Origin: a virus
IMG/VR virus record: IMGVR_UViG_3300008113_000479
Coordinates: 1-64,000 of that record
Direction: 5' to 3' (one strand)
Length of the DNA: 64,000 nt
The position numbers were made by a program, and so were the translations under genes. Positions 1 to 64,000 of this stretch are shown here, piece by piece. A model generated the notes under the pieces. That model was not told the origin of the DNA, made no database searches, and saw nothing but the letters and a program-made list of their open reading frames with translations. How positions within the stretch are numbered: the first letter of the stretch is position 1; every line of letters begins with the position of its first letter.

Positions 1-1
1 A

Positions 2-88
2 TTAACAGAGAAAGAAATGTCAGACCTTGTTGATAGTATTAGCGAAATGGAAAACCTATCCGAAACTATACTAGAGGAGTTAGAATAA
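2..88 (+). CDS. C-terminal end of a small acidic protein (partial)
   Basis: The frame is open from the left edge to a TAA at 86-88, giving the last 28 residues of a protein whose start lies outside the window. The visible part is rich in Glu, Ser and Leu and should be helical. The next gene starts at the base after the stop, so the two are probably co-transcribed. No function can be assigned. Confidence 0.6.
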   Translation, partial: LTEKEMSDLVDSISEMENLSETILEELE

Positions 89-358
89 ATGGGACTAAAT
101 ACAGCAATGGACTTGGCTGAGAGTTTTGACTTAGATCAAGCAATACTAATACACTTACAAGGTAATCATTATCCACCCGTACCTGCATCAATGGTACAGC
201 CATGTATCGATGCTATCGATGCTTACTATGAGGACGACTACGATAAGATGATCGTATTACCTGAAGGCGTACTATGGAAGGGCAGAGATCAAGCACCTGC
301 TTCAGCAATCATAGAAGCGCATCACCTAGAAGCGTGGCTACCTGAAACCGACTACTAA
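89..358 (+). CDS. hypothetical protein, 89 aa
   Basis: This 89-residue acidic protein starts with ATG directly after the preceding stop, and the sequence just upstream (GAGGAG) works as a ribosome binding site. It has no signal peptide or membrane segment. The middle is rich in Asp and Tyr (residues 40-55). I do not recognise the family. It ends just before the first copy of the early promoter cassette. Confidence 0.7.
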   Translation: MGLNTAMDLAESFDLDQAILIHLQGNHYPPVPASMVQPCIDAIDAYYEDDYDKMIVLPEGVLWKGRDQAPASAIIEAHHLEAWLPETDY

Positions 359-381
359 TTGTCGGTGGAGGGTGCTATAAT
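359..381 (+). promoter_or_regulatory. early promoter cassette, copy 1
   Basis: TTGTCG at 359-364 is followed after exactly 11 bases by TATAAT at 376-381. The RNA would start near 388 and run into the leader AACGAAAGGA and the ATG at 406. The same element order and 11-base spacing occur at five other places in the left 5.2 kb. The spacer is too short for an ordinary -35 box, so the upstream element is probably an activator or phage-factor site. Confidence 0.6.
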
Positions 382-405
382 ACAAACCTAAACGAAAGGA
401 AACAA

Positions 406-549
406 ATGGAAATCGGACAACTATACACAACCACTAAAAGTGGTATTCAGGGAATTATCAAGGCTATTGATAATCACCCTTCAGGTGTTGCTCGTATCTT
501 GCTAGATGTAAATGGCAAGGAACGCTGGACTAGCGCATCAGTTAAGTAA
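406..549 (+). CDS. small hypothetical protein, 47 aa
   Basis: ATG at 406 lies after the shared leader with AACGAAAGGA, and TAA is at 547-549. The protein starts MEIGQLYTTTKSG and looks like a small beta-rich domain, with GQLY near the N terminus and a basic, Trp-containing end. It sits between two copies of the early promoter cassette, so it is probably transcribed as its own short unit. Function unknown. Confidence 0.65.
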   Translation: MEIGQLYTTTKSGIQGIIKAIDNHPSGVARILLDVNGKERWTSASVK

Positions 550-567
550 TAAGATAAGCAGACTCTA

Positions 568-590
568 TTGTCGGTAGGGTCTGCTACAAT
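568..590 (+). promoter_or_regulatory. early promoter cassette, copy 2
   Basis: TTGTCG (568-573), an 11-base spacer, and TACAAT (585-590) precede a leader with AACGAAAGGA and the ATG at 617. The spacer ends in TCTGC, as in copy 4, so similarity extends beyond the two boxes. Confidence 0.6.
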
Positions 591-616
591 ACAACCAACC
601 TAACGAAAGGAATACA

Positions 617-1039
617 ATGGCAAGAGGCAAAGCAATACAGGTAAAAATCGCAACTGCTAAGGTTATTAAAGCCCTAGAAACAAAGTTAGCAAAGATAGAG
701 GCTGACTACACAAAGCAAGACGAGAACGAAGCCAAATATAAGAAGGCATACGAAAAGTGGCAGAAGGATATTGGCAAATGGGCAGTTGGACAAATTGCCA
801 AAGCACAAAACCTACGCACCAATTATCGTTCTTGGAACACAACTCTTAATGTTGATTTTGATTTAATCATAGATGAGAAAGACTTTCCAAAAGAGCCTGA
901 GCGTAATTATGAGGTAATCCATGTTCATAGTTATCGTGAGATGAAAGAGGAGATAGAGAACGCTATCCGTATCCTTAAAATGACCGATGAGGAAGTAGTT
1001 TCTACTTCTACATACAACGCTATCGCAAGATACTTGTAA
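617..1039 (+). CDS. hypothetical helical protein, 140 aa
   Basis: The ATG follows the shared early leader. Residues 10-70 are dense in Lys, Glu and Ala and read as a long amphipathic helix or coiled coil, and the C-terminal half is mixed. There is no recognisable catalytic motif. A 10-bp hairpin follows the stop within a few bases. It is probably an early host-interaction or accessory protein, which is inference from position and size only. Confidence 0.75.
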   Translation: MARGKAIQVKIATAKVIKALETKLAKIEADYTKQDENEAKYKKAYEKWQKDIGKWAVGQIAKAQNLRTNYRSWNTTLNVDFDLIIDEKDFPKEPERNYEVIHVHSYREMKEEIENAIRILKMTDEEVVSTSTYNAIARYL

Positions 1040-1045
1040 TTAACT

Positions 1046-1070
1046 GGGGGCTAGACAAAATCTAGCCCCC
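1046..1070 (+). terminator. 10-bp hairpin after the 140-aa gene
   Basis: GGGGGCTAGA (1046-1055) pairs perfectly with TCTAGCCCCC (1061-1070) around a CAAAA loop, seven bases after the stop codon. The sequence after it (TATGTTAAAAT) is only weakly T-rich, so it may be an imperfect terminator or an RNA-stabilising hairpin. The TAAAAT at 1076-1081 may be the -10 box of the next gene. Confidence 0.55.
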
Positions 1071-1108
1071 TATGTTAAAATAGTTATCCCTACTAACAAA
1101 GGAATAAA

Positions 1109-1321
1109 ATGCGGTATCGTGTAGAAATCTACGACGCAAACAAAGCTCACGATTTAACTCTTTATTTTAAAGAAAATGTAAATCGTGAAGCAATTACAAA
1201 AGCAGTTAAGCAAAACATAAAACGCTTTCAAGGAACAGTCAAAGCATATGTAGTTGATACAAAAGATAACAAAAAAATATTTGCTGCTTATTTTCCAGAA
1301 GAGATTCATTCTTTAATCTAA
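1109..1321 (+). CDS. hypothetical protein, 70 aa
   Basis: The ATG lies just after AAAGGAATAA, a good ribosome binding site. The protein is small, basic and mixed alpha/beta, starting MRYRVEIYDANKAHDLTLYF. Its candidate promoter (TGTTAAAAT at 1073-1081) lacks the TGTCRGT element of the other early promoters. No family recognised. Confidence 0.7.
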   Translation: MRYRVEIYDANKAHDLTLYFKENVNREAITKAVKQNIKRFQGTVKAYVVDTKDNKKIFAAYFPEEIHSLI

Positions 1322-1327
1322 TAATCT

Positions 1328-1386
1328 TGGGCCAGGTCCTTGCTCCTGGCCCATTTCCCTGCCCGCAAAGCTGTGGGGGCATTTTT
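1328..1386 (+). terminator. tandem terminator hairpins
   Basis: Two hairpins lie in series. TGGGCCAGG (1328-1336) pairs with CCTGGCCCA (1345-1353). Then TGCCC near 1360-1364 pairs with GGGCA near 1377-1381 and runs straight into TTTTT (1382-1386). The second is a good rho-independent terminator for the gene ending at 1321. Confidence 0.7.
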
Positions 1387-1389
1387 CTG

Positions 1390-1420
1390 TTTACGTCAAG
1401 TCCAAATTTTCCCCTGGAAT
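1390..1420 (+). repeat. bipartite intergenic repeat, copy A
   Basis: TTTACG (1390-1395), 17 bases, then CCTGGAAT (1413-1420). A GGGGGCA block lies 8 bases upstream. The same two blocks with 17-base spacing recur at 5086 and 6991, with a 16-base spacing at 7170, and in weaker form at 2647 and 7229. All copies are in noncoding DNA, usually upstream of an early promoter. Confidence 0.55.
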
Positions 1421-1438
1421 GTTTAGTAGTATTGCCAG

Positions 1439-1461
1439 ATGTCAGTCATGTATGCTAGAAT
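1439..1461 (+). promoter_or_regulatory. early promoter cassette, copy 3
   Basis: ATGTCA (1439-1444), an 11-base spacer, then TAGAAT (1456-1461), followed by the AACGAAAGGA leader and the ATG at 1489. It lies 18 bases downstream of bipartite repeat copy A. Confidence 0.6.
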
Positions 1462-1488
1462 AAGGCAACTCAAAACGAAAGGATAAAA

Positions 1489-2505
1489 ATGGCTCATGAA
1501 CTAGAATCACAAAATGGTGTAGCAAGTTTTGCATCATTCCGTGAACCTGCGTGGCATGGTTTAGGTACCGTGTTCACAGAAGAAAAAAATACTAGCGAAA
1601 TGCTAGTTGCTGCAAATCTTAACGGATGGAATGTTAGATTAGAAGATTTAGAAATCCCATCTCAATTAACATCCGATAAAAACTATCAATATGTTGTGCG
1701 TACTAATCCTACGGACAAAACACAAACCGATGTTTTAGGAATTGTCGGTGAGCGCTATGTACCATTGCAAAATGAAGATTTATTTGCATTTGGTGATAAC
1801 ATCCTAGATGGTGGAGGCCGATGGGAGACCGCTGGCTCAATCCGTGGCGGACGTGTTGTATTTGGATCTCTTGCTTTAGAGCGTGAGACCGTGCTCGATC
1901 CTAACGGCGTGGCAGATGTGGTTAAAACATATTTGCTAATTAATACATCGCATGATGGATCAATTGCAATTCAAGCATCCATAACACCCGTTCGTGTTGT
2001 GTGTGCTAATACTCTCAATCTTGCATTGGGTAGCATCAAGAAAAAAGATGGCGTAAAGCAATCTTTCAAAATCCGTCATACACAATCGGCGGAAGGTCGC
2101 ATTCAAGTTGCCCGTGAGACTTTAGGTCTTGCCAATGCATACATGGATAAATTCGACATCATGGCTAAGTTAATGATTGAGACGGAAATTACCGCTCAAC
2201 AATTTAACGAAATCATTCTTGCTGCTTATCCAAAACCTGATAAAGATGTTAAGGGTGCAATCAAGAAATGGGAAAATAAAGTTAATTTAATTAACGATAT
2301 TTATACTGGCGAATATAATCACACAATCGCTGGTAATGCGTGGGGTGCTTTAAATGCTTTAACTGAGCGTTTAGATTGGCATCGCAATGCCCGTGGTACT
2401 AACACTGAAAATATGTTAGCATCTGCAAGCGGTTTTGATCCTGCAATTAACGCAGAAAAAAATCGTTTGTTAAAAGTTGTACAAAATAAATTACAACTAG
2501 TATAA
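1489..2505 (+). CDS. DUF932 / TIGR03299 phage-plasmid protein
   Basis: This 338-residue protein begins MAHELESQNGVASFASFREP and continues with the AWHGLG segment typical of the DUF932 family (TIGR03299, phage/plasmid-like protein). The later segment with VRVVCANTL and the basic run near residue 183 is also typical. The length fits the family. Members are common in actinophages and plasmids, but their biochemical role is unknown. It has its own early promoter cassette and is followed by a GC-rich hairpin, so it is probably a single-gene unit. Confidence 0.85.
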   Translation: MAHELESQNGVASFASFREPAWHGLGTVFTEEKNTSEMLVAANLNGWNVRLEDLEIPSQLTSDKNYQYVVRTNPTDKTQTDVLGIVGERYVPLQNEDLFAFGDNILDGGGRWETAGSIRGGRVVFGSLALERETVLDPNGVADVVKTYLLINTSHDGSIAIQASITPVRVVCANTLNLALGSIKKKDGVKQSFKIRHTQSAEGRIQVARETLGLANAYMDKFDIMAKLMIETEITAQQFNEIILAAYPKPDKDVKGAIKKWENKVNLINDIYTGEYNHTIAGNAWGALNALTERLDWHRNARGTNTENMLASASGFDPAINAEKNRLLKVVQNKLQLV

Positions 2506-2510
2506 ATAAT

Positions 2511-2532
2511 ATGGGGCCCGCAAGGGCCCTAT
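2511..2532 (+). terminator. GGGCCC hairpin after the DUF932 gene
   Basis: GGGCCC (2514-2519) and GGGCCC (2524-2529) form a strong hairpin with a GCAA tetraloop, extended by AT pairs on the outside. It lies between the DUF932 stop and the tRNA. The trailing sequence ATATTCTGG has few T residues, so it may serve as a tRNA processing boundary as much as a terminator. Confidence 0.5.
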
Positions 2533-2537
2533 ATTCT

Positions 2538-2611
2538 GGTCCCATAGATCAATTGGTTAGATCGTTACCCTGTCACGGTAGAGGCTACGGGTTCAAGTCC
2601 CGTTGGGATCG
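2538..2611 (+). tRNA. tRNA-Asp (GTC)
   Basis: A full cloverleaf can be drawn. Acceptor GGTCCCA (2538-2544) pairs with TGGGATC (2604-2610), with one G-T pair. The D arm is GATC...GATC. The anticodon loop CTGTCAC (2570-2576) has anticodon GTC at 2572-2574. The T arm is ACGGG TTCAAGT CCCGT. The discriminator is G2611 and CCA is not encoded, so the tRNA needs end addition. A terminator follows. Confidence 0.93.
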
Positions 2612-2623
2612 CAAGCTGCCCCC

Positions 2624-2649
2624 AGAGCTAAAGGCAACATAGCTCTTTT
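2624..2649 (+). terminator. terminator after tRNA-Asp
   Basis: AGAGCTA (2624-2630) pairs with TAGCTCT (2640-2646), followed by TTTT (2646-2649). Its T run merges into the TTTACG of bipartite repeat copy B. Confidence 0.65.
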
Positions 2650-2677
2650 ACGGCATACATATAAAAAGCCCCAAAAT
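2647..2677 (+). repeat. bipartite intergenic repeat, copy B (diverged)
   Basis: TTTACG (2647-2652), 17 bases, then CCCAAAAT (2670-2677), which differs from the CCTGRAAT block of the better copies. It lies 8 bases upstream of early promoter copy 4. Confidence 0.35.
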
Positions 2678-2685
2678 CCTTGATA

Positions 2686-2708
2686 ATGTCAGTTGACTCT
2701 GCTACAAT
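2686..2708 (+). promoter_or_regulatory. early promoter cassette, copy 4
   Basis: ATGTCA (2686-2691), 11 bases ending TCTGC, then TACAAT (2703-2708), then a leader with CAACGAAAGGA and the ATG at 2734. This promoter lies inside the longest possible reading frame of the next gene. That is one reason to place the true start at 2734 and not upstream. Confidence 0.6.
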
Positions 2709-2733
2709 TGCGACATTCAACGAAAGGAATGAA

Positions 2734-3492
2734 ATGCCTAACTGGGTGTATAACACATTAACTATACAAGGTCCTAAAGACCAAGTAGATTCAATTAAAG
2801 ATAAACTTAATCAGCCATTTGAAGTAATGCATGATAGTTGGAACATGAAGACTATGCAGATGGAAGTAACTAAGTCTACTTATTCTAATCCTGTCTTTGC
2901 TTTTTGGAATATACATTCTCCATTAGAGGATGGTATTACAATGGAAGAATATGTTCAACAACCTGCACGACTAGGACTAGATACAAATTCCCCTGATTGG
3001 TTTGCTAAAGAAGTAGAGCATGCTAAGACTCAGAAAGACTGGTATAACTGGAATACTTCTAATTGGGGAACTAAATGGGATGTTGCTGTATCAGATGGTG
3101 ACGAGTATCCTGATACTGAACTACTGGAGCATATGTCTGATGGTGAGGACCAATGGCTAGTATATAAATATAATACTGCATGGTCGCCTGCCGTCTCTGT
3201 ATTAGTTAAACTATCTAACTTAATTCCGAACTGTGTCCTTACTTTAGAATTTGAAGAGGAGCAAGGCTGGGGAGGAGAATATGAGATTGTAAATGGTGAG
3301 GTTACAACTAAACTAGAATACGAGAATCGCTGCTATGCTTGCCAATCCTTTAATACATTAGATTATTGTGAGGACGGCTGCGGTGAATTCTGCTCAGAAT
3401 GCAATCAAGGTTCTTGGCAAGATGAGGAAGCAATGAAAGAATGTCAGACCCATGGTGTACAATTAGCCACTACCACAACGAAAGGAAACTAA
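2734..3492 (+). CDS. Api92-like (DUF1281-type) protein with C-terminal zinc ribbon, 252 aa
   Basis: The start MPNWVYNTLTIQG is characteristic of Api92/DUF1281-like phage proteins with a ferredoxin-like fold. The frame is open upstream to 2680, but that part contains the promoter, and 2734 is the ATG correctly spaced from CGAAAGGA. The C-terminal part (about residues 205-240) has CxxC, CxxxC and CxxC pairs typical of a zinc ribbon. The role is unknown; a protein- or nucleic-acid-binding part is likely from the zinc site. Promoter copy 5 lies in its last 50 bases. Confidence 0.75.
   Translation: MPNWVYNTLTIQGPKDQVDSIKDKLNQPFEVMHDSWNMKTMQMEVTKSTYSNPVFAFWNIHSPLEDGITMEEYVQQPARLGLDTNSPDWFAKEVEHAKTQKDWYNWNTSNWGTKWDVAVSDGDEYPDTELLEHMSDGEDQWLVYKYNTAWSPAVSVLVKLSNLIPNCVLTLEFEEEQGWGGEYEIVNGEVTTKLEYENRCYACQSFNTLDYCEDGCGEFCSECNQGSWQDEEAMKECQTHGVQLATTTTKGN
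3441..3463 (+). promoter_or_regulatory. early promoter cassette, copy 5 (inside the preceding gene)
   Basis: ATGTCA (3441-3446), 11 bases, TACAAT (3458-3463), then a leader with CAACGAAAGGAAA and the ATG at 3494. The cassette lies within the coding end of the zinc-ribbon gene, so coding and promoter functions overlap here. Confidence 0.55.
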
Positions 3493-3493
3493 C

Positions 3494-3943
3494 ATGGAAT
3501 CAACTGTAATACCTGACACATATAATCCTAATGCCCTTGTACAGTACAAGGTGATTGACGGAGAAACTGTTACATTTCCAATTACAAAAGTAACAGATTT
3601 AGAATGGGTGCTCGAAAACGCTAGACAACGCACTGCCGAGTACTTTAGCCTGCGAAATAAGATTGACGGGCTAAATGATCAAATCATAGAATGGTCTAAT
3701 CCAAACTATGACAAAGATGATGTAATTCGTGAACTCTGCGAATACTTTGATCTTAACCCATCTAAGCAAGTAACTGTAACTGGAACTATATCATTTGAAG
3801 TAACGGTTGATGTTCCATTTAATGAAGTTGAAAACTTTGACGCACATTATTATCTAGGTGATGAATTATCATTAGATTCAAATAGTCATAATGTTGATGT
3901 TAACACATGGAGCATCGAAGACACAGATGTGGATTGGAACTAA
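3494..3943 (+). CDS. hypothetical acidic protein, 149 aa
   Basis: The ATG follows the AACGAAAGGAAAC leader one base after the preceding stop. The protein is acidic. It has a predicted helix around residues 35-60 and a beta-rich segment (TVTGTISFEVTVDVPF) near residues 95-110. No family recognised. Its TAA overlaps the next ATG by one base, which suggests coupled translation. Confidence 0.75.
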   Translation: MESTVIPDTYNPNALVQYKVIDGETVTFPITKVTDLEWVLENARQRTAEYFSLRNKIDGLNDQIIEWSNPNYDKDDVIRELCEYFDLNPSKQVTVTGTISFEVTVDVPFNEVENFDAHYYLGDELSLDSNSHNVDVNTWSIEDTDVDWN

Positions 3944-4182
3944 TGTATTATAAATTAAAAGCAGATTCAATTAAGGCGTTCCATTTTTCTATATGGGACG
4001 CTGAGGTTGGAGGCCTGGATCCTGATTCATATAATCTTGATGCATTGACTTTCGAGATTGGAACTGGTAATATTGAGAAGGTAACTAGATTAATATCTAA
4101 GCACCAACTTAAGGTTTTAATCGAGAGCAAGTATGCTGATAACGAATTAGCGTACAGATATGATAGGATGATAAATGTCTGA
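3943..4182 (+). CDS. hypothetical protein, 79 aa
   Basis: I place the start at the ATG in the TAATG overlap at 3941-3945 (MYYKLKADSIKAF). An in-frame ATG at 3907 would read through the end of the upstream gene. The protein is mixed alpha/beta with no recognised domain. It overlaps the next small gene by 8 bases. Confidence 0.6.
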   Translation: MYYKLKADSIKAFHFSIWDAEVGGLDPDSYNLDALTFEIGTGNIEKVTRLISKHQLKVLIESKYADNELAYRYDRMINV

Positions 4183-4321
4183 TTATAAAGATGGGTTTCA
4201 AGACGGATATAAGTTTGCCCGTGAAGAAATGATTGATAAGTTACGGGAAATTGATATTGCAGATATTGACTCATGGTTATTAGATAGATTATCAGACATG
4301 ATAGAAAGCAATAAACTATGA
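4175..4321 (+). CDS. small hypothetical protein, 48 aa
   Basis: ATG at 4175 opens a 48-residue acidic, helical protein (MSDYKDGFQDGYKFAREEM...). Its TGA at 4319-4321 overlaps the next ATG in an ATGA arrangement. The overlaps on both sides support a translated gene in an operon. Function unknown. Confidence 0.6.
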   Translation: MSDYKDGFQDGYKFAREEMIDKLREIDIADIDSWLLDRLSDMIESNKL

Positions 4322-4506
4322 GCGAATGGATTAAATGCGACAGCTGCCCAGCTCAAGCCAAATACCTGGCTCGTAGTACAGGCGGTGAATTAGCTTTCTG
4401 TTCACATCATAAAAATAAAAATTCAGAGACCCTAGACAAATGGGCCTTTGAAATGATAGAATTAAATAAAACGGAAGAAATACCTCAACTAGAAAAGGCG
4501 GTTTAA
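4318..4506 (+). CDS. DUF7455-like small zinc protein, 62 aa
   Basis: The protein has the pattern CDSCPAQA near the N terminus and ELAFCSHH about 20 residues later. This matches the small actinobacterial and actinophage DUF7455-type zinc-binding proteins. Cys8, Cys11, Cys28 and His30/31 would form the metal site. It overlaps the upstream gene by four bases. The family supports an actinobacterial host; its function is unknown. Confidence 0.7.
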   Translation: MSEWIKCDSCPAQAKYLARSTGGELAFCSHHKNKNSETLDKWAFEMIELNKTEEIPQLEKAV

Positions 4507-4507
4507 A

Positions 4508-4912
4508 ATGGGAGACAGAGCAAATTACGTATTCGTAGACGGAGCGGGTGACACCATATGTCTATATGGGCACTGGGCTGGCTACAACATGCTAGGCAAA
4601 TTGGCGGATGCTGTGATCGCAGCACGTCCTCGTTGGACAGATGAATCATATGCAACACGTATTGCTATTAGCCAATTAATCGGAGACCAATGGAACATGG
4701 AAACAGGCTGGGGTCTTCAAGTAAATTCAATTGGAGATAATGAGCACAAGATTGCTGTTATCAACTGGAAAGATCAGACCTTCTCATTACACGAGCAAGA
4801 CGATCACCGTAACTTAGAGAATAAAGTTTTAGGTATGAAGAATGAAGCAATCTTTACCATGGACCTAACAGCGTTCTGTGAGAAGTATGCGCTAGAAAGA
4901 CTGCTAGTCTAG
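4508..4912 (+). CDS. conserved hypothetical protein, 134 aa
   Basis: The start MGDRANYVFVDGAGDTICLYGHWAGY resembles a group of uncharacterised proteins common in actinophage genomes. It is a soluble alpha/beta protein with many aromatic residues. It starts one base after the preceding stop, after AAAAGGCGG. It ends where the candidate small-RNA promoter begins. Confidence 0.75.
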   Translation: MGDRANYVFVDGAGDTICLYGHWAGYNMLGKLADAVIAARPRWTDESYATRIAISQLIGDQWNMETGWGLQVNSIGDNEHKIAVINWKDQTFSLHEQDDHRNLENKVLGMKNEAIFTMDLTAFCEKYALERLLV

Positions 4913-4914
4913 TG

Positions 4915-4923
4915 TGATATAAT
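4915..4923 (+). promoter_or_regulatory. extended -10 promoter of the candidate small RNA
   Basis: TGATATAAT at 4915-4923 is a perfect extended -10 box just after the stop codon at 4910-4912. There is no clear -35 box and no TGTCRGT element, so it differs from the protein-gene promoters nearby. Transcription would begin near 4930. Confidence 0.5.
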
Positions 4924-4929
4924 TTGATT

Positions 4930-5053
4930 AGGCCCTGTGCCTATTCATAGAATGGTGCATCTATTGGATGCTAAGTAAGGCAGGTTTTTCCTTTCGTTGA
5001 GGTCCTAGCAGCCATTCATCTTAATCCCCCCTTGTCCCAGGGGGGATTTCTTT
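4930..5053 (+). ncRNA. candidate small RNA complementary to the early-gene leaders, about 125 nt
   Basis: No gene fits here, yet the stretch has a promoter in front and a strong terminator behind. Two hairpins can be drawn: CC(T)ATTC/GAATGG near 4940-4955 and GCATC/GATGC near 4957-4971. An unpaired part then contains TTTCCTTTCGTTG (4987-4999). It is the exact complement of the CAACGAAAGGAAA leader before the gene at 3494, and nearly so for the leaders at 406, 617, 1489, 2734 and 5212. An antisense role on translation of early genes is inferred. A leader on the opposite strand is the alternative. Confidence 0.5.
5023..5053 (+). terminator. rho-independent terminator
   Basis: AATCCCCCC (5023-5031) pairs with GGGGGGATT (5040-5048) around an 8-base loop and is followed by TCTTTT. 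It ends the candidate small RNA. Confidence 0.8.
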
Positions 5054-5085
5054 TGCCCTCAAAGAGGAGAGGGTAGCATATTGTC

Positions 5086-5116
5086 TTTACGGAAGTCAAA
5101 TATATTTCCCTGAAAT
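5086..5116 (+). repeat. bipartite intergenic repeat, copy C
   Basis: TTTACG (5086-5091), exactly 17 bases, then CCTGAAAT (5109-5116). It lies about 50 bases upstream of early promoter copy 6. Confidence 0.55.
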
Positions 5117-5164
5117 CTCAAGCTTTGGACATGTGGTGTAAAACACACCTATATTCTATATACA

Positions 5165-5187
5165 ATGTCAGTGGTCTGTTATATAAT
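5165..5187 (+). promoter_or_regulatory. early promoter cassette, copy 6
   Basis: ATGTCA (5165-5170), 11 bases, TATAAT (5182-5187), then a leader with GCGAAAGGA and the ATG at 5212. It drives the run of overlapping small genes from 5212 to 6888. Confidence 0.6.
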
Positions 5188-5211
5188 TAAGGTCCTAGCG
5201 AAAGGATATAT

Positions 5212-5451
5212 ATGGGTTATTCAAATGATAAACCAAGTATGTTTGATGATATGCCTGAACATATTGCAAATGCTATTGTTCAAGAGATATCTGAGGACTT
5301 ATTTGATAGTTGGATATCAGGTCATTTAGACGAAGGTATGTTTATTGCTGACTATGAAATGGCTAGCATGTGCTCTGATGAATCCGTCAAAAAACAATTT
5401 AATGAATATTGGCAAGTCGAACCAGGAGAGGAATACTACATAGAATGTTAG
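5212..5451 (+). CDS. hypothetical acidic protein, 79 aa
   Basis: First gene of a tightly packed operon. ATG is 8 bases after AAAGGA. The product is acidic and mostly helical, starting MGYSNDKPSMFDDMPEH, with no recognised domain. Its end overlaps the next start by seven bases. Confidence 0.7.
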   Translation: MGYSNDKPSMFDDMPEHIANAIVQEISEDLFDSWISGHLDEGMFIADYEMASMCSDESVKKQFNEYWQVEPGEEYYIEC

Positions 5452-5606
5452 GATATACATATAAGGATATACAGGAGTTTGGTACATCATTAACTGTTGC
5501 TATTGATTCCGCCACCGACCCTAGCGTTAAGCAAGGTCTATTAACCATATGGGATTTCTTTGAAGGTCTATTAGCGGAAGGATATGTACAAGGTGAATCA
5601 TACTAA
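5445..5606 (+). CDS. small hypothetical protein, 53 aa
   Basis: I use the ATG at 5445 (MLGYTYKDIQEFG), preceded by CAGGAGAGG. An upstream in-frame ATG at 5409 would duplicate the coding end of the previous gene. The protein is helical and acidic. Function unknown. Confidence 0.55.
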   Translation: MLGYTYKDIQEFGTSLTVAIDSATDPSVKQGLLTIWDFFEGLLAEGYVQGESY

Positions 5607-5607
5607 G

Positions 5608-5751
5608 ATGATTGAATATATGAATATACATCTAATTAGTCTTAATCAAGATAGAGACCCATTAGATAAAAGCCCTGAAGATCTTATATTTTTAGAAGGA
5701 CAAATACATGCAGTTAGACATCTACTGGAGGTAGCAAATGATAATGTCTGA
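5608..5751 (+). CDS. small hypothetical protein, 47 aa
   Basis: ATG at 5608 directly follows the preceding stop, and the frame runs to TGA at 5749-5751. The acidic helical product (MIEYMNIHLISLNQDRDPL...) overlaps the next gene by 14 bases. The packing supports expression. Confidence 0.5.
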   Translation: MIEYMNIHLISLNQDRDPLDKSPEDLIFLEGQIHAVRHLLEVANDNV

Positions 5752-5992
5752 TGAATTAAGCCCACATCTTCAAAAGCTGATAGATATGGGAGAAACGGGA
5801 ACTGATGTCATGCATGGAGAATTAAAAAACTTAATGTATGAATGTGAAACTAGACTATTAGACATTTCTGAGCTACAAGATAATCCTGAATATCAATATT
5901 TATCAGGTAGGCTGGATGCCTTGACAGATATCTATGTTATGACGTATAATTTATCATTCGCTATCAACGAAAGGGCTAAACAACGTGGATAA
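5738..5992 (+). CDS. hypothetical helical protein, 84 aa
   Basis: GGAGG at 5727-5731 is six bases from the ATG at 5738, so I prefer it to the second ATG at 5744. The protein is helical and acidic, with the segment PEYQYLSGRLDALTDIY in the middle. It overlaps the next gene by eight bases. Confidence 0.65.
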   Translation: MIMSDELSPHLQKLIDMGETGTDVMHGELKNLMYECETRLLDISELQDNPEYQYLSGRLDALTDIYVMTYNLSFAINERAKQRG

Positions 5993-6431
5993 TGCAGACT
6001 ATGATCGTGGTGTCAAGATCAAAATGCAATTGGACCAAATAGTAAATACTTTAAATAATATGGATGTAGGAATTCCATTAGTATGGCTATGGTCTTGGGA
6101 TATTATTCGAGATAAGTATCAATCATATGAGACTGTATCTGATTGGAATGAATATGTTGTTAAAGAAGGAGTAACTCTAGATAATATCTGGGAGGAACTC
6201 TGGGGTAACCCGCCTGATCAATTTACATTAGAGTATGGCGCTGAGTACATGGACGAGGCTGTCACGGATTGGATGATCAATAATAATTTCTTGGTCGCCC
6301 TAGATGATGACAACTGGCTTGATGACGAAGACGAAGATTCTGACGAGGAGTCAGATAACACAACTGAATATGGAACGCAAGAATCAGGTTTCAAGGCGGA
6401 GCCTGTCGTATTAGAAGGGTCAACACAATGA
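5985..6431 (+). CDS. hypothetical acidic protein, 148 aa
   Basis: The start is a GTG at 5985 with GAAAGGG about 10 bases upstream. The next in-frame ATG is 12 codons in. The C-terminal third (residues 105-130) is almost entirely Asp and Glu, a feature of DNA-mimic or histone-like partner proteins but not diagnostic. It overlaps the next ATG in an ATGA arrangement. Confidence 0.65.
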   Translation: MDNADYDRGVKIKMQLDQIVNTLNNMDVGIPLVWLWSWDIIRDKYQSYETVSDWNEYVVKEGVTLDNIWEELWGNPPDQFTLEYGAEYMDEAVTDWMINNNFLVALDDDNWLDDEDEDSDEESDNTTEYGTQESGFKAEPVVLEGSTQ

Positions 6432-6712
6432 CAACAAAACGTGAATATCTAGTAAGCAAGGGCATTACCGTGGGCAAGCGTGGTCGCTTCTCAGGTGCTT
6501 GGTTTAATCCTTCTATATGTGCTAGTGTAATTGTAAATAGATTTCCTTTATATACCCAAGATAGACTAATGGAGTTAATGACCGAAATCATTAAAGAACA
6601 GGCTTCTAGGTTTGAGGCGTATTGGGAAGAAGGTTTTACCTCTGAGGCTATTATGCTTGCCTCACATCTTGCTGAAGTAATAGAGGCTCATGAGGTGGGT
6701 ATCCAGGCATGA
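6428..6712 (+). CDS. hypothetical protein, 94 aa, with a basic KRGRFS segment
   Basis: Residues 1-25 (REYLVSKGITVGKRGRFSGAW) resemble the short basic segment near the start of several small actinobacterial DNA-associated proteins. The rest is helical. A role in DNA binding is a guess. Four-base overlaps with both neighbours place it firmly in the operon. Confidence 0.6.
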   Translation: MTTKREYLVSKGITVGKRGRFSGAWFNPSICASVIVNRFPLYTQDRLMELMTEIIKEQASRFEAYWEEGFTSEAIMLASHLAEVIEAHEVGIQA

Positions 6713-6888
6713 GCAAAGCTGCTGGATCTAGCCAACGCAAACCCCGTAAATGGAAGGGCAATGGGCGGGATAAGAATCACGCCCTTGCTTCTTTTAGAAA
6801 ATGGAAGAAGGCGGAAAAGGCACGGAAGACTGCAGAGATAGATAGATATAATGAACTATGTGGTCCAGTAACTATAACCTATAAGTAA
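6709..6888 (+). CDS. small basic protein, 59 aa
   Basis: ATG at 6709 overlaps the upstream stop (ATGA), and TAA is at 6886-6888. Residues 5-45 are very rich in Lys and Arg (RKPRKWKGNGRDKN...), so nucleic-acid binding is likely. It is the last gene of the rightward operon. Confidence 0.6.
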   Translation: MSKAAGSSQRKPRKWKGNGRDKNHALASFRKWKKAEKARKTAEIDRYNELCGPVTITYK

Positions 6889-6990
6889 CAGTATAATCAT
6901 ATTAGGACATAATGTCCGATTTGTACTATATGTACATCTTGGATATATATGTCCTATTTTTATATATAAATATAGGGGCAAAATGTTCGC

Positions 6991-7022
6991 TTTACGAAGA
7001 GCTATAAAAAATCCCTGAAAAT
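6991..7022 (+). repeat. bipartite intergenic repeat, copy D
   Basis: TTTACG (6991-6996), 17 bases, CCTGAAAAT (7014-7022), with GGGGCA upstream. The block AGAGCTAT after TTTACG is shared with copy E. Confidence 0.55.
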
Positions 7023-7169
7023 CTAGGAAAAATGTCTAACAATATGAATAAACATATATAGAATATAACAAAAAGTATATAAAATATGGCAAAATATATA
7101 CAAAATTTCTACATATTTAAGCATACATTTATGCCAAAAAATACATTGACATATGGGCAAAAATATGCT

Positions 7170-7199
7170 TTTACGAGAGCTATTGACAAATCCTGGAAT
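7170..7199 (+). repeat. bipartite intergenic repeat, copy E
   Basis: TTTACG (7170-7175), 16 bases, CCTGGAAT (7192-7199), with GGGCA upstream and AGAGCTAT after TTTACG, as in copy D. Confidence 0.5.
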
Positions 7200-7228
7200 A
7201 TATAGTATATGTGGGGGCCATGTGGAGC

Positions 7229-7255
7229 ATTACGGAGGGAAGTGGAGGGCACCTG
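7229..7255 (+). repeat. bipartite intergenic repeat, copy F (partial)
   Basis: ATTACG (7229-7234), 17 bases, CCTG (7252-7255). The spacer is G-rich and the second block is truncated, so this copy is doubtful. Confidence 0.3.
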
Positions 7256-7399
7256 CTCCATTACTAGTATAATGTCTATATATATAATTAGTAATATTTA
7301 CTACTGAATTAATAGTATTTACTTTGATAGAATACTGATAGATATGGCTCTAATTGGGCTTTAAAGGGGGTTTTTAGAGATGAAAATGTGGGGGGTATA

Positions 7400-8068
7400 C
7401 TAGATGTATTGACGAAATTCTTTAGGCATATAGGCAAAATCCTCAGCATTACAAAGCTTCTTTGGTTTATCTGGATTAGAGCCTATACAGCCACATGCTC
7501 CTGGTTTATCGCTATATAAATCATTTGCTCTAATATTTTTATTAAAATACTCTCCAAATGACTCAGATGCTTTAATAGACTTTAATTCATCTACAGATAC
7601 TGGATAATTAGCTGGATTGCCATTATCAAATATGGTTGTTAATATAAATACACCTAGTGCTATGTTATACCAGTATAATACCTTACCTAGGCTAGAATTG
7701 ATCTCACCTTTGACCCCGCCCAATTCCATAACCTGTTCAACATCATCATCTCCAATATCTTCTATTCCAGCCTCTATGCTTTCAGCAGTTGTTATTACAT
7801 CACGCCATTCCGCCTCAGTATCCCAATTTTCGACTAAATGATAAGATTCATCAGAATTAGTATCATATTCTTTTTCTATATAAAACATTTGAAATGGCTT
7901 TTCAATAATAGATAATGGGATAGATTCTAGGTCATCTGCGTAATATTCCATAGCTCTGAAATTTACCTCTACAATTTCGCTTTCACTTATATTGTATAAT
8001 TTCATGTATTTGGCAATAAGATCTGATCTCATATCTTTAACTAAATCAGCAACCATATATTTCTTCAT
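7400..8068 (-). CDS. hypothetical protein, 222 aa, one possible membrane segment
   Basis: The protein starts MKKYMVADLVKDMRSDLIAKY and is acidic in its first 120 residues. A hydrophobic stretch (YWYNIALGVFILTTIF, about residues 132-147) may span the membrane. The C terminus has a CGC and a further Cys. No family recognised. The start has no leader: its -10 box is five bases upstream. Confidence 0.7.
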   Translation of the reverse strand: MKKYMVADLVKDMRSDLIAKYMKLYNISESEIVEVNFRAMEYYADDLESIPLSIIEKPFQMFYIEKEYDTNSDESYHLVENWDTEAEWRDVITTAESIEAGIEDIGDDDVEQVMELGGVKGEINSSLGKVLYWYNIALGVFILTTIFDNGNPANYPVSVDELKSIKASESFGEYFNKNIRANDLYSDKPGACGCIGSNPDKPKKLCNAEDFAYMPKEFRQYI

Positions 8069-8073
8069 ATCTT

Positions 8074-8079
8074 TATTAT
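8074..8079 (-). promoter_or_regulatory. -10 box for a leaderless transcript
   Basis: Read leftward, TATAAT occupies 8079 to 8074 and the ATG begins at 8068, so only five bases separate them. RNA would start at or next to the initiation codon. The -35 region (TTACCT, 17 bases away) is weak. Confidence 0.55.
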
Positions 8080-8126
8080 ACCCTACCTAGGAGTTGCAGG
8101 TAAATCTTGACCTATTTCTCAGCTCA

Positions 8127-8234
8127 TTATTGGCTATATTCATGGCCATATCTTGGCTTCTTGCATAGCCATAAGTGAGAATTTTGCCATTTGAGCTTTA
8201 TATATGGCTTATCCTCTTTAATGGTTATTTCCAT
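8127..8234 (-). pseudogene. small gene, possibly frameshifted
   Basis: ATG at 8234 follows GAGGG and overlaps the upstream gene; the frame encodes 35 residues starting MEITIKEDKPYIKLK. After residue 15 another frame looks more protein-like (NGKILTYGYARSQDMAMNI...) and runs to TAG at 8087. Removing one base near 8190 would join them into 48 residues. It may be a frameshifted gene or a sequencing indel, or the 35-residue form may be real. Confidence 0.35.
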
Positions 8235-8365
8235 CTAACCCTCATTTTTTTATATACTTTATATCCAGCATATATACCTACAATAATTAATATTATTAAT
8301 ATGGATCTGCTTAAATGGCTATATGGTTCCCAACATACATTTCCTGTATAGCAGTCATCTGTCAC
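8225..8365 (-). CDS. small single-pass membrane protein, 46 aa
   Basis: GTG at 8365 overlaps the upstream stop (GTGA). The product has a short polar start, then ILIILIIVGIYAGY as a membrane helix (about residues 22-36), then a basic tail. The positive-inside rule predicts a cytoplasmic C terminus. Function unknown. Confidence 0.55.
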   Translation of the reverse strand: MTDDCYTGNVCWEPYSHLSRSILIILIIVGIYAGYKVYKKMRVRWK

Positions 8366-8433
8366 TCCTCTTCCTCCATATCTATATGCTCTTCAAAGTC
8401 CAGCCATGCTTCCAAATTATCTAAAAATCCCAT
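8362..8433 (-). CDS. very small acidic peptide, 23 aa
   Basis: ATG at 8433 follows GGGGAGGGG, a strong ribosome binding site, and encodes MGFLDNLEAWLDFEEHIDME plus three Glu. It overlaps the next GTG by four bases. It may be a translated leader or a real micropeptide. Confidence 0.4.
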   Translation of the reverse strand: MGFLDNLEAWLDFEEHIDMEEEE

Positions 8434-8450
8434 TTTATATCCCCTCCCCG

Positions 8451-8699
8451 CTACCGCTCATTAGCCTCATTTAACCATTGATCTTCCCATAAGCCCATAA
8501 TAGACTCATTGCCTATATCATCAAAGTAATACCTATTCTTGCTGATATTAAAGCTCCAGCCCTTCCAAAGACCATCTTCATCCCAAGTAAGATTAGTAGG
8601 TATTTCATTCTTTTCATGTTCGGCAAGCATTTGTAGCAATTCGCTATTATCTCTTATTAACCCCTTAAGTGCCCATCTAAACTTAAAATATCTAATCAT
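8451..8699 (-). CDS. hypothetical protein, 82 aa
   Basis: The start MIRYFKFRWALKGLIRDN overlaps the end of the upstream gene by four bases. The C-terminal half is rich in Trp and Asp. No family recognised. Confidence 0.6.
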   Translation of the reverse strand: MIRYFKFRWALKGLIRDNSELLQMLAEHEKNEIPTNLTWDEDGLWKGWSFNISKNRYYFDDIGNESIMGLWEDQWLNEANER

Positions 8700-8896
8700 T
8701 CTTCATCCAATTCATCTAGTAGATCCTCAATATCATCATCAATCCAAGCTTTAAATTTCTCATAAAATCTTGTGGACATTTCTTCTAATTCATTGATAAT
8801 CCAAATCATCTCATTTTGGCTAAAATCATCAATATGGTCCAATATAAAGTCATCAATTAGATTAAGGGTTTCATTTCTAAGGTCAGGTACTGACAT
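8696..8896 (-). CDS. hypothetical acidic protein, 66 aa
   Basis: I choose the ATG at 8896 (MSVPDLRNETL), which has AGAAGG about five bases upstream. An ATG 13 codons earlier has no such site. The product is strongly acidic and helical and ends in a Glu/Asp cluster. A good sigma-70-type promoter lies about 60 bases upstream. Confidence 0.65.
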   Translation of the reverse strand: MSVPDLRNETLNLIDDFILDHIDDFSQNEMIWIINELEEMSTRFYEKFKAWIDDDIEDLLDELDEE

Positions 8897-8951
8897 TATG
8901 CCTTCTCTCTTTTCCGCTTCACTTTTCGCTTGCACTAATTGGGATCTATAT

Positions 8952-8980
8952 ATTATATATTATATATATATTCTAGTCAA
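8952..8980 (-). promoter_or_regulatory. sigma-70-type promoter
   Basis: Read leftward, TTGACT (8980-8975), 17 bases, then TATAAT (8957-8952). The -35 box overlaps the stop of the upstream gene. The context AATCAGTTGAC is shared with the promoter at 23.7 kb. Confidence 0.65.
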
Positions 8981-9203
8981 CTGATTTATTTAAGTCTATA
9001 TTCATTCCTTTTGGAGTCTGTCTATACCAGGATTCTGGATAATCTATATGTTTAAGTTTGGGGACTATTCTTCTGATCTCGTATAGACATATAAGGCATT
9101 CTCCTATATATAGGTAATTACCTGATTCAAGGGCATTTATAGCTGTAGTCCTGCCTCTTACTACTATCTCACAATACTTGCAATAGGCATCAAATTCTTT
9201 CAC
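8973..9203 (-). CDS. hypothetical protein with two Cys pairs, 76 aa
   Basis: The start is GTG at 9203, overlapping the upstream TAG. CKYC near residue 8 and CLIC near residue 36 could bind zinc. The rest is mixed. No further function can be assigned. Confidence 0.6.
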   Translation of the reverse strand: MKEFDAYCKYCEIVVRGRTTAINALESGNYLYIGECLICLYEIRRIVPKLKHIDYPESWYRQTPKGMNIDLNKSVD

Positions 9204-9361
9204 TATATAGCCTCTCTATACATGCAGGTAGGGCATTTATCTTTATTTTGTTCTATCTTTTTAAAAGTAGTATCATATCTTACCCCGCAAATATAACAAA
9301 GTTTATTTACTTTACCATTAAATCTACTTTCCCAATATATCAAACTTCTAAATTTAATCAT
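9203..9361 (-). CDS. small zinc-ribbon protein, 52 aa
   Basis: ATG at 9361 overlaps the HNH gene stop (ATGA), and TAG is at 9205-9203. CYIC (residues 22-25) and CPTC (43-46) form a compact zinc ribbon. It may bind nucleic acid or another protein. Confidence 0.6.
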   Translation of the reverse strand: MIKFRSLIYWESRFNGKVNKLCYICGVRYDTTFKKIEQNKDKCPTCMYREAI

Positions 9362-9912
9362 ATTAACCTCCCTCTAAATGTGGTAATTGGACCCCTATAG
9401 TCATCCTCATCCGACCACTTGCCTGTGCTATACCCAGCTTCTGATATGTCCAATAGTTTATCCTGAATCCATTTGTTTTCAGTTATAATTGTAGCATTTT
9501 TAGTTATATTGCAATAGCCATGGGAGGGCTTTACATTTTCAATAGTATTGTCTCCGCCCCTAGATAATGGTATTACATGATCAATATGTAGGCCTTCCTC
9601 CCAACCCTCTTTTCCTACCTGCCTTGGAGCATCTAAGTCTATTGGATTTTTGCATATATGGCAAGATGTTCCATATTTTTCTAATATATCTTTTTCTAGT
9701 ATTGTATGATTATTTAATGCTGCCAGTCTTCTTGCACGAGATTTACGGCTATTGGATCTTATTTGATCTGGGCGTCTTTTTAATTCATTACGCCAATACA
9801 TTATTTCAGCAGTTCTGCATTCTTCACACGCTAACTCTTTAGCGTCTCTTCTGTGCCAGTCATAGCCAGACCTTGTACCGCAATCTGGCTTGACTCTATG
9901 TCTTTTGCCCAA
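9358..9912 (-). CDS. HNH endonuclease, 184 aa
   Basis: The C-terminal half has CHIC, then HIDHVIPLSRGGDN, then a downstream CN...K. This is the classical zinc-stabilised HNH nuclease core. The N-terminal part has a second Cys group (CGTRSGYDWHRR, CEEC) like many phage HNH proteins. The start is a TTG at 9912. It lies far from the terminase, so it could be a homing or host-DNA-degrading nuclease and not a packaging factor. Confidence 0.85.
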   Translation of the reverse strand: MGKRHRVKPDCGTRSGYDWHRRDAKELACEECRTAEIMYWRNELKRRPDQIRSNSRKSRARRLAALNNHTILEKDILEKYGTSCHICKNPIDLDAPRQVGKEGWEEGLHIDHVIPLSRGGDNTIENVKPSHGYCNITKNATIITENKWIQDKLLDISEAGYSTGKWSDEDDYRGPITTFRGRLI

Positions 9913-9914
9913 GA

Positions 9915-10019
9915 CTATTTATTCTTTAATTTTACCTTTTGCGTAGCTTGTTTAAAACCCAAGCCATATGAACCTAACATCAGTAATACAATTGCTGCTG
10001 AATGTAATAAATAGAACAT
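9915..10019 (-). CDS. small membrane protein downstream of katG, 34 aa
   Basis: ATG at 10019 has AAGGAGAGAT directly upstream. The product MFYLLHSAAIVLLMLGSYGL continues into a basic tail, so it has one membrane helix and a cytoplasmic C terminus. It is only eight bases from the katG stop and is probably co-transcribed with it. Confidence 0.6.
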   Translation of the reverse strand: MFYLLHSAAIVLLMLGSYGLGFKQATQKVKLKNK

Positions 10020-10027
10020 ATCTCTCC

Positions 10028-12064
10028 TTATTTTACGTCAAATCGGTCTAGCATCATAACCTTGTCCCACGCTGAAACGAAGTCTTTAATAAATTTATCT
10101 TTAGCATCATCCGATGCATACACCTCGGCAATTGCACGAAGTTCTGAATTAGATGCAAGTATAAGGTCTACACGAGGAATGCCGTTTGCTTGATTAGCAT
10201 TGGTATACGATAATAGCTGAATTAAGTAATCATTATTTAATTTATTATTGTTTAATGATCTTAAACCAGATAGCAATACTACTAATTCTACTGGAGTTAG
10301 GCCAAGAAGATTAGCTTTTTCTACCAACAATACCTCTTCTGGTATATTAATATCCTTGTGTACATAGTTTCTAAATCCATCAAATTTTGGCTCAAGAACT
10401 GCAAATGATTCAACATCAGTCTGTTCTTGTGTTGCGTCTCCACGTCCTGGGGTAAATGGAACTTTAATTTGATCCTCCGCAATTTTTTCAATTGCAGCAC
10501 ATCCTGCTAAAACAATTAAGTCGGCAATAGATGCATTAGACTCATCTTTAATAGATTCTAAGAAATTAATAACCTTTGATATTACCTCTTGATTATTTAC
10601 TTTCCATGTATTTTGTGGTTGTAATCTTATACGGGCACCATTTGCTCCGCCACGCTTATCTGTTTTACGGAAGGTAGAAGCAGAAGCCCAAGCAGTTTCT
10701 ATAAAATAAGACATAGGAATATCAGAATATTTAATTTTATTCTTAATACTATCTGTATCAATATTTGTATTGGATGAGCCTACTGGATCCTGCCAAATTA
10801 ATTCCTCTGTAGGAACTTCTTTGCCAAGATATCTTGCAATAGGTCCCATGTCTCTGTGTGTTAGCTTAAACCATGCACGGGCAAATACATCTGAAAAATA
10901 ATCAAAATCTTCTAAAAATCTTTTAGAAATTTTTTCATATTCTGGATCAAATCTAAGTGCTAAATCTGCTGTAGTCATTACTGGAGCATGGAATTTTCCT
11001 TCAATGTGAGCATCTGGAACTAAATTAGATGCAGAGTCATCTGTAGGTATCCATTGTGTTGCTCCTGCAGGGCTTTTTGTTTGAGTCCATTCATATTTAA
11101 ATAATAATTTAAGATATGAGTTATCCCATTTAGTTGGAGTTGGGGTCCATGCGCCTTCAATACCACTTGTAATTGTGTCCTCTGCATTTCCTTTTCCAAA
11201 TGAATTTTTCCATCCTAAACCTAAGTCTTCAATTGGAGAAGATTCTGGATTAGATCCGACATGAGACGGGTCACCAGCGCCATGAGCTTTTCCAAATGCG
11301 TGACCTCCTGCAATTAAAGCAACTGTTTCTTCATCATTCATTGCCATACGAGCAAATGTTTCACGAATATCTCTTGCAGAAAGAATTGGGTCTGGCTCTC
11401 CGTTAGGTCCTTCTGGATTTACATATATAAGACCCATTTGAACAGCAGCAAGTGGATTTTCTAATTCACGATTTCCGCTATAACGATTATCTGCAAGCCA
11501 TTCCTTTTCTGTTCCCCAGTATGTATCATCAGACTCCCAGACATCTTCTCGACCACCAGCAAAACCAAATGTTTTGAATCCCATATTTTCAAGAGCCACA
11601 TTACCAGCAAGAATCATAAGGTCTGCCCATGAAATTTGTTTTCCATATTTTTGTTTAATTGGCCATAATAAACGACGAGCTTTGTCTAAGTTTCCATTGT
11701 CTGGCCATGAATTTTGTGGAGCAAATCTATGCAGTCCTTCTCCAGCACCTCCACGCCCATCAGCAATTCTGTATGTTCCTGCTGAATGCCAGGACATACG
11801 AATAAAAAATGGTCCATAGTTTCCGTAATCTGCAGGCCACCAATCCTGAGAAGTTGTTAGTAGCTGATTAATATCATTTTTAATAGTATCAAGATCTAAA
11901 CTTTCAAACTCTTTAGCGTAATTAAAATCATCTGACATTGGGTTAGATTTTTCTGAATGCTTTCTTAATCCAGATAAATCTAATTGATTAGGCCACCAAT
12001 CATTATTATATGTTCCGTTATTATTTAAACTATTTCCTGTAAATGGACATTTTGCGTCGCTCAT
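10028..12064 (-). CDS. katG: catalase-peroxidase KatG, 678 aa
   Basis: KatG is a haem enzyme that removes hydrogen peroxide by catalase and peroxidase reactions. All signature residues are visible: distal Arg89, Trp92 and His93 ([13 protein letters not shown]), the covalent adduct residues Trp92, Tyr214 (YVNPEGP) and Met240 (RMAMNDEE), proximal His255 ([10 protein letters not shown]), Trp306, and the Asp of TTADLALR. The second, haem-free domain is present. The length is slightly below the usual 720-740. It has its own promoter and is surrounded by phage genes of similar composition. A complete KatG is very unusual on a phage. It probably protects the infected cell, or supplies catalase that the host lacks; that role is inference. 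Confidence 0.97.
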
Positions 12065-12091
12065 TATTTATCTTTCTACTAGTAGTTACTT

Positions 12092-12121
12092 ATTATACAA
12101 TATAATTGACAGTTTAGTCAA
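12092..12121 (-). promoter_or_regulatory. katG promoter with inverted repeat at the -35 box
   Basis: Read leftward, TTGACT (12121-12116), 18 bases, TATAAT (12097-12092). The -35 box is one arm of TTGAC-N6-GTCAA, the same inverted repeat seen at the terminase promoter (36.63 kb). This suggests a common repressor or activator. Confidence 0.6.
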
Positions 12122-12127
12122 TAGGTT

Positions 12128-12805
12128 TTAACAGGTCTCTTCTGTGCTTGGGGCAGGAAATTCGCCATTCCATGAAGCACCGTATAAAGTATGCCTCCAA
12201 TTTCCAGATGTAATTCTAGTTACTCTATGTGTAAATTCTTCTGTTACTGGGACTAGTACAAGCATACCAGCTTTAGGTTTAATTTTATATGATTTATGTT
12301 TAAACTCTAACTCTCCACCTTCAAAATCATCATTTAAATAAATAGACAACGATCTATTAAATGCGGGCATAGGGCTGCCTGCAGCCCACTCTGAATGCCA
12401 GTCCATTGCATAATCAATTTTTGATGCTTCTTCTAATGTAATATTTTTAGCTTCCGCAATTTCTTCATTAGTACAATACTTAAATGTTTGAAGAGCATTA
12501 TGAGGTTTATAAATAGGTGGCATTACCTTAAATAATCTATCATATATACCCATAGGTCTATGAAAAACTTCATGATTTATTACAGGTTCATCTCCAGGAA
12601 CTCCAGTACTGCCGTCAGGTCTTCTTGGTAAATCAACTGATATAAATTTATTTAAAATATTTTTATATGGAGAACGCATAGTTGTGTACCACCCTTGATG
12701 GTCATCCATGTATGGCTTAAAAAAATCTAATTCTTCTTGTGTTAAAAAATTATCAATATATTGAAGATCTCCTTCAATTGTAATTAAATCAAGATTATAT
12801 TCCAC
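12128..12805 (-). CDS. 2-oxoglutarate/Fe(II) oxygenase, prolyl-4-hydroxylase type, 225 aa
   Basis: The family uses Fe(II) and 2-oxoglutarate to hydroxylate a substrate. Visible core: HSE (His137-x-Glu139), the strand pair SIYLNDDFEGGELEF, PKAG, then FTHRV (His193) and Arg204 before LYGASW. The first facial acid is Glu where Asp is usual. The gene precedes katG and is last of the oxygenase run. The substrate is unknown. Confidence 0.85.
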   Translation of the reverse strand: MEYNLDLITIEGDLQYIDNFLTQEELDFFKPYMDDHQGWYTTMRSPYKNILNKFISVDLPRRPDGSTGVPGDEPVINHEVFHRPMGIYDRLFKVMPPIYKPHNALQTFKYCTNEEIAEAKNITLEEASKIDYAMDWHSEWAAGSPMPAFNRSLSIYLNDDFEGGELEFKHKSYKIKPKAGMLVLVPVTEEFTHRVTRITSGNWRHTLYGASWNGEFPAPSTEETC

Positions 12806-12821
12806 AATTATTCTCCTTTAT

Positions 12822-13412
12822 TTATTGAATTGAGGCTATTAAAGAAACCCTAGGCTCATTTATTATAGATTGATGAATTATTCCTTTAGGCATATACAAT
12901 ACGTCACCAGCTTCTATTATAAAGGATTCATATGGTTCATTTTCTAAACTTAACGGCTGTTCAAATGGATATTCACTACTATCTTTATAAATTTTATACT
13001 CTACAGAGTTTATCCAGGTCCAAGAATATACTTCTGAATAATCTTTATGTATACTATTATTTTCTCCAGAGCCTAAAAAATCTATTAATATTTTAAAATT
13101 CATTTGATTAACGTGTTTTTTATCTAAAGAAAAAATATTGGACATTTCATCACACTCTGGTAAATTTATAAACCATGCCTGTAAATCAAGTGCTCCATAT
13201 TTAAATAAAGGAACAGTTTGATTTTTTTTATTTTTTAAAAATTCATCATGATTTATCCACTCACCATAATTTGGAATTTCATTAAATTTTTTATCTAAAT
13301 ATTTCATAACATAGTTCCAGTCTGGTGTATCTTTTAATATACCTTTAAATAAAACTGGTTTATTTATATTTTTAGCATTATTAATTTCTGATTTTATTTG
13401 TAAATTATTCAA
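12822..13412 (-). CDS. JmjC/cupin-type Fe(II) oxygenase, 196 aa
   Basis: The segment SIHKDYSEVYSWTW carries the HxD pair (His122, Asp124), and the later AGDVLYMPKGIIHQSI carries the distal His180, as in JmjC/cupin_8 hydroxylases. A related protein is encoded at 52.2-52.7 kb. It overlaps the upstream gene by four bases. The substrate is unknown; such enzymes often hydroxylate proteins or small molecules. Confidence 0.75.
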   Translation of the reverse strand: MNNLQIKSEINNAKNINKPVLFKGILKDTPDWNYVMKYLDKKFNEIPNYGEWINHDEFLKNKKNQTVPLFKYGALDLQAWFINLPECDEMSNIFSLDKKHVNQMNFKILIDFLGSGENNSIHKDYSEVYSWTWINSVEYKIYKDSSEYPFEQPLSLENEPYESFIIEAGDVLYMPKGIIHQSIINEPRVSLIASIQ

Positions 13413-14227
13413 TTATTATTTCCTATCGTTCCAAATATTCCTCTAAGTCTTCTTTGATCTTTATTAAATCCTCCATTAACCGCATGAGCTAATTTAAATA
13501 AATCTGGCACCAATAAGTCCCCCTGTTGCCATATGTGTTCAAGTTTTATATCGCTGTCTAACCAAACTTTAGTAAATATTTCATCGTGCAATAAATTAAA
13601 TTTATCTTTATCTAACTCAGTCGGAGGCATTCCGTTAATAGAATGAAGATTTACTTTTTCACCTCTACCATAAAATGTTCTAATAGTTTTATCATTTGTA
13701 ATCCAATGATTTAATACTAATTTATAAATTGTATCTTCACTATTTTTATTTTCATTTTCTGATTGCCAATAGTTTTTTATTGAAACAGTACATGAATTTA
13801 AAAATTCTTGATCTGTTGTTGTGAATGAGTTATATATTTTTGACATATCTATAAAATATGTTTTACCAGTGTCTGGTTCACAATTAAACAATTCCATGTT
13901 CCACATACCGCTTACATATATATTTTCATTATCTTCTACATGTTCTTGATGCCAACCAAGTATAATTTCATTTTTATTATTTATATTTTTTTCAGTTATA
14001 TGCTTATGATGATCTTCTACATACTCTGAAGGTTTAGTATCCTGTGAATTTGGATACCAATTTAAATTATCCCCAAACAAATGCATTATTTTTGTTTGAG
14101 TTTCAAAATCTACATTTGCATTTCTAAATGCAATTATTTGTTCATTTAAAAAAATATCCTTGTAAATATTAAAATTATTTTTTAACTCATCATATCCAGG
14201 AAACTCTATAGTTTTTATTGTATTCAT
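13409..14227 (-). CDS. TauD/TfdA-like Fe(II) oxygenase, 272 aa
   Basis: The N terminus (IIAFRNANVDFETQTKIMHL then FGD) follows the TauD/TfdA pattern. The metal motif appears as WHQEH (His93, Glu95), and the C-terminal GDLLVPDLFKLAHAVNGG supplies His248, with Arg residues near 259-262. The usual HTD is replaced by HQE. This is a different fold class from its neighbours, so the cluster combines at least three oxygenase types. Confidence 0.7.
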   Translation of the reverse strand: MNTIKTIEFPGYDELKNNFNIYKDIFLNEQIIAFRNANVDFETQTKIMHLFGDNLNWYPNSQDTKPSEYVEDHHKHITEKNINNKNEIILGWHQEHVEDNENIYVSGMWNMELFNCEPDTGKTYFIDMSKIYNSFTTTDQEFLNSCTVSIKNYWQSENENKNSEDTIYKLVLNHWITNDKTIRTFYGRGEKVNLHSINGMPPTELDKDKFNLLHDEIFTKVWLDSDIKLEHIWQQGDLLVPDLFKLAHAVNGGFNKDQRRLRGIFGTIGNNN

Positions 14228-14229
14228 TA

Positions 14230-14928
14230 TTATTTATTAACTGGCCTATAGGAAGTTGCAGAAGTCTTTGGCATAATTTGTCCTTTAGCCCACTCTTCTC
14301 GTAATTTTTCTCTTAAAGGATTACTATCTTCTTTTATTTTTTTTAAATCAACATCGTATACGCTATCTGCGTAGTCATATGATCCCATCATTGTGTATCT
14401 AGTACCAGATGTTACTTCAGTAACTGCATGTACATTTTTAATCCCTACATCAAAAACAATGACTGATCCAATTTCTGGTTTAAAAGCAAGCTTATGATCT
14501 CTAAAAGTTAAAAGTCCTCCTTCAAAGTCATCATTTAAATATATCATTGTAACTAATTTATTTTCCTGCCAAGCATTAGGAGTGCCATCAAGTTCAGTAT
14601 TATCTGAATGATCCGCTGCAAATGCTCCTGGCTCCCACCTATGCGAACTCAAACTTATTTGTTTTAATTTTCTATTAAATACTTTTTCTGCTAATTCCTG
14701 TGAAGCTAATTGAAATTTTCTTAAAGATTGTCCACCCTCTGGAGTATGTGGTTTTTTACCAGCTATAGTATACATATTGTAAAAGCAAGACAGCATCCAG
14801 TCATCAAGTTCTTTCCAATAAGAAATTATATAGTTGCACTCTTCTTTTGTAAAAACATTTTTATATTCAACAATGTCAGATTTATGTATAATTTCTGTCA
14901 TATTTGAGGGGTAAGTTATTTTTTCCAT
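14230..14928 (-). CDS. 2-oxoglutarate/Fe(II) oxygenase, P4H type, 232 aa
   Basis: HSD (His107, Asp109), MIYLNDDFEGGLLTF, KPEIGSVIVFD, then NVHAVTEV (His167) and GTRYTMMGSY (Arg177) make a complete catalytic set. The C-terminal 45 residues are an extra basic, helical tail. An internal leaderless promoter precedes it. Confidence 0.88.
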   Translation of the reverse strand: MEKITYPSNMTEIIHKSDIVEYKNVFTKEECNYIISYWKELDDWMLSCFYNMYTIAGKKPHTPEGGQSLRKFQLASQELAEKVFNRKLKQISLSSHRWEPGAFAADHSDNTELDGTPNAWQENKLVTMIYLNDDFEGGLLTFRDHKLAFKPEIGSVIVFDVGIKNVHAVTEVTSGTRYTMMGSYDYADSVYDVDLKKIKEDSNPLREKLREEWAKGQIMPKTSATSYRPVNK

Positions 14929-14935
14929 AATGTCT

Positions 14936-14941
14936 ATTATA
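14936..14941 (-). promoter_or_regulatory. -10 box for a leaderless start inside the oxygenase operon
   Basis: Read leftward, TATAAT lies at 14941-14936, inside the stop region of the upstream gene, and the ATG is at 14928, seven bases on. It would allow separate transcription of the genes from 14928 leftward. Confidence 0.45.
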
Positions 14942-15149
14942 CCATCCTATCCCAAATAACGTAAGTGGATTCAGTTTTTCTTTTATTATATAGGTCTATA
15001 GATAATTTTTTATTTGTTCCTTGATAGCGCTCTCCAGTTTCCATATCTACTAGCATCCATTTTGCAGGACATTTTGTATAGACTGTAATTGTAACTGGAT
15101 TTTCCAACTCCTCAACTTTATCACCATTTAATAACTTTCTATGTTTCAT
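14937..15149 (-). CDS. hypothetical protein, 70 aa
   Basis: I start at the ATG in the TAATG overlap with the upstream stop (MKHRKLLNGDKVEELENPV). A TTG four codons earlier is possible. The product is a small beta-rich domain with one Cys-Pro (YTKCPAKWML). It sits among oxygenases and could be a partner or substrate, but nothing in the sequence shows this. Confidence 0.6.
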   Translation of the reverse strand: MKHRKLLNGDKVEELENPVTITVYTKCPAKWMLVDMETGERYQGTNKKLSIDLYNKRKTESTYVIWDRMV

Positions 15150-15748
15150 TAATTTAGCCAACTAACTATAGAATATCTAGTTCCATTTTTTATTGGTTTT
15201 ACTGAATGATTGTATACGTACGTTGATGGGAAAACAAGAAATTCATTTGCCTTTGGCTTATATTCAATATTAAATCTTGGAAAACAAATTTCTCCACCCT
15301 CATAATCATCATTTATATACCAAACTGTAGATATAGTTCTTGGTTCAAATATATTATGGTCAATATGATCTGAAAACTGAGATCCTTTGGAATATTTTAA
15401 AATAGAATATCCTCTGTGTTCTGGAACTACAACATTATAATAATTTTGATAATCTAATTCTAATGGTGCAGAAAACTCTGTCACTTTATCTCTTACATAA
15501 GATTCCAGCATATGTTTTTGAGAGAATATATCATTATTTATTTTATTGTACTCAACAAAGTATGTTTTTGAGCTTCTGCTTTGATCAATTGTTGATTCTC
15601 CATCTTTATAAACATATGAATCGGCCCAAAAAATTTCTGGATTATTAAGGTCCATAAAATGTTCTATGGCTGGAATGAACTGTTCATGGGTTTTCATAAC
15701 ATTTGAATATACCATAATACCTGGAGCTATTTCCTTTTTATTTATCAT
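15149..15748 (-). CDS. 2-oxoglutarate/Fe(II) oxygenase, P4H type, 199 aa
   Basis: The start MINKKEIAPGIMVY follows GGTGG. HID (His128, Asp130), STVWYINDDYEGGEICFPRF, YNHSVKP (His181) and NGTRYSIVSWL (Arg191) form the full active site. It is a clear paralogue of the protein at 52707-53312: EIAPGI near the start and the FPSTYVYNHSV block are nearly identical. Confidence 0.9.
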   Translation of the reverse strand: MINKKEIAPGIMVYSNVMKTHEQFIPAIEHFMDLNNPEIFWADSYVYKDGESTIDQSRSSKTYFVEYNKINNDIFSQKHMLESYVRDKVTEFSAPLELDYQNYYNVVVPEHRGYSILKYSKGSQFSDHIDHNIFEPRTISTVWYINDDYEGGEICFPRFNIEYKPKANEFLVFPSTYVYNHSVKPIKNGTRYSIVSWLN

Positions 15749-16250
15749 TAAACCACCAATGATCTGACTCAGCAAAATGAAAAAATATCATTGCTACTTT
15801 TTGATTTTCTGGATTTGGAAAACTTTCTCTCCAATGCATTTGATCTTCTCCGCAATAAGCTATTGCTTCGTTCGGATACAGAGTATAAGATTGGTTTTCT
15901 ATCCATAGGTCCCAGGGTTCGGTTTGATATACACACATATCTATTGTATATGTGCAAGCATTTTTATCTTTATGTTTAAATAAACTAGCATTGTTTTCAT
16001 AATGAACAAATAAAGAATATGTAGGGAGTATATTTTGATTACTAAATATATTTTTAGCAATAGGTAAAATTTTGTTAGACCACTCTTTTAAAATTGGTCT
16101 TCCAACCATGTCTATAGAATATCTGGAAAACTCTTTTTCTATTGGAAATGTATTATAGTCAGTAAATGAATTAGATATGATATCAAAGTCTTCTTTATTA
16201 AATAAATTTTTTATAATTTTTGGTTTAAAAGATTGTAAATCATAATTCAT
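15738..16250 (-). CDS. 2-oxoglutarate/Fe(II) oxygenase-like protein, 170 aa
   Basis: HKD (His93, Asp95) and GEDQMHWRESF (His139) give the metal triad, with the beta-strand pattern DLWIENQSYTLYPNEAIAY between. The 2-oxoglutarate-binding basic residue is less clear (Lys151 is a candidate). It overlaps the next gene by 11 bases. It is shorter than its neighbours. Confidence 0.72.
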   Translation of the reverse strand: MNYDLQSFKPKIIKNLFNKEDFDIISNSFTDYNTFPIEKEFSRYSIDMVGRPILKEWSNKILPIAKNIFSNQNILPTYSLFVHYENNASLFKHKDKNACTYTIDMCVYQTEPWDLWIENQSYTLYPNEAIAYCGEDQMHWRESFPNPENQKVAMIFFHFAESDHWWFNDK

Positions 16251-16351
16251 TAAATAATTCCTATGTTTTCAAATCGATCAATTTGATCATCTATGTCATT
16301 TAAAATATCAATATCCAGATCTGACGAACTGGATATTGACTTTGTGCACAT
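16250..16351 (-). CDS. very small acidic protein, 33 aa
   Basis: ATG at 16351 to TAA at 16252-16250, overlapping the next ATG region. The product (MCTKSISSSSDLDIDILNDI...) is Ser-rich at the start and acidic after. It sits in the oxygenase operon and is small enough to be a modified peptide substrate, which is speculation. Confidence 0.42.
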   Translation of the reverse strand: MCTKSISSSSDLDIDILNDIDDQIDRFENIGII

Positions 16352-16354
16352 AAA

Positions 16355-16573
16355 CTATACTTTCTTTGGCCTACCTGTTTTTTTAGGACCCATATTTGTT
16401 TCTCTACGGATGCCATGTTTATTACGATCAACTCTTGTCATTGATCTTTGATTTGCAATTCCAGATCTAAACTTACCTTGATTTGGATTTTTACGAGTAG
16501 CTTCTTGAGAAGTTACTGCACCAGATGGCTCATTATTTGGTGGAGTTTGCATTCCAGTTCCGTTATCACTCAT
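16355..16573 (-). CDS. small basic protein, 72 aa
   Basis: The start MSDNGTGMQTPPNNEPSG has Pro in its first 17 residues and is followed by a Lys/Arg-rich part ending GRPKKV, like an AT-hook-type tail. It looks largely disordered. It overlaps the upstream small gene by eight bases. Confidence 0.6.
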   Translation of the reverse strand: MSDNGTGMQTPPNNEPSGAVTSQEATRKNPNQGKFRSGIANQRSMTRVDRNKHGIRRETNMGPKKTGRPKKV

Positions 16574-16715
16574 TGATGAATGAAGTTCTTTGTTGTGGAG
16601 TTGCTGTCATGTTTAATGTTAAACCAGCTTCTCCGTCTCTTGTTACATCTAACATAGGAGCAGAAACAATTCCTGTTTCGCTACCTACTGATTCGCAGCC
16701 ACATTCGTAACACAT
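16566..16715 (-). CDS. small Cys-rich start protein, 49 aa
   Basis: ATG at 16715 to TGA at 16568-16566. It begins MCYECGCESVG, three Cys in seven residues, which could bind iron or zinc. The remainder is beta-rich. It is part of the operon of small proteins feeding into the oxygenases. Confidence 0.55.
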   Translation of the reverse strand: MCYECGCESVGSETGIVSAPMLDVTRDGEAGLTLNMTATPQQRTSFINE

Positions 16716-16718
16716 AAA

Positions 16719-16868
16719 TTACTTAGGGCCTTGTGCTTGTGCTTGATTTGAAACATCTGTTGATGGGAATGCTGCCTTTGGTGCTTCTGTGTATGACTCT
16801 GTTGGCCATGGTGAAGATCCTGCTGGCTTAGTCTCGTTAAAGCCTGTTAAATTTTTTCCGTCTGACAT
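16719..16868 (-). CDS. small Pro/Ala-rich protein, 49 aa
   Basis: ATG at 16868 follows AGGAGATATAAA. The product MSDGKNLTGFNETKPAGSSP continues with more Pro, Ala, Ser and Gln and has no hydrophobic core, so it is probably disordered. As the first gene of the operon leading to several prolyl-hydroxylase-type enzymes, it is a reasonable candidate substrate, by position only. Confidence 0.6.
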   Translation of the reverse strand: MSDGKNLTGFNETKPAGSSPWPTESYTEAPKAAFPSTDVSNQAQAQGPK

Positions 16869-16893
16869 TTTATATCTCCTATAGGTTGTATTT

Positions 16894-16929
16894 AGATGGG
16901 TCTAGAAGTCCATCTATGAATATATTATA
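16894..16929 (-). promoter_or_regulatory. promoter and leader hairpin of the oxygenase operon
   Basis: Read leftward, TGCTATAAT ends with TATAAT at 16929-16924, an extended -10 box. The RNA would contain a hairpin AGATGG/CCATCT (16915-16910 with 16899-16894) before the AGGAG site of the 49-aa gene. Confidence 0.5.
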
Positions 16930-16944
16930 GCATTTAAGAAATTA

Positions 16945-17568
16945 CTACCCCAAAACGGTGTCTAAGCCACGATATTCTGAGGGCCAGAAGAAAGAAACTA
17001 TAACATTTCTTTGACCTTCAGTTACTTTAGATACCCTATGTGGTAAATCATGGGATCCCTGAAAAAAAATAAATGTTCCAGGATTTGGCTTAATGTAAAA
17101 ATTTTCTTCTGGAAATTCTAATATACCGCCTTCGTATCCATCATTTAAATAAAGAAGCCCAGACCAATCGTCTTTTGAATTTTTTCTAATACTTTCTATA
17201 TTATCAATTTCATGATAATTATCAGTATGTAAATCATTTTCTGATCCTTTTAACATTAGGCTATAAAACATAGTTTTTATATCCATTTGTTTATTTGTAA
17301 AATTAGATATAGTATTAGACATTGAGCTACAAACCATGGTTAATAAATCGACTGCTAAGTCATGCTGATTTTCATTTTTGTATTTTATTATAGGATTACC
17401 ACATTGATACGTATAGCCATCTTCAGGTTTTAATGATGGACCACCTTTAATTTGAAAATTAGGTGTATCTGATAAATCTTTATTAAATACCTCTGTAATA
17501 AGATTTGCACTACTAGTAGATATATAATTTTCAATTATATAAATTTTATTGTTTATATTTTTTATCAA
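16945..17568 (-). CDS. 2-oxoglutarate/Fe(II) oxygenase, P4H type, 207 aa
   Basis: HTD (His114, Asp116), GLLYLNDGYEGGILEFPEEN, PGTFIFF, HDLPHRVSKV (His177) and GQRNVIVSFFW (Arg187) are all present. The start is a TTG overlapping the upstream stop. The substrate is unknown. Confidence 0.9.
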   Translation of the reverse strand: MIKNINNKIYIIENYISTSSANLITEVFNKDLSDTPNFQIKGGPSLKPEDGYTYQCGNPIIKYKNENQHDLAVDLLTMVCSSMSNTISNFTNKQMDIKTMFYSLMLKGSENDLHTDNYHEIDNIESIRKNSKDDWSGLLYLNDGYEGGILEFPEENFYIKPNPGTFIFFQGSHDLPHRVSKVTEGQRNVIVSFFWPSEYRGLDTVLG

Positions 17569-17711
17569 TTCCTATATTTTCCGTAGCATTCTTTACATAC
17601 CCAGGAGTAAACATTTAAATCTTTAATAATTTTTGTTGCTTTATTTTCACAATTGTCTTTTTCACACATGCTATGAATTAATGGATTTTCTGACTTTATT
17701 ACTGAACTCAC
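17565..17711 (-). CDS. small zinc-ribbon protein, 48 aa
   Basis: GTG at 17711 overlaps the DUF2061 gene stop (GTGA), and TGA is at 17567-17565. CEKDNC (residues 16-21) and CKEC (39-42) form a zinc ribbon. Role unknown. Confidence 0.6.
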   Translation of the reverse strand: MSSVIKSENPLIHSMCEKDNCENKATKIIKDLNVYSWVCKECYGKYRN

Positions 17712-17926
17712 TTTACCTTTTTCCCAAATTTATCCCATGCTCTTTCATGTAGAAAGAATCCTAGCATTTCGCATAGTGTATAAATTATTGCAAATGCTCC
17801 AGCATATTCCCAATGTGCCTCACCAGTAATAGCTTTTTCAAATAAATATACTAATGTGCCAACGAATAAAATATGTACTGCTGGCCATGTTAGTGCTTTA
17901 TATAAACTTCTTTTTTTGCTATCCAT
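17708..17926 (-). CDS. DUF2061-like membrane protein, 72 aa
   Basis: The pattern RSLYKALTWPAVHILFVGTL, a second hydrophobic segment (AFAIIYTLCEMLGFFL), and HERAWDKFG matches the DUF2061 family of small two-helix membrane proteins. In bacteria the family is linked by context to sulfur assimilation or envelope functions, but the activity is not known. Confidence 0.75.
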   Translation of the reverse strand: MDSKKRSLYKALTWPAVHILFVGTLVYLFEKAITGEAHWEYAGAFAIIYTLCEMLGFFLHERAWDKFGKKVK

Positions 17927-18053
17927 TGTTTCCTCTACTTAATTTATTATATATGTAATTAATTACTTCATTAGGCTTCCACTCATATGGTAACTCTAAA
18001 TATTTAATTTCTTTTAATATATTCTCTCTTATTTGATCTTCTATATAATCCAC
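17919..18053 (-). CDS. small hypothetical protein, 44 aa
   Basis: GTG at 18053 to TAG at 17921-17919, overlapping the next start by eight bases. The product MDYIEDQIRENILKEIKYLE... is helical and acidic. There is no strong ribosome binding site, so this is a weaker call. Confidence 0.4.
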   Translation of the reverse strand: MDYIEDQIRENILKEIKYLELPYEWKPNEVINYIYNKLSRGNNG

Positions 18054-18074
18054 ATATATATTCTATCATTTAAA

Positions 18075-18105
18075 TAAAAAAAGGGCAAGGTTTCCCCTGC
18101 CCTTT
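18075..18105 (-). terminator. terminator of the surface-protein gene
   Basis: Read leftward, AAAGGGCA (18105-18098) pairs with TGCCCTTT (18087-18080) and is followed by TTTTT. It lies 12 bases after the stop. Confidence 0.8.
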
Positions 18106-18116
18106 ATTTAAAGAAT

Positions 18117-19130
18117 TTACTTCTTTAAAGCAACCTTCTTTTTAGGAAATGCCTTATTCCAGGCTGTAGCTAATTTATTGTAATCAGCCTTTTCCTTAAT
18201 AATTGCTGCATCGGCAATTACTTTTGCTGCTGCTGCAGCATCTGCTGCAATTTTATTAGCAGCAACTGTTGAATTAGCATCTGCCAATTGCTTAGACAAA
18301 GAATTAATTTGTGCTTGCAACTGTGCAATTGTTCCATTCAAATCAGTTACTGTAAATGATGCTACAACTGCCTTTACTGGAACATTTAATCCAGTTACTG
18401 CTGTTGCTGAAGAGGCACCAGTTACTGCAATAGTTACTGTTCCAACTGTTGCTACTGCCAAGCTTTCTTTCTTTGATCCTAGAACTAATGTAGAGTCTGC
18501 TGCAACTTGTGCTGCTGTAGACGTCACAATTTGTTTTGAAATTGAGCCATCTGCCCATACTCCACCAATTAATGTTGCAGTTACTGTGTCAGATACTGGG
18601 TTTCCAAATACATCTGACGTGCTAACTGTAATTTGAGGAATTGTTCCTACTGCTACTGCAGTTGGTACGGATACTCCAACATTTGATACAGAACCAGCAA
18701 TTCCCTTAATGAAAACAACTGTTGAGTATGATCCATTTACAATTGTAACTGAACCTGTCGATGTGGATGTAGTAAATGCATACACAGTTACTGCAGCACC
18801 TGTAGAGGTTACTGAGTATGATGTTGCACCTGCAGAAGAGTTAACTACTGCATTTGTTGCACTAAGTGCTGTGACTAGCTTAACTCCACCTGTTGCGGTG
18901 AATGAAACTACAGTTCCAGTGTCTGCTGTCGCTGCTAAAGCAACTGCATCTGCTGAATCTACTGTGTTGTCGGCTGGAACGTTCGCAGTCGCAGGCGCTG
19001 TAGATGTTGTAGCATTTGCTGAACCAGCAACGGTTACCACAAGTGGTGCTGCTGATGCATTAATTGATTGAATGCCTAGTAATGCTAGGGCTGCAGCCGA
19101 AGCAACGGCAATCTTTTTTAATGACTTCAT
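18117..19130 (-). CDS. secreted surface protein with signal peptide, 337 aa
   Basis: A Sec signal peptide (MKSLKKIAVASAAALALLGI, cleavage near ASA-A at residue 27) is followed by about 230 residues rich in Thr, Ser, Ala and Val, like Ig-type or S-layer modules. Then comes a coiled coil (LQAQINSLSKQLADAN) and a Lys-rich tail ending KKKVALKK. This architecture is typical of actinobacterial cell-surface proteins and not of virions. It may coat the infected cell or have been taken from a host. It has a strong AGGAG site and its own terminator. Confidence 0.75.
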   Translation of the reverse strand: MKSLKKIAVASAAALALLGIQSINASAAPLVVTVAGSANATTSTAPATANVPADNTVDSADAVALAATADTGTVVSFTATGGVKLVTALSATNAVVNSSAGATSYSVTSTGAAVTVYAFTTSTSTGSVTIVNGSYSTVVFIKGIAGSVSNVGVSVPTAVAVGTIPQITVSTSDVFGNPVSDTVTATLIGGVWADGSISKQIVTSTAAQVAADSTLVLGSKKESLAVATVGTVTIAVTGASSATAVTGLNVPVKAVVASFTVTDLNGTIAQLQAQINSLSKQLADANSTVAANKIAADAAAAAKVIADAAIIKEKADYNKLATAWNKAFPKKKVALKK

Positions 19131-19231
19131 ATTTTTTATTTCTCCTTTATATCCATTTTTTTACAAAATGGAATTCTGTTTTTGGGTGTACTCCCATATA
19201 TATAGACGTTTAACTTGTCTAGTTGTCGCTT

Positions 19232-19408
19232 TTATTGATCCCAAAGTTTTATGTGAAAACTACAGGGATCTCCACCGTCTTCCCAATCTTGCATTTCTTC
19301 ATCAGTTAATGGAGGACCCTCATGAGTATCACAAAATACTTCAGATACCCAATTTTTTTCTCGACCATATTCGTACCAAGATTGAACATCTAAGAATTCT
19401 ATAGCCAT
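19232..19408 (-). CDS. conserved small actinophage protein, 58 aa
   Basis: ATG at 19408 to TAA at 19234-19232. The pattern WYEYGREKNWVSEVFC, THEGPPLTDEE and GGDPC resembles a small protein common in actinobacteria and their phages. It has two Cys and several His. The function is unknown. It overlaps the thioredoxin gene end by 10 bases. Confidence 0.65.
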   Translation of the reverse strand: MAIEFLDVQSWYEYGREKNWVSEVFCDTHEGPPLTDEEMQDWEDGGDPCSFHIKLWDQ

Positions 19409-19704
19409 TGCTTTAGCTCCTCAACCATTTGATGTTTTGGTTTTGCACCAATAATTCTTTTTACTGGTTTTCCTTTTTCAAATATTATTGTTGTTGGAAC
19501 TGATGAAACATCATATTTGTAAGCAGTGTTTGGATTTTCATCTATGTCTAATTTTGCAATCCATACATTATTTTCTTTAGATATTTCATCTAAAATTGGA
19601 GAAAACATTTTGCATGGTCTGCACCATGTAGCCCAAAAATCTACTACTAAAACATTATGTAAAGACAATAATTTATCAAAATTTAACTCATTTGCCTCTA
19701 GCAT
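19399..19704 (-). CDS. thioredoxin, 101 aa
   Basis: A standard thioredoxin fold with the active site WCRPC (residues 27-31), the cis-Pro motif SVPTTIIF, and GAKPKHQMVEEL at the end. It reduces protein disulfides. Possible clients are the phage oxygenases, ribonucleotide reductase (not in the window) or the polymerase. Its closeness to secreted proteins is notable, but there is no signal peptide, so it acts in the cytoplasm. Confidence 0.92.
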   Translation of the reverse strand: MLEANELNFDKLLSLHNVLVVDFWATWCRPCKMFSPILDEISKENNVWIAKLDIDENPNTAYKYDVSSVPTTIIFEKGKPVKRIIGAKPKHQMVEELKQWL

Positions 19705-19910
19705 TATTTGTTTTTTAATTCCTCCGCTGCAGAATTAAACTTGTTCATAAATGTTTGTATTACAAAAAATGTAGTCTCTCCAGCATTTTTAGCCATAGCC
19801 TGAGAGGCCTCTTCGTTTTTTTCTGTCTCTGGTACAGAGTTGTACCACTTTTGGTACAACTCTGCAGAAACCTCTTTAATAATTTCTTCTAATACGGTAA
19901 TATTAGCCAT
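19704..19910 (-). CDS. hypothetical helical protein, 68 aa
   Basis: The ATG is followed by an all-helical acidic product (MANITVLEEIIKEVSAELYQ...). It overlaps the subtilase gene by eight bases and ends at the thioredoxin start. No family recognised. Confidence 0.65.
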   Translation of the reverse strand: MANITVLEEIIKEVSAELYQKWYNSVPETEKNEEASQAMAKNAGETTFFVIQTFMNKFNSAAEELKNK

Positions 19911-21036
19911 TTATTTTTTTAGCCCATTCTAATTTAATAGCAGCAAGCTTATCAGCAGCAGCCTTAACCTCTGCTTGATATTGAGCCTCAGCAGCAGCAA
20001 TTGCTTTATTTGCTTCAGCTATTATAGCAGCTTTTTTCTCCGCAGCAATCTGCTCTGCAGTTTTTGTTACAGGAGCTGGTATTGTTGTTACGGTACTTGT
20101 TGCTGGCACTTGAGCCTCAATTGGAGTTTGAGATGACGGTATAAGTTTACCATATTGACCTCTTGCACCTTTAATTGGTTTAGAGATAGCATTTAATTTA
20201 TTAATAACTTCATCATATGACTTTAACTGTGACTTCATATTAATCCACATTGCAGCAGCAACTTGTGTAGAGATAGAAGATCCTGTAGCATATTTTATTG
20301 ATCCTCCTGGATTGACAACTTGCATATTACCTATAGCATAAAAATCTAATCTATCTTTATCAAAATTAGAATAATTATCTATTTGTTCATATTGATCGGC
20401 CATACCAATTGATATTGAATCATTAATGCACGCTGGCCAAGATAATCTAAAAAGATCTCTCATGTTTCCTGCTGCAAAAAATACAGGAGTACCAGAAGAT
20501 ACAAGAGAAGAAATTACTCCACGCAACATTGTGCTTGCTGGACAATAGTCTGTTAAAGTAGTTAGTATATTGTGATTTGCCTGAGACATAGCAACTGCTT
20601 GAATATTAAATTTAGATTGATTATCTAATACCCATTTAAGCGCTAAAGATACACCAGTTTCACCAGTAGATTGTCTTGCACCAGAAGGAGTATTTCCAAT
20701 AATTCTAATAAAAACAATTTTAATATTCGGATTAGTTCTAACAGCAACAGATGCCATTTGAGTTCCGTGATCAAACCCATTTTTAGAAATTATATTTGAA
20801 GGAAGAACTGCAGAACCTGTTCCTTCCATATACTTTTGTCCATTTGGACATGAGGCCCATTCTAATACACAAACCTCATATACAATTTTATCTTTAAAAA
20901 TTGGTAATGAAGTATCTAATGCTGTGTCTAAAATAGCTACTGTAGGGGCTTGTTGTTCCGCCTTAGCCTCTACAGCAAGAAATAAAGTAGATAGTAGTGA
21001 TATTACTGATACTGCACTTATTAGTTTTTTATTCAT
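19903..21036 (-). CDS. secreted subtilisin-like serine protease (S8), 377 aa
   Basis: The signal peptide (residues 1-26, AKA cleavage) is followed by the subtilase triad: Asp37 (VAILDTALD), His90 (FDHGTQMAS) and Ser254 (GSSISTQVAAA), with oxyanion Asn191 (AAGN). The C-terminal 60 residues are an Ala/Glu-rich coiled coil. It should act outside the membrane. It could process surface proteins, exclude other phages or assist release. A propeptide is not evident. The gene has a leaderless promoter with a palindromic operator. Confidence 0.88.
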   Translation of the reverse strand: MNKKLISAVSVISLLSTLFLAVEAKAEQQAPTVAILDTALDTSLPIFKDKIVYEVCVLEWASCPNGQKYMEGTGSAVLPSNIISKNGFDHGTQMASVAVRTNPNIKIVFIRIIGNTPSGARQSTGETGVSLALKWVLDNQSKFNIQAVAMSQANHNILTTLTDYCPASTMLRGVISSLVSSGTPVFFAAGNMRDLFRLSWPACINDSISIGMADQYEQIDNYSNFDKDRLDFYAIGNMQVVNPGGSIKYATGSSISTQVAAAMWINMKSQLKSYDEVINKLNAISKPIKGARGQYGKLIPSSQTPIEAQVPATSTVTTIPAPVTKTAEQIAAEKKAAIIAEANKAIAAAEAQYQAEVKAAADKLAAIKLEWAKKING

Positions 21037-21037
21037 A

Positions 21038-21072
21038 GGTACATTCTACTAAAATGTACCCAAATATGTCAA
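21038..21072 (-). promoter_or_regulatory. leaderless promoter with operator palindrome (subtilase)
   Basis: Read leftward, TTGACA (21072-21067), 18 bases, TAGAAT (21048-21043), then six bases to the ATG at 21036. GGTACATT and AATGTACC (21038-21045 and 21053-21060, 7-base spacer) form a perfect inverted repeat over the -10 box and start site, as expected for a repressor operator. Confidence 0.65.
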
Positions 21073-21239
21073 GGGTTTTTGTCTATGCGCCTTTGATACC
21101 ATTTACCAGCGTCTAATTGAGGTTGTGGTAAGTTATTTGCCTCTAACAATGTAGCAAGCATATTATTTAATAAATCTAATTCAAATTCAAGTCTAACAAT
21201 CTGCATCTCTAGCAGTCTTAATCTTTCTGACTTTCTCAT
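21069..21239 (-). CDS. small coiled-coil protein, 56 aa
   Basis: ATG at 21239 to TGA at 21071-21069. The product MRKSERLRLLEMQIVRLEFE... is an amphipathic helix, then a short tail with DAGKWYQRR, a pattern I associate with small actinophage proteins. Its stop overlaps the -35 box of the subtilase promoter. Confidence 0.6.
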   Translation of the reverse strand: MRKSERLRLLEMQIVRLEFELDLLNNMLATLLEANNLPQPQLDAGKWYQRRIDKNP

Positions 21240-21241
21240 TT

Positions 21242-21445
21242 TTACCTATCTGTTGGGGTGGGAGCAGTTGCCAAACTACCACAATTTGCACATTCCATGT
21301 CTAAAAAATAAGTTGCAATGTCAAAATCTTCAAAAATTACTTTTAGATTCCAAATAAAACAACCACAAGGACAAACATGGGTTGGGGTTCCTCTTAAATC
21401 CATAGCCATATTATAATTTTCTGGCTTTAGATTATTTATATCCAT
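21242..21445 (-). CDS. small zinc-ribbon protein, 67 aa
   Basis: CPCGC (residues 25-29) and CANC (52-55) form a zinc ribbon with aromatic strands between. Such proteins recur in actinophages without a known role. The transcript is predicted leaderless. Confidence 0.7.
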   Translation of the reverse strand: MDINNLKPENYNMAMDLRGTPTHVCPCGCFIWNLKVIFEDFDIATYFLDMECANCGSLATAPTPTDR

Positions 21446-21452
21446 ATAATTA

Positions 21453-21458
21453 ATTATA
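21453..21458 (-). promoter_or_regulatory. -10 box for a leaderless transcript
   Basis: Read leftward, TATAAT at 21458-21453 is seven bases from the ATG at 21445. It lies in AT-rich sequence just upstream of the zinc-ribbon gene. Confidence 0.5.
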
Positions 21459-21460
21459 CT

Positions 21461-22030
21461 CTAGACTTCTATGATTGTAAAGGGTGGTCTAACTGACATG
21501 TTGAATTTTGCAGCAGCCTCTAGGGCCATTCTAACACGTTTACGGGGGGTCTTAATAGATGTAGTAGAGAACAAAGATCCTAGCGCTAACTCTTGTCCAG
21601 CACCCTCTGCCATATATTGAATGTCTGCTTCTCCTATATGGAAGTCACTATCCATGGTAAATATTCTTCCAGTAGCTTGAACTGCTATTAAGAATACTCC
21701 GCCTTCATCGCCATCTTCTGTAGAGCCTGCGGTTTGATTTCCATACCCTTGTTCTTTAAATGCTTCTTTGATTGATTCAACAAATTTAGTACGCATAAAT
21801 TTATCTAAATTTTTGAAACCTGCTGTTGGTTTATAAATTGGTGGAGTCCAATTATATTGAAGTATTTGTCCCATTCTAAAACTATCAACAAATGCTATTC
21901 CAAATTGCCCCACTCTAAAAACTTTTGGGTCTACTCTGGAAAATATTAATCCAGTTTTATCGTCGGATGCAGCAGAATCTCCTCCTAGGAGGACTTTATT
22001 TTCATGAATAAGGGCTACCACTGCAGTCAT
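21461..22030 (-). CDS. proteasome-like N-terminal nucleophile protein, 189 aa
   Basis: The protein starts MTAVVALIHENKVLLGGDSA. Loss of Met1 would expose Thr2, and GGDSA (Asp18) plus a Lys in VDPKVFR (Lys36) match the catalytic pattern of proteasome beta-type Ntn hydrolases. The length also fits. Similar proteins occur in actinophages. Actinobacteria have proteasomes, so it may act on, mimic or poison host proteolysis. The catalytic assignment is by pattern only. Confidence 0.6.
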   Translation of the reverse strand: MTAVVALIHENKVLLGGDSAASDDKTGLIFSRVDPKVFRVGQFGIAFVDSFRMGQILQYNWTPPIYKPTAGFKNLDKFMRTKFVESIKEAFKEQGYGNQTAGSTEDGDEGGVFLIAVQATGRIFTMDSDFHIGEADIQYMAEGAGQELALGSLFSTTSIKTPRKRVRMALEAAAKFNMSVRPPFTIIEV

Positions 22031-22037
22031 AAAGACT

Positions 22038-22067
22038 AGTATACTAAATTAAAAATTATCTGTCCAA
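22038..22067 (-). promoter_or_regulatory. leaderless promoter with a 10-base palindrome
   Basis: Read leftward, TTGGAC (22067-22062), 18 bases, TATACT (22043-22038), seven bases to the ATG at 22030. The -10 box lies in the palindrome TAGTATACTA. Confidence 0.5.
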
Positions 22068-22367
22068 AACCTCGTTTGTTTCTATTTCTGAGAGGCTTCT
22101 GAGGGCATCTTCGAGCTCAGATTTAATTAAAATTAATTCTTGAATGGCTTCGTAATATTTGTCTTTCCATTCAGTTAATTCTTTTTCTATTTGATACAAT
22201 TCAATTTTAAGATCTTTTACTTCTAATTTTAATTGATCTTGCTCACGCTCTTTTTGTCTATTTTTTTCTTTTTTACTTTCGTTCAGACCAGCAATAATTG
22301 CCGTCCCCATGCCAGACAATATCGCAGCAGATATTGCAATAATTATAGAGTTCAGATCTAGATTCAT
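22056..22367 (-). CDS. membrane-anchored coiled-coil protein, 103 aa
   Basis: Residues 6-27 (NSIIIAISAAILSGMGTAII) are a membrane helix. Residues 32-100 form a long charged coiled coil (KELTEWKDKYYEAIQELIL...). It could be a holin-associated or membrane-tethering protein. It is not next to the endolysin. Confidence 0.7.
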   Translation of the reverse strand: MNLDLNSIIIAISAAILSGMGTAIIAGLNESKKEKNRQKEREQDQLKLEVKDLKIELYQIEKELTEWKDKYYEAIQELILIKSELEDALRSLSEIETNEVLDR

Positions 22368-22377
22368 TATATATCAT

Positions 22378-22398
22378 ATTATACAGCAAATGTTTGCT
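22378..22398 (-). promoter_or_regulatory. promoter with AGCAAA-TG-TTTGCT palindrome
   Basis: Read leftward, TATAAT at 22383-22378 is ten bases from the ATG at 22367, so the leader is nearly absent. A perfect 14-base palindrome (22385-22398) sits just upstream of the -10 box, as an operator would. Confidence 0.5.
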
Positions 22399-22633
22399 AA
22401 ATTAATAATTCAGAAGCAGAGATTTCATCTCCAACATATTTCTTTTTTAAAACAAATTCTCTAACACTTTCTGGACCACTTTGTCTGCCAGTAATAACAA
22501 TTAGCCATCTTGGTTCAAATTTTGATTCTATACATCCTTCACACATAAATAAATTAATTGGAAGTAATGTAGACTTTTTAAGGTTTAGTTTATTTTTAGT
22601 TTTATTGCAAGAATAACAAAGAACTTTATCCAT
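22397..22633 (-). CDS. small zinc-binding protein, 78 aa
   Basis: CYSCNKTKNKLNLKKSTLLP followed by MCEGCIESKFEPRW gives a two-pair zinc site of a type I associate with small actinophage proteins. The C-terminal part is alpha/beta. Function unknown. Confidence 0.7.
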   Translation of the reverse strand: MDKVLCYSCNKTKNKLNLKKSTLLPINLFMCEGCIESKFEPRWLIVITGRQSGPESVREFVLKKKYVGDEISASELLI

Positions 22634-22829
22634 TATATTCCTCTTCTACATGTGTAAACACAAGTTCATCCATAATTGAAAAATCTGAATTGTCTACCAA
22701 CTCTTCGTACTCCATTTCATCCTTTTTATATTTTACTATAGAAGCAAACGCTCCAAGTTTTTCTGTAGATCCGTACACTCCTAGATCATGAATAAATACA
22801 ATTAGTACTCTATCGTAATATTCTTTCAC
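22626..22829 (-). CDS. hypothetical protein, 67 aa
   Basis: I choose the GTG at 22829, with AAGGAG seven bases upstream, over an earlier in-frame start that would overlap the upstream gene by 41 bases. The product begins (V)KEYYDRVLIVFIHDLGVYGS and is alpha/beta. Confidence 0.6.
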   Translation of the reverse strand: MKEYYDRVLIVFIHDLGVYGSTEKLGAFASIVKYKKDEMEYEELVDNSDFSIMDELVFTHVEEEYNG

Positions 22830-23130
22830 TAGGAACTCCTTCCAGCTCACATCTTACGCCATATGACTCAAGTAATTTTTTTACTTTTAATACATAGTCT
22901 ATGACCATTTCTTTTTTAACGCCTTCAAACTGTATAAAGTTATCTTCATATAATCTTATTGCTAAAAATTCTGGATATTTTACTATATCCATCTGTAAGT
23001 TGTTAACTGGCTTTGTAATTCCTCTTATTGCTTTTGACATTTCTGGTGTATAAAATACTGGCTTGTTTGGTTCGCCAGTCCATTGATTAATTCCATGTTT
23101 AAAATGATTTTTGTTTTTATCAATAAACAT
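22810..23130 (-). CDS. hypothetical protein, 106 aa
   Basis: A basic N terminus (MFIDKNKNHFKHGINQWTGE) is followed by an alpha/beta region. No recognised domain. It overlaps WhiB by 11 bases and the next gene by 20. Confidence 0.65.
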   Translation of the reverse strand: MFIDKNKNHFKHGINQWTGEPNKPVFYTPEMSKAIRGITKPVNNLQMDIVKYPEFLAIRLYEDNFIQFEGVKKEMVIDYVLKVKKLLESYGVRCELEGVPSERILR

Positions 23131-23431
23131 TTTTCTTTTTCAATCTTTTCCATGTGTCACTTGTTTTATGTAAATTTCTAGTTTTATCAATTGTCCCAGA
23201 GTTTAAATAAACTCCGCCCCATACGCCATACTCATTGTTATCTGATCCAGATTTATAGCACATTGCTATAACAGGACATGCTAAACATGCTTCATCAATA
23301 TTTTTTGCAATTTTAGAATCGTTTTCATATTTATCATAAAATAAATTGGTGTCCATGCCTCTGCAAACTGCAAGGTGCCACCAGTCTAAATCGTCTTTAT
23401 CTACCCCTAGATCATTTAAAATATTTGACAT
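23120..23431 (-). CDS. WhiB-family iron-sulfur transcription regulator, 103 aa
   Basis: Four conserved Cys (23, 49, 52, 58: AVC then CLACPVIAMC) would hold a [4Fe-4S] cluster. The turn GVWGGVYL (residues 69-76) and the basic C terminus complete the family pattern. WhiB proteins bind the host sigma factor and redirect transcription, and some sense oxygen or NO. The family is confined to Actinobacteria and their phages. It is the second gene of a unit with a strong promoter and palindrome. Confidence 0.93.
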   Translation of the reverse strand: MSNILNDLGVDKDDLDWWHLAVCRGMDTNLFYDKYENDSKIAKNIDEACLACPVIAMCYKSGSDNNEYGVWGGVYLNSGTIDKTRNLHKTSDTWKRLKKKNVY

Positions 23432-23642
23432 ATTGTTTAGGTAGAACCCACATTCCTTTATTGTTTACAGATACTTTATCTGCTATTCCCCAGTGTTTAT
23501 TAAATAATCCATTTATATTAAAAAATCCGTTATGATTCTTTTTCCAAATAATTAAATCGTAATTATTCCAATATGCTTTATTTATAATTGTGTTGTATCT
23601 ATTAATAAATACGTCAACACCAGTTTCATTTAAATGAATCAT
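23412..23642 (-). CDS. hypothetical protein, 76 aa
   Basis: First gene of the WhiB unit, with AAGGAAAT upstream. The product is aromatic and Asn-rich (MIHLNETGVDVFINRYNTII...). It overlaps WhiB by 20 bases. Function unknown. Confidence 0.6.
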   Translation of the reverse strand: MIHLNETGVDVFINRYNTIINKAYWNNYDLIIWKKNHNGFFNINGLFNKHWGIADKVSVNNKGMWVLPKQYVKYFK

Positions 23643-23664
23643 ATTTCCTTACAAATAAAGGGCA

Positions 23665-23708
23665 AATCCCTATATACTATTATACAGGGATTCTTAAAGC
23701 CTTGTCAA
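23665..23708 (-). promoter_or_regulatory. WhiB operon promoter with operator-like inverted repeat
   Basis: Read leftward, TTGACA (23708-23703), 18 bases, TATAAT (23684-23679). AATCCCT (23692-23686) and AGGGATT (23671-23665) face each other around the -10 box, 14 bases apart. This is a near-consensus promoter with a probable repressor site. Confidence 0.7.
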
Positions 23709-23717
23709 CTGATTTTA

Positions 23718-24380
23718 TTACTTATTTTTTGGTATTAATTTTTGAGGGCCTTCTGTACCAAATAAGGATTTTTTAATTGGAACACAATTAGGTACTTGTC
23801 GACCATTTTTATTTTTCATTCCTACTTGCTTATATCCTGACCAGCATGCTTTTTGTAAATTATCCCATTTATCTTCTTCTTCATTATCTGACTCATAATC
23901 CTCGTCCTCTTCATCTTCTTCATTTTCTGGCTTAGGATCTACAGATTTTACTAAAGTATCTTCTGGAATTTCAATAACTGTATCTATTGGATTAATTGCA
24001 TCTTCTAGCATATCTTTAATTTCTTCTATTACTTCTTGTACCTCTATTGATTTTTTCATATTTTTCTCCCTATTAACTATTTTACGGGACCAAGAGAATC
24101 CTGCATCTCCACCCCACGCTAACCACATAATTTTACCATTAGATGGGTTTTCAGCATTATTAAAATCTTTACCTTTTTTATCAACTTCATGACGTGAAAA
24201 AAATGAATACATACGCTTAACTGTAGAAAGACTTAATGTTTCTCCACGAGCTAATTGTCCTGCACGAGTCCAGCCTACTGCTGTTCCTGCGCCTTTAGCC
24301 TTACCCTGCTCTTTTAATTTAATAGCACGACGTGCTGCTGATTGCATACCAGAGGTTGGCTTATATCCTTCTTTTGCCAT
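23718..24380 (-). CDS. conserved phage protein with GYKPTSGM...ARHEVD-type domain, 220 aa
   Basis: Residues 1-105 (EGYKPTSGMQSAARRAIKLK; GAGTAVGWTRAGQLARGE; SRHEVDKKGKDF; IMWLAWGGDAGFSWSRKI) form a domain seen in many phages, often near or fused to head-maturation proteins. A very acidic linker (150-170) and a C-terminal piece (YKQVGMKNKNGRQVPNCVP) follow. It is probably structural or assembly-related. It lies before the lysis genes. Confidence 0.7.
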   Translation of the reverse strand: MAKEGYKPTSGMQSAARRAIKLKEQGKAKGAGTAVGWTRAGQLARGETLSLSTVKRMYSFFSRHEVDKKGKDFNNAENPSNGKIMWLAWGGDAGFSWSRKIVNREKNMKKSIEVQEVIEEIKDMLEDAINPIDTVIEIPEDTLVKSVDPKPENEEDEEDEDYESDNEEEDKWDNLQKACWSGYKQVGMKNKNGRQVPNCVPIKKSLFGTEGPQKLIPKNK

Positions 24381-24381
24381 A

Positions 24382-24525
24382 TTATTTCTCCTTAACGTTA
24401 ATTATTTTAACGTTTTTGATTTCGTCATCTACGCCAAATATATCATTAGCATAATCTAGAGCATCATTTTCGTCAAATGCTTCTACTTCTACCTCTACTT
24501 CTAACTTTACTTTATAAATATTCAT
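24382..24525 (-). CDS. small acidic protein, 47 aa
   Basis: ATG at 24525 to TAA at 24384-24382. The sequence MNIYKVKLEVEVEVEAFDEN is a regular beta-strand pattern with an acidic helix after. The start abuts the endolysin stop, so it is probably translated from the lysis transcript. Confidence 0.6.
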   Translation of the reverse strand: MNIYKVKLEVEVEVEAFDENDALDYANDIFGVDDEIKNVKIINVKEK

Positions 24526-25101
24526 TTACTTAATTGCTTGACCACACTCTGAGCATGTTTTTGCCTTTTTAGTTGTTTTTGCAGCAGGTTCAGATTTTGC
24601 AACAGCGCTTGCTCCAAATTTAGGTCTTCCAAATCCAACAATTGAAACCATTATATTCTTTTTATTTTTTTTATATGCACGAAGCTTTTTGCAAACTTCT
24701 CCGCCATTTCTTTGGCTTCCTTTAGGATCTCCAGAAGTATTACCTTCAATGCACCAAACTGTTCCGTCACCATTATCTACTGCGACTATTCCTACGTGTG
24801 ATATTCTATCTACACCATCTGATGGGAAATCAAAATATGCAACATCGCCTGGCTCTGGATCTGCAATGTCGCCATCAATCCATTGACCAGCTTTTTTAAA
24901 TGCTGCTGCTCCGCCTGGAGTATAAACTGTATTGGGAACTTTTACTCCTGCTTCGTTTGCACACCACATAACAAATGATCCACACCAAGGTTGGAAATTA
25001 GCTTTTGTAAATGCACCATATTTTGTTTCATTATCTTTAGGACCCTCAACAGTTCCTATTTCAGCAGTAGCAACTTCAACAAATTTTTGTGCTGTTGACA
25101 T
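24526..25101 (-). CDS. CHAP-domain endolysin, 191 aa
   Basis: The N-terminal 155 residues are a CHAP amidase/peptidase: nucleophile Cys40 (WCGSFVMWC), His102 (ISHVGIV) and the EGNTSG loop (119-124). It cuts peptidoglycan at the end of infection. The tail has a Lys-rich linker and a CSECGQ zinc-ribbon-like end (residues 184-189). No signal peptide, so it relies on the neighbouring holin candidates. Confidence 0.88.
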   Translation of the reverse strand: MSTAQKFVEVATAEIGTVEGPKDNETKYGAFTKANFQPWCGSFVMWCANEAGVKVPNTVYTPGGAAAFKKAGQWIDGDIADPEPGDVAYFDFPSDGVDRISHVGIVAVDNGDGTVWCIEGNTSGDPKGSQRNGGEVCKKLRAYKKNKKNIMVSIVGFGRPKFGASAVAKSEPAAKTTKKAKTCSECGQAIK

Positions 25102-25103
25102 GC

Positions 25104-25514
25104 TTACTCTTTATCCCAGCTTGTATCAACTGGTTGTTCTGCTGGCATTGCACCATCTGGCTTAGCTAGCCTACGTGCTTTTGCATCATCAATTTCTGCT
25201 TCTAATTTTTTATCTGCTTGTGTATTCTTGGCATCAATTTCTTTATTAGCAATTTGTGCAGACATTATATCTTTTGCGCCTGATGACCCAATTAATAAAC
25301 CTGCAAGAGTTCCTGTAATAAATGTTGCAACTGATCCAAGAACATTAAAGAACATTTTATCATTTTCAGATTGACCTGTAATTGGTTGTGTTACAAATAT
25401 TAATGCATACATAATTCCAACTGAAGTAATAAATAGGATAGATCCTAATGTAATTCCTAAAATAAACTTTAATCTTGCATCTAATTCCGCTGGGGTTAAT
25501 CTTTCTTTAGCCAT
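25104..25514 (-). CDS. holin-like membrane protein, 136 aa
   Basis: Two membrane helices (about residues 17-40 and 55-77) are followed by a long charged cytoplasmic tail. The position, three bases from the endolysin start, and the topology fit a holin. The tail is longer than in most holins. Confidence 0.7.
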   Translation of the reverse strand: MAKERLTPAELDARLKFILGITLGSILFITSVGIMYALIFVTQPITGQSENDKMFFNVLGSVATFITGTLAGLLIGSSGAKDIMSAQIANKEIDAKNTQADKKLEAEIDDAKARRLAKPDGAMPAEQPVDTSWDKE

Positions 25515-25704
25515 TTACTGTTTCCTTTGTGTCCGCTAAATCTTCTGGACATGCTCCGTTAGCCGTACAGATTGGTGGTTTGCATTCTGCACTTTGCCAG
25601 TTAGCAGGATCTTGACATGGATATCTGTAATGACCATCATAGCCACATCCACTAATAGACAATACTAAAAGGCTAGAAGCCAAAAACACCTTTATTTTTT
25701 TCAT
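25507..25704 (-). CDS. small lipoprotein, 65 aa
   Basis: A signal peptide with lipobox LSISGC (Cys20) precedes a short Cys- and Pro-rich domain. In the lysis cassette it could be a spanin-like or envelope-modifying lipoprotein. Actinobacteria lack a classical outer membrane, so superinfection exclusion is another option. Confidence 0.75.
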   Translation of the reverse strand: MKKIKVFLASSLLVLSISGCGYDGHYRYPCQDPANWQSAECKPPICTANGACPEDLADTKETVNG

Positions 25705-25739
25705 AAGTCTATTATAGCAAATGTAAGGTTAGTATGCTA

Positions 25740-25925
25740 TTACTCTTCTTTTTCTGCTTTTTCCCTAATTCCAATAGTCATAAACCATATAGCTACAGAG
25801 GCTAAAGTTACATATCCTACTACTGTTTTAGCGCTGCCCTCGAGAACAACCCAGGCTACAAAAAATCCTAGAAATGTAAAGTTTTCGCTAAGAATAGCTA
25901 TAGCTCTTTTTTTTAACCAGTTCAT
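25740..25925 (-). CDS. second holin-like membrane protein, 61 aa
   Basis: Two closely spaced membrane helices (about residues 14-30 and 35-51) with a basic start and an acidic end (KAEKEE). The size and place fit a small class II holin, acting with or against the 136-residue protein. Confidence 0.65.
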   Translation of the reverse strand: MNWLKKRAIAILSENFTFLGFFVAWVVLEGSAKTVVGYVTLASVAIWFMTIGIREKAEKEE

Positions 25926-25927
25926 AT

Positions 25928-28432
25928 TTACCCCCTTATTCTCATTATTGTACTACCAAGTATTACTTGACCAACTAAAATTGCTGCAACTAAAACTTCT
26001 TTAGCATCTTGTCTTTCTTGTGGAGACATATCTGCTCCAATATTTGCTAATGCTTTACTCAACTCACACTTTTGTTCTTCAGTTAATCCTTCAATTGCTT
26101 CATCTGGATTAAAGCATCCAGCAATTGCATTAACAAGTGCTGCTGGAGATTCTAACGTGAGTAATGCTGAGGCGACTTCTGCTGTAATAACTACTGGATT
26201 ACCGCTAGCATCTTCTCTAACTTCTACTGGAATTGATGGTGGTAGGTCTCGGTATTCAAGGCCCGCTGCTTCAATTGCTGCTGCTTCTACTGGAGCACCT
26301 TCTGCTGATGTAACTAAAACATCTGCAACTAAATCTTTTTCTGCTAATGTCAGAACACCATCTTCAGATAATGCTTCAGATAAATTAACAACTTCATTTA
26401 CAGTAATTTCTCCATCTGCAAAAAGTATTTCTGTAATTAATTCAGATTCTTCTATAGACAATCCGCCTTTAGACAATGTAGAAGATATCTCAGAAATAAC
26501 CTCTTCTGAAACTTCTCCGCCTTCAGAAATTAATTCTAATATTGCATCGGCATCCTCAGCTGTTAAATTTCCATCTTCAATTAAATCACTAACAACCTCT
26601 TGAGCCTCTTCAACAGTTAATTCTTGCTCCTCTACTGCTGGTTCGTCAATAACTGGCTCATCAACTACTGGTTCTTCTATTATTGGCTCTTCTATAACAG
26701 GTTCGTCAATAACTGGCTCATCAACTACTGGTTCATCAATAATTGGTTCATCAATAATTGGTTCTATTGGTGTTATGTAAGATGGCTGTGACGGCACACT
26801 AATTATTTCTTCTTGTGGAATTGTAATAATAGTTTCAACATACTGGCTTACTGGACCAGACCAGTTTGCAATTCTAATTGTATATGAAGCACCTTCTGTT
26901 AATCCAGTTAATTGAATAGATTCTGGTGCGCCGTCTGTATTATATGTCCCACCAGCATAAGGATTTTCTGCTGTTGGGTCGTCAGTAATTACTTGATAAA
27001 ACCATGTGTTTGGAGTATATCCAGAAGGCAATTCTGGTGTAACAGTTACTGTTGTGCCATCTACTACTGCTTGAGATATTATTGGCGCAGGAGTTGGTAT
27101 ATTATTATTAATAACGGTTATAAGTTGATTAGACTTAGTATTTAGTGTTGATTGCAATGATGTTTTTGTTGATAGTGCTGAATTTAAAGTATTTGTTAAA
27201 GAATTTGTATTAATAGAATTTATTACAGAAGTATTTAAAGTATTTTGTGAAACAACTGGACTCAAGCTTTGGTTTAATTGTGTAATAGTGGCATTAGCTG
27301 CATCTACTGCTGCTTGAACGGTTGATGTATTTGGATCTACATATGGAGTAAATGATGGACCCTGACTAATTTGTCCAGAAAATCCAGTACCAGTATTAGT
27401 GTCTGTAATTTCAGTAATTGTGCCATTATTTGTTTCTCTATAATTAAATCTTGCTCCGCCTGGTATTGGTCCAACTGCTGTTACATTTGCCATCCATGCA
27501 CCATCATTTGGATTTACATCTGCATTGAATCTAATTTGAACCATTTGTGTAGAAGCATCTTGTTGTGGATAAGGCCTTAAATCCCAAGCAATGTCTAAAC
27601 TTGTTCCAGTAGTTGAATATGTAATTCCAGTTCCTGTACTCCAAGTTGTCCAGTCCCATCCAGCAATAGAAACTGATGGGGCATCTGGAGTTTGATAATA
27701 AACCCATCCCTGATCGACACCAAATGTTATTGTTGCATTTGATCCTACATAAACATCATTATAAACTGTTCCGCCCATTTGCATTCCAAAAGGTAAAGTC
27801 ATTCTTACTCCAGCGTCATCTACGCCAGCCAAAACGTTTGTTGTTGTTCCAATAGTTGCCTGTAAATTATTTACTGCTGTTTGAGCATTATCAATAGCAA
27901 TATTTGCCTGAGTTAATTCTGTTTGAGCAGTTGCCTGTGCTGTAGAGGCTGCTGTTTTTGCTGCAGTGACTTGAGATATTTCAGTCTGTGCTGCGGTAAC
28001 AGTAATGCTATCTATTGATGTTTGAGCAGATGTAATAGTTAATTTAGCATCTTGAACTATTTGAGAGCTTTGATCTGTTGGTGTTGCTACTATATTAATA
28101 TTATTTATCGTAGTAGTTGCAGTATCAACTAAATTAATTGCTGTTTGGGCCATTGAAATACTTTGAGATACTTGTGTTACTGCTGTTTGAGCTTGAGACA
28201 ACTCTGTTTGTGCCACTGATACTAGTGCTGTAGATGAGTCCGTTGCTGCAATAGCTTGTTGAACTTCTGTGTTAGCTATACCAAGAGCATTATTTACTGC
28301 TTGTTGCGCTGGGCTTACTATTACCTGTTCTTGTCCGCCCTGCTCTGTAGCCCACGCATAACTTGGCCCAATAAAAAATAGCCAACCTGTTACAAAAAGG
28401 CTAGCTAAAAAGTATTTTAACTTTCTACTCAA
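25928..28432 (-). CDS. large secreted surface protein, 834 aa
   Basis: I use the TTG at 28432 because GGAG lies six bases upstream; a TTG at 28444 would add four residues. A signal peptide or membrane anchor (residues 4-30) precedes a Thr/Ala/Gln-rich helical region, a beta domain (VGSNATITFGVDQGWVYY), an Fn3-like domain (residues about 440-520), an acidic Pro-Ile-Glu-Asp repeat (26.62-26.77 kb) and helical repeats. The last 60 residues include MSPQERQDAKEVLVAAILVG. It may be displayed on the infected cell or be a virion fibre; the signal argues for the first. Confidence 0.7.
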   Translation of the reverse strand: MSRKLKYFLASLFVTGWLFFIGPSYAWATEQGGQEQVIVSPAQQAVNNALGIANTEVQQAIAATDSSTALVSVAQTELSQAQTAVTQVSQSISMAQTAINLVDTATTTINNINIVATPTDQSSQIVQDAKLTITSAQTSIDSITVTAAQTEISQVTAAKTAASTAQATAQTELTQANIAIDNAQTAVNNLQATIGTTTNVLAGVDDAGVRMTLPFGMQMGGTVYNDVYVGSNATITFGVDQGWVYYQTPDAPSVSIAGWDWTTWSTGTGITYSTTGTSLDIAWDLRPYPQQDASTQMVQIRFNADVNPNDGAWMANVTAVGPIPGGARFNYRETNNGTITEITDTNTGTGFSGQISQGPSFTPYVDPNTSTVQAAVDAANATITQLNQSLSPVVSQNTLNTSVINSINTNSLTNTLNSALSTKTSLQSTLNTKSNQLITVINNNIPTPAPIISQAVVDGTTVTVTPELPSGYTPNTWFYQVITDDPTAENPYAGGTYNTDGAPESIQLTGLTEGASYTIRIANWSGPVSQYVETIITIPQEEIISVPSQPSYITPIEPIIDEPIIDEPVVDEPVIDEPVIEEPIIEEPVVDEPVIDEPAVEEQELTVEEAQEVVSDLIEDGNLTAEDADAILELISEGGEVSEEVISEISSTLSKGGLSIEESELITEILFADGEITVNEVVNLSEALSEDGVLTLAEKDLVADVLVTSAEGAPVEAAAIEAAGLEYRDLPPSIPVEVREDASGNPVVITAEVASALLTLESPAALVNAIAGCFNPDEAIEGLTEEQKCELSKALANIGADMSPQERQDAKEVLVAAILVGQVILGSTIMRIRG
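26620..26770 (-). repeat. short tandem coding repeats (Pro-Val/Ile-Ile-Asp-Glu)
   Basis: About ten copies of a 12-18 base unit encode EPVIDEP/EPIIEEP variants in the large surface protein. The units are near-identical at DNA level, which favours expansion and contraction. Confidence 0.65.
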
Positions 28433-28440
28433 TTGGTTCT

Positions 28441-28469
28441 CCAATGCAACAAAATTTTTGTTACATTGG
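28441..28469 (-). promoter_or_regulatory. long hairpin over the start of the surface protein
   Basis: A 29-base near-perfect palindrome (arms CCAATGTAACAAAA and TTTTGTTGCATTGG as read leftward) lies between the stop of the zinc-ribbon gene and the TTG start. Its 3' arm runs into GGAG, so the hairpin could limit ribosome access or act as an attenuator. No T run follows, so it is not a typical terminator. Confidence 0.5.
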
Positions 28470-28471
28470 AA

Positions 28472-28621
28472 TTATATCATGTGTACACCAACTGTTCCAT
28501 ATGATCTTGTCATTGAGTATCCGCAAGAAGGACAAGGTGGTACAACTTCTGTTTCATCAAACTTACGAGTAACTTCTAATGACTTATCGCATGTTATACA
28601 ACTGTATTCATATATTGGCAT
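28472..28621 (-). CDS. FmdB-type zinc-ribbon protein, 49 aa
   Basis: ATG at 28621 (TAATG overlap with the nuclease stop) to TAA at 28474-28472. MPIYEYSCITCDKSLEV is the classical FmdB/CxxC-CxxC start, and CPSC follows at 30-33. These small zinc ribbons are usually annotated as putative regulators. Confidence 0.75.
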   Translation of the reverse strand: MPIYEYSCITCDKSLEVTRKFDETEVVPPCPSCGYSMTRSYGTVGVHMI

Positions 28622-29028
28622 TACTTACCGCTTTTCTTTCTCTTTTCTGCTAAGGCAACAAAATCTTTAACCTTAGTCTCTCCCATGTATCCCCAAGCAT
28701 ATCCATCTTCAATCATCTGCTCATTTACAGATTTTGTATTACCATCAAGATAAACCCATCCAAGTATTCTGCCATATTTTTCTGAACTGTCTGGCTTTTC
28801 TGTTTTTACAACTATATTCTTAGCATCTTTAAATTTATATTTAAGATACTCTTTAGATTCTAGTCCTAAAGTTTTTTCTAACTTATCTGTTGTTCTAGAT
28901 TCTGGGGTATCTATGCCAGCTAATCTTAATCTTTGAGAATATGAAATACTAAATCCAAGATCAATGTCAACATCAATAGTATCTCCGTCCACTATTTTTG
29001 TTACTTGCTTAACTCTGTACTCAAACAT
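28621..29028 (-). CDS. staphylococcal-type (SNase) nuclease, 135 aa
   Basis: I start at the ATG at 29028, with AAGGAG six bases upstream. VDGDTIDVDID, RLRLAGIDTPESR (Arg36, Asp40, Glu43) and EKYGRILGWVYLDG match the thermonuclease active site. No signal peptide is visible, so it probably acts inside the cell, for example on host DNA. It follows a long structured leader. Confidence 0.88.
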   Translation of the reverse strand: MFEYRVKQVTKIVDGDTIDVDIDLGFSISYSQRLRLAGIDTPESRTTDKLEKTLGLESKEYLKYKFKDAKNIVVKTEKPDSSEKYGRILGWVYLDGNTKSVNEQMIEDGYAWGYMGETKVKDFVALAEKRKKSGK

Positions 29029-29141
29029 ATTTCTCCTTAAATTTAAAGAGCAGTTTCTAGACATGCTCAGGTCCATCCAGTTATTTAATGTCGCTGTCTC
29101 CCCCGACGGTATCTGCGACTCCCCAGTGACGGGGTGCAGAC
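29029..29141 (-). other. GC-rich structured leader of the nuclease transcript
   Basis: The leader is about 110 bases and far richer in G and C than its surroundings. GUCUGC (29141-29136) can pair with GCAGAU (29116-29111) around a CCCC/GGGG hairpin. Alternatively GUCGC (29119-29115) can pair with GCGAC (29094-29090). The two pairings share bases and exclude each other. A further hairpin GAGCA/UGCUC lies nearer the ribosome binding site. It could be a riboswitch-like element; no known class is recognised. Confidence 0.45.
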
Positions 29142-29145
29142 TTAT

Positions 29146-29151
29146 ATTATA
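29146..29151 (-). promoter_or_regulatory. extended -10 promoter of the nuclease transcript
   Basis: Read leftward, TGATATAAT ends with TATAAT at 29151-29146, right at the stop of the heat-shock gene. The predicted RNA start coincides with the first base of the leader stem. Confidence 0.5.
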
Positions 29152-29577
29152 TCAGTCGTTTATATCTTTTATCTTAAATGTTTTTGGTTTTTGATCTTCT
29201 GGGGTGTTTTTAAATAAAGAAACAGCCAAAATACCATTCATCCATGTAACATGCTTAATCTCAATATTTTCTGCAAGAGAAAAAGTTCTTGTAAAGTTTC
29301 TGGTTGCTATACCCTTATGGATATATTTTTCTTGACCATCTTCTTCAATATTTCCTTTGATAGTTAAATTATTTTTTTCTTGAGATACTTCAATGTCATC
29401 CTTAGAGAATCCAGCTAATGCTAGTTCAATCATATAAGTATCATCAGTAAATTTGATTAAGTTATATGGTGGATAGTTTGATGTGTTTTTTGGAAGGCTT
29501 TCAATTTCTTTAAAAAAAGAATCCCAACCAATAAAAAATGGATCTTTAAAAAGATCCATAGACAATGTACTTACCAT
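29152..29577 (-). CDS. small heat-shock protein (HSP20 family), 141 aa
   Basis: Residues 38-125 are an alpha-crystallin domain: YMIELALAGFSKDDIEV, LTIKG, RNFTRTFSL, and WMNGILAVSLF near the end. These are ATP-independent holdase chaperones; phages carry them to protect folding during assembly. The N terminus (MDLFKDPFFIGWDSFFKEI) is the usual hydrophobic arm. Confidence 0.92.
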   Translation of the reverse strand: MVSTLSMDLFKDPFFIGWDSFFKEIESLPKNTSNYPPYNLIKFTDDTYMIELALAGFSKDDIEVSQEKNNLTIKGNIEEDGQEKYIHKGIATRNFTRTFSLAENIEIKHVTWMNGILAVSLFKNTPEDQKPKTFKIKDIND

Positions 29578-29578
29578 T

Positions 29579-29640
29579 TTATTCCTCCTTCAAGCGAATA
29601 AGTTAATATAGGTCCCATTCGGCGACCTATATATATTATA
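29579..29640 (-). promoter_or_regulatory. promoter and structured leader of the heat-shock gene
   Basis: Read leftward, TGATATAAT (TATAAT at 29640-29635) starts a leader with hairpin ATAGGTC/GACCTAT. A second weak stem TTATTC/GAATAA (29601-29596 with 29584-29579) places GAAGGAG in its loop. Such an arrangement could act as a mild RNA thermometer. Confidence 0.45.
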
Positions 29641-29647
29641 TCATAGG

Positions 29648-30613
29648 CTAAAATAGTTGTCTATTTATTATTTCTGTATAGAATTCTTCAGCCATATGTA
29701 TATGTTTATGTATCCCCCAATGACCAAAACTATTTTCGCTAAAATCAGCAGCATTATTAAATAAAGGGTGTTCGCTATACTCTTTGTGGCATTTTAAATG
29801 AATAGTTGATTGATTTTGAAATGACTTTGTTATATCTTCAGGTCTTCCTGCAAAATAATTATTTAAAATATGACTAATTGTATTATTATTTTTAATATAT
29901 GAATATATCAAGCTATTATTATCTTCCCAAAAATTCCAAATTAATTTTATATCATTTGAATTACAATATTCTTCTAACATTTTAATAAAAATAAAACTAA
30001 TAAAAATTGCATATTCTCCTGGAAGAATGCTTTCTGCGTTGTATGGTGACTTTGCATATTTTGGTCTTTCTCTATTTCTTATGTTAACAGAAAGAATTGT
30101 TTCTTTTGTATCTTTTTTTATGTTATTAAAATTAGGTTCAAAATAATTTTCTATATTTGGAAACTCTACTCTAAAAATTGGAAATGTTGCAACTATTAAC
30201 TTTGGCTTTCCAATTTTATTAAAATATTCAAATGCCTTTATTACTTGACCTTGTAATGAGTCACCGCCTAGAGCAAGTCTAGCAAAATTAGTATTTAATT
30301 TTTTTGATAAAATATGTGGCCAAGTAAAGTCATCAATCATTCCATATCCATAAGTTTGAGAGCATCCAAGTATAAGAATATCTGCTGGATCTATAAAGTT
30401 TTCTGATCTATAGAAGTCTGAATTTATTTTATATTCTATTTTTAATATTTTATCATTTTGCATGTAAATTGGAGGCGGAACATCTTTAGGATTTTTTAAG
30501 TTATCGTTTGGAGCATTATAATTTAAAGAAGATAAGTTCCTATAAAATAAATCTGGGTACAGGTCTATTAAATTTTCACTATGCACAAAAGATTTAGGAA
30601 ATTTCTTTACCAT
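29648..30613 (-). CDS. SGNH/GDSL-type hydrolase-like protein, 321 aa
   Basis: ILILGCSQTYGYG (block I with Ser near residue 85) and GHWGIHKHIHMAEEF near the C terminus (catalytic Asp/His block) fit SGNH esterases/acyltransferases. It is a paralogue of the protein at 32024-32887, and the two flank a carbamoyltransferase. A role in O-acylation or deacylation of a glycan is plausible. It overlaps the carbamoyltransferase gene by 20 bases. Confidence 0.7.
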   Translation of the reverse strand: MVKKFPKSFVHSENLIDLYPDLFYRNLSSLNYNAPNDNLKNPKDVPPPIYMQNDKILKIEYKINSDFYRSENFIDPADILILGCSQTYGYGMIDDFTWPHILSKKLNTNFARLALGGDSLQGQVIKAFEYFNKIGKPKLIVATFPIFRVEFPNIENYFEPNFNNIKKDTKETILSVNIRNRERPKYAKSPYNAESILPGEYAIFISFIFIKMLEEYCNSNDIKLIWNFWEDNNSLIYSYIKNNNTISHILNNYFAGRPEDITKSFQNQSTIHLKCHKEYSEHPLFNNAADFSENSFGHWGIHKHIHMAEEFYTEIINRQLF

Positions 30614-32027
30614 ATAATTCTTTCCAAATAATTGTATCCCCTTTATCGTTTAATAAAGGTTGACCTTTTACATTTAAACTAGTATTAAGTAATATTGGAA
30701 CACCAGTTCTTGAATAAAATTGATTTAAAACTTTCCATAAACCTTCATGCTGTTCTCTATTTACTGTTTGAACTCTAGATGTACCATCTGCATGAACTAC
30801 AGATGGTATTAATTCTGGTTTTTTACATTTAACTGCATACTGCATATATGGCGATGTAAAATTCATTTCAAACCAGTCTTTGGCAAACTCTTCCATAACT
30901 ACTGGTGCAAACGGTCTAAATTCTTCTCTTTGTTTAATTAAATTAACTTTGTTCTTTATGTCAGGATCTCTTGCATCTGCCAATATGCTTCTGTTGCCTA
31001 ATGCTCTTGGACCATATTCTGCTCTTCCATTGGCAACGGCTACAATTTTATTTTTTATTAAATTTTCTATAATTTTATCTACTGGGTAGTCCCCTTTAAT
31101 ATTGTGTCCAAGATATGGAGTTTCCCAATTTAAATGTTTACCGTATAATGCTGCTGCTGCTCCTAAAGAACTTCCAGCATCTCCAGGGTTTGGCATAATC
31201 CAAATGTCTTTAAATATTTTCCATAGAATTGTGTTAGCAGAGCAATTTAATGCACACCCACCCATAAACACTAAATTATTTTTTCCAGTTAACTCTTTTG
31301 CCATATTCATAAATTCAAACAGTCTAGACTCATACACTTCTTGAACTGCTGCTGCTATATCAAATTTATCTTGCTCAGTAACCAAGCCCCAGTCATTAAT
31401 TCCTTTATGAAAATTATATTTTTGATTATTAATAGATGAAAAATATTTATTGACTTTTAAACGATATTTATTTGCATCACCATATGCAGCCATTCCCATT
31501 AAAATATACTCTTCTTCATTAGGCTTTAAGCCAACTAATTGTGTAAAAGCTGAGTAAAATAACCCAAAACTAAACGGGTAATTCTTTTTATACACTTGTT
31601 TAATTTTAGATCCTTCACCAATCCAAATAGTTGATGTATTCCATTCGCCAATAGAATCAAGCACAACTATTACAGCATCATTAAATTTACTAGTATAGTA
31701 TCCAGCACAGGCATGAGAATAATGATGTTTGAAATATGTTGTTGGAACTATTCTATTAAACATATTAGTTATTTTATATTGTGGAAGCCAATCGCCATTA
31801 CCACCTTTTAACAATAACCTAGAGGCCTTTAATAATGGTTTTTCATAATAAGCTATTTTATCTGGAAAGCCATGTTGTATGGCGTCATCAATTAAATCCT
31901 TATTTGTATACCAGTCATTTTTCTTTTTACTATATCTTTCAGCATGTCCAGCAAAAAGTATATTCCCATCTTTAATTAAGGATACAGATGCATCATGCGA
32001 TGTTTCATTAATTCCTAAAATGATCAT
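30594..32027 (-). CDS. carbamoyltransferase (NodU/CmcH/TobZ family), 477 aa
   Basis: I start at the ATG at 32027 (MIILGINETSHDASVSLI), which overlaps the upstream stop. The N-terminal Kae1-like ATPase domain and the C-terminal YrdC-like part (AEYGPRALGNRSILADARD; EFRPFAPVVMEEF) are both present. The family transfers carbamoyl from carbamoyl phosphate to a hydroxyl of a sugar or natural product via carbamoyl-AMP. The very C terminus is short. Its place between two SGNH proteins suggests a glycan-decorating module. Confidence 0.93.
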   Translation of the reverse strand: MIILGINETSHDASVSLIKDGNILFAGHAERYSKKKNDWYTNKDLIDDAIQHGFPDKIAYYEKPLLKASRLLLKGGNGDWLPQYKITNMFNRIVPTTYFKHHYSHACAGYYTSKFNDAVIVVLDSIGEWNTSTIWIGEGSKIKQVYKKNYPFSFGLFYSAFTQLVGLKPNEEEYILMGMAAYGDANKYRLKVNKYFSSINNQKYNFHKGINDWGLVTEQDKFDIAAAVQEVYESRLFEFMNMAKELTGKNNLVFMGGCALNCSANTILWKIFKDIWIMPNPGDAGSSLGAAAALYGKHLNWETPYLGHNIKGDYPVDKIIENLIKNKIVAVANGRAEYGPRALGNRSILADARDPDIKNKVNLIKQREEFRPFAPVVMEEFAKDWFEMNFTSPYMQYAVKCKKPELIPSVVHADGTSRVQTVNREQHEGLWKVLNQFYSRTGVPILLNTSLNVKGQPLLNDKGDTIIWKELYGKEIS

Positions 32028-32887
32028 TGTAAAGCTTTCTGAAAATACTCTGCGTAATGAGTATGCATATGTACGCCCCAATGTGCTCTATCTATTCCAT
32101 ATTCTATATCGCTACCACGATCAAATATTTCATTAAAATCATTTTTTAAATTAATATGGCAACCATTGTTAATTTCTTTTTCTATATGCTCTGTATTAAT
32201 TAAAAAATCAAATTCGTTAGACTCAATTAATGGAGGCAAAAATCTATTGTCCCAAGTTGACCAAACTAATTTAATATTTGAAGATTTACAATACTGCTCT
32301 AAAATTTGTATATACTTTATTGATAGCCATCTTGGAACAATTAAGGGCATTACGTCTTCTATATAATGTGGGGCTTTAGAGTATTTTGGTAAATCATGAT
32401 GGTGTTCTCCTAAAAATATTCTAGCTAAATCTTTATTTAGTTTATCACTCTTTGAGGTCCAGATTTTATTATCTACTGGCAATTGTATTCTATCTAGGTC
32501 TGGGAATAAACATATTAAGTTTTTAGGATTTCCATATTCTTTAAAATATGCAAATATAGAATTAATTATAGATAGTACAGATGCTCCAGGGTATCCTAAA
32601 TTAGTATAAGATAGCGACATATTATTAGCAACTTGAACACCCCAAATTTTTTCTTCTGGCACTCCGCTACCAAATGTAAATGAGCAACCACCAATTAATA
32701 TATCCGCTTTGCCAGAAATTTCTTTTCCTCTAAAACCATGGCTATTTATATAATAATATCTTGTTGGATCCGTTATTTCATTTAGACCACGCTCTTGATA
32801 CCCATATCTTTCAGAGGGCTCAGATTTATTTAAAAAACTATAAAACATTTTTGAATTATCATATTGAGGATAGATAGAGTTAAACAT
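32024..32887 (-). CDS. SGNH/GDSL-type hydrolase-like protein, 287 aa
   Basis: ADILIGGCSFTFGSG (nucleophile Ser near residue 68) and DRAHWGVHMHTHYAEYF (Asp/His block) parallel the other SGNH protein almost motif for motif. The YYYINSHGFRGKEI segment before block I is typical of this subgroup. It is the first gene of the trio. Confidence 0.72.
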   Translation of the reverse strand: MFNSIYPQYDNSKMFYSFLNKSEPSERYGYQERGLNEITDPTRYYYINSHGFRGKEISGKADILIGGCSFTFGSGVPEEKIWGVQVANNMSLSYTNLGYPGASVLSIINSIFAYFKEYGNPKNLICLFPDLDRIQLPVDNKIWTSKSDKLNKDLARIFLGEHHHDLPKYSKAPHYIEDVMPLIVPRWLSIKYIQILEQYCKSSNIKLVWSTWDNRFLPPLIESNEFDFLINTEHIEKEINNGCHINLKNDFNEIFDRGSDIEYGIDRAHWGVHMHTHYAEYFQKALQ

Positions 32888-32965
32888 TAATATATAAACC
32901 TATCATTGTTTTTATTTTTTTTAAATATCTTTTTAATGTTATAAAAAAATATATAAATGTAATAT

Positions 32966-33265
32966 TTAATCATCATCAAGAGGCATAATTCCTTTTTCTT
33001 CAATAATTCTTTTAGCTTCCTCTGTTAAACTAATAGTTGCCTGTAAATTTTCATTATATTCAACTGATATCAAATCTTTACTGTATAGATCAAGTAGTGC
33101 TTCATCTACATAATCGGCATGAGCTTTCCATAATTCTGGGGCTATTTCTTTTGCCTTATCTGTAACTTTAAAAACTATTTCACCAGATTCATCAATACCA
33201 GATAATTCTATTGCACCAATTTCTATATAATAATCAAACAAATCGTTATCCTCTGACTCTTCCAT
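32966..33265 (-). CDS. hypothetical helical protein, 99 aa
   Basis: An acidic protein with a winged-helix-like layout (EAKRIIEEKGIMPLDDD at the end; VTDKAKEIAPELWKAHADYV in the middle). No confident family. It follows tRNA-Met by 12 bases. Confidence 0.65.
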   Translation of the reverse strand: MEESEDNDLFDYYIEIGAIELSGIDESGEIVFKVTDKAKEIAPELWKAHADYVDEALLDLYSKDLISVEYNENLQATISLTEEAKRIIEEKGIMPLDDD

Positions 33266-33277
33266 GGCATCTCCTTG

Positions 33278-33351
33278 TGCAACAGGTAGGACTTGAACCT
33301 ACGATTACCGAATTATGAGTTCGGGGCTTTAACCAACTAAGCTACTGTTGC
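33278..33351 (-). tRNA. tRNA-Met (CAT)
   Basis: Read leftward, acceptor GCAACAG (33351-33345) pairs with CTGTTGC (33285-33279), discriminator A at 33278. The anticodon loop is CTCATAA with CAT, and the T loop is TTCAAGT. CCA is not encoded. A CAT anticodon can also serve as tRNA-Ile2 after lysidine modification, so the amino acid is Met unless shown otherwise. Confidence 0.9.
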
Positions 33352-33395
33352 TTATAAATAACATTATATATATTATTTATAAAACGGTCAATAGC

Positions 33396-34040
33396 TTAAA
33401 ACTTATTATGCTTATAAAAATCTTTAGTATGAATAAATCCAGGAAGAACGTAACGCATAGGTCCGTCTTTTGGTGCCCTTACTCCGTGCTCAAATTCTTC
33501 TGTTCCAGGAAATATTAATAATGATCCTGATTTTGGTTTTATTTCAAAATCTTTTTTAACAAAATAAAATTCTCCCCCATTATAATTATCATTTAAATAT
33601 ATAATTGAGGCATATCTAATTGATGGGTCTGTGTGTTGATCTACATGGCTTTTTAATGGAACATCTTTATATTGTCTTTGAATGCTTCCAAATCCAGGTA
33701 CATCTAAGTCTGGAAAATCTTTTAGAACAGATTTTAATCTTTCTGTAATTTGAGTTCTTTCTGGCAAATTATTTGTACTTATTATTTTATCTGCCCAGTT
33801 ATCTGTAATTTCAAATTTTCCTTCTTTAACTAAATTATCAACATCATCTCTTCCAAATTTTTGCATACAAAATCTTTTTAGATTTTCTGTATATTCTACT
33901 CTCCAGCCGTCTTCATCAGTGTTCTCTGCAACATTAACTAAAGTATTTATTTCCTCTTTGGTTAAAAAATTATCAACCAATAAAACTTCGTCAATTACAT
34001 ATCTAGCGCTGTATCCGTTTTCAATAAATTTAGTTAGCAT
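33396..34040 (-). CDS. 2-oxoglutarate/Fe(II) oxygenase, P4H type, 214 aa
   Basis: HVD (His132, Asp134), SIIYLNDNYNGGEFYF, PKSGSLLIFPG, FEHGVRAP (His185) and PMRYVLPGF (Arg196) make a complete site. It stands apart from the main cluster, beside the terminase, with a divergent N-terminal 110 residues. Confidence 0.9.
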   Translation of the reverse strand: MLTKFIENGYSARYVIDEVLLVDNFLTKEEINTLVNVAENTDEDGWRVEYTENLKRFCMQKFGRDDVDNLVKEGKFEITDNWADKIISTNNLPERTQITERLKSVLKDFPDLDVPGFGSIQRQYKDVPLKSHVDQHTDPSIRYASIIYLNDNYNGGEFYFVKKDFEIKPKSGSLLIFPGTEEFEHGVRAPKDGPMRYVLPGFIHTKDFYKHNKF

Positions 34041-34275
34041 TATTTTCCTTTGATATGTTTACTTCAACAATATTTTGCACGTATTCAGAAAAATGTTTTC
34101 TAACGTTTCCAGGTGGCCTAGACCCTATTGCATTCCAAATCCTTGTATATTCTACTATATTTGAAAATGTTGTTGGGCATACCATGTTACCATTATACTC
34201 TTTTAATACTGTGGGCAGGGGAACATGTTTACCACAACACTTGCACTCTTTAGCTTTTTCTTGATATATACTCAT
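34030..34275 (-). CDS. small zinc-binding protein, 81 aa
   Basis: CKCCGKHVPLP near residue 11 and a later MVCP give a partial zinc site. The rest is mixed and ends basic to neutral. It overlaps both neighbours (terminase by four bases, oxygenase by 11). Confidence 0.65.
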   Translation of the reverse strand: MSIYQEKAKECKCCGKHVPLPTVLKEYNGNMVCPTTFSNIVEYTRIWNAIGSRPPGNVRKHFSEYVQNIVEVNISKENNAN

Positions 34276-36071
34276 ATTATCATCATCCTATCCATTGCTT
34301 CTTTAAGATCATCTGGCATTCTTGGTGCCCTTATCATATTTACAGAAGATACCTCTGGGTTATCTTTACTAAAATCATTATCATAAGACATTGATTCATA
34401 TGTATGTATTCTAATTTCTTCATTTGAATCAAACCTAGTTCCACTTATTGCATTAAATATTGAACCGCAAACGGCGTCAGCCAAGTCTTTTGATCCTTTT
34501 CTTGGGTGATCAACTTTATCTCTCATAATTTTTAATTGCAATAATTCATCTATTAATAGCGGTATATGTGGACCCTTTAATCTTTCTTCTAAAACAATCA
34601 TTGCCATATCATCATAATGTTTTTTAGCAACAGATAAAATTTCTGTGTTAATTCCATATTGTTTTAACTGTTGCATCATATCGTGCGAATTCCATCTATC
34701 AAAAGTACATAACCTTATTTTAAAACCCTTTGTTCGTAATGATAAAATATAATCTCTTACTTCTGTAAAGTCTACTGATTTATCTGGTGTTGGCGTCCAA
34801 AATCTTACTGCATCTACTTCTACTATAGGGGCTGGCTGTGTGTAAGTATCTGTAACTTTTACATTTACCCATCTTTGAACATGTGCAAGTGAAACTGCAC
34901 AATGGTCATGTTTTTGAGCTAAGTCTACGTGTATAAAATATTCTTTATCTGGATCTGGTGTGAACCAATTTTCAAATCTTCCAAACTGATCTATAGCAAC
35001 CGCTGTATTATTAAATGCAGTTTCTATTTTTTCTCTTGATTTAAAAAATGCATCAACTGCATCTGATGGCATGCAAGCAAATCTTCCCAATGCATCCATT
35101 GAGTTTTTATAAAATGCTACTTTAAAATCATCAATACTTCTAGTTGGATTAATTTCCCAAGTTGGTCTCTTTAATGCATATACTTTTGGAATAGAATAAG
35201 AGACTATATGGTCCTCTTCCCATTCAACTACAAACTCATTTCCTTCGGTTCCGTCTGGTAGATCCAAGTCCATTTTAAAATTATGGCTTCTTACTATAAC
35301 TTCTTTTTCAGCAATAACAGATTCATAAAATTTTTGAATTGGATCATTTTTAAATCTTGGGAAAGAAAGCAATATTACCTTTCCAAAATCTGGAAAACGT
35401 GAGTCTACTGACGCTCTATACATTTCATATATGGCATCTGCGGTTTTAGCCTGATCATGACCTGTTGTATTTTCTGTAGCAAAGCCAGATATTTCATCAA
35501 GAATAACAACAATAACGTTATATCCTTCCCATGCTTCACGCTCAGAGTGACCAGAGTGAACTGTAATTGATTTATCGAATTTCATTTCCGATGCCTTATC
35601 TGTATACTTCCCAGTAAACCACGGAGACTTTTCGATACGTGTTTTAAATCCTTTAAAGAAAACGTTATTAGCCTGTTGAGCGTTAATAGCAATATTTAAA
35701 ATATCAATTGCATCTCCAGGTGGTTTACCATAATATGATGCTGGGTCCTTCAAGCATAATAATAGGTATACAATATATGAAGTTGCAATTGTTGAACAGT
35801 AATCTTTTCCAGAACCCTTGCCAAGTTGAGCAATAACTTCATTAGCTGTTTGTTTAAATATTCTAGAGCCTTCTTCTTCCCCAAATAATTTAATTAATGT
35901 AGACTCTTTGTATATCTGTGAAGACTTTTCTATTAAAGTATATTGATATTCTGATAATGGTGGGAGACCTAGGTAGTTTGGGCTTGTAACAAATTCTTGT
36001 AAATTTACTGGTCTTTCTTCAAACTCTTCTCCGTCAAGAATATCAATTAAATCATTAAAATTAAGATCCAT
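34272..36071 (-). CDS. terL: terminase large subunit, 599 aa
   Basis: ATPase domain with Walker A QLGKGSGKD (residues 82-90) and Walker B VIVVILDEISGF, then a C-terminal RNase H-like nuclease (IHVDLAQKHDHCAVSL; LCTFDRWNSH; DHPRKGSKDLADAVCG). It pumps and cuts DNA during packaging. The length fits. It overlaps the small subunit by 11 bases. Confidence 0.93.
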   Translation of the reverse strand: MDLNFNDLIDILDGEEFEERPVNLQEFVTSPNYLGLPPLSEYQYTLIEKSSQIYKESTLIKLFGEEEGSRIFKQTANEVIAQLGKGSGKDYCSTIATSYIVYLLLCLKDPASYYGKPPGDAIDILNIAINAQQANNVFFKGFKTRIEKSPWFTGKYTDKASEMKFDKSITVHSGHSEREAWEGYNVIVVILDEISGFATENTTGHDQAKTADAIYEMYRASVDSRFPDFGKVILLSFPRFKNDPIQKFYESVIAEKEVIVRSHNFKMDLDLPDGTEGNEFVVEWEEDHIVSYSIPKVYALKRPTWEINPTRSIDDFKVAFYKNSMDALGRFACMPSDAVDAFFKSREKIETAFNNTAVAIDQFGRFENWFTPDPDKEYFIHVDLAQKHDHCAVSLAHVQRWVNVKVTDTYTQPAPIVEVDAVRFWTPTPDKSVDFTEVRDYILSLRTKGFKIRLCTFDRWNSHDMMQQLKQYGINTEILSVAKKHYDDMAMIVLEERLKGPHIPLLIDELLQLKIMRDKVDHPRKGSKDLADAVCGSIFNAISGTRFDSNEEIRIHTYESMSYDNDFSKDNPEVSSVNMIRAPRMPDDLKEAMDRMMII

Positions 36072-36597
36072 TTGCCTCCTGAATTATTTCAATTGGCTCT
36101 ATGACTCCTGTAATTTGAGATAATCTTCTTGCCACATCCATTTTACATTTAGGACAAGATGCAGTAACCTCTTTTAATATCTTAACTAATATATCTTGTT
36201 TATGTTCTGTTTCTGCAATCTGTGCTGCCATTTCGGCATTATCTAATAGTCCAACTTCTTTAAGCATAGTAATTCTTTTTGTTTCAATATCTGAAATTAA
36301 TTTAAGGGCATTGGCTTTTACATTTAATTGACCTGCCTGATCAGCATCCTCTACAGTTTTCCACGCTTCTTTAATTAACATAGAATAATGTTGGTCTGCT
36401 CCTGAGATGGCCTCTTTAGCCCTCTCCTTAGAGCTTGTATCGTTGTATACGACAGTTTTCCACTCATCTATGAGTTCTACTACATCTGACCGCTTAAAGC
36501 CCGTTAGAGAGGCAATCTGGGTCGGATTATTGCCCTTTAAAAGTTCGGCAACAACTTTATTCATGCGATCAAAATGATCAGATAATTCAATTTCCAT
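36061..36597 (-). CDS. terS: terminase small subunit-like protein, 178 aa
   Basis: Residues 15-45 contain a helix-turn-helix (PTQIASLTGFKRSDVVELID). The rest is a long helix, then a CPKC pair near residue 142 and MDVARRLSQITG. The position directly upstream of terL and the HTH support DNA recognition for packaging. Confidence 0.75.
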   Translation of the reverse strand: MEIELSDHFDRMNKVVAELLKGNNPTQIASLTGFKRSDVVELIDEWKTVVYNDTSSKERAKEAISGADQHYSMLIKEAWKTVEDADQAGQLNVKANALKLISDIETKRITMLKEVGLLDNAEMAAQIAETEHKQDILVKILKEVTASCPKCKMDVARRLSQITGVIEPIEIIQEANGS

Positions 36598-36605
36598 ATA
36601 TATGA

Positions 36606-36634
36606 ATTATAATTCTAGTTGACTAAAAAGTCAA
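36606..36634 (-). promoter_or_regulatory. leaderless terminase promoter with palindrome
   Basis: Read leftward, TTGACT (36634-36629), 17 bases, TATAAT (36611-36606), then eight bases to the ATG at 36597. TTGACT-TTTT-AGTCAA (36634-36619) is a perfect palindrome including the -35 box, related to that at the katG promoter. Confidence 0.68.
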
Positions 36635-36954
36635 TTAGATTTGGCTATTTTATACAACAATAGATATCCAATTAGGTCATCTATGTCATTGTCTCCTGCA
36701 AATCCTTGATTATTTTTAACCCTATTTAATTTATCATCAATACGAACCTTTAATTGCTCTGTTGAATCCGCCGTTGAAAATATTCTAATGGGATCTAATG
36801 CTGAATTTCCATAAGATATGTTTTTTTCAATAAGCATTTGAGCAACCTCTAAGCATGCATTTAAAATTTTATGTCCAGCTGGCGCTGATACGGCATGTAG
36901 ATATAGATCGTCGTAATGAAAATTTTTAACATCTTTATACACTGGTTTTAGCAT
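36631..36954 (-). CDS. DUF1599/Nmad1-like protein (tentative), 107 aa
   Basis: The pattern EKNISYGNSALDPIRIFS, then VRIDDKLNRVKN, then DNDIDDLIGYLLLYKIA resembles nucleotide-modification-associated domain proteins of phages. All are helices with conserved Asp residues, as in all-alpha nucleotide pyrophosphatases. The exact activity is not known. Confidence 0.55.
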   Translation of the reverse strand: MLKPVYKDVKNFHYDDLYLHAVSAPAGHKILNACLEVAQMLIEKNISYGNSALDPIRIFSTADSTEQLKVRIDDKLNRVKNNQGFAGDNDIDDLIGYLLLYKIAKSN

Positions 36955-36956
36955 TA

Positions 36957-37610
36957 CTACTCCATTTCCTTATATAGTTGTTTTAATCCATTCAGTGTGC
37001 CAATATCCATATAATTTCCAGTTGGCCTTACCGCCTTTACATTTATTCCAGAGTTTATCCAGTCTTGAATTTGTTTTCCTGGATGATCTTTATCTATATC
37101 TATACTATTATACATATTCCTTAGCAACATAGTTCCCCACATATAGTCATAATCACAATTTGGGTCTTTGTCCATAGAAGAAATTACATTGTCATTTTCT
37201 ATTTTAATTTGTCCGACCCTTCCTTTTATACCAGCATGGCATTTCCATGCACCAAGTACTACGTTGCCATCTGATTTTATCATTTCTTTATAAATATTAC
37301 TAGTGCTATTTATAATAAAAGTATCTGGCATTCCTATTAATAAATTTTCATTATTATTCGACATAAATTTAACGGCATCTGACATGGTGGAGGGCTCTTT
37401 TACAATTAATTTAATATTCATGTCCATGCTTTGAACTATTGGTACCCAAGCAGATCTTGTTGACACCCTCACTTCATCACATACTTCTAGCATTTGCTCT
37501 ACATGCCACTGAAGTAACGATCTTTCATCTGATATAGGGAGACAAAATTTAGGTATGCCTCCAATTCTAGACGCTTTGCCTGAAGCAGGTAGTAGACCTA
37601 TCGTAGCCAT
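36957..37610 (-). CDS. sugar nucleotidyltransferase, 217 aa
   Basis: The start LLPASGKASRIGGIPKFCLP is the activated-sugar pyrophosphorylase signature. GMPDTFI supplies the metal-binding Asp, and a GNYMDIGTLNGL end is usual in the family. It makes an NDP-sugar from NTP and a sugar phosphate. It overlaps the glycosyltransferase gene by 13 bases, so the pair probably makes and uses one sugar donor. Confidence 0.82.
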   Translation of the reverse strand: MATIGLLPASGKASRIGGIPKFCLPISDERSLLQWHVEQMLEVCDEVRVSTRSAWVPIVQSMDMNIKLIVKEPSTMSDAVKFMSNNNENLLIGMPDTFIINSTSNIYKEMIKSDGNVVLGAWKCHAGIKGRVGQIKIENDNVISSMDKDPNCDYDYMWGTMLLRNMYNSIDIDKDHPGKQIQDWINSGINVKAVRPTGNYMDIGTLNGLKQLYKEME

Positions 37611-38242
37611 TCATGATCCCTTCTTCTAGATAAAGACCAAGGTTTTGCAATTTCAAAATTATTAGATTGTTTATATTTATAATACTCTTCATTTTTAACA
37701 AATGTTTCGTGGTTAATATTTTTTAATTTATCATCACTGTTAATTGTTTGACTTCCTAATTCAGGAGCTGTGCTGATAGCTGTTGAAACTATAGTATTTT
37801 CTGGGCAAAATCTTGCAACTCTTTCATGAAAATCATTATCTTCAAAATAAATTGGATAGTAGTATTCATCAAATAAGCCAACTGTTTCTATTACATTTTC
37901 TCCAACAGAAAAACAGCCGTAGGCATCATTTGTAAGAATTAATTTATCAGGCCCACTTAATTCATCTATTTGTTGTAATGCAGTATTATCCCAAGTAGTA
38001 TCAGCGGAAGCAAAAAGCCAATATTTTAAATGAGGATAACATTTAATTCCTAGATTCCATGCAGCTGATAGCCCTAGGTTTGCTGGCATATTTAAAACTT
38101 TAATGTTTTCTTTTTCTGTTTTAAACTTTCCACCGTTATCAATAATTAAAATATTGTCTATTGGATAGTTAATAGATTCCAGCATAGATTCTAGCAAATC
38201 GTATCTATTTAATATTGGAACTATCAGTGCTGGTATGCTCAT
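37598..38242 (-). CDS. family 2-like glycosyltransferase, 214 aa
   Basis: The start ALIVPILNRYDLLESMLESI with IIDNGG and NLGLSAAWNLGI is a GT-A fold. ASADTTWD replaces the usual DxD region, and FDEYYYPIYFEDNDFHERV is the acceptor-site acidic block. It lacks a membrane anchor. The target could be DNA, a virion protein or a host surface sugar. Confidence 0.78.
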   Translation of the reverse strand: MSIPALIVPILNRYDLLESMLESINYPIDNILIIDNGGKFKTEKENIKVLNMPANLGLSAAWNLGIKCYPHLKYWLFASADTTWDNTALQQIDELSGPDKLILTNDAYGCFSVGENVIETVGLFDEYYYPIYFEDNDFHERVARFCPENTIVSTAISTAPELGSQTINSDDKLKNINHETFVKNEEYYKYKQSNNFEIAKPWSLSRRRDHEWLR

Positions 38243-38385
38243 CTTTTTTTAATTAATCCAAACTGATCTAGGTACCTTTGTATTGTCATGGCGGAAACAC
38301 TGCACTCTATAGCAATTTCAGTAACTGTTTTCTTTTGAATTATGTATCTACGATACAGCCAATCTTTACTTTGATATAGTTTCAT
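38239..38385 (-). CDS. small helix-turn-helix protein, 48 aa
   Basis: ATG at 38385 to TGA at 38241-38239. KLYQSKDWLYRRYIIQKKTV then TEIAIECSVSAMTIQRYLDQ is a textbook HTH as seen in phage small DNA-binding proteins and nuclease-associated domains. It overlaps both neighbours by four bases. Confidence 0.72.
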   Translation of the reverse strand: MKLYQSKDWLYRRYIIQKKTVTEIAIECSVSAMTIQRYLDQFGLIKKR

Positions 38386-38948
38386 CTTTTAGTTAATACC
38401 TGATTTGAATAATAAGCTATACCAAATGAATCTGCTACGTCAAAATCATTTAATGATAAATTATATTTATTATTAAAATAATCTACAGTTCTTTGTTTAC
38501 GCATATTTCTTAATTGATTTTTATACCAAGAGTCTGCGTACCCTGGATTTTTTAATCTTATTGCAGACTTTTCATCTTTTGTTGGATTTTTGTTACCAAT
38601 AAACGCCTGCCACGAGGATGGGCTAATTGTAATAACTTTAGCGCCAGTAGACATAAGCTCAGCAATAACAACTCCATAGACATAAGACAATTTTATCACA
38701 GCATCTGGTGATCTGACAAGGATTGCTCCTTCTACCGCAATGTAATCGCTTTTTAATTCTTTAAGCATCATATTCATTCTTAGTTTAGCATTATATATTT
38801 TTTCATAAATATCTTGACCAACTAGATCTATCTTTCCCCACTTTAAAGGTATATCATTTTCCATTAAGCAAAAAGCAATAGAGTTTGTAGAAGCATCTAT
38901 ACCTAAAACTCTGTGGGCTTTTGTTTTAACTAAACTAGCTAAGTTCAC
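38382..38948 (-). CDS. RuvC-like Holliday junction resolvase, 188 aa
   Basis: I start at the GTG at 38948, with GGGG upstream; the frame is open further, but that part overlaps the previous gene. RVLGIDAST (Asp18), IAVEGAI (Glu73) and the C-terminal FDVADSFGIAYY (Asp170/173) are the acidic residues of RuvC-type resolvases. It should cut branched DNA before packaging. Confidence 0.82.
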   Translation of the reverse strand: MNLASLVKTKAHRVLGIDASTNSIAFCLMENDIPLKWGKIDLVGQDIYEKIYNAKLRMNMMLKELKSDYIAVEGAILVRSPDAVIKLSYVYGVVIAELMSTGAKVITISPSSWQAFIGNKNPTKDEKSAIRLKNPGYADSWYKNQLRNMRKQRTVDYFNNKYNLSLNDFDVADSFGIAYYSNQVLTKR

Positions 38949-39213
38949 CGAGTATACCCCATATCGCTTTTTTGCTTTCATAAGTTATATTTTTTTCACA
39001 TACAGAGCAAATATTGTTTTGATTGTATCTACTTAGTTTTGTTTTACAAGACTTACAATGTCTAACTGCTCCATTTTTTATACTCTTTTTTTCATAATAC
39101 TTTTCCATAATTCTTTTATTAGTTGCAATTCTACAACACTCATCGGTACAGTATTTTTGATTGTGAGTTTTTGGATTAAATTCTTTTTTACATTCTTTAT
39201 TTAAACAAATCAT
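38935..39213 (-). CDS. double zinc-ribbon protein, 92 aa
   Basis: First site: CLNKEC...YCTDEC (residues 3-27). Second site: CKSC...CSVC (residues 53-72). It lies between the nuclease genes and may bind DNA or a nuclease partner. Confidence 0.72.
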   Translation of the reverse strand: MICLNKECKKEFNPKTHNQKYCTDECCRIATNKRIMEKYYEKKSIKNGAVRHCKSCKTKLSRYNQNNICSVCEKNITYESKKAIWGILGELS

Positions 39214-39995
39214 ATTTTAGGAACCTTGTATTGATCTATTTGAACTGTTCCTATTAACCCCGCATAGCATTCTTTTTTAATTGGACAATAAGTACATGGC
39301 ATTTTTGATTTAGAGGATCCTTCTGGACGCATTGGCAGATCCCCCTCTTTAAAGTTATCCCATACCTCAGACATCCATAAAAAGGTATCCTCAATAATTT
39401 GAGTATTTTTTTCATTCATTGAAACTGGTATTACTATAAGTTCTTGTGTGTTTTTATTTTCATACAGAAAGAATCCTTCTTTGGCATTCTTTAATTTCAT
39501 ATAAGTTAATAACTGAAGCAAATGATTTGCAGTTGGTTTCATCTCTGATTGTCGAGCATCCCACACTTCTTGTTTAGCAGTTTTAATTTCACCAATTACT
39601 GTTTCGTTATCATACTCCATAATTAAATCTATAAAGCCACGGATGGGAGGATATTCATTTACTATCTCCTCTTCTTCCGCTCTCCACTCAGGCATTGACT
39701 TAATTAAATTTTGTAGTCTTTCGTGAGCTTGAGTTCCTTGAGCCATATTGGCAACTGCAACTGCATCGTTGTCATCAATAAACATTGCACCGTTAAATGC
39801 CATATACCAATATCTAGGGCATGTGCCATGACCATATCCTAAAGAACTTGGACTAAATGATGTTTTAGTAACTTCTCCATCTGCACGTTTTGTATTTCTA
39901 TATGATTCATCAAGTAATTGTGCAAAGCGTTCTGGATCAAAATGCTTTCCTGTATGCTTTTTAAATTTAAGATTTTTTACAATATCTCTGCCCAC
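39210..39995 (-). CDS. Cas4-like RecB-family nuclease, 261 aa
   Basis: Cys59, His91, Asp123 (GFIDLIMEYD), Glu136-x-Lys138 (IGEIKTAK) and the C-terminal CTYCPIKKEC (Cys234, 237, 243) give a PD-(D/E)XK exonuclease with an iron-sulfur cluster. In phages these act in recombination or end processing. There is no CRISPR array in the window. Confidence 0.87.
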   Translation of the reverse strand: MGRDIVKNLKFKKHTGKHFDPERFAQLLDESYRNTKRADGEVTKTSFSPSSLGYGHGTCPRYWYMAFNGAMFIDDNDAVAVANMAQGTQAHERLQNLIKSMPEWRAEEEEIVNEYPPIRGFIDLIMEYDNETVIGEIKTAKQEVWDARQSEMKPTANHLLQLLTYMKLKNAKEGFFLYENKNTQELIVIPVSMNEKNTQIIEDTFLWMSEVWDNFKEGDLPMRPEGSSKSKMPCTYCPIKKECYAGLIGTVQIDQYKVPKI

Positions 39996-39997
39996 TA

Positions 39998-40330
39998 TTA
40001 ACTATACCTAACTACATACTTAAGTGCATCTACAAGTTTATCTATAGACTCTTTTGCTGAATAGTAAATGTTTTTCTTATTGTTATTTACAGTACCAGCT
40101 TTATCTTTAGCAATAGTAGAATATACTGATGCCATCATAGAAAATTTAGTTGACATGGCCTGTAACTCTATAATTAAATATGGTGCTTTGGCAGATGGCA
40201 CATCTGGATTCATTAATAATTTAACTACAATTGCTAGTGCTTTATCTAATTGATCATCATTCATGTATTCATGCAGATCATTAAATTCAGTAATAGAACT
40301 AATTAGCTCTAAGGTATTTTTATCTTCCAC
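39998..40330 (-). CDS. hypothetical helical protein, 110 aa
   Basis: The start is a GTG. The product is helical with MNPDVPSAKAPYLIIELQAM in the middle. Its fixed place between the Cas4-like and RecA genes suggests a DNA-metabolism accessory role. No family recognised. Confidence 0.68.
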   Translation of the reverse strand: MEDKNTLELISSITEFNDLHEYMNDDQLDKALAIVVKLLMNPDVPSAKAPYLIIELQAMSTKFSMMASVYSTIAKDKAGTVNNNKKNIYYSAKESIDKLVDALKYVVRYS

Positions 40331-40461
40331 TATTTAACCTTTTTGCTGTTTGTTTTATAAGGACCAAGATCAGCTTTTATAGTGCCATCTTTTCTAAGTC
40401 TTATAATTCTACCGTCTTTAATAATTGTTTTATTAAAAGGTATTTTATTATTGCTTCCCAT
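40330..40461 (-). CDS. small basic protein, 43 aa
   Basis: ATG at 40461 to TAG at 40332-40330, overlapping both neighbours. The product MGSNNKIPFNKTIIKDGRII continues basic and beta-rich. Function unknown. Confidence 0.58.
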   Translation of the reverse strand: MGSNNKIPFNKTIIKDGRIIRLRKDGTIKADLGPYKTNSKKVK

Positions 40462-40759
40462 TATGCTCCTCCCAGCAGTTAATTAATTCTTCTAATATAG
40501 ACCACTCAATAATTCCTAATCTTACTTTTGCATCTTCTCCAATAATAATTTTTAATGCTGGGTGCATGTCCCTGCTTACCTTAAAGGTATCCGTACATAT
40601 CTTAGCCCATACATCTTTATTTAAATTAAATGATCTGGATGATTCTTTATAATCTACTACAAACTGGTTCCATTTAGCATCGCCCTTTTGATAGTCACCA
40701 CGCCCGCTATTTTTTTGAGCCTTAGCTCCGTCACGTTTTACTTCAGATCTTTCTGACAT
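40448..40759 (-). CDS. PD-(D/E)XK-type resolvase-like protein (tentative), 103 aa
   Basis: KNSGRGDYQKGDA (Asp27) then FVVDYKESSRSFNL (Asp36-x-Lys38) and WAKICTDTFKV follow the pattern of small phage Holliday-junction-type nucleases: SG...KGD...(D/E)xK...SF. It would be a second branch-cutting enzyme beside the RuvC-like one. Confidence 0.55.
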   Translation of the reverse strand: MSERSEVKRDGAKAQKNSGRGDYQKGDAKWNQFVVDYKESSRSFNLNKDVWAKICTDTFKVSRDMHPALKIIIGEDAKVRLGIIEWSILEELINCWEEHNGKQ

Positions 40760-40950
40760 TATCCGTTAACCTTATATTGATTTTCGTGTCCATCTGGGCA
40801 TTTCCATGAAATAATAAATGTTGATGGATCCCAAAATGCTTTTTCTGCATCTTTATCGCATTTAGAGCATGGCTTTGTTCCAGGTATTTCTTCAACACCA
40901 TTCTTTTGTAAAATTTCTGGCTTATTAAAAAACTCTTTAAGATTTGGCAT
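40759..40950 (-). CDS. small zinc-ribbon protein, 63 aa
   Basis: CSKC (residues 28-31) is followed by a Trp/Phe-rich strand and CPDGHENQY. It overlaps the recA end by 14 bases and so belongs to the recombination operon. Confidence 0.65.
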   Translation of the reverse strand: MPNLKEFFNKPEILQKNGVEEIPGTKPCSKCDKDAEKAFWDPSTFIISWKCPDGHENQYKVNG

Positions 40951-41941
40951 TTATATCCTCAATTAATTTGCTAACAACTTTTGGATTTTCTTTTAAATAT
41001 GCAACTGCTTTGGCACGACCTTGAAATCTTTCTCCATTAACAGTATACCAAGCGCCACCTTTTTCTACAATACCGCACATTTCTGCAACATCCAGTGACT
41101 CTCCTATTTGATCTACACCAAGAACTTCTCCTTGATAATAAAAATCATATTGTCCAGATAAATTTGGTGGCCCAAGTTTATTATAATCAATAATCCAATT
41201 AACTGGTCGACCTACTCTTTGTTCAATAAGTTTATCTCCAACTTTTACATCAGCTTTAATAGCATTAGCCTCAGCTTCAGATGACCAAAGTTTAATTACT
41301 GTAGAAGAAAAGAATTTAACAGCCATTCCGCCAGTAGGAATATGAGAAGCATGCATTGAACCAAATTGATTTCTTTGTTGAGAAATTAAAACTAGTAATG
41401 TATTTTTATTTGCGTAGTTAAGCATTTTAACCGCATGAGTCATATCTTTTGCTTCAGCACCTATTTGTTTTGTATCTTGCAAATCTTTTAACTCATTGCC
41501 ATCTTTTTCAAAATAAATTGCTGGTAGTAGCGCTGAAATAGAGTCTACAACTATAATATCAACTTCGGCTTCCATTAATTTTGTTGCAACATCTACCATA
41601 TCATTTACTGTTTTTGCAGACGAATATATTAATTTAGATGAATCTACGCAAAGCTGTTCTGCCCAGGATTGATCGTATGATGCTTCTGCATCTATCCACG
41701 CACAAGTCTTTCCTTCTTTTTGTGCCATTGCAATCATTTGCAAACAAAATGAAGATTTACCTGCAGACTTATTTCCCCAAACCAATACCTGTCTACCAAA
41801 ACCTAGTCCGCCCTTTAGTGCCATATTAAGACCAATACTTGGGGTAAGTTGTTTTTCTACCTTTACATCTTGTGCTGATTGAACTCTTGCTCTTGTCTTT
41901 GGATCTAATTTTGATAATATATCATCTATTAAAATTGTCAT
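40937..41941 (-). CDS. recA: RecA/UvsX-like recombinase, 334 aa
   Basis: Walker A WGNKSAGKSS (residues 55-64), Walker B IIVVDSISALLP, and LISQQRNQFG (the L2 region) identify the RecA ATPase core. The C-terminal YLKENPKVVSKLIEDI resembles the RecA C-terminal domain. It promotes strand exchange in phage recombination and recombination-dependent replication. Confidence 0.93.
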   Translation of the reverse strand: MTILIDDILSKLDPKTRARVQSAQDVKVEKQLTPSIGLNMALKGGLGFGRQVLVWGNKSAGKSSFCLQMIAMAQKEGKTCAWIDAEASYDQSWAEQLCVDSSKLIYSSAKTVNDMVDVATKLMEAEVDIIVVDSISALLPAIYFEKDGNELKDLQDTKQIGAEAKDMTHAVKMLNYANKNTLLVLISQQRNQFGSMHASHIPTGGMAVKFFSSTVIKLWSSEAEANAIKADVKVGDKLIEQRVGRPVNWIIDYNKLGPPNLSGQYDFYYQGEVLGVDQIGESLDVAEMCGIVEKGGAWYTVNGERFQGRAKAVAYLKENPKVVSKLIEDINAKS

Positions 41942-42068
41942 TTATCTGCTTTCTATGTCTTCTCATTATATCATTAAAATAAATTTTTGTTTCTTTATAA
42001 CAAAAATCATCTGATCTTTTATTTAAAACAGGAGCAACTGGCTCATCAATTTTATTCTGTAGGAGCAT
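41922..42068 (-). CDS. small basic protein, 48 aa
   Basis: ATG at 42068, inside the end of the upstream gene, to TGA at 41924-41922, inside the start of recA. The product MLLQNKIDEPVAPVLNKRSD ends basic (MRRHRKQINDNFNR). Overlaps on both sides are usual here, but the ribosome binding site is weak. Confidence 0.45.
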   Translation of the reverse strand: MLLQNKIDEPVAPVLNKRSDDFCYKETKIYFNDIMRRHRKQINDNFNR

Positions 42069-42282
42069 CCTGATTATCAGCTGGTTGTTCAATGTTCTCC
42101 TTTAATTGAAATACAAATTCTTTTGTCTCTTCATTATATTCAACATTTAAGTTTTTTTGTTCAGCACCTGAACTAATAAATACATCAAGCGGTATGTTTA
42201 CTACTTTTTGAGTATCTAAAATTGCTACTAAAATTTTTGTAGCATTCATAGCTTCAAATATTTCATTTGGCGTTTGAGTCAT
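42052..42282 (-). CDS. hypothetical protein, 76 aa
   Basis: A beta-rich acidic protein (MTQTPNEIFEAMNATKILVA...) following GGAAATAAA. It overlaps the end of the polymerase fragment by four bases. No family recognised. Confidence 0.65.
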   Translation of the reverse strand: MTQTPNEIFEAMNATKILVAILDTQKVVNIPLDVFISSGAEQKNLNVEYNEETKEFVFQLKENIEQPADNQDAPTE

Positions 42283-44288
42283 TTTATTTCCTTTATCATT
42301 AGGGTTCCATCGTCTAGTTTTGACAGAACAGGTTTGCTTTTCATTCCTTCACGCATTTTTGCTAAAACTTTTGCATACATTGCTGGGAAAGCAATTGCTC
42401 TGGTTAGCTCTTTATTTTTATCTGTCATTACAATATGCGCCATTGTTTTGCCAGCTTTAGTTTTATATGGACTAAAATTAATTACAAGTTTTTCATCATC
42501 TTCTAAATCATATTCTTTTCTATATAAATAATCTACAAATAAATCTGGTCCGTTTGGATCTATGTCATTTACTTTTATATATCTTGCAATTCTATTATCT
42601 CCCACAAGAATAAAATACATTTGGCCAGTTTCAATTTGTGTCTGCTCATTATGAAATAATCCAATTGATCCAGTTTCATCTACCAATTCTACTCTTGCCC
42701 AACCAGTACCACGTTTAATGCTTTTAACCATTCCAAACATTGGGAATGAGCCTAAATCATCAAAGTCTTGAATTGGTTTTGCTTGAGCTTTAATTCTTGG
42801 TGGTATCGATTCTAAATTAAATGTAGGTATTCCTAAGTATTCGTAGTAACTTTCTTTTTCCTTACCGCCTCTAAGATTGTCCTCGAAAGCAGCACCGCCA
42901 ATAGCATTGAGAGCAGATACAGCCCTACTGTTAATACCACTACCTTTCGCAGAGGCTTTTTGTATGAAGTCGGAATAATTGGCATATGGCCTTCTTTCTA
43001 TAATTTTGTTTGCAATGCTATCTGAAATAAATTTAATTTCAGCCAAACCAAACTGAATCGCATTTTCTTTTAATGAAAAATATACATCTGATTCATTAAT
43101 GTGTGGTAGTAGTATTTTAAGATTTAATCTTTTAGCTTCAATTAAATATTCTGTTCTTTTGTCTTTATCATTTTCGTTTTTAAGAATTGAAAAAATAAAT
43201 TCAAGTGGGTAGTAATGCTTAAGCCAAGCCGTATAATAACTAAGCATGGAATAAGCAACAGCGTGACTACGATTAAAAGAATAACCTGCGTGAGCTTCAA
43301 AATCATGCCATAGGGATTCCGCTTTCTTTTTAGAAATGTGCTTTGAAGCCCCATTAACAAATTGATCTTTGAACTGGTCGAACTCTTTTGCATCTTTCTT
43401 CTTTCCAATAATCTTGCGGACCTTGTCAGCCTCTGACCAAGACATTCCACCTAAGTAGACGCAAGCTTGCATAACTTGCTCTTGATATATAATAACACCA
43501 TATGTATTCTCTGTAAAAGGCTTCATAATTTCATGGACATAACTAACATTTTCTACGCCATGTTTTCTATTAATATATGAAGCGCCTACTGTATTCATTG
43601 CTCCTGGCCGAACTAGAGCATTTGAGGCAGCAAGGTCTTCAAATTTATCTACACCCATTTTAATTAATAAATTTGTATAAGGGGTTGCTTCTGCCTGAAA
43701 CACTCCCTTTGTATAGCCTTCACTTAATGTTTTATAAACATCTGCGTCATCAAATGGCAAGCTAGACAACACTATGTCTTTGCCATGTCTTTCTTTAATT
43801 GCTTTTATTGTATCTGAAATTACTGATAGCGTTTTTAATCCTAGGGCATCTACTTTAATTAAGCCAATATCTGCTACAGTATCCATATCATATGCAACTA
43901 CTGGGATTCTTCCTGAAACTTTATCCTGTGAATCTTCACGAGATTCAATAGGTGCAAAATTTCTTAAATCATCTTTTGCAACTACTACTCCTGCAGCGTG
44001 GACTCCAACGCTTCTAATTTTTCCACGTAATCTTTCTGCAAGCCATAACACCTCTGGATACTTCATTCTAAATTCTTTAGTGTTTGGAGAATCCATAAAA
44101 TCTTCAAATGTATCAATTGATTTCATTGCACGATTTACATCTTGAAGTGGAACCATAAATACACGAGCAGCATCTCTAATTACACCCTTGTCTTTAAAAT
44201 AAGTGTAGGTGGAAATAGAAGCAACATGCTTAAACTTCTTCTTTAAATAATCTTTAACCTCTTTACGACGACGGTCTTCAAAGTCTGT
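42279..44288 (-). pseudogene. dnaE: DNA polymerase III alpha, C-terminal fragment (no own start)
   Basis: The frame begins at the junction near 44288 with TDFEDRRRKEVKDYLKKKF, which in intact enzymes directly follows the catalytic PDID motif. It has SVGVHAAGVVV, GLIKVDALGLKTL (third catalytic Asp), YQEQVM, FNRSHAVAYS, fingers and the OB-fold tail, 669 codons in all. The stop TAA at 44291-44289 lies just upstream in this frame. The first in-frame ATG is at 44156. About 50 residues with the GS loop and the first two catalytic Asp are missing between this piece and the N-terminal piece. Confidence 0.88.
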
Positions 44289-45415
44289 TTATTTTCTTTA
44301 GCCCAATTAATCATGTCTGCTACTACTAGGAAATATGATGCAAAGCTTTTATCTTTAATAATTTCTAATTCTTCAATTAATCTTTGTTCATATCCGTCAT
44401 TTCCAAGCCATGACGAGGTCAGGCGTAGTGTTTCTAGGCCTTTAAAGGCCATTTGGGACAACTTTTCATCGGCATCTGTCTTAGGTACTGGGAGGAGATC
44501 TAAACCCCTGTTAAAATCGTATTCTCCAATTTTTTCAGATATCTCAATAGTATTATCATATATATCCGTACGAGTAATTCCAGCCTTATTAAAGTCAGCC
44601 TCAATTTCAGACCTTGATTGAATAAATAAATTATAGTCTTGAAATGATATTCTTCTGTCTGGGTACAGGTAATTAAATCTATCCAGCATATTATTCATAT
44701 TCTTGGACATTTCAAAATCTGCTTCTTTATCTGATTTAGGAGATGTAGATAGAATAAGCATTGCTTCTTCTAGTATTTTATCTTCTCCTTTAGCAAAATG
44801 AGCATCTCCAGTTGCTACTGGCTTTATATTTAATTTATCTGCTAGATCTAATAAATTGCTATTTATTTCTTTGGGGTTATGAGATTGTACTTCAATGTAA
44901 AAATCTTCGCCAAAAGTTTTCTTAAAATCTTTAAGTAGAATTTCCGCTTCCTCAAGGTTTCCTTTTTCAATGCACTTACTAATAAGCCCATTAAGGCATC
45001 CAGAAAGAACAATAATATCTTCTGCATATTCTTTTAGAACCTCCCTGTCAATTCTAGGCTTATGATAAAAACCTTCATTCCAAGCTAACTCTTGAAGTCT
45101 ATTTATATTACTTAATCCATTTTGATTTTTAGCCAATAAGATAATGTGATTATATGCCTGAATACTTTTATCTGTTTTTGATGACCTATCAAATCTATCT
45201 GTTGGTGATATGTAAGCCTCTACTCCAAGAATTGGTTTAATTCCAATTTCTTTACAGGCCAATTGCATTTCTCTATGTGATGAAAGTGTACCATGATCTG
45301 TTATGGCAATAGATGTCTGTCCAGCATCTTTTGCAGCCTGTGCTAGTTCTAGTGGAGAGTTAAGGCCATCCATTAGGCTGTAGTAACTATGTACGTGTAA
45401 GTGTGTAAAACTCAT
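44243..45415 (-). pseudogene. dnaE: DNA polymerase III alpha, N-terminal PHP fragment
   Basis: The start MSFTHLHVHSYYSLMDGLNS is the PHP domain of a replicative polymerase, with AGGCGG upstream. The match continues through FASYFLVVADMINWAKEN (about residue 374). Intact enzymes then have a GPGRGS-type loop, but this frame reads QTLKTVVVKRLKII and stops at 44243. Thus 376 residues are genuine and 14 are out of frame. A deletion of roughly 150 bases, not a multiple of three, at 44282-44291 explains both fragments. Confidence 0.88.
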
Positions 45416-45621
45416 TAATAACCGCCTAAACAAATATTTCGTGTATGACTTAGCCTAGTTTTTGTTATTATTTTTTTACTTGGAGCATACAATACCTCTA
45501 GGCAAGTACTGCATTTATAACTCCACTCTTTGGCAAAATAATCATATATAGCTCCAGATAGTTTAAGGTTTCTGTTTCTAACAAATTCCATAAATGGATC
45601 TGGTATCTCATAAGTTTGCAT
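45415..45621 (-). CDS. small zinc-binding protein, 68 aa
   Basis: CSTC (residues 37-40) and a later Cys in RNICLGGY suggest a partial zinc site. The N terminus (MQTYEIPDPFMEFVRNRNLK) is helical. It overlaps the polymerase start and is first in that operon. Confidence 0.62.
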   Translation of the reverse strand: MQTYEIPDPFMEFVRNRNLKLSGAIYDYFAKEWSYKCSTCLEVLYAPSKKIITKTRLSHTRNICLGGY

Positions 45622-45636
45622 GTATTGATTCTACTA

Positions 45637-45669
45637 AATAAAATGAGGGATGGCAATAGCCACCCCTCA
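45637..45669 (-). terminator. terminator after the single-strand binding protein gene
   Basis: Read leftward, TGAGGGGTGGC (45669-45659) pairs with GCCATCCCTCA (45654-45644) around a TATT loop, followed by TTTTATTT. One mismatch interrupts the stem. Confidence 0.8.
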
Positions 45670-45679
45670 GATTATTAAA

Positions 45680-46348
45680 TTACCACTCTACGCTGCCTGC
45701 TGAGGCGTGAGTCTCTTCATTGTTACTGTCGCCCATATAGAAAGCTTCTTGCTCTGCATATGGAACATGCCTTACGGCAGTTTTTTCAAGATCAAATAAC
45801 TCTAATCCTGAAAAATCAAAAGGTGTTTCATCTTTTGCCAATGGGATAATTGTATAGCTTGTATCCGTTTTGCTGCCATTTCTTTTAATGCGCCACATTA
45901 AGTTTGTAATGCTTCCCATTTCGCCAGCATACTCAATAAGGGTAGGAGTAATTGTTTTTCCACTGGTTCCTTGAGATAATATTGCAACATATGGTTCATT
46001 TTTTCCATCATCAACTAATACATTTATATAAATACGTGTTCTAGCTTTCCAGCCAGCTTTTGGATCTTTGCGATGTTGTTCATTTGCCCAGTCACGACCT
46101 TCTGTTTCCATTGTGTCTAAGGCTTTACGTCTGTAGTCTTTTGGATTAGTGTGCTCTAAAGCAATAAATCCACATCCAAGTTTATCGTTATAGTTGGGAG
46201 AATCTGCATCCAACTCTTGGAGAAATCTAACTTTTACGCTTTCTCCGTCTTCAATCTTTAACCAACGACCTTTATTTTCTTCTCCACCTGAATATACAGG
46301 CTTGTCTAGTGCTTTATTTAGGTCTTTTAGACCCTTTACTATACTCAT
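45680..46348 (-). CDS. ssb: phage single-strand DNA-binding protein, 222 aa
   Basis: The layout MSIVKGLKDLNKALDKPVYS, WLKIEDGESVKVRFLQELD, a Cys/His-poor OB-like core, and an acidic C-terminal tail matches the single-strand binding proteins of many actinophages. Its own promoter and terminator make it a separately expressed unit, as expected for a protein needed in quantity. Confidence 0.72.
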   Translation of the reverse strand: MSIVKGLKDLNKALDKPVYSGGEENKGRWLKIEDGESVKVRFLQELDADSPNYNDKLGCGFIALEHTNPKDYRRKALDTMETEGRDWANEQHRKDPKAGWKARTRIYINVLVDDGKNEPYVAILSQGTSGKTITPTLIEYAGEMGSITNLMWRIKRNGSKTDTSYTIIPLAKDETPFDFSGLELFDLEKTAVRHVPYAEQEAFYMGDSNNEETHASAGSVEW

Positions 46349-46389
46349 TTTTTCTCCTTTGGTGATGGTATATATCCATCTGTATGGTC

Positions 46390-46395
46390 ATTATA
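46390..46395 (-). promoter_or_regulatory. extended -10 promoter of ssb
   Basis: Read leftward, TGATATAAT ends with TATAAT at 46395-46390. A 41-base leader with AAAGGAG follows. TCCTGGAAT just upstream resembles one block of the bipartite repeat but lacks the other. Confidence 0.55.
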
Positions 46396-46398
46396 TCA

Positions 46399-47394
46399 TT
46401 AATTCCAGGATTTGTATTCTACATCAGAAACCGAATTCTTAATACAAGATTGGATTTCTTCTTCGGTCATGTCTCCTGAATCTTTTGCATTGTGAGGATA
46501 TATCTTACCATAAGAATAAGATGCCCACAAGATATCTTTATTTTTTAATTTATTAGAAATTGATAAACCTAATGCTCTTCCAGCTTCGTCTGCGTCCGTC
46601 ATAATAGTAATTTTGTTAAAGTATCTATTTAATAAATTAATATTGTCTGAGGATATATGTCCGCCAAGAGTGGCGACCACGTTTGGGAAACCAGATTGAT
46701 GCACACGGATTGCATCAAAACTTGATTCTACAATTATGACATGATCGCCAATTTTTTTAGCACGATGTATATTAAACAAAGTTTTATTCTTGGGAAGGTT
46801 TGTGCTATTTTTAAATTTCTTTTCTGTAATTGATCTACCCACTAAACCAACTGGAATTCCGTCTGGACTATGGACTGGGACAATTACCATGTTTTGTGCT
46901 TCAGAATATCCTAATTTAAAATAGGTCATTGATGCTTGATTGATTCCACGAGATTCAAAATAGTCTCTTGCTTGCTTATTTAATGTAAGTTCAATCGTTA
47001 AGTCATCTAATTTCTTTTGATCAAATTCTATAAAGTCAGGTTTTTCTTCAAACATTTGATTTAAAGCTTCATCAAAATCATCTAGACCTTCGGATTCTTT
47101 TGATGATATTAGCCTAATAGATTCAAAGTCATTTTTACCAGTAACCTTTTTAATTAATTGAATTATGTTTCCAGTTTCTCCGCAGGCTGGATTAAAGCAT
47201 AGCCATGCACCATTTTCTTCGCTAATATAAAAACTAGGGCTATGTGTATTATTATGGAATGGACAATATATAACTAGGTTATTATTTGATTCACTAATTA
47301 TCCTTAAACCAATTTCTTTTACTACTGCTTTTATATGGTTTGGTGCATATTGCGTGGAACTAACTTCCCTTGTGTTATTCCCTCTGATTCCCAT
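46399..47394 (-). CDS. DNA primase (CHC2 zinc finger and TOPRIM), 331 aa
   Basis: I start at the ATG at 47394, with GGAAGG upstream; an ATG at 47445 would lengthen the overlap with the previous gene. YCPFHNNTHSPSFYI and CFNPACGETGNI form the zinc finger (Cys44, His47, Cys66, Cys71). VIIVESSFDAI and MTDADEAG are the TOPRIM acidic residues. It makes RNA primers with the DnaB helicase upstream. Confidence 0.9.
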   Translation of the reverse strand: MGIRGNNTREVSSTQYAPNHIKAVVKEIGLRIISESNNNLVIYCPFHNNTHSPSFYISEENGAWLCFNPACGETGNIIQLIKKVTGKNDFESIRLISSKESEGLDDFDEALNQMFEEKPDFIEFDQKKLDDLTIELTLNKQARDYFESRGINQASMTYFKLGYSEAQNMVIVPVHSPDGIPVGLVGRSITEKKFKNSTNLPKNKTLFNIHRAKKIGDHVIIVESSFDAIRVHQSGFPNVVATLGGHISSDNINLLNRYFNKITIMTDADEAGRALGLSISNKLKNKDILWASYSYGKIYPHNAKDSGDMTEEEIQSCIKNSVSDVEYKSWN

Positions 47395-47624
47395 GCTTTC
47401 CGCCTTCCTGTATGTATCCCATGTAGAGTCATTAAAAATCTCCATGTTTCTCCTGTAAATTCTACTGAAAATGCAGTGTCTATGTCAAGTACCCTTGAAT
47501 ATCCTTTGTCTCTCATTTGATGAGTTAACATATTTTCATATTGATTTCTAAGTCTAATTAGATCTGAATCGTCCTTAAACTGTACATCAATTTGAAATCT
47601 TTTAATTGGCTTGTGGTGGTACAT
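47331..47624 (-). CDS. conserved hypothetical protein, 97 aa
   Basis: The start MYHHKPIKRFQIDVQFKDDS follows the helicase end; an ATG two codons earlier is possible. The segment ETWRFLMTLHGIHTGRRKAW with EGITQGKLVPRN resembles a small protein that accompanies actinophage helicase and primase genes. It overlaps the primase by 64 bases. Confidence 0.65.
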   Translation of the reverse strand: MYHHKPIKRFQIDVQFKDDSDLIRLRNQYENMLTHQMRDKGYSRVLDIDTAFSVEFTGETWRFLMTLHGIHTGRRKAWESEGITQGKLVPRNMHQTI

Positions 47625-48840
47625 AATCATATAGTTCTTTAATAATACCTCTATTGATATCCCAATCTAAATGGAAATCAAATTCATGTCCATGACGATT
47701 CTTTCTTGAAACCACTTCAATTAAATTAGTTCCTGGATATCTATGAATAGCCATAGCCATATCAGCATCATATTCAATTGCCTTAGACCAAGCAACCTGT
47801 GACATCATTGGGGGATTATCTTGATCAGAAATGTCATCTGCAGTTGCTGCGGTGATATCAATAACTGGAATATTATTAGTTACAGCTAACAATTTAAATT
47901 CACGAGATACGTTTCTATTTCTTTCTACTTCAGAATTACTTCTTTTATTATCATTAAACAATTGATGATAATCTAAAATAACTAAGTCTGGTTTATGCTG
48001 ATCAATCTTTCCTTGAATGGTTGCTGGAGTAACGTCCCCTGCTCCTTCATTTGATACCAGAACAAAACTATTTTTACCCTCAAACTTTTTTTGACCCCAT
48101 GATTTAAAATCATCTATATTAATATCACCTTTTGATAAATCGCTAGCCTTAAACAAACCTGATCCAAGCATTGTATAAATACGATCACGCATATTTTCAG
48201 GAGACATTTCTAGAGATATAATCATTGGTTTAAATCCTTGCTCCCAAGCTTTACATGCAAGGTATGAAGTAAACCATGTTTTACCTTTACCTGGCCAACC
48301 AATTGCAACAATTAAATGCCCTGGGGCCATTCCAGTTGGGTATGCTGTATCAATTGCTTGAAATCCTGTTTTAATTCCTGGACTTCCACCCATTGCTAAT
48401 GATCTATCTTTAACAGACATAAAATGTCTTTCTGCTGCATCTAAGTCTGTTACATCTAAGTCTCTTACGTTATTTGTAAATCTAGATAAACTAGCAAGCT
48501 TGCTTTGCATATCGGCTAAAACTCTAGATGCTGCATCTTCTTTTAGTGCTGATCCGCTTTGAAGAATAATACCTTTTAGTCTAGAAGATAAATATTCATT
48601 TTTTAATTTATCTAAATAATATCCAGTTTCTGCTTTTACATTAGTGTCTGGTTCAAAGTCTTTAAATTTTTCTTGCAACACACCAACTTCAGGTACTGCT
48701 TTAAACTTATAATAATATAACTTTAAACCTTCCCAGATATCTCGATGAGATGTAAACAGGTCATCTACGTTATCTGCAAGTAATGTGCTGATGTCTTTGT
48801 TTTTACATACTGCTGATATTAGTGTTGATTCAGTATTCAC
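47602..48840 (-). CDS. dnaB: replicative DNA helicase, DnaB type, 412 aa
   Basis: Walker A GWPGKGKT (residues 181-188), Walker B PDLVILDYHQLF, and the later SREFKLLAVTNNIPVIDITA are DnaB motifs. The N-terminal helical domain (residues 1-110) is present. It unwinds DNA at the fork with the primase. Confidence 0.92.
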   Translation of the reverse strand: MNTESTLISAVCKNKDISTLLADNVDDLFTSHRDIWEGLKLYYYKFKAVPEVGVLQEKFKDFEPDTNVKAETGYYLDKLKNEYLSSRLKGIILQSGSALKEDAASRVLADMQSKLASLSRFTNNVRDLDVTDLDAAERHFMSVKDRSLAMGGSPGIKTGFQAIDTAYPTGMAPGHLIVAIGWPGKGKTWFTSYLACKAWEQGFKPMIISLEMSPENMRDRIYTMLGSGLFKASDLSKGDINIDDFKSWGQKKFEGKNSFVLVSNEGAGDVTPATIQGKIDQHKPDLVILDYHQLFNDNKRSNSEVERNRNVSREFKLLAVTNNIPVIDITAATADDISDQDNPPMMSQVAWSKAIEYDADMAMAIHRYPGTNLIEVVSRKNRHGHEFDFHLDWDINRGIIKELYDYVPPQAN

Positions 48841-49157
48841 TCATTTTCGCCTTCTACTAATTTTTTGGTTGCTTCTTGAAGAATGCGACGATTTGTTTTA
48901 TCCTTCTTAATTTCTTTTTCCATTATATCAATTTTATCAAAGTTAAAAAAGAAAAATTGTAATGGGTGGCCATTTTTACCTGTAGTAAAATAGTACTCTA
49001 TTAATTCTTTTGCACGACTATATCCTATGCTATCAATAACATCTTGCATGGCCCATTTTTCTCTATATTTATTTAGAGATGGCATTTTGCCATATTTATT
49101 CTGATACATATTTTGATATATGCTTAATAGAATATAGGGCTCTTTACTATTTGCCAC
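48837..49157 (-). CDS. hypothetical protein, possible helicase-loading partner, 106 aa
   Basis: A basic helical protein (YQNMYQNKYGKMPSLNKYRE; SRAKELIEYYFTTGK). Its position directly before DnaB, with a four-base overlap, is the usual place of a loader. There is no ATPase motif, so the role is inference. Confidence 0.6.
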   Translation of the reverse strand: MANSKEPYILLSIYQNMYQNKYGKMPSLNKYREKWAMQDVIDSIGYSRAKELIEYYFTTGKNGHPLQFFFFNFDKIDIMEKEIKKDKTNRRILQEATKKLVEGENE

Positions 49158-49350
49158 TCTTTAACTCTTTCTCGACTTCTTGAGTTTTTTCTATTAGCTT
49201 ATCTTCAACAAATTTATATACTCTTTCTGTAGCATCATTAACAGTTTCTCCGTCTCTGACAGAATCTTCTACCCCAACTCCAATTTTAATACTTTCAAAA
49301 TTACCAAGATTTCTAGTAAATGATAAGTCGATTTTAACAACTGTTGTCAC
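49147..49350 (-). CDS. hypothetical protein, 67 aa
   Basis: A compact alpha/beta protein: FTRNLGNFESIKIGVGVEDS followed by a helix rich in Glu and Lys. It resembles small proteins in other actinophage replication regions. Overlaps with both neighbours support expression. Confidence 0.65.
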   Translation of the reverse strand: MTTVVKIDLSFTRNLGNFESIKIGVGVEDSVRDGETVNDATERVYKFVEDKLIEKTQEVEKELKSGK

Positions 49351-49457
49351 TTGTGCTCCGCCTTTCTATGCCTACTTAAAGTATCGCTTCCAAAAATAGC
49401 CCAGCGCAATTCTATCTCTTTGTTGCAAATATCACATACAACAAATCTGCTAGACAC
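49347..49457 (-). CDS. very small zinc-binding protein, 36 aa
   Basis: GTG at 49457 overlaps the upstream TAG, and TGA is at 49349-49347. CDIC (residues 8-11) with H...H (29, 34) makes a minimal CCHH-type zinc site. It is a likely but very short gene. Confidence 0.5.
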   Translation of the reverse strand: MSSRFVVCDICNKEIELRWAIFGSDTLSRHRKAEHK

Positions 49458-49936
49458 TACTCCGCCTTCCATACTGGTACAAATCCAGAATCGGTCTTAG
49501 TATACAATATAATGTTGTTTTTGAGAAGTGCCCGTAATTCTGCTTTTGAAGGTAAATCCTTTGTGTACCCAGCCTCTAGTATATATTCATGTAATTTAAA
49601 TATATCAGATTCACTAAGCATAAATTTATACCATGAGCTTTCTGGATTACTTATAGGATAAACCTTTTGTGGTATAGAAATTTTACCTTGAAGTATATAT
49701 TCTTCAATTGTAACTTTATGTCTACCAAGTATTTGTCCTGTTTGCTTAATTGTATAAGCAGTCTCCATATTCTTTTCTGCATCTGAATACGAGTACATAA
49801 CTCTTTTTTTGTCTGGGTAGCACCATGCAACAACTTCATCTTTAGCTCTAGATAATCTAATTACTTTATGTAATTTATTATTTAAGAAGAAATAGAGAAA
49901 TTTTTTGCGTACTCTCGATCCTTTTTTTCTAACCAT
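49457..49936 (-). CDS. MerR/excisionase-type HTH protein, 159 aa
   Basis: AYTIKQTGQILGRHKVTIEE is a winged HTH of the MerR/Xis type, followed by a wing (GKISIPQKVYP) and YKFMLSESDIFKLHEYI. The N terminus is basic. It probably regulates replication genes. The start overlaps the upstream gene by 55 bases and could lie further in. Confidence 0.72.
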   Translation of the reverse strand: MVRKKGSRVRKKFLYFFLNNKLHKVIRLSRAKDEVVAWCYPDKKRVMYSYSDAEKNMETAYTIKQTGQILGRHKVTIEEYILQGKISIPQKVYPISNPESSWYKFMLSESDIFKLHEYILEAGYTKDLPSKAELRALLKNNIILYTKTDSGFVPVWKAE

Positions 49937-50067
49937 TTTCCAAATCTATTCGTTTCTTTATTAATCATCCATCGTTTTCCGCATAGAATACAAAATAGTT
50001 CTACATGAAGTTTTTGAGAAAAAACTCTATCTACGAATACTCTTCCAGAACATTTACCGCACCACAT
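49882..50067 (-). CDS. small zinc-ribbon protein, 61 aa
   Basis: CGKC (residues 3-6) and CILCGKRW (26-33) form a zinc ribbon, with a helical basic tail. The ATG overlaps the phosphoesterase stop. Confidence 0.65.
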   Translation of the reverse strand: MWCGKCSGRVFVDRVFSQKLHVELFCILCGKRWMINKETNRFGKWLEKKDREYAKNFSISS

Positions 50068-50882
50068 TATAAAGTAAACAGCTTTCCATCAACAACGCAT
50101 GTGTAGTCTGGTGATATATGTATCATATTAACGTGAGGGTATTTTCCATTCTCAATATGAGCAACAGCAAATCCTTTTTGCCAATCATGGTGTTGAGTAT
50201 ACTTCATACCTGGACCCTTTTCGTCACACATGTGTCCAATTTCATAGCCTCTAATTGTTTCACCTTTACCCTTGTTTCTTAATTCATATGTTACCATATG
50301 TGAAGCAATTCTATGTGAGTGTCCACGAATTAATGAGATCTGAAGGTCTTCCATATCTTTTCTAATTGCACCAGTGGCTGAAACTGACATGCCGTGGTGT
50401 ACGTGGATATCTCCAAATCTACGCTTAGGCAATTCATTATAATAAATATAGTCATACCCTAAAGAATCTAAACTCCACAAGGCTTCTGGTGTTACATGCT
50501 TTGCATACTCTGGGATTTTTTTATCTAAATAATCAAAAATTCTAATATCATGATTTCCTAATGCAGAAAATAATTGTGCGTCTGGGAGCATCTTTCTTGT
50601 TCTAGCATAAAATTCACGAGCACCACTTGCCTCTAATTTCATGTCTTTAAGCATTAACTCTAAATCATTTGTTACGTTATCATCTTTATATGCTTTAATA
50701 AACTCTGTTGGCTTGCCATCTGTATATTTACTGTAGCATGCCTGATCATCTGTATCTCCAAGATAGTCTACGACATCTGGCTTAAACCATTTCATTACCT
50801 TAAACCAAAGCTCAATTGCTTTATTATCTTGATATGGAAATTGTTGATCTGAAGACAGCATCCACTTTAAATCATTAGACAT
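50067..50882 (-). CDS. calcineurin-like metallophosphoesterase, 271 aa
   Basis: The motif series SSDQQFP, YLGDTDDQ, ALGNHDIRIF, VHHGMSV and RGHSHR holds the two-metal site. Proteins of this size in phages may be nucleases (SbcD/Mre11-like) or nucleotide phosphatases. Its place among replication genes favours DNA work, which is inference. Confidence 0.88.
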   Translation of the reverse strand: MSNDLKWMLSSDQQFPYQDNKAIELWFKVMKWFKPDVVDYLGDTDDQACYSKYTDGKPTEFIKAYKDDNVTNDLELMLKDMKLEASGAREFYARTRKMLPDAQLFSALGNHDIRIFDYLDKKIPEYAKHVTPEALWSLDSLGYDYIYYNELPKRRFGDIHVHHGMSVSATGAIRKDMEDLQISLIRGHSHRIASHMVTYELRNKGKGETIRGYEIGHMCDEKGPGMKYTQHHDWQKGFAVAHIENGKYPHVNMIHISPDYTCVVDGKLFTL

Positions 50883-50896
50883 CTAATATCCTTAAA

Positions 50897-50923
50897 TTAA
50901 AAAAGTCACGGTTTCGTGACTTT
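50897..50923 (-). terminator. terminator downstream of the small structural genes
   Basis: Read leftward, AAAGTCACG (50923-50915), loop AAAC, CGTGACTTT (50910-50902) and TTTTT. A strong terminator that separates the tail region from the replication operon. Confidence 0.87.
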
Positions 50924-50968
50924 ATAGAACATGCTATATTTTAACATATTCTTTTGATCTGTCAAGCA

Positions 50969-51397
50969 TTAAATATTTTTAAGTTGTGTGGCCATCCAAT
51001 TAATATTTACTAACATTGTAGCTTTGGAGTTATTGCTTACGGCATATATTGTTCCACCTGTTTTATCTGCATTTAGTACTGTAGCGACTGAAACAACACC
51101 TGTTGATGCAGTTAACGCTTGTCCCATAGAGGCAACAAATCCAGTTTCTGATCCAGCAATAAAAGATGGTGTAAATGTTACTGCTACGGATACGGGAGTT
51201 GTTCCTTTTAATGTTACTGATTCTGATCCTTGATCAGAAACTGCTACTCTATTTTGACCGCTAGCATCTTTTGTAGCATTTAATAAACTTGTAGATTTTG
51301 TAAAAACGTCTGTTAAATTTGACTGTAATTGATTTAAATCATTAGGGTCAAATGGGGCACCCTCATTAAATGTTACAACTTTCCAATTTGCTGCCAT
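50969..51397 (-). CDS. small structural (tail-associated) protein, 142 aa
   Basis: The start MAANWKVVTFNEGAPFDPND then LNQLQSNL is a pattern of short tail-end proteins that set an alignment helix. A Thr/Val/Ala-rich beta domain follows (residues 55-140). Position at the end of the tail genes supports a virion role. Confidence 0.65.
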   Translation of the reverse strand: MAANWKVVTFNEGAPFDPNDLNQLQSNLTDVFTKSTSLLNATKDASGQNRVAVSDQGSESVTLKGTTPVSVAVTFTPSFIAGSETGFVASMGQALTASTGVVSVATVLNADKTGGTIYAVSNNSKATMLVNINWMATQLKNI

Positions 51398-51795
51398 TAT
51401 AAATTTTCTCCTAATTCATGTGAATTTATCTCTGACTCACTGACCTCTACTACCTTAGACCTATTAAGTCCATATTTAGAGAATGAATCTGGGTCCACAA
51501 TATGACGCTTTTTATTTTGCGATATTAAATACATTTTACCATCTGCAATGTTCTTGATCAAAGCGCCATCTCTAAATCCTAATTTGCCAGACTGCTTAAT
51601 CAAAGATAATGCTGATTCTGTAGCATTTACTGTAGTAAAAGACCAAGACTCTTCTGCTCTCTTAGATATCAATTTATACCTTTTCCCATCTTTAATCCAG
51701 TAGGTGCCCTTGTCTGTTTTAACAGCAATGCCTGAAGGAAAATCAGTCGGAGAGGTTATTAAGATGCTCTGAGTATTCTTCTTTAGCTTTAGCAT
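51397..51795 (-). CDS. protein with two beta repeats, 132 aa
   Basis: I start at the ATG at 51795 (MLKLKKNTQSILITSPTDFP), with AAAGGA upstream. Two similar repeats, GIAVKTDKGTYWIKDGKRYK and ALIKNIADGKMYLISQNKKR, each end in an aromatic-basic strand, as in wall- or glycan-binding repeats. It may bind the cell surface. Confidence 0.62.
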   Translation of the reverse strand: MLKLKKNTQSILITSPTDFPSGIAVKTDKGTYWIKDGKRYKLISKRAEESWSFTTVNATESALSLIKQSGKLGFRDGALIKNIADGKMYLISQNKKRHIVDPDSFSKYGLNRSKVVEVSESEINSHELGENL

Positions 51796-51916
51796 TTTCC
51801 TTTTCCATAAGCTGTGTAATCTCTGCACGTAATATTGCAATTTGAGTTTCATAATTTGATACCAGTTCACCCATTCGTTGCTGTAGAGCCGTGATAATTA
51901 ATTCTGCTTTTTCCAT
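51743..51916 (-). CDS. small coiled-coil protein, 57 aa
   Basis: ATG at 51916 to TGA at 51745-51743. The product MEKAELIITALQQRMGELVS is a continuous helix to the end and overlaps the next gene by 53 bases in another frame. It is similar in style to its 70-residue neighbour. Confidence 0.6.
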   Translation of the reverse strand: MEKAELIITALQQRMGELVSNYETQIAILRAEITQLMEKENAKAKEEYSEHLNNLSD

Positions 51917-51922
51917 TTTAAC

Positions 51923-52135
51923 CTATGCTTCTAGTTTTGTTTTTTCTGAATTTAAAGCTGAAATTTTTGTAACAATTTTCTCTATCTCATCGTTTAAATT
52001 AGATAGAGCTGCTAAGTTAGGACTTGTAATAGAGCTTTCTTCAACAATAGATAATTCAATATTGTATTTGCTATTTTCTAAATTTTTAATATGCTGTCCA
52101 ATAATAGCTATTTTTTCTTCTTTAGTAAGTTGCAT
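51923..52135 (-). CDS. small coiled-coil protein, 70 aa
   Basis: AAAGGAGGT lies seven bases upstream. The whole product is a helical hairpin (MQLTKEEKIAIIGQHIKNLE ... LNDEIEKIVTKISALNSEK). Such proteins often trimerise in tail fibres or act as scaffolds. Confidence 0.7.
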   Translation of the reverse strand: MQLTKEEKIAIIGQHIKNLENSKYNIELSIVEESSITSPNLAALSNLNDEIEKIVTKISALNSEKTKLEA

Positions 52136-52152
52136 TTTTTACCTCCTTTATT

Positions 52153-52158
52153 ATTATA
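52153..52158 (-). promoter_or_regulatory. extended -10 promoter
   Basis: Read leftward, TGTTATAAT ends with TATAAT at 52158-52153, followed by AAAGGAGG and the ATG at 52135. It drives the small structural genes toward the 50.9 kb terminator. Confidence 0.55.
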
Positions 52159-52188
52159 ACATAATTAGACTTTTTTAACCAGCCTAAT

Positions 52189-52707
52189 TTAAACATATTT
52201 ATTTCTAATAGAATACGCAATTCCTACCCTTGGAGCAGAAACTGTTGTTACTTCATGCGGAGTTCCTGTTGGCAAGTAAACCATGTCTCCTGAATTTAAT
52301 ATCTTTTTAATTAAAGACCCGTCTCCCTTTTTAATTTTCCATTCTGCAGATCCTAAACAATTTAAATGTATTTGTTGACAAGAGTCTTGATGCTCTTTTA
52401 ATCCGCTGGTGGGTCCAAGTGTATCTGACATAATAACTGCTGGTTCGTCCCAAACAAGGTCCCCCCATATTTTATAAAGACCATTTCTTAAAATATTAAA
52501 TCCGTCAAATTTTTTCATTAAAGGAGACCCTGTAGTTTCAAAAGCTATTGACAAATTATTATTTTCCCATCTAGTAGGTCTTCCATAATTTGCCTCTTTG
52601 CGATAATTTAAAAAATCTTCCCATGATTCTTTAAAATCAATTTTAGATTCTATAAAGCCAATTTTATTATTTTCTTTTAACTCAATAAGATTTTTTATCC
52701 AGTCCAT
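52189..52707 (-). CDS. JmjC/cupin-type Fe(II) oxygenase, 172 aa
   Basis: HQD (His106, Asp108) in GLKEHQDSCQQIHLN and SGDMVYLPTGTPHEVTTV (His151) match the JmjC-like protein at 12822-13412. It overlaps the P4H-type gene by one base, so the two oxygenase types are again paired here. Confidence 0.75.
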   Translation of the reverse strand: MDWIKNLIELKENNKIGFIESKIDFKESWEDFLNYRKEANYGRPTRWENNNLSIAFETTGSPLMKKFDGFNILRNGLYKIWGDLVWDEPAVIMSDTLGPTSGLKEHQDSCQQIHLNCLGSAEWKIKKGDGSLIKKILNSGDMVYLPTGTPHEVTTVSAPRVGIAYSIRNKYV

Positions 52708-53312
52708 TAATCAAGCCAGCTAACTACGGCATACCTTGTGCCGTTATATACTTTATTTACTGAATGATTGTATACATAAGTTGATGGAAATATCAACATA
52801 GAATTTTTTTCTGGCTTATAAGATAAATTAAATCTTGGGAAATTGATTTCTCCTCCTTTATAGTTATCGTTTATATACCATGCGGTTGAAATTGTTCTTG
52901 GATATGTTAAATCATCATCTAAATGATTTGAAAAAAAATGTCCTTCTCCATATTTTAATAATTGATAAGAGTCATGTGTTTTTGTTTTAACTCCGTACAT
53001 TGATTTATAGTCTTCTTCAACTGGGTGCATAAATTCATAAAGTTTTTTTCCTAAATTATAATCAAATATTTCTTTAACATTTTCTGGCTCTATCTTTTTT
53101 AATTTTGGGTAAGAACAATGAAATACATGTAAATTCCTTACGCTATAATCTATAACATCTTTTCCATCTTTTAAAATATGTGGCTCAATCCAATTTAATC
53201 CTGTTTCATTTAACGATAAAGACTCTTCTATATCTTCTATAAAATTTAAATATGAGTTTTTTATGTTTCTATATATTACAATACCAGGAGCAATTTCTTC
53301 TTTTTCAAACAT
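52707..53312 (-). CDS. 2-oxoglutarate/Fe(II) oxygenase, P4H type, 201 aa
   Basis: The ATG at 53312 lies in a TAATG overlap. HLD (His130, Asp132), STAWYINDNYKGGEINFPRF, FPSTYVYNHSV (His183) and NGTRYAVVSWL (Arg193) are complete. It is the paralogue of 15149-15748. Its location beside tail genes suggests a virion or surface target. Confidence 0.9.
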   Translation of the reverse strand: MFEKEEIAPGIVIYRNIKNSYLNFIEDIEESLSLNETGLNWIEPHILKDGKDVIDYSVRNLHVFHCSYPKLKKIEPENVKEIFDYNLGKKLYEFMHPVEEDYKSMYGVKTKTHDSYQLLKYGEGHFFSNHLDDDLTYPRTISTAWYINDNYKGGEINFPRFNLSYKPEKNSMLIFPSTYVYNHSVNKVYNGTRYAVVSWLD

Positions 53313-53545
53313 TACCATTTACCTATTGGGCATTTTGATTCTTCTAGTTTAGTTTTTAATTTCATAAGGCATCCACATTGTTTGCATTGTGTTGTTAATT
53401 TTATTAATTCTGGGCATGAGTAACATATTTGCATTCTATTATTTTTAATATCGTCTGTGGCAATTTTAACGTGTGGATTTAAAAGGTCTAATGGAGTTGT
53501 GCCATTTTTTTCTTTATATTGTTGCCATTTACTTTTTTCTGTCAT
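53312..53545 (-). CDS. DUF6171-like zinc protein, 77 aa
   Basis: The pattern QICYSCPELIKLTTQCKQCG then CLMKLKTKLEESKCPIGKW matches a small zinc-binding family frequent in aquatic phages. Four Cys coordinate zinc. It is upstream of, and coupled to, the oxygenase, and may be its partner. Confidence 0.75.
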   Translation of the reverse strand: MTEKSKWQQYKEKNGTTPLDLLNPHVKIATDDIKNNRMQICYSCPELIKLTTQCKQCGCLMKLKTKLEESKCPIGKW

Positions 53546-53925
53546 TCATATTCTCCTGGAATTATGAACTGCCCATCTACGTACAGCCAGCCAGCCTCTG
53601 CCAACTCGGCATGTCTTTGGACTGCTTTGTCAACATATATAAATTGAGGGTTAGACAAAAAAGCTGCCTGAGTCATTTCATTACACAAAATTTGATCTGC
53701 TGTTCCGTTATATGTAAATGATAAACAAAATAAGCCATTTATCATACCACACTCAGAAAAACCTGTTCCATTAATAATTTTTTCTGCAATTTCTTCTTTT
53801 ACCCCGATAAAAAAAGCTATTTCTCCATCAAGGATTATAGCAATTTGTTTTGCCAATTCACCTAGTTCTATTTTAACTTGTTTTACTCCTGGAATAAACC
53901 AGTCTTCTTGTTGTAAATTAATCAT
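53542..53925 (-). CDS. hypothetical tail-region protein, 127 aa
   Basis: A beta-rich start and a C-terminal helix ending EAGWLYVDGQFIIPGEYE. Short proteins of this type sit after tail fibres and may assist fibre assembly. No firm family. Confidence 0.6.
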   Translation of the reverse strand: MINLQQEDWFIPGVKQVKIELGELAKQIAIILDGEIAFFIGVKEEIAEKIINGTGFSECGMINGLFCLSFTYNGTADQILCNEMTQAAFLSNPQFIYVDKAVQRHAELAEAGWLYVDGQFIIPGEYE

Positions 53926-54124
53926 ATATAAATTATACCTTTTCTAATAAATTTTGTAAATAGTATATTTATCATGAATATTGAGCACAACATATTGCCC
54001 TGGATCCGTCTGAGTTATTATACGCATCACATGCTCCTGGTGAAAAACATGTATAATAATTATTACTTGCAGGGTTTGTTACATCGTAACTCTTACATGT
54101 ATATCTATATTCTATACATACCGA

Positions 54125-54216
54125 TGGAGTAACGGCTGGAGTAACGGCTGGAGTAACCGCTGGAGTAACGGCTGGAGTAACGGCTGGAGTAACGGCTGGA
54201 GTAACTGCTGGAGTGA
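54125..54216 (-). repeat. 12-base tandem repeats coding (VTPA)n, array 1
   Basis: About eight near-identical copies of GGAGTAACGGCT (as written on the + strand) encode Val-Thr-Pro-Ala repeats in the fibre. A second shorter array of the same unit lies 320 bases away. Confidence 0.85.
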
Positions 54217-54538
54217 CTGATGCAGAAATTGGTGGTGTATATGATATTGAACTTGAAGCAGAACCTCCTGTTTGATTTGCTCCATTATATACTGTTAATG
54301 AAATAGAAACTTCAGCTCCCGAATAAACCTGAAACGATGATCCCGAATCAGATACAGAAGAACTAGTTTCAGTAGTTCCATAGTCTAAATAATTAGCAAC
54401 AAATGGTTGCAATACATTTAAGAAATATGACGCTTGACTTGTAGAAGACCAACTTACTGATACTGTTACTAATTGTGTAGATGATGTCGTAGGTGCTGAT
54501 GCAGTTAGTGACGTAATTGTAGGAGGTGAAACTGGTGA

Positions 54539-54592
54539 TACCGCTGGAGTGACCGCTGGGGTAACCGCTGGGGTAACGGCTGGAGTAACTGT
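54539..54592 (-). repeat. 12-base tandem repeats coding (VTPA)n, array 2
   Basis: Four to five diverged copies of the 12-base unit. Recombination between the two arrays would remove the domain between them in frame. Confidence 0.8.
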
Positions 54593-55464
54593 ACCTCCTT
54601 CTGGTACACAGATTGTAGAGCTAAAGTTAACTGCTACTCCGCCTACCGTTGCAGATATATAAGCATAATGAGTAAATGAAGTATTTACTCCAGTCCATTC
54701 ATAACCCTGATCAAGTAACGGAACTGTATTGGAGCTAAATGCGCTTCCATCACACCGATACAATCTAATTGTTGCATTTGTTGAATTAGTTAATACTGCT
54801 GTGCTTCCAGTACTAGAGCTCCAGGATCCTCTTGTGCCGTCCGAAGATACCGCTCTAACCCAATAATAACGTGTTATAGGGTTGTTAGTTAAAAGACCGT
54901 TAGTGTCTGTTAGGCTTGTAGTATTTGATGTGTAAGAAGCAATTCCTGTGTTTGAGTCTGTAGTATTATATGATATTTCATAAAATGAAGCATCTGATGC
55001 AGCCGACCAGGTTAGATAATAATTAGCATCTGCGCCCCAAGTCCATCTTTGTATTTTATAACTTGTGGAAATTGCTTCAAGGCTAGTACTTATTCTTTGA
55101 TTTGAATAGTCTTTTGTATGACTTAAATTTTGTGGAGTTCCTGGTGTTATTGTTGCCGTTAGAGTTTGTGCAGTTGTGGATTCAAAACCAGAAAATCCAA
55201 AATAGTTATCAGCACCAACCCATAAATAATAAAGTGTATTTTGAAGTAATCCAGTAACTTCTGTGCTAGTTGAACTGTATCCTCCTGAAGGGTAATTGCC
55301 TCCATCTGGAGGAGCGTTGCTTGTAGTAATTGCCCAAATGTATCCTGTTGGTACCCCGCCAATTGGGTTAGCCTGCCAACTAAATGTTAAACTATTTGTT
55401 GTAATATTACTTACAGATAAGTTAATTGGTTTTCCTGGTTTATTAGAAGTTAATGTAGTTCCAC

Positions 55465-56136
55465 TTATTTGATTTGAAAAGTTACCATAATATCCATTTG
55501 CAGATGTTCCTGTCCACTGAAGTATTCTAAAATCATATTGTATTGTATTACTTGAGATCCAGAATGTTGTGATGGGGTCCATGTAAAACTTATTGAATAG
55601 TTATCCGTGACTGCATTATACTCACTTTGACTATATGTTAAGTTAGTAATATCTCTTGGCATTTCAAATGTTATTGGGTCAGAATCTGAGGTTGTTGAAT
55701 TATTGTTTGATGATGTTGCTGTAACTGAAAATCTAAATTGATTTTGTTTATTTGGGTACATATTAGACTGAGGTACGTCGTACGTTTTAGTATTTACTGA
55801 TCCAACAGATGGATTTGTAATGTTACCTGAATCCATTTCAGGAACAACCCATGTTGTAAAATCTAAATTATATTTTTGAAATAAATAAATTCCACTATTA
55901 AAATTTGTCCAATTATAGTTTCTACCAGTTAATCTTATAGTGCCATTTGCATTAGTTGTTTTGATAATTTCAACCTGTTCAGAAATTACTGGAACTAGCC
56001 CAGCTGACCAAAATGATTTCCATGATCCAGATACATTTATAAATCCATTTATAATTTTTTTCCATGAACCATTTAAATTGATATATCCATCAATTATTGT
56101 TTTCCATGAACCACCCTTATTAATAAATTGAGGCAT
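55465..56136 (-). pseudogene. tail-fibre protein, N-terminal part (frameshifted)
   Basis: Begins with three short repeats of the type GSWKTIIDGYINLNGSWKKI, then beta domains including SFTWTPSQHSGSQVIQY, where an Fn3-like strand is cut off. The last 20 codons are out of frame owing to the 5-base repeat at 55537-55549. It is translated from an ATG overlapping the upstream stop. Confidence 0.72.
55537..55549 (-). repeat. 5-base tandem repeat at the fibre frameshift
   Basis: ATTGT-ATTGT-ATT on the + strand. One unit fewer restores the fibre reading frame exactly: 2165 bases minus 5 is a multiple of three. Confidence 0.8.
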
Positions 56137-58031
56137 TATGGATTGTATACTAACATGATAAGGCCTTCTTGATTAGCAGGCCAGGATTGATTAATTGTTG
56201 ATGCTCCTCCAAAAACTGAATTTGATATAGCTGCAATTGGTCTTAGCGATTGTGCATTTATTACACTGTCCGCAACATTGGTTTTACCTGTAGTTAATTC
56301 TGTGTAACCGTCACTTCCACTTATAGTAAGACCATCAAATTGATCACTTAATTGAATGTTAAGGTATCCACCTGTGCCATATTTCCAAAGTCCAATTTTT
56401 GGAGAAGATCCATTGATAAATGTGGATGACGGTGCCCCTCCAGTTGAAATAAGAAGCCCGTTGTGTGAGTCTAGTGGTGATATATGTGCTATTGCTTGTG
56501 AGTCAGAGTCATAAAAAGAAATAGCATTTGTTGAAGAATCTAACACTGTTCTTCTTCCGCTGGCAGAAGATGAAGATGTTACCGTAGATCCGAATATACT
56601 AGATCCAACAATATCTCCTGATAGGGTTAAAGCCCCATTAGATGTTGTTAAAGTAAATTTACCACTAGGAGATCCCGATCCGTTATAGTGTGCAATTTGA
56701 GAAGGAGTAAATCTTATATGACTTGAATCTGGACTTCCTAAATACATAGCGGAGTCATTACTATTTATCTGAAATGTGCCAGTAGTATTCTGTAAATAGC
56801 TTCCTGATATTTGCCATCCACCAATTGTTCCAGATTGTGCTTTCAATGTACCGTTTCTAGATACACTAAATGGGGCTAATCCAAATGTTTCATTTCCTAA
56901 ATATATTCCGCTTGAATCTGATTTAAATATTGAAGTCCCTGATCCTGCTGAAAGATCTCCAGTAAATATTCCTCCTCCATTAACTGTTAAGCTTGGGGTT
57001 GGGCTTGAAATAAATTTTAATAACTCTTGTCCGCCAGTTCCATATATTACAAATGGTGTTGTAGATCCTGATAATTCTACTCTTGCTCCGCCACTAATTC
57101 CAGCAAGTATTTGTGCATCTGCTGAAAGGAATCCTGTTTTAATTTCGCTTGCTGCTACCTTATCAACTGTAATATTTGTTGGGCTAGAAGAAACTGCTGT
57201 TGATGTTTCAACTGGTGGTACTGCAGCATTTACAGTTTTAATCTTAACGTAATATGGCACACCATATTCTAATTTTGTCCCAAGCGATTTATCAATTACA
57301 GTTCCAACTCCAATTGATACTTGATTAGTTCCGTTTGCAAAGTTTAATGAATGAACCCAATTATTATCACTTGTAACAAACTCAGCCGAGGTTCCTACAT
57401 AAACCTTAGCGCTTGCAAAAGCCCCTTCAGAAAAATTGCTGGCAACGCCATCGACTAATTTTTTACCATTCCAAGAAACAATAATTGATGCTAGCCCTGC
57501 AGTTAATGTTGGAACATCTGGGTTTTCTGGACTAATTATTGTCTGTCCAGCATCAGCCACAGTTACTGTTCTTGAAGTGCTTACAGGAGACGTACTTCCA
57601 TAATTAGTTACTGCATACAAGGCAACTATGTATTGTCCTGCTGGTGCGGCAATTGTTTGTGTTCCTGAAGTTTTAAAGCTACCAGCTGGTTTTAATCCAT
57701 TAAATGGAGAACCATCTATATATATATCAACTCTATCTATGTTTGTTATTGGTTTCCCAGAACTATCATTTCCATTCCAAGTAACTTTAATAAACCCTTT
57801 ATCTCCAACAACATCAGAAACTCCAAGATTTGGTCTGCCTGGCACAATTTCTCCAGTTGTTGTTATTATTTTAGTAGCACCCCATAGCCCATATGTGCCA
57901 TCTTTATATTTCCATCTAAATTGAATTGGATATGTTGTATTTAAATTTAGATCTGCGACTGTTACTATAAAATAGTTGCCGTCTTCAACAGCAACCGATG
58001 TGTCTTTTAGCAGATCTTGATATGCTGACAT
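56136..58031 (-). CDS. large minor tail protein, 631 aa
   Basis: Fn3-type domains (PNLGVSDVVGDKGFIKVTWN; PDVPTLTAGLASIIVSWNGK) precede a region with KTGFLSADAQILAGISGGAR and a repeated beta pattern (TIGGWQISGSYLQNTTGTFQ) as in receptor-binding or central-fibre proteins. The C-terminal 120 residues may be the tip domain. Confidence 0.8.
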   Translation of the reverse strand: MSAYQDLLKDTSVAVEDGNYFIVTVADLNLNTTYPIQFRWKYKDGTYGLWGATKIITTTGEIVPGRPNLGVSDVVGDKGFIKVTWNGNDSSGKPITNIDRVDIYIDGSPFNGLKPAGSFKTSGTQTIAAPAGQYIVALYAVTNYGSTSPVSTSRTVTVADAGQTIISPENPDVPTLTAGLASIIVSWNGKKLVDGVASNFSEGAFASAKVYVGTSAEFVTSDNNWVHSLNFANGTNQVSIGVGTVIDKSLGTKLEYGVPYYVKIKTVNAAVPPVETSTAVSSSPTNITVDKVAASEIKTGFLSADAQILAGISGGARVELSGSTTPFVIYGTGGQELLKFISSPTPSLTVNGGGIFTGDLSAGSGTSIFKSDSSGIYLGNETFGLAPFSVSRNGTLKAQSGTIGGWQISGSYLQNTTGTFQINSNDSAMYLGSPDSSHIRFTPSQIAHYNGSGSPSGKFTLTTSNGALTLSGDIVGSSIFGSTVTSSSSASGRRTVLDSSTNAISFYDSDSQAIAHISPLDSHNGLLISTGGAPSSTFINGSSPKIGLWKYGTGGYLNIQLSDQFDGLTISGSDGYTELTTGKTNVADSVINAQSLRPIAAISNSVFGGASTINQSWPANQEGLIMLVYNP

Positions 58032-58032
58032 T

Positions 58033-59160
58033 TTAGTTCCAGTCTAGGTCTAATTTATATTCTATATCCAAAGACCTACCAGCAATTTTTTTAATGCCAT
58101 AAAAAGATCCAGCACCAGATACTGTTCCAGTATTATTTTTTGAAAGTGTTACTGTATTATTTGAAATATCAGTTATTAGAGAACCAGACGCTATTCCAGT
58201 TCCAACAACTGGTTGACCTACAAACAGATTATTTATTGATCCAACTGTTATTGTATTTTGTCCCGATGTTCCAGATATTGATGTTGTATTGTTTACAACA
58301 GATCTACTGATTAATCCAAAAAATGGATCAAATGTATCTTCATCATTAATTCTTAATCCATCAAAGCCAACATATGTAGTATTGCTTCCAGATGGTGTAA
58401 TTGTTATTCCAATTTTATTAATTAATTTTTTGTCTGGGGAAACAGCACTTGTTCCAGCATATACTAATGACATTAATATATCATTTGTAATTGCATGTCC
58501 TAACTCTTGAGATGGCATTATTTCATATTCAAAATATTGAGTATCTGAGCTATACAATTTAATTTTAATAGATTCCAGTTCTTGATCTAATTTATTATAT
58601 GCTAATCTTAAAGTGTCGTTTACGCTGTATCCAGATAAATCAATTGGTGTAATGTTATAAAAATATTCATTAGCATCTGGCCCGTCTGACTGCATTACTA
58701 CTAAATTGTTACCAATTCTTGGATTGTTAGTAGAATAGTCTGCTTTAAATAAATCTTCATCTGTCCAGTCTAAGTAGCTAGAAAAATCTGTTAAAAATTT
58801 ACTATCATAATTATTAATTGAAGTTCTGTCCGATGGGTAGAGTCCTATCTCATTAATATGTCCCTCTACATCTTGCGGTATTGATGTTTTAAAAATTGCA
58901 GAATATGTTGATGTACCGTCAACTGTCTGTATGTCAGATGATCCAAAAAATACTGGTACTCTATAAAACTCAAAACCTAATCTTGTGTCATTTTCTGCGG
59001 CAGTAGTGTAGTCTATTCCTATTGCTATGTCTTTTTTTAAATTAGATACGTTTCCAGCTATTGTATTTGTTAAAAATCTTTTTCCAAATTTTGTAATAAC
59101 ATTTGAAGAACGGGCAATTTCTTTTCCGTCTTGATAATATATATATGTTCCTTTAATCAT
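58033..59160 (-). CDS. minor tail protein, 375 aa
   Basis: The start MIKGTYIYYQDGKEIARSSN is typical of a small baseplate-distal protein family with VITKFGKRFLTN. The middle is a beta-sandwich, and the C-terminal 100 residues contain a Gly/Ser/Thr-rich repeat. It is two bases from the next gene. Confidence 0.78.
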   Translation of the reverse strand: MIKGTYIYYQDGKEIARSSNVITKFGKRFLTNTIAGNVSNLKKDIAIGIDYTTAAENDTRLGFEFYRVPVFFGSSDIQTVDGTSTYSAIFKTSIPQDVEGHINEIGLYPSDRTSINNYDSKFLTDFSSYLDWTDEDLFKADYSTNNPRIGNNLVVMQSDGPDANEYFYNITPIDLSGYSVNDTLRLAYNKLDQELESIKIKLYSSDTQYFEYEIMPSQELGHAITNDILMSLVYAGTSAVSPDKKLINKIGITITPSGSNTTYVGFDGLRINDEDTFDPFFGLISRSVVNNTTSISGTSGQNTITVGSINNLFVGQPVVGTGIASGSLITDISNNTVTLSKNNTGTVSGAGSFYGIKKIAGRSLDIEYKLDLDWN

Positions 59161-59167
59161 TTTTCTC

Positions 59168-59968
59168 CTAAATTGGTGTAGAGTATGAAGATGAATACTC
59201 TATTCCATTTGTTCCTGTTACTACAGTTTTTACTCTAAGCCATCTAAATGAAGATGTTGCTGCTGTATCTCCATCCCTTGAACTTACTCTATAAGTTTTC
59301 ATTACTCCGCTACTACCAATACCATTTGAAGCAGATGTGGAATAAACTTCTGACCCGCTGTTTAATGCCGTGGCGGTAGACGAACTTGATGAGCTTATTA
59401 TCCAATCATATCTTACACTTGAATATGACCCAAGTCCAGAAACGTTATTCCATCCCCAAAAAATTTCTGTGCTGTCTCTCTTAAAATAAACAGCAGGAAC
59501 TCCAGGAGTTGGAGTAATAAATTGTACGGATGTAGATGTTTTGCTTGCAACCTGAACAATTGTGGTGGGATTAAATATTCTAGCGTCTACTCCGTCTACA
59601 TTAATTTTATTTTGACTTGAATTTCTAATTTTTAATATAGCCCTTACTTTTTGTACCTTTGTTGCAATGTCATAGTATGGCTCATAAGTTATACTTTCTA
59701 TATCCGATAACTCTGGAATATCTAATAGATCTTCTAGACTTGGCAGATTAGTATTAACTTCCCCATCTTCATTTACATATAATCCGCTACCAGATCCCGC
59801 CGAATATAGACTGGCAGATAAATATTTAGAATAATCTATTGAGCCACCTTTTAATATTAAATATGTTCCTGGGAAAGAAACTATGGTTTCTGGACTTCCC
59901 TCAGTTAAAACAAAAACTTGTCCTCTATTAAGGTCGCTTAAACTTAATCTTTTATTTGGATTATTCAT
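59168..59968 (-). CDS. minor tail protein, 266 aa
   Basis: An N-terminal helical segment with RLSLSDLNRGQVFVLTEGSP, then an Fn3-like C-terminal domain (TPGVPAVYFKRDSTEIFWGW...). Position in the tail operon supports the call. Confidence 0.75.
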   Translation of the reverse strand: MNNPNKRLSLSDLNRGQVFVLTEGSPETIVSFPGTYLILKGGSIDYSKYLSASLYSAGSGSGLYVNEDGEVNTNLPSLEDLLDIPELSDIESITYEPYYDIATKVQKVRAILKIRNSSQNKINVDGVDARIFNPTTIVQVASKTSTSVQFITPTPGVPAVYFKRDSTEIFWGWNNVSGLGSYSSVRYDWIISSSSSSTATALNSGSEVYSTSASNGIGSSGVMKTYRVSSRDGDTAATSSFRWLRVKTVVTGTNGIEYSSSYSTPI

Positions 59969-59993
59969 ATATTTTTATTATACCATTTTAAAA

Positions 59994-61670
59994 CTATAAA
60001 GTTCTACAGGTAATTGATGTCTCCAATCCTTCAGAAAATGATTGTTTTACTTCAGTTACAATAAAGTTTTCTGTCCCTGCAAGACCTTGATATGTATGCT
60101 TTATTGAAATAATATCTCCTACAGAAATAAGAGGATTTCCAAAAATTGTCATATTTACAATTTTACCTTTATTTACTATATTAGATTTAATCCAAGTAGC
60201 AAGAGATTTGACATCCGACTCATTCTGTAGCCAACTAGAAATAAATATTGCTGGCTCTTTATTTACGTAGTCATTTAATTCATCAGTAGAATACTCTAGG
60301 TCTCCTGAATTTCCTAAGCTATTTCCTAATAATAAAAATGATGCTTCTGCTCCATTTGATAATGGAATTGTTTGAGATGTATTATTCATGACAAAAACTT
60401 GTGATCCAAAATTAGAAATTTTTTCCCCAAGTATTTTTGCAAAAGGATTTATACCAGTGCTCCACATTACTGGGTATGCTGGCCTTTTATTAAACGTTAC
60501 ATCTTTTTTAATAATTTCTCTTACTACTGTTCCAAATTCATCTATTGCTATTTCTTTTTTATTATTCATAGATATTTCATCTGCTTGATAATTTGCCATA
60601 TAGATTAAATCTCCATATGATGCATTTATTAAATCATTATTAAATTGACCTTGATACATATTTAACTCTGAAAGTCTGTCGTTGTATTGATTTTCTGTTA
60701 TTGAATATCCATATCCATAATCAAAAGCTACTTCTCCTCTAGTACACGCTAAACCTATTTTTTTGGTGGGAGGCAAAATTGTTGATTTAATTTGAACTTT
60801 ATTATTAATTTTATAAGTAGTATCTACTGCTGTTATTCCGTAACCATTTATAAAGGCATTAATAATAACTGTTTGATTATCTATTTTAACCTTAACATCA
60901 ATATTGTATGTTCTTCCTCCAAATATTCCTTCTATATTAGACTCAGTTCTTGTTCCAACTTCTTTAAGTGGTATCTTATTGCTGCCTACCCATTTTTCAA
61001 TTCTTACTGATTTTTTATCTAATATTGCTGATGCTGAGGCAGTTGATTCCATTACAATATAGTACCCACTTGTTCCTGTCTCATTTAAAAAGAATCCTAT
61101 ACCGCCAGCATGCAATGTATTTTCTAAAGTATCTTTCATTATTAAACTTGTTCCAAAAGAAAAGTATCCAGTGTTATATGAATTTCCATTTGTTTGCGAT
61201 ACAGTTTTAGTAGTTGGTATTGTTATAGAATCAAAATTTCTATAAAAAACTGCAGACTGTTTATTCTTATATTGTGCAGCAGTTACTGCTAACTGCAGAT
61301 ATGATTTACTAACTTTAAAATCTTGTCTTGTTGAAGAAACTGTTTGCCCACCATAACTAGATATAGTGCTAAACTTTTTTGTCCAACGAGGTCTCATTGG
61401 GGCAAATACTCCATTTAAAGTTGGTATTACAACAGCCTCATACGAAGTTCCACTTTTTAAACCACTTACTGTAATTGATGTAGTTAGTGTTGGTGGATTT
61501 GGACTAACATTAAAATCTTGAATGATAACTTGCCCGCTATCTAATATTTCATTTATTACAACATTATAATTAGTAGGAGCATCATATCCATCATATGTGT
61601 CTACAACTATTATTGCTCCATTTTCACTAGGATTTACAACTAAATCTTTAATGATTGTAAATGTACTCAT
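59994..61670 (-). CDS. minor tail/baseplate protein, 558 aa
   Basis: I start at the ATG at 61670 (MSTFTIIKDLVVN), four-base ATGA overlap with the upstream gene. Fn3-type start, lectin-like middle (YFSFGTSLIMKDTLENTLHA...), and a C-terminal part (SVGDIISIKHTYQGLAGTEN) as in tail tip proteins. Confidence 0.8.
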   Translation of the reverse strand: MSTFTIIKDLVVNPSENGAIIVVDTYDGYDAPTNYNVVINEILDSGQVIIQDFNVSPNPPTLTTSITVSGLKSGTSYEAVVIPTLNGVFAPMRPRWTKKFSTISSYGGQTVSSTRQDFKVSKSYLQLAVTAAQYKNKQSAVFYRNFDSITIPTTKTVSQTNGNSYNTGYFSFGTSLIMKDTLENTLHAGGIGFFLNETGTSGYYIVMESTASASAILDKKSVRIEKWVGSNKIPLKEVGTRTESNIEGIFGGRTYNIDVKVKIDNQTVIINAFINGYGITAVDTTYKINNKVQIKSTILPPTKKIGLACTRGEVAFDYGYGYSITENQYNDRLSELNMYQGQFNNDLINASYGDLIYMANYQADEISMNNKKEIAIDEFGTVVREIIKKDVTFNKRPAYPVMWSTGINPFAKILGEKISNFGSQVFVMNNTSQTIPLSNGAEASFLLLGNSLGNSGDLEYSTDELNDYVNKEPAIFISSWLQNESDVKSLATWIKSNIVNKGKIVNMTIFGNPLISVGDIISIKHTYQGLAGTENFIVTEVKQSFSEGLETSITCRTL

Positions 61671-63709
61671 CCTATTAAAACTCCCGTCCAAGCATACTGT
61701 GAGGACGGTGCACCGCTATAATTATGAGCAGCAGCGGTAGTTCCTAAAGCACCTCTTGTTTTAATTCTGTATCTACCATTTGGCTTTATATTTATTTGAA
61801 GAGTTGTACCAGTTGGCGGTTTAGACAAGGCAGTATATTTGCTCAAATCTGCAGAAGACTCTATCCATATATTTATTGGATTAGTACCATTATTCAAAAC
61901 AGTTCCGTTAATTGCATCTGTAACAGTATTGTTTGTTGTTTCTGCTGGTATGTATTGATACCCCATTGCATCGTATTCAATAATTTCTGAATCCACCAAA
62001 AAATACCCTTCAAAATTAAATCCAGATATTAATTTGTTATATACACTAGGTCCAGATAAATCAATTGCAATATTATTATTTCCAGAAACTCCTAATGATT
62101 CTGTAAGTCCGCCAGCCACTATAAATGATTGAGAAGACTGCCACAATGGATCTGAGGACTGTAGGTATTCGCTGGTTGTTGGTGTACTCCACCTTACTTT
62201 TACTTGATTGGCAGACGGCATTTCTTTTTTAGAAAATTCAATAATATTTGGTAAAGCGCTTCCCTCTACTTCTTGATAAAAGTTCCAATCTTTTGTTGTT
62301 CGTGAATACATATAATTTCTACTATAAAATTGAAGTATATCATTTTCATCAATAATTGCATTCATTTGAATATCTCTACATAATTCTTGTAGGTATTCCC
62401 AAACAGTTTTAGAACCATCTGTCCAAAAATAATTAATTAATGGAACAGAAGAATCCGAGTTAGATGATAAATTAAATTTATAATTAGTGTATCCTACTGA
62501 ATCTAGCAATCTTCTAATAATTGCAGTTACTGGATATGCTTCACATAGTATATCTGGGCACACCACTTCCATTAAATATTTTGCTGAATCGAGGGCGCTG
62601 AGTGATACTTCTCCGTAACTAGAAATGTTCCATTCATTTATATAAAAATATCCCTGATTAACTTTATCATATTTACTTGATCCTTCTGATATTAAACCAT
62701 CCTGATGATATATTTTAAAAAATGGAATTACTTTTGCATTTTTTGTCATATAGGTTAATGAAGAGTTTAAAGCAATATTTCTATTGTATGAAACATATTG
62801 AAGTGTGCTTTGGTTATATTTAACTAAATTTAAATTAATACTATTTGCTGTTATTTTACCTATTGGCAACAACTCTTCTGAGCTAGATGACGATTCTTTA
62901 CTTATATCAAATGAAACTACGTCTGAGGAAATATCTTTTATCCATCTTGCAGAAATTTCAGTTACACCAATTATTCTATTTGTACCAGCACTTGGAGTAG
63001 TAACCGTTATTGATTTAATTGATATTGGATCTGAAAATGATTGTGGTTCTGAGGGTGCTGACGTAGACCATGATGTTCCATTGTAATATAATTCAATAAG
63101 TCCACTTAATGGTGTTGCTAAGGCATTTGCAATAGTTTCTTCTGTATTATTTGATTTTGTAATTTTAACTGTATAGGTTCCTGGAAGACTGTGTGTGCTT
63201 TCAAATTTTAAAACTATTTTATTAGTTAATGCATATTGAGTTAAATTTGTTAAATAGTTAACAGTAATATTTACTCCAGTGTCTTTAGGTGTTACCCAGT
63301 ATTTATAATATGTGTTTGCCCCTGGATAATATATTCTTGGTTGTGTCTCTGGATATAAAACTGATCTATAGTTAGAAAAAGTATTTTTTTGTGTTTCGGT
63401 TGGTCCACCATTTGCAACTGGTTTTTCTAAAATAAAATATTTAATTCCAGAGGCTAATGGTCTAAATGGCTTAATAATTGAATCTACTGGAAATAGTTTT
63501 TTATATGGATTTGGTCTGCCATTTGGCCAAGTTGGCTGCCCAATTATATCTACAATTTGTGATGTATACGATGTATCCGTTATATTAGTAGATGCCGATA
63601 CTCCGTCTAGCATTGTGTTCATGTTGTACTCAATATAACAACCAGAGTTAATTTTAATATTTGTATTGTTATATAATAAAGTTTTTAAATTTGCAGGTGC
63701 TGATATCAT
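61667..63709 (-). CDS. large minor tail/baseplate protein, 680 aa
   Basis: Contains an N-terminal beta region, then a part with YLMEVVCPDILCEAYPVTAI and DGSKTVWEYLQELCRDIQMN, a hub-like fold of tail-tip proteins of siphophages of Gram-positive hosts. It probably forms the baseplate ring next to the distal tail protein. Confidence 0.8.
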   Translation of the reverse strand: MISAPANLKTLLYNNTNIKINSGCYIEYNMNTMLDGVSASTNITDTSYTSQIVDIIGQPTWPNGRPNPYKKLFPVDSIIKPFRPLASGIKYFILEKPVANGGPTETQKNTFSNYRSVLYPETQPRIYYPGANTYYKYWVTPKDTGVNITVNYLTNLTQYALTNKIVLKFESTHSLPGTYTVKITKSNNTEETIANALATPLSGLIELYYNGTSWSTSAPSEPQSFSDPISIKSITVTTPSAGTNRIIGVTEISARWIKDISSDVVSFDISKESSSSSEELLPIGKITANSINLNLVKYNQSTLQYVSYNRNIALNSSLTYMTKNAKVIPFFKIYHQDGLISEGSSKYDKVNQGYFYINEWNISSYGEVSLSALDSAKYLMEVVCPDILCEAYPVTAIIRRLLDSVGYTNYKFNLSSNSDSSVPLINYFWTDGSKTVWEYLQELCRDIQMNAIIDENDILQFYSRNYMYSRTTKDWNFYQEVEGSALPNIIEFSKKEMPSANQVKVRWSTPTTSEYLQSSDPLWQSSQSFIVAGGLTESLGVSGNNNIAIDLSGPSVYNKLISGFNFEGYFLVDSEIIEYDAMGYQYIPAETTNNTVTDAINGTVLNNGTNPINIWIESSADLSKYTALSKPPTGTTLQINIKPNGRYRIKTRGALGTTAAAHNYSGAPSSQYAWTGVLIG

Positions 63710-64000
63710 TTATACCTCTACCAGGGTTAACGATACACTCCAAAATGGCTGAAGTCCTCTTTTTAATACAGAGAAATTGCAATCTCCAAAGACAACCGTA
63801 TACTCTTCATATCCAGAAGATTCTTGACTTGAACCATTTTTTGCTAAATTAACTCTTATATTAAAAGAAGATTGTCCTTCTGCACTATTATAAAATGATC
63901 TTAAGTCTTCTGCTCCCCATGCTCCATCTACAGTTAATGTTCTATATGAGGGAAGCATGTCCCAAGATAAAGAAAATGTTTTTTTATCTGCAATAAAATA
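63710..64000 (-). CDS. distal tail-type protein, C-terminal part (partial)
   Basis: The frame is open through the right edge: the visible 96 residues begin YFIADKKTFSLSWDMLPSYR. The FIADKKTFSLSWDML segment and DGAWGAEDLRSFY are typical of small distal tail proteins. The start lies outside the window. Confidence 0.72.
   Translation of the reverse strand, partial: YFIADKKTFSLSWDMLPSYRTLTVDGAWGAEDLRSFYNSAEGQSSFNIRVNLAKNGSSQESSGYEEYTVVFGDCNFSVLKRGLQPFWSVSLTLVEV

Follow-up and report, generated by a model that had tools for sequence, protein, structure and literature searches.

The 64,000-nucleotide stretch analysed here, called the window (positions 1 to 64,000 of IMG/VR record IMGVR_UViG_3300008113_000479), is part of a circular genome of about 113.4 kb, that of a freshwater virus with an actinobacterial host, which carries 21 genes for Fe(II)/2-oxoglutarate (2OG) oxygenases. 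We lean towards reading most of these enzymes as intracellular protein hydroxylases that finish the low-complexity fibre stalks of the phage itself; synteny favours virion fibre proteins as the substrate, a point on which the initial annotation made no choice. The 2OG oxygenases are common 'auxiliary' genes of aquatic phages, with proposed roles in DNA repair, nitrogen metabolism and iron, and the link to repeat stalks gives the phage enzymes a specific, testable substrate. If the reading is true, a large gene class moves out of 'host metabolism' into 'virion finishing', and prolyl-type hydroxylation exists in phages. Bacteria and viruses were described in 2012 as being without enzymes for this type of hydroxylation (PMC3368898). 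A literature search, with most subscription journals outside its reach, found no paper on fibre hydroxylation of this kind.

Genome and oxygenase inventory

The genome was mapped as a circle because contigs G000 and G004 overlap at ~100% identity (common stretches of 28 kb and 7 kb) and are bridged by contig G023. The oxygenases on the full map were 17 of P4H type, one TauD, two JmjC and one of the type encoded at 15738; 14 of the 17 P4H-type genes matched PF13640 when a common yardstick was used on the ~113 kb map. The count of ten in the initial annotation thus understates the genome.

The ten ORFs of the window start at 12128, 12822, 13409, 14230, 15149, 15738, 16945, 33396, 52189 and 52707, all on the minus strand. 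Their sites were confirmed by an ORF check, with the end of the last gene corrected from 53312 to 53318. The division into P4H, JmjC/cupin and TauD fold classes was upheld by Pfam matches and a motif check, and the HxD/E...H ligand pattern, initially ascribed to nearly all, was present in 10/10 proteins. The oxygenase reading also survived profile searching, in which nine of ten scored above a curated Pfam threshold: PF13640 six times, TauD once and JmjC_2 twice. The six PF13640 proteins scored 34.7-56.3 bits against a cut-off of 27 (E 4e-8 to 6e-15), and all six carry HxD/E and the distal H as iron ligands. The proteins at 12822 and 52189 exceeded the cut-off for JmjC_2 (PF08007) in partial matches only, of 37 and 33 residues, with HxD...H present. 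A PDB sequence search with the TauD and JmjC proteins gave no match. Judged from sequence, enzyme activity is plausible.

The view that one or two such genes are usual in aquatic phages, and ten exceptional, was contradicted by six cyanophage genomes with 7-11 PF13640 matches each and by the nine scattered 2OG oxygenase copies of S-SZBM1 (PMC9146016). A 141 kb methylophage had 3 PF13640 matches, and eight kinds of 2OG-Fe(II) oxygenase are described in pelagiphages (PMC9599517). Cyanophages and pelagiphages share the oxygenase families seen here (PHROG 61, 3531, 2297) and have many copies per genome, but at lower density; the unusual trait of the present genome is its oxygenase density, two to three times that of cyanophages. 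Streptomyces phages of the Stanwilliamsviridae (Coruscant, Wofford) resemble it in their RecA-like protein (54-57% identical), actinobacterial hosts and size (120-134 kb) but lack PF13640; none of the three Streptomyces phages close by RecA had a match.

Fibre slot at 50-58 kb

The reading fits best, within the window, at 52189/52707 beside a (TPAV)n fibre gene. The genes of this slot are as follows.

50067-50882, 50969-51397 and 51397-51870, minus strand: conserved genes, slot anchor (synteny in nine records)
52189-52707, minus strand: small JmjC/cupin-type oxygenase (JmjC_2 26.3 bits, E 5.9e-6; H106-x-D108, H151)
52707-53318, minus strand: P4H-type oxygenase (PF13640 56.3 bits)
53312-53545, minus strand: 77-aa CxxC protein (sequence similarity to relatives)
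53972-55582, minus strand: fn3 fibre protein with (TPAV)n stalks (fn3 match; protein repeat)
56136-58031, minus strand: tail/fibre protein, the other slot anchor (43 related viral loci; synteny)

The fibre gene contains 12-bp arrays at 54125-54214 and 54540-54589, and its product is proposed as the substrate of the adjoining enzymes. The protein at 52707 was matched by phmmer to the bacterial P4H structures 3itq/5hv0 (E 6e-4); close relatives of 52189 were found only in contigs of its own species. Relatives of the CxxC protein adjoin slot enzymes in G011 and L330; in L210 the relative, which matches DUF6171, precedes the core module (below).

Beside a slot oxygenase the repeat is (TPAV)n here and (PAPT)n, (TP)n or a threonine/asparagine repeat in relatives. 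Among 26 distinct slot configurations a tandem repeat was present in 3/3 with an oxygenase versus 4/23 without (Fisher p 0.013), so repeat fibres without an oxygenase do occur; seven longer slot records, a set overlapping in part with the 26, gave 3/3 versus 0/4. Repeat runs were of 27-40 residues in oxygenase slots and ≤19 in slots without one, by cut-offs chosen in the course of the analysis. In G011 and G018 the gene right after the slot oxygenases is a GT60 (PF11397, E 2e-34 and 3e-13), and in L330 one stands beside a (TTG)n fibre. GT60 is the family of Gnt1, which caps the hydroxyproline made on Skp1 by PhyA. The Skp1 pair is likewise a P4H-type enzyme and a PF11397 transferase, but it is eukaryotic and acts on a single proline, and GT60 is absent from the present genome.

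Core P4H module and linkage to repeat proteins

A conserved module runs in the order A-B-DUF6065-DUF6065-like-C-D-E-F and has as many as seven P4H genes; on G004 its enzymes A-F span 30447-36976. DUF6065 accompanied P4H genes in 80/80 contigs examined. DUF6065, which has a dUTPase-like fold (E 5e-4), had no relative among 50,697 phage records, a further difference from cyanophages and pelagiphages. Module proteins keep the first H and D in 278/278 and the second H in the 274/274 that cover that column. Eight loci were read gene by gene: the module sits after the fibre-gene array, and tail, portal, protease and capsid genes come after it where the contig reaches. A PFF-repeat ((PPFF)n) ORF lies ≤3.5 kb upstream of the module in 49/49 eligible loci (median <100 bp), many of these points representing one homologous gene pair inherited together. 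The window holds a gene related to a module enzyme.

33396-34040, minus strand: P4H-type oxygenase (PF13640 45.5 bits), 48-53% to module genes of the more distant relatives L210, L213 and L226

Tandem-repeat proteins were ≤1.3 kb from an oxygenase in 16/22 cases versus 6.7 expected (0/20,000 rotations). Outside the core module the genome-wide linkage was 5/11 versus 3.3 expected (p 0.22, not significant). Proline-dense proteins gave a weaker signal than the tandem-repeat measure (14/29 within 1.2 kb versus 8.0 expected, p 0.01). In this genome no oxygenase lies near the acidic-proline repeat protein at 25928-28444; in G007 the relative of that protein is 65 bp from a JmjC gene. Cyanophage ACG-2014f encodes a P4H-type 'PiuC' close to a collagen-repeat protein, a glycosyltransferase and a short tail fibre, all in one short stretch. 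Such linkage of oxygenase and fibre genes falls short of substrate proof. Collagen (GXY) repeats were rejected as a general substrate: this species and its near relatives have them downstream of the module, but a pattern search did not detect them in more distant module loci. The acI genome whose KatG is nearest had no P4H profile match, and just 2/26 genomes searched around it had one; the phages therefore bring their own P4H enzymes.

Seven-oxygenase cluster at 12-17.6 kb

10028-12064, minus strand: KatG catalase-peroxidase bordering the cluster (PF00141 E 8e-69; 88% in G007, same place)
12128-12805, minus strand: P4H-type 2OG-Fe(II) oxygenase (PF13640 34.7 bits; H137-x-E139, H193; dN/dS 0.18)
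12822-13412, minus strand: small JmjC/cupin-type oxygenase (JmjC_2 28.3 bits, 37 residues, E 1.4e-6; H122-x-D124, H180; dN/dS 0.27-0.29)
13409-14227, minus strand: TauD-type oxygenase (PF02668 51.7 bits, residues 17-264, E 1.5e-13)
14230-14928, minus strand: P4H-type oxygenase (PF13640 42.5 bits)
14937-15161, minus strand: 74-aa protein inside the cluster (69-73% aa identity in L154/L156, dN/dS about 0.2)
15149-15775, minus strand: P4H-type oxygenase (PF13640 54.6 bits; likely start 15748)
15738-16250, minus strand: P4H-fold oxygenase (PHROGs 2954/3531, named 'ferrochelatase'; H93-x-D95, H139; dN/dS 0.11)
16355-16868, minus strand: three small conserved genes of 72, 49 and 49 aa between oxygenases (78-90% aa identity in G007)
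16945-17568, minus strand: P4H-type oxygenase (PF13640 42.7 bits; dN/dS 0.18)
18117-19130, minus strand: Ala/Thr/Val-rich protein adjoining the cluster (87-90% aa identity in relatives)

The cluster genes are under purifying selection and not there by chance, since dN/dS between species was 0.11-0.31 and the ligands, checked for loss in relatives, were kept in the genes compared. The gene at 12128 is a tandem duplicate in L154 and L156; these retain the TauD-type gene and lack that at 14230. The TauD-type protein, with H93-x-E95 and H248 followed by RR, has the HxE...H...R set of TauD/TfdA, had no match among the 50,697 phage records, and may act on a small molecule. The gene at 16945 is a single-gene insertion relative to G007 (alignment break), where oxygenases follow the counterparts of the three small genes in the same place.

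No tandem-repeat protein adjoins this cluster, and its fibre link is weaker. The next-best fits to fibre hydroxylation are 15149/15738, because the same pair type occupies a (TP)n slot of L378, and 33396 and 14230, because both are related to core-module enzymes (14230 is kin of enzyme E, 41% to G004 35545). The protein at 15149 is a paralog of 52707-53318 (46% identical).

Proposed mechanism and alternatives

Fold and neighbourhood suggest that the P4H-type enzymes may hydroxylate peptidyl proline. Repeat-stalk fibre proteins would be produced during infection, and the adjoining enzymes, with Fe(II), O2 and 2-oxoglutarate, would hydroxylate proline in PPFF, TPAV, PAPT and TP repeats; in NTI or NTIATQ repeats the target might be asparagine or threonine (NTI-type repeats are without proline). 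In some relatives a GT60-type transferase would then add a sugar, and the modified stalk might differ in stiffness, protease resistance or receptor recognition; the residue, virion location, sugar and benefit are all ones that we infer. Tentatively, and with less than even confidence, such phages might be said to run a dedicated post-translational fibre system, a hydroxylase battery joined in some relatives by a hydroxyproline-type GlcNAc transferase and swapped as cassettes with low-complexity repeat stalks, which would be the equivalent, among viruses of bacteria, of the hydroxylation of collagen or extensin.

Auxiliary metabolism, in which the enzymes oxidise small host molecules (free amino acids, sugars, lipids, secondary metabolites) or drain 2-oxoglutarate, seems unlikely. 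The metabolic gene load (KatG, thioredoxin, Hsp20 and carbamoyltransferase genes), the SDR, FkbM and glutathione-peroxidase-like genes that some relatives carry within the module or next to it, and the protein at 13409, of the TauD family, which includes small-molecule enzymes, speak for it; yet a common metabolic demand hardly accounts for many different P4H-type paralogs that keep their place next to fibre genes, and the P4H-type enzymes of the slot are gained and lost together with repeat fibres. That other proteins are modified, such as ribosomal or surface proteins of the host, small peptides of the phage or secreted proteins like 18117-19130 (its start signal-peptide-like and its tail coiled-coil-like by sequence), is likewise judged unlikely. 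Counted against it are the lack of a tandem repeat beside the 12-17.6 kb cluster and the place of the core module itself among fibre genes; consistent with it are the JmjC_2 matches, a family that includes ribosomal oxygenases, the small genes among the oxygenases here and in G007, and a JmjC gene in G025 between two repeat-rich proteins, both with signal-peptide-like starts.

Tet/JBP- or AlkB-like modification or repair of DNA or RNA bases, as proposed for cyanophage enzymes (DNA-repair proposals are cited in PMC9146016), is very improbable. The match of 14230 to Tet_JBP is weak and below the cut-off (E 0.0018), no DNA methyltransferase was present among the genes scanned, and DNA-base modification was rejected on these grounds; moreover, the oxygenases lie beside fibre genes, and the best fold and sequence matches are protein hydroxylases.

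The 'ferrochelatase' type

The protein at 15738-16250 gave no Pfam oxygenase match, only the 'ferrochelatase' PHROGs. A modest AF2 model from a five-sequence alignment (mean pLDDT 65, pTM 0.68) was searched with Foldseek; prolyl hydroxylases matched best, namely the viral and HIF enzymes vCPH and PHD2 (E 7e-6 to 1e-3), with PBCV-1 vCPH at the top (5c5u, E 6.8e-6). The predicted structure thus resembles a P4H-like fold with HxD...H, and HxD and H are invariant across nine aligned relatives. PBCV-1 vCPH (5c5u/5c5t), also virus-encoded with a P4H fold and HxD...H, differs in its eukaryotic algal host and shares about 10% sequence identity with 15738; we know of no fibre linkage for it. A ferrochelatase identity found no support, as neither 15738 nor five relatives (four annotated as ferrochelatase in pelagiphages and cyanophages, and one other) gave a Pfam ferrochelatase match. 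Phage 'ferrochelatase' genes have been described as iron partners of 2OG oxygenases (PMC9599517); the present comparison suggests that they are themselves oxygenases.

Oxygenase genes of the window and of the genome

The window covers bases 1–64,000 of a viral record of 71,982 bp. All ten Fe(II)/2-oxoglutarate (2OG) oxygenase-type genes that the initial annotation had placed between 12.1 and 53.3 kb were found, on the minus strand. Nine of the ten proteins exceeded the Pfam cut-off for an oxygenase family (six PF13640, one TauD and two JmjC_2, the latter two matches covering short stretches only), and the metal-ligand set, HxD/E plus a later His, was present in all ten. The TauD protein (13409; genes are named by start coordinate) had no match among 50,697 phage records.

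Bases 1–7.2 kb and 44–72 kb of the window record are common to a second record, G004, at essentially 100% identity and in rotated order, and contig G023 spans the join between the two. G004 and a 36 kb contig (G022) of the same metagenome jointly cover nearly the whole map. The genome map is circular, of about 113.4 kb; the relative G007 is 113,072 bp long. Eleven further P4H-type genes were located in the part of the genome outside the window record, for a genome total of 21 (17 P4H-type, one TauD, two JmjC and one of the 15738 type).

The 15738 type

The product of 15738-16250 matched PHROG families only, and these are named "ferrochelatase"; the 15738 type is the family to which phage annotators give that name. 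No Pfam ferrochelatase family was hit by the window protein or by the five relatives that were checked. A structure model of modest quality (five-sequence input, pLDDT 65, pTM 0.68) gave prolyl hydroxylases as its best structural matches, PBCV-1 vCPH (E 7e-6) and next PHD2. An alignment of nine members, of which five bear the ferrochelatase annotation, showed invariant H-x-D and H-W-R. Phage "ferrochelatase" genes are reported always to adjoin a 2OG oxygenase (PMC9599517), and cyanophages have two-domain fusions of the 15738 type with a P4H domain (PHROG 3531 layout; S-SCSM2R). The family is apparently one of P4H-fold 2OG oxygenases and is better read as such, its members working in pairs; in many phage records "ferrochelatase" is probably a misnomer.

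Oxygenases beside the fibre gene

Two of the ten genes occupy a syntenic slot beside a fibre gene:

51397-51870, anchor gene
52189, minus strand, JmjC oxygenase
52707, minus strand, P4H oxygenase
53972-55582, fibre gene with (TPAV)n stalks
56136-58031, tail gene, the other anchor

Among seven divergent records, oxygenases were present in precisely those slots whose fibre bears a long tandem repeat: (TPAV)n for the window record, (PAPT)n in G011 and (NTIATQ)n in G018. The slots of G007, G015, G019 and G027 (the last truncated) held neither. A second scan gave 26 distinct slots, with an oxygenase in three, all with a repeat ((TPAV)n again, (TP)n and (NTI)n), and a repeat in 4 of the 23 others (Fisher p 0.013); both samples include this species and are not fully independent. 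Repeat runs were 27–40 residues with an oxygenase and at most 19 without, a contrast noticed after the fact. A GT60-family transferase gene directly follows the slot oxygenase in G011 and G018; in locus L330 a GT60 gene adjoins a (TTG)n fibre, and an oxygenase is lacking there.

The core module

A further block with P4H genes of this genome lies outside the window, at 29.0–39.0 kb of G004, in this order:

fibre genes, then an fn3 protein with a (PPFF)n-type repeat and intein-like tail
P4H A and P4H B
DUF6065 and a second DUF6065-like protein
P4H C, D, D', E and F
collagen-repeat protein and a second PFF-repeat protein
tail, portal, protease and capsid genes

Viral contigs yielded 524 related stretches, and the best 80 all contained P4H genes and DUF6065. 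A PFF-repeat ORF lay within 3.5 kb upstream of the module, mostly within 150 bp, in 49 of 49 loci with enough upstream sequence; these linkages are a single inherited neighbourhood observed repeatedly. The first His and the Asp were invariant in 278 distinct module P4H proteins, and the second His was kept in all 274 covering that position.

DUF6065 (L052:12322-13041), with a predicted dUTPase-like fold, was always within the module and was absent from the phage collection. In the same locus, L052:9513-10850 and L052:18589-19503 flank the module and encode long PPFFPFF repeats with an intein/Hint-like tail. Locus L210, of a relative, carries a glutathione-peroxidase-like gene (12865-13638) within the module, followed by SDR and FkbM-methyltransferase genes.

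Proposed role

The genes, their metal ligands, selection and synteny are shown by the data. In the most likely model, which we infer, the P4H-type enzymes would hydroxylate residues in adjoining low-complexity stalks before assembly. Proline would be the likeliest target in the PPFF, TPAV, PAPT and TP repeats; NTI repeats have no proline, so another residue would be used there if the model holds. Glycosylation would then follow in some relatives. In cyanophage ACG-2014f, a comparable stretch combines genes for a collagen-repeat protein, a glycosyltransferase and a short tail fibre with one of P4H type. Across whole genomes, oxygenases and repeats were not significantly associated once the core module was set aside. 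The acidic-proline repeat protein 25928-28444 (tandem repeat 26626-26764) has no adjoining oxygenase in this genome; in its G007 counterpart the repeat is (PPVEE)n, and a JmjC-type oxygenase gene lies at a distance of 65 bp.

The 12–17.6 kb cluster

The seven oxygenases here are bordered by KatG on one side and on the other by 18117-19130, a protein with a signal-peptide-like start. The relatives L154 and L156 keep six of the seven (dN/dS 0.11–0.31), with a duplicate of 12128 in place of 14230. G007, whose backbone has about 80% DNA identity to the window, has two other P4H genes in the interval from KatG to the small genes 16355-16868 and lacks 16945. The place is an exchange site of oxygenase cassettes. 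One link between the cluster and fibres is seen in locus L378, whose (TP)n fibre slot contains a P4H gene and a 15738 relative (51% identity), matching the window pair 15149/15738; 15149 in turn shares 46% identity with its paralog 52707, a slot enzyme. For 12128, 12822, 13409 and 16945 no comparable link emerged.

The catalase-peroxidase gene katG (10028-12064) has a counterpart in G007 (88% identity), and L154 and L156 have fragments of it at their locus ends; 19 of 20 related records searched lacked the gene, and the only matches in the phage collection resemble host sequence.

Copy number, host and other loci

Ten such genes had been called exceptional, which holds in part. High copy numbers also occur in cyanophages; the density stands out, at two to three times that of cyanophages. 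With PF13640 matches (E at most 0.001) as a common yardstick, this genome has 14, or one per 8 kb, vs one per 17–27 kb in six cyanophages (181–244 kb, 7–11 matches each), a high-end sample picked for matching a window enzyme. For S-SZBM1 nine copies are reported, other cyanomyoviruses being likewise multicopy (PMC9146016), and eight kinds of 2OG oxygenase in pelagiphages (PMC9599517). Records with the core module had 5–14 matches, those with the tail gene alone in common from 0 upward (some being fragments), and a methylophage three; none was found in three Streptomyces phages close by RecA.

The nearest RecA proteins were those of Streptomyces phages, and a WhiB gene (23120-23431) marks this as a phage whose host is likely an actinobacterium. 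In the genome collection, the closest KatG (64% identity) was that of Actinobacteria bacterium IMCC25003, a freshwater acI strain. The IMCC25003 genome had no PF13640 gene; one was present in 2 of 26 genomes searched around it.

DnaE polymerase III alpha is split over two ORFs (42279-45433). Alignments to relatives break at 44288/44289, and two other contigs of the species end nearby; a deletion, an intein site or an assembly fault are the alternatives. A cluster at 28621-38242 contains nuclease, Hsp20, carbamoyltransferase and glycosyltransferase genes with a tRNA-Met, possibly for surface-sugar or nucleotide functions.

Follow-up and report, generated by a model that had tools for sequence, protein, structure and literature searches.

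A phage polymerase gene written without its catalytic core is very probably an assembly artefact of a single virus record

The polymerase gene of this virus record raised the question of whether a phage could have lost the catalytic core of its replicative enzyme. If the deletion were real, the record would describe a phage whose replicative polymerase is dead. The window, i.e., the whole stretch of DNA that was analysed, comprises positions 1-64000 of the 71,982-bp record, and the gene is written in it in two parts separated by a short junction:

44291..45415, minus strand: N-terminal part of a DnaE-type DNA polymerase III alpha; translation of 375 aa with terminal INWAKEN; profile matches PF02811 (1.3e-45), PF07733 (1.2e-7) and phrog_405 (3.1e-96)
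42279..44285, minus strand: remainder of the polymerase, in another frame; translation of 668 aa that begins (T)DFEDRRR; profile matches PF07733 (2.2e-27), PF17657 (4.8e-48) and PF14579 (2.4e-15)
44286..44290, minus strand: junction, five bases in place of the 150 nt of relatives; 145 nt absent, blunt join at 44288/44289

The N-terminal part contained the PHP domain and the beginning of the polymerase core, and the C-terminal part contained the end of the core, the fingers and the HHH motif. The first-pass annotation had described a break from INWAKEN to TDFEDRRR one frame over, which was borne out by the minus-strand translations of both parts. It had also estimated the loss at about 50 residues, with a length that is not a multiple of three, and this was right: the five bases at the junction correspond to 150 nt in relatives, a shortfall of 145 nt (145 mod 3 = 1). 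The microhomology at 44288/44289 was 0 nt, and the record contained zero ambiguous bases, with no N run to mark the joins. In a Pfam search of the 71,982-bp record, PF07733 was matched twice (profile positions 19-57 and 107-260), and positions 58-106 were skipped. The alignment of an intact relative to 2hpi_A placed the GPGRGS loop as well as D463 and D465 (PDID; Taq DnaE numbering) within the missing segment, while D618 was kept in the gene of the record as the D of IKVD. We take D463, D465 and D618 of Taq DnaE to be the catalytic aspartates, and the alignment agrees with the earlier proposal that the GS loop and the first two catalytic Asp were lost and the third was retained. Thus, the gene as recorded does not hold the GS loop and the first two catalytic Asp in one frame. 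The PHP domain is followed in order by the polymerase core, the fingers and the HHH motif, with the window halves and the intact relative matching PF02811, PF07733, PF17657 and PF14579. Outside the gap the gene was intact and showed 100% amino-acid identity to its intact sisters.

Both gene halves were used to retrieve 160 related viral-contig loci, some of which overlap within the same contig. The distance across the site was exactly 150 nt, in frame, in 158/158 of the loci measurable there, which rules out a lineage-wide loss of the segment. Two of the retrieved contigs, G001 (3300008116_000027) and G002 (3300031758_000210), come from two other samples and represent the same strain, being 100% identical to the window along the 712 nt that lead up to the junction. 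Both carry the intact segment, with the GS loop and the three catalytic Asp in a single open frame. A 30-mer of the intact allele had exact matches only in the G001 and G002 records, and a 30-mer across the window junction had zero exact matches in other viral records, in a search that may omit records very near the window's own. The deletion is therefore missing from independently assembled, near-identical contigs.

The record was also compared along its length with G001, G002 and a third contig, G003 (3300008116_003782), which together cover everything but about 6985-8010. Across approximately 71 kb, the aligned blocks contained only 6 mismatches, three of which lay no more than about 25 nt from a join, and the window had no extra bases in any aligned block. 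The record did show five private deletions (222, 74, 66, 145 and 91 nt), i.e., the polymerase gap and four further sites:

6499..6500: second private deletion, 222 nt in comparison to G001; fuses two small plus-strand ORFs
8198..8199: third private deletion, 74 nt in comparison to G003
28481..28483: fourth private deletion, 66 nt in comparison to G003; directly upstream of the gene at 25928-28444 (minus strand)
55517..55544: fifth private deletion, 91 nt in comparison to G001 and G002

Microhomology was 0-1 nt at four of the five joins, and the edge of the fifth was blurred by nearby mismatches. Neither the 26-mer across the 6499..6500 junction nor the 24-mer across the 28481..28483 junction matched any other viral contig. 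The positions of the deletions ignored the genes, as they resulted in an ORF fusion, a frameshift in a tail-like gene, a site upstream of a gene and the break in the polymerase. The 222-nt deletion accounts for the ORF at 6428-6712 (plus strand), in which two small genes are falsely fused. The tail-like gene at 53972-56136 (minus strand) is split by the 91-nt deletion into the overlapping frames 55465-56136 and 53972-55582.

As a control, near-identical locus pairs were examined, with 80 terL loci added. The deletion signature was present in 3/9 records with sample ids of the 33000081xx/82xx series versus 0/112 loci from other samples, for which 1.15 Mb was compared, and the window's own sample presumably belongs to this series. 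The affected records were as follows:

3300008116_001066, positions 8031, 10014 and 11070: drops of 177 nt (in the polymerase gene), 121 nt (in recA) and 308 nt
3300008113_001828, positions 7941 and 8913: drops of 112 nt and 178 nt (in terL)
3300008266_000343, position 7672: drop of 93 nt in the polymerase gene

Multiple events were thus seen in the record and in the series records, and none in the control loci. The site of the break in the polymerase gene varied between records, and every such record had a near-identical sister in which the gene was intact; this is a property of the data set and not of the gene. Records of the sample-id series lacked roughly one segment every 14 kb (6 segments over about 85 kb of comparison, and 5 in the 71 kb of this record). 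Length differences of 204, 537 and 77 nt between pairs of 97-98% identity were left out of the count and may represent real variation. The retrieved loci contained only 6 N in 3.05 Mb, a count that would fit both a stripping of N runs throughout the collection and N runs that were not written in the first place. The sample ids were found named in no paper in the literature; a Great Lakes paper using IDBA-UD (PMC5647855) was considered, and no tie to these samples was established.

The contigs of the same strain in sample 3300008116 stop at the polymerase site. G003 starts at the equivalent of 44265, and in G001 the last 272 nt, past the intact segment, belong to a second strain that is about 90% identical. 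Since the contigs end or switch strain at this point, the assembly graph appears to fork where the strains share sequence. We propose that sequence shared between co-occurring phage strains would produce such a fork, and that two flanking contigs would then be joined with the shared piece between them skipped, so that its bases are lost. The joining step was probably paired-end scaffolding or gap closing that leaves no N, although this software step is itself inferred. A point against this reading is that a plain k-mer assembler needs k-mers that span the junction, and hence a blunt join without N requires scaffolding, gap closing or a later removal of N. All deletion sizes, from 66 to 308 nt, fit inside a short-read insert.

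Taken together, the comparisons indicate that the 145-nt gap is very probably an artefact of assembly that is specific to this record and that the DnaE-type Pol III alpha gene of the phage is ordinary and intact. The first-pass annotation had offered four options, namely a recent deletion, a defective subpopulation, assembly collapse and RNA-level repair, of which only assembly collapse was supported. In its favour are the intact allele of the strain in two other records, the four further private deletions, and the recurrence of the same defect in one sample-id series together with its absence from the other samples compared. A real recent deletion or a defective subpopulation, in which the phages replicate only by means of a helper phage or the host polymerase, is very unlikely. 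It is compatible with the sharp junction in a record free of ambiguous bases, and a very recent loss predicts the perfect identity of the rest of the gene to its sisters. However, it requires that a genome with about six substitutions underwent five independent deletions, its junction occurs in no other record while the intact allele is present in two other samples, and the like deletions in different essential genes of the sister records are not explained by the biology of this gene. There is an equally slight chance of a natural subpopulation that carries the short allele with the other four deletions and is complemented by intact phages or by the host polymerase. A microhomology-mediated deletion was rejected, given 0 nt of microhomology at the polymerase site.

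Chimeric or truncated molecules that arose during amplification or library preparation and were picked up by the assembler are likewise expected to produce private deletions confined to a single sample series. Nevertheless, a chimera would have had to take over the consensus at five separate sites, and joins of this kind frequently show several nt of microhomology, as opposed to 0-1 nt at four of the five joins here; this bench origin is likewise very unlikely. The least probable reading, with a chance close to negligible, is RNA-level repair, a split gene or an intron or intein, whereby the missing piece would come from another source or the reading frame would be corrected post-transcriptionally. 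Phages with split polymerase genes are known, but in this case the anomaly is an absence of coding bases and not an insertion, and the arrangement was found in no relative. Nothing was found in support of RNA-level repair. The missing GS-loop piece, for which a search of the rest of the genome had been suggested, was sought by the PF07733 search of the 71,982-bp record, which is probably incomplete relative to the phage genome; the two known pieces were the only matches, with no further copy of the missing part, and a split gene with its missing piece elsewhere in the record was rejected. An intron or other RNA element at the break was rejected as well, as the Rfam matches in the window were two tRNAs only, none of them an intron or other RNA family near the site. 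A polymerase lacking its catalytic core is almost certainly not a biological discovery. As an artefact, the gap is a warning on the records of this sample-id series, in which genes that look split, broken or recoded call for a comparison with sister contigs before any biological claim is made.

Several other genes of the phage were observed in the window. A full-length catalase-peroxidase gene (KatG-like) lies at 10028-12064 (minus strand) and is also present in G003 (100%), G012 (88%) and G005 (87%); it was not found in the 14 other related records searched. Its matches in the cultured phage collection were bacterial or prophage-like records of <60% identity. It is possibly an auxiliary gene against peroxide. 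Many genes resembling 2-oxoglutarate/Fe(II) oxygenases were found at 12128-17568, 33396-34040 and 52189-53318 (minus strand); Pfam backs those at 12128-12805 (2OG-FeII_Oxy_3) and 13409-14227 (TauD), and the other oxygenase-like genes were judged by eye. Further phage-borne genes on the minus strand encode a carbamoyltransferase (30594-32081), Hsp20 (29152-29577), a subtilase-like protease (19903-21036) and thioredoxin (19399-19704).

The deletions resemble the scaffold-gap (contig-joining) errors of short-read metagenome assembly, which likewise are private, blunt losses shorter than the insert in otherwise identical sequence, indifferent to genes and frame and located at a strain fork; the record differs in that its joins bear no N run. 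Split or 'fractured' phage replication genes (split inteins, introns) likewise present a core replication gene in two pieces, whereas here no intein or intron lies at the break, bases are missing and a second fragment is absent from the record. The phage itself is a tailed freshwater phage with relatives among the Streptomyces phages, e.g., BillNye, and its DnaE-type polymerase is an ordinary one. The actinobacterial phage DnaE-type polymerase III alpha (phrog_405) of BillNye has the same domains in the same order and shows 57% identity to the C-terminal part over its full length. The sole difference from the phrog_405 polymerases is the 145-nt gap of the record, which the near-identical sister contigs are without.
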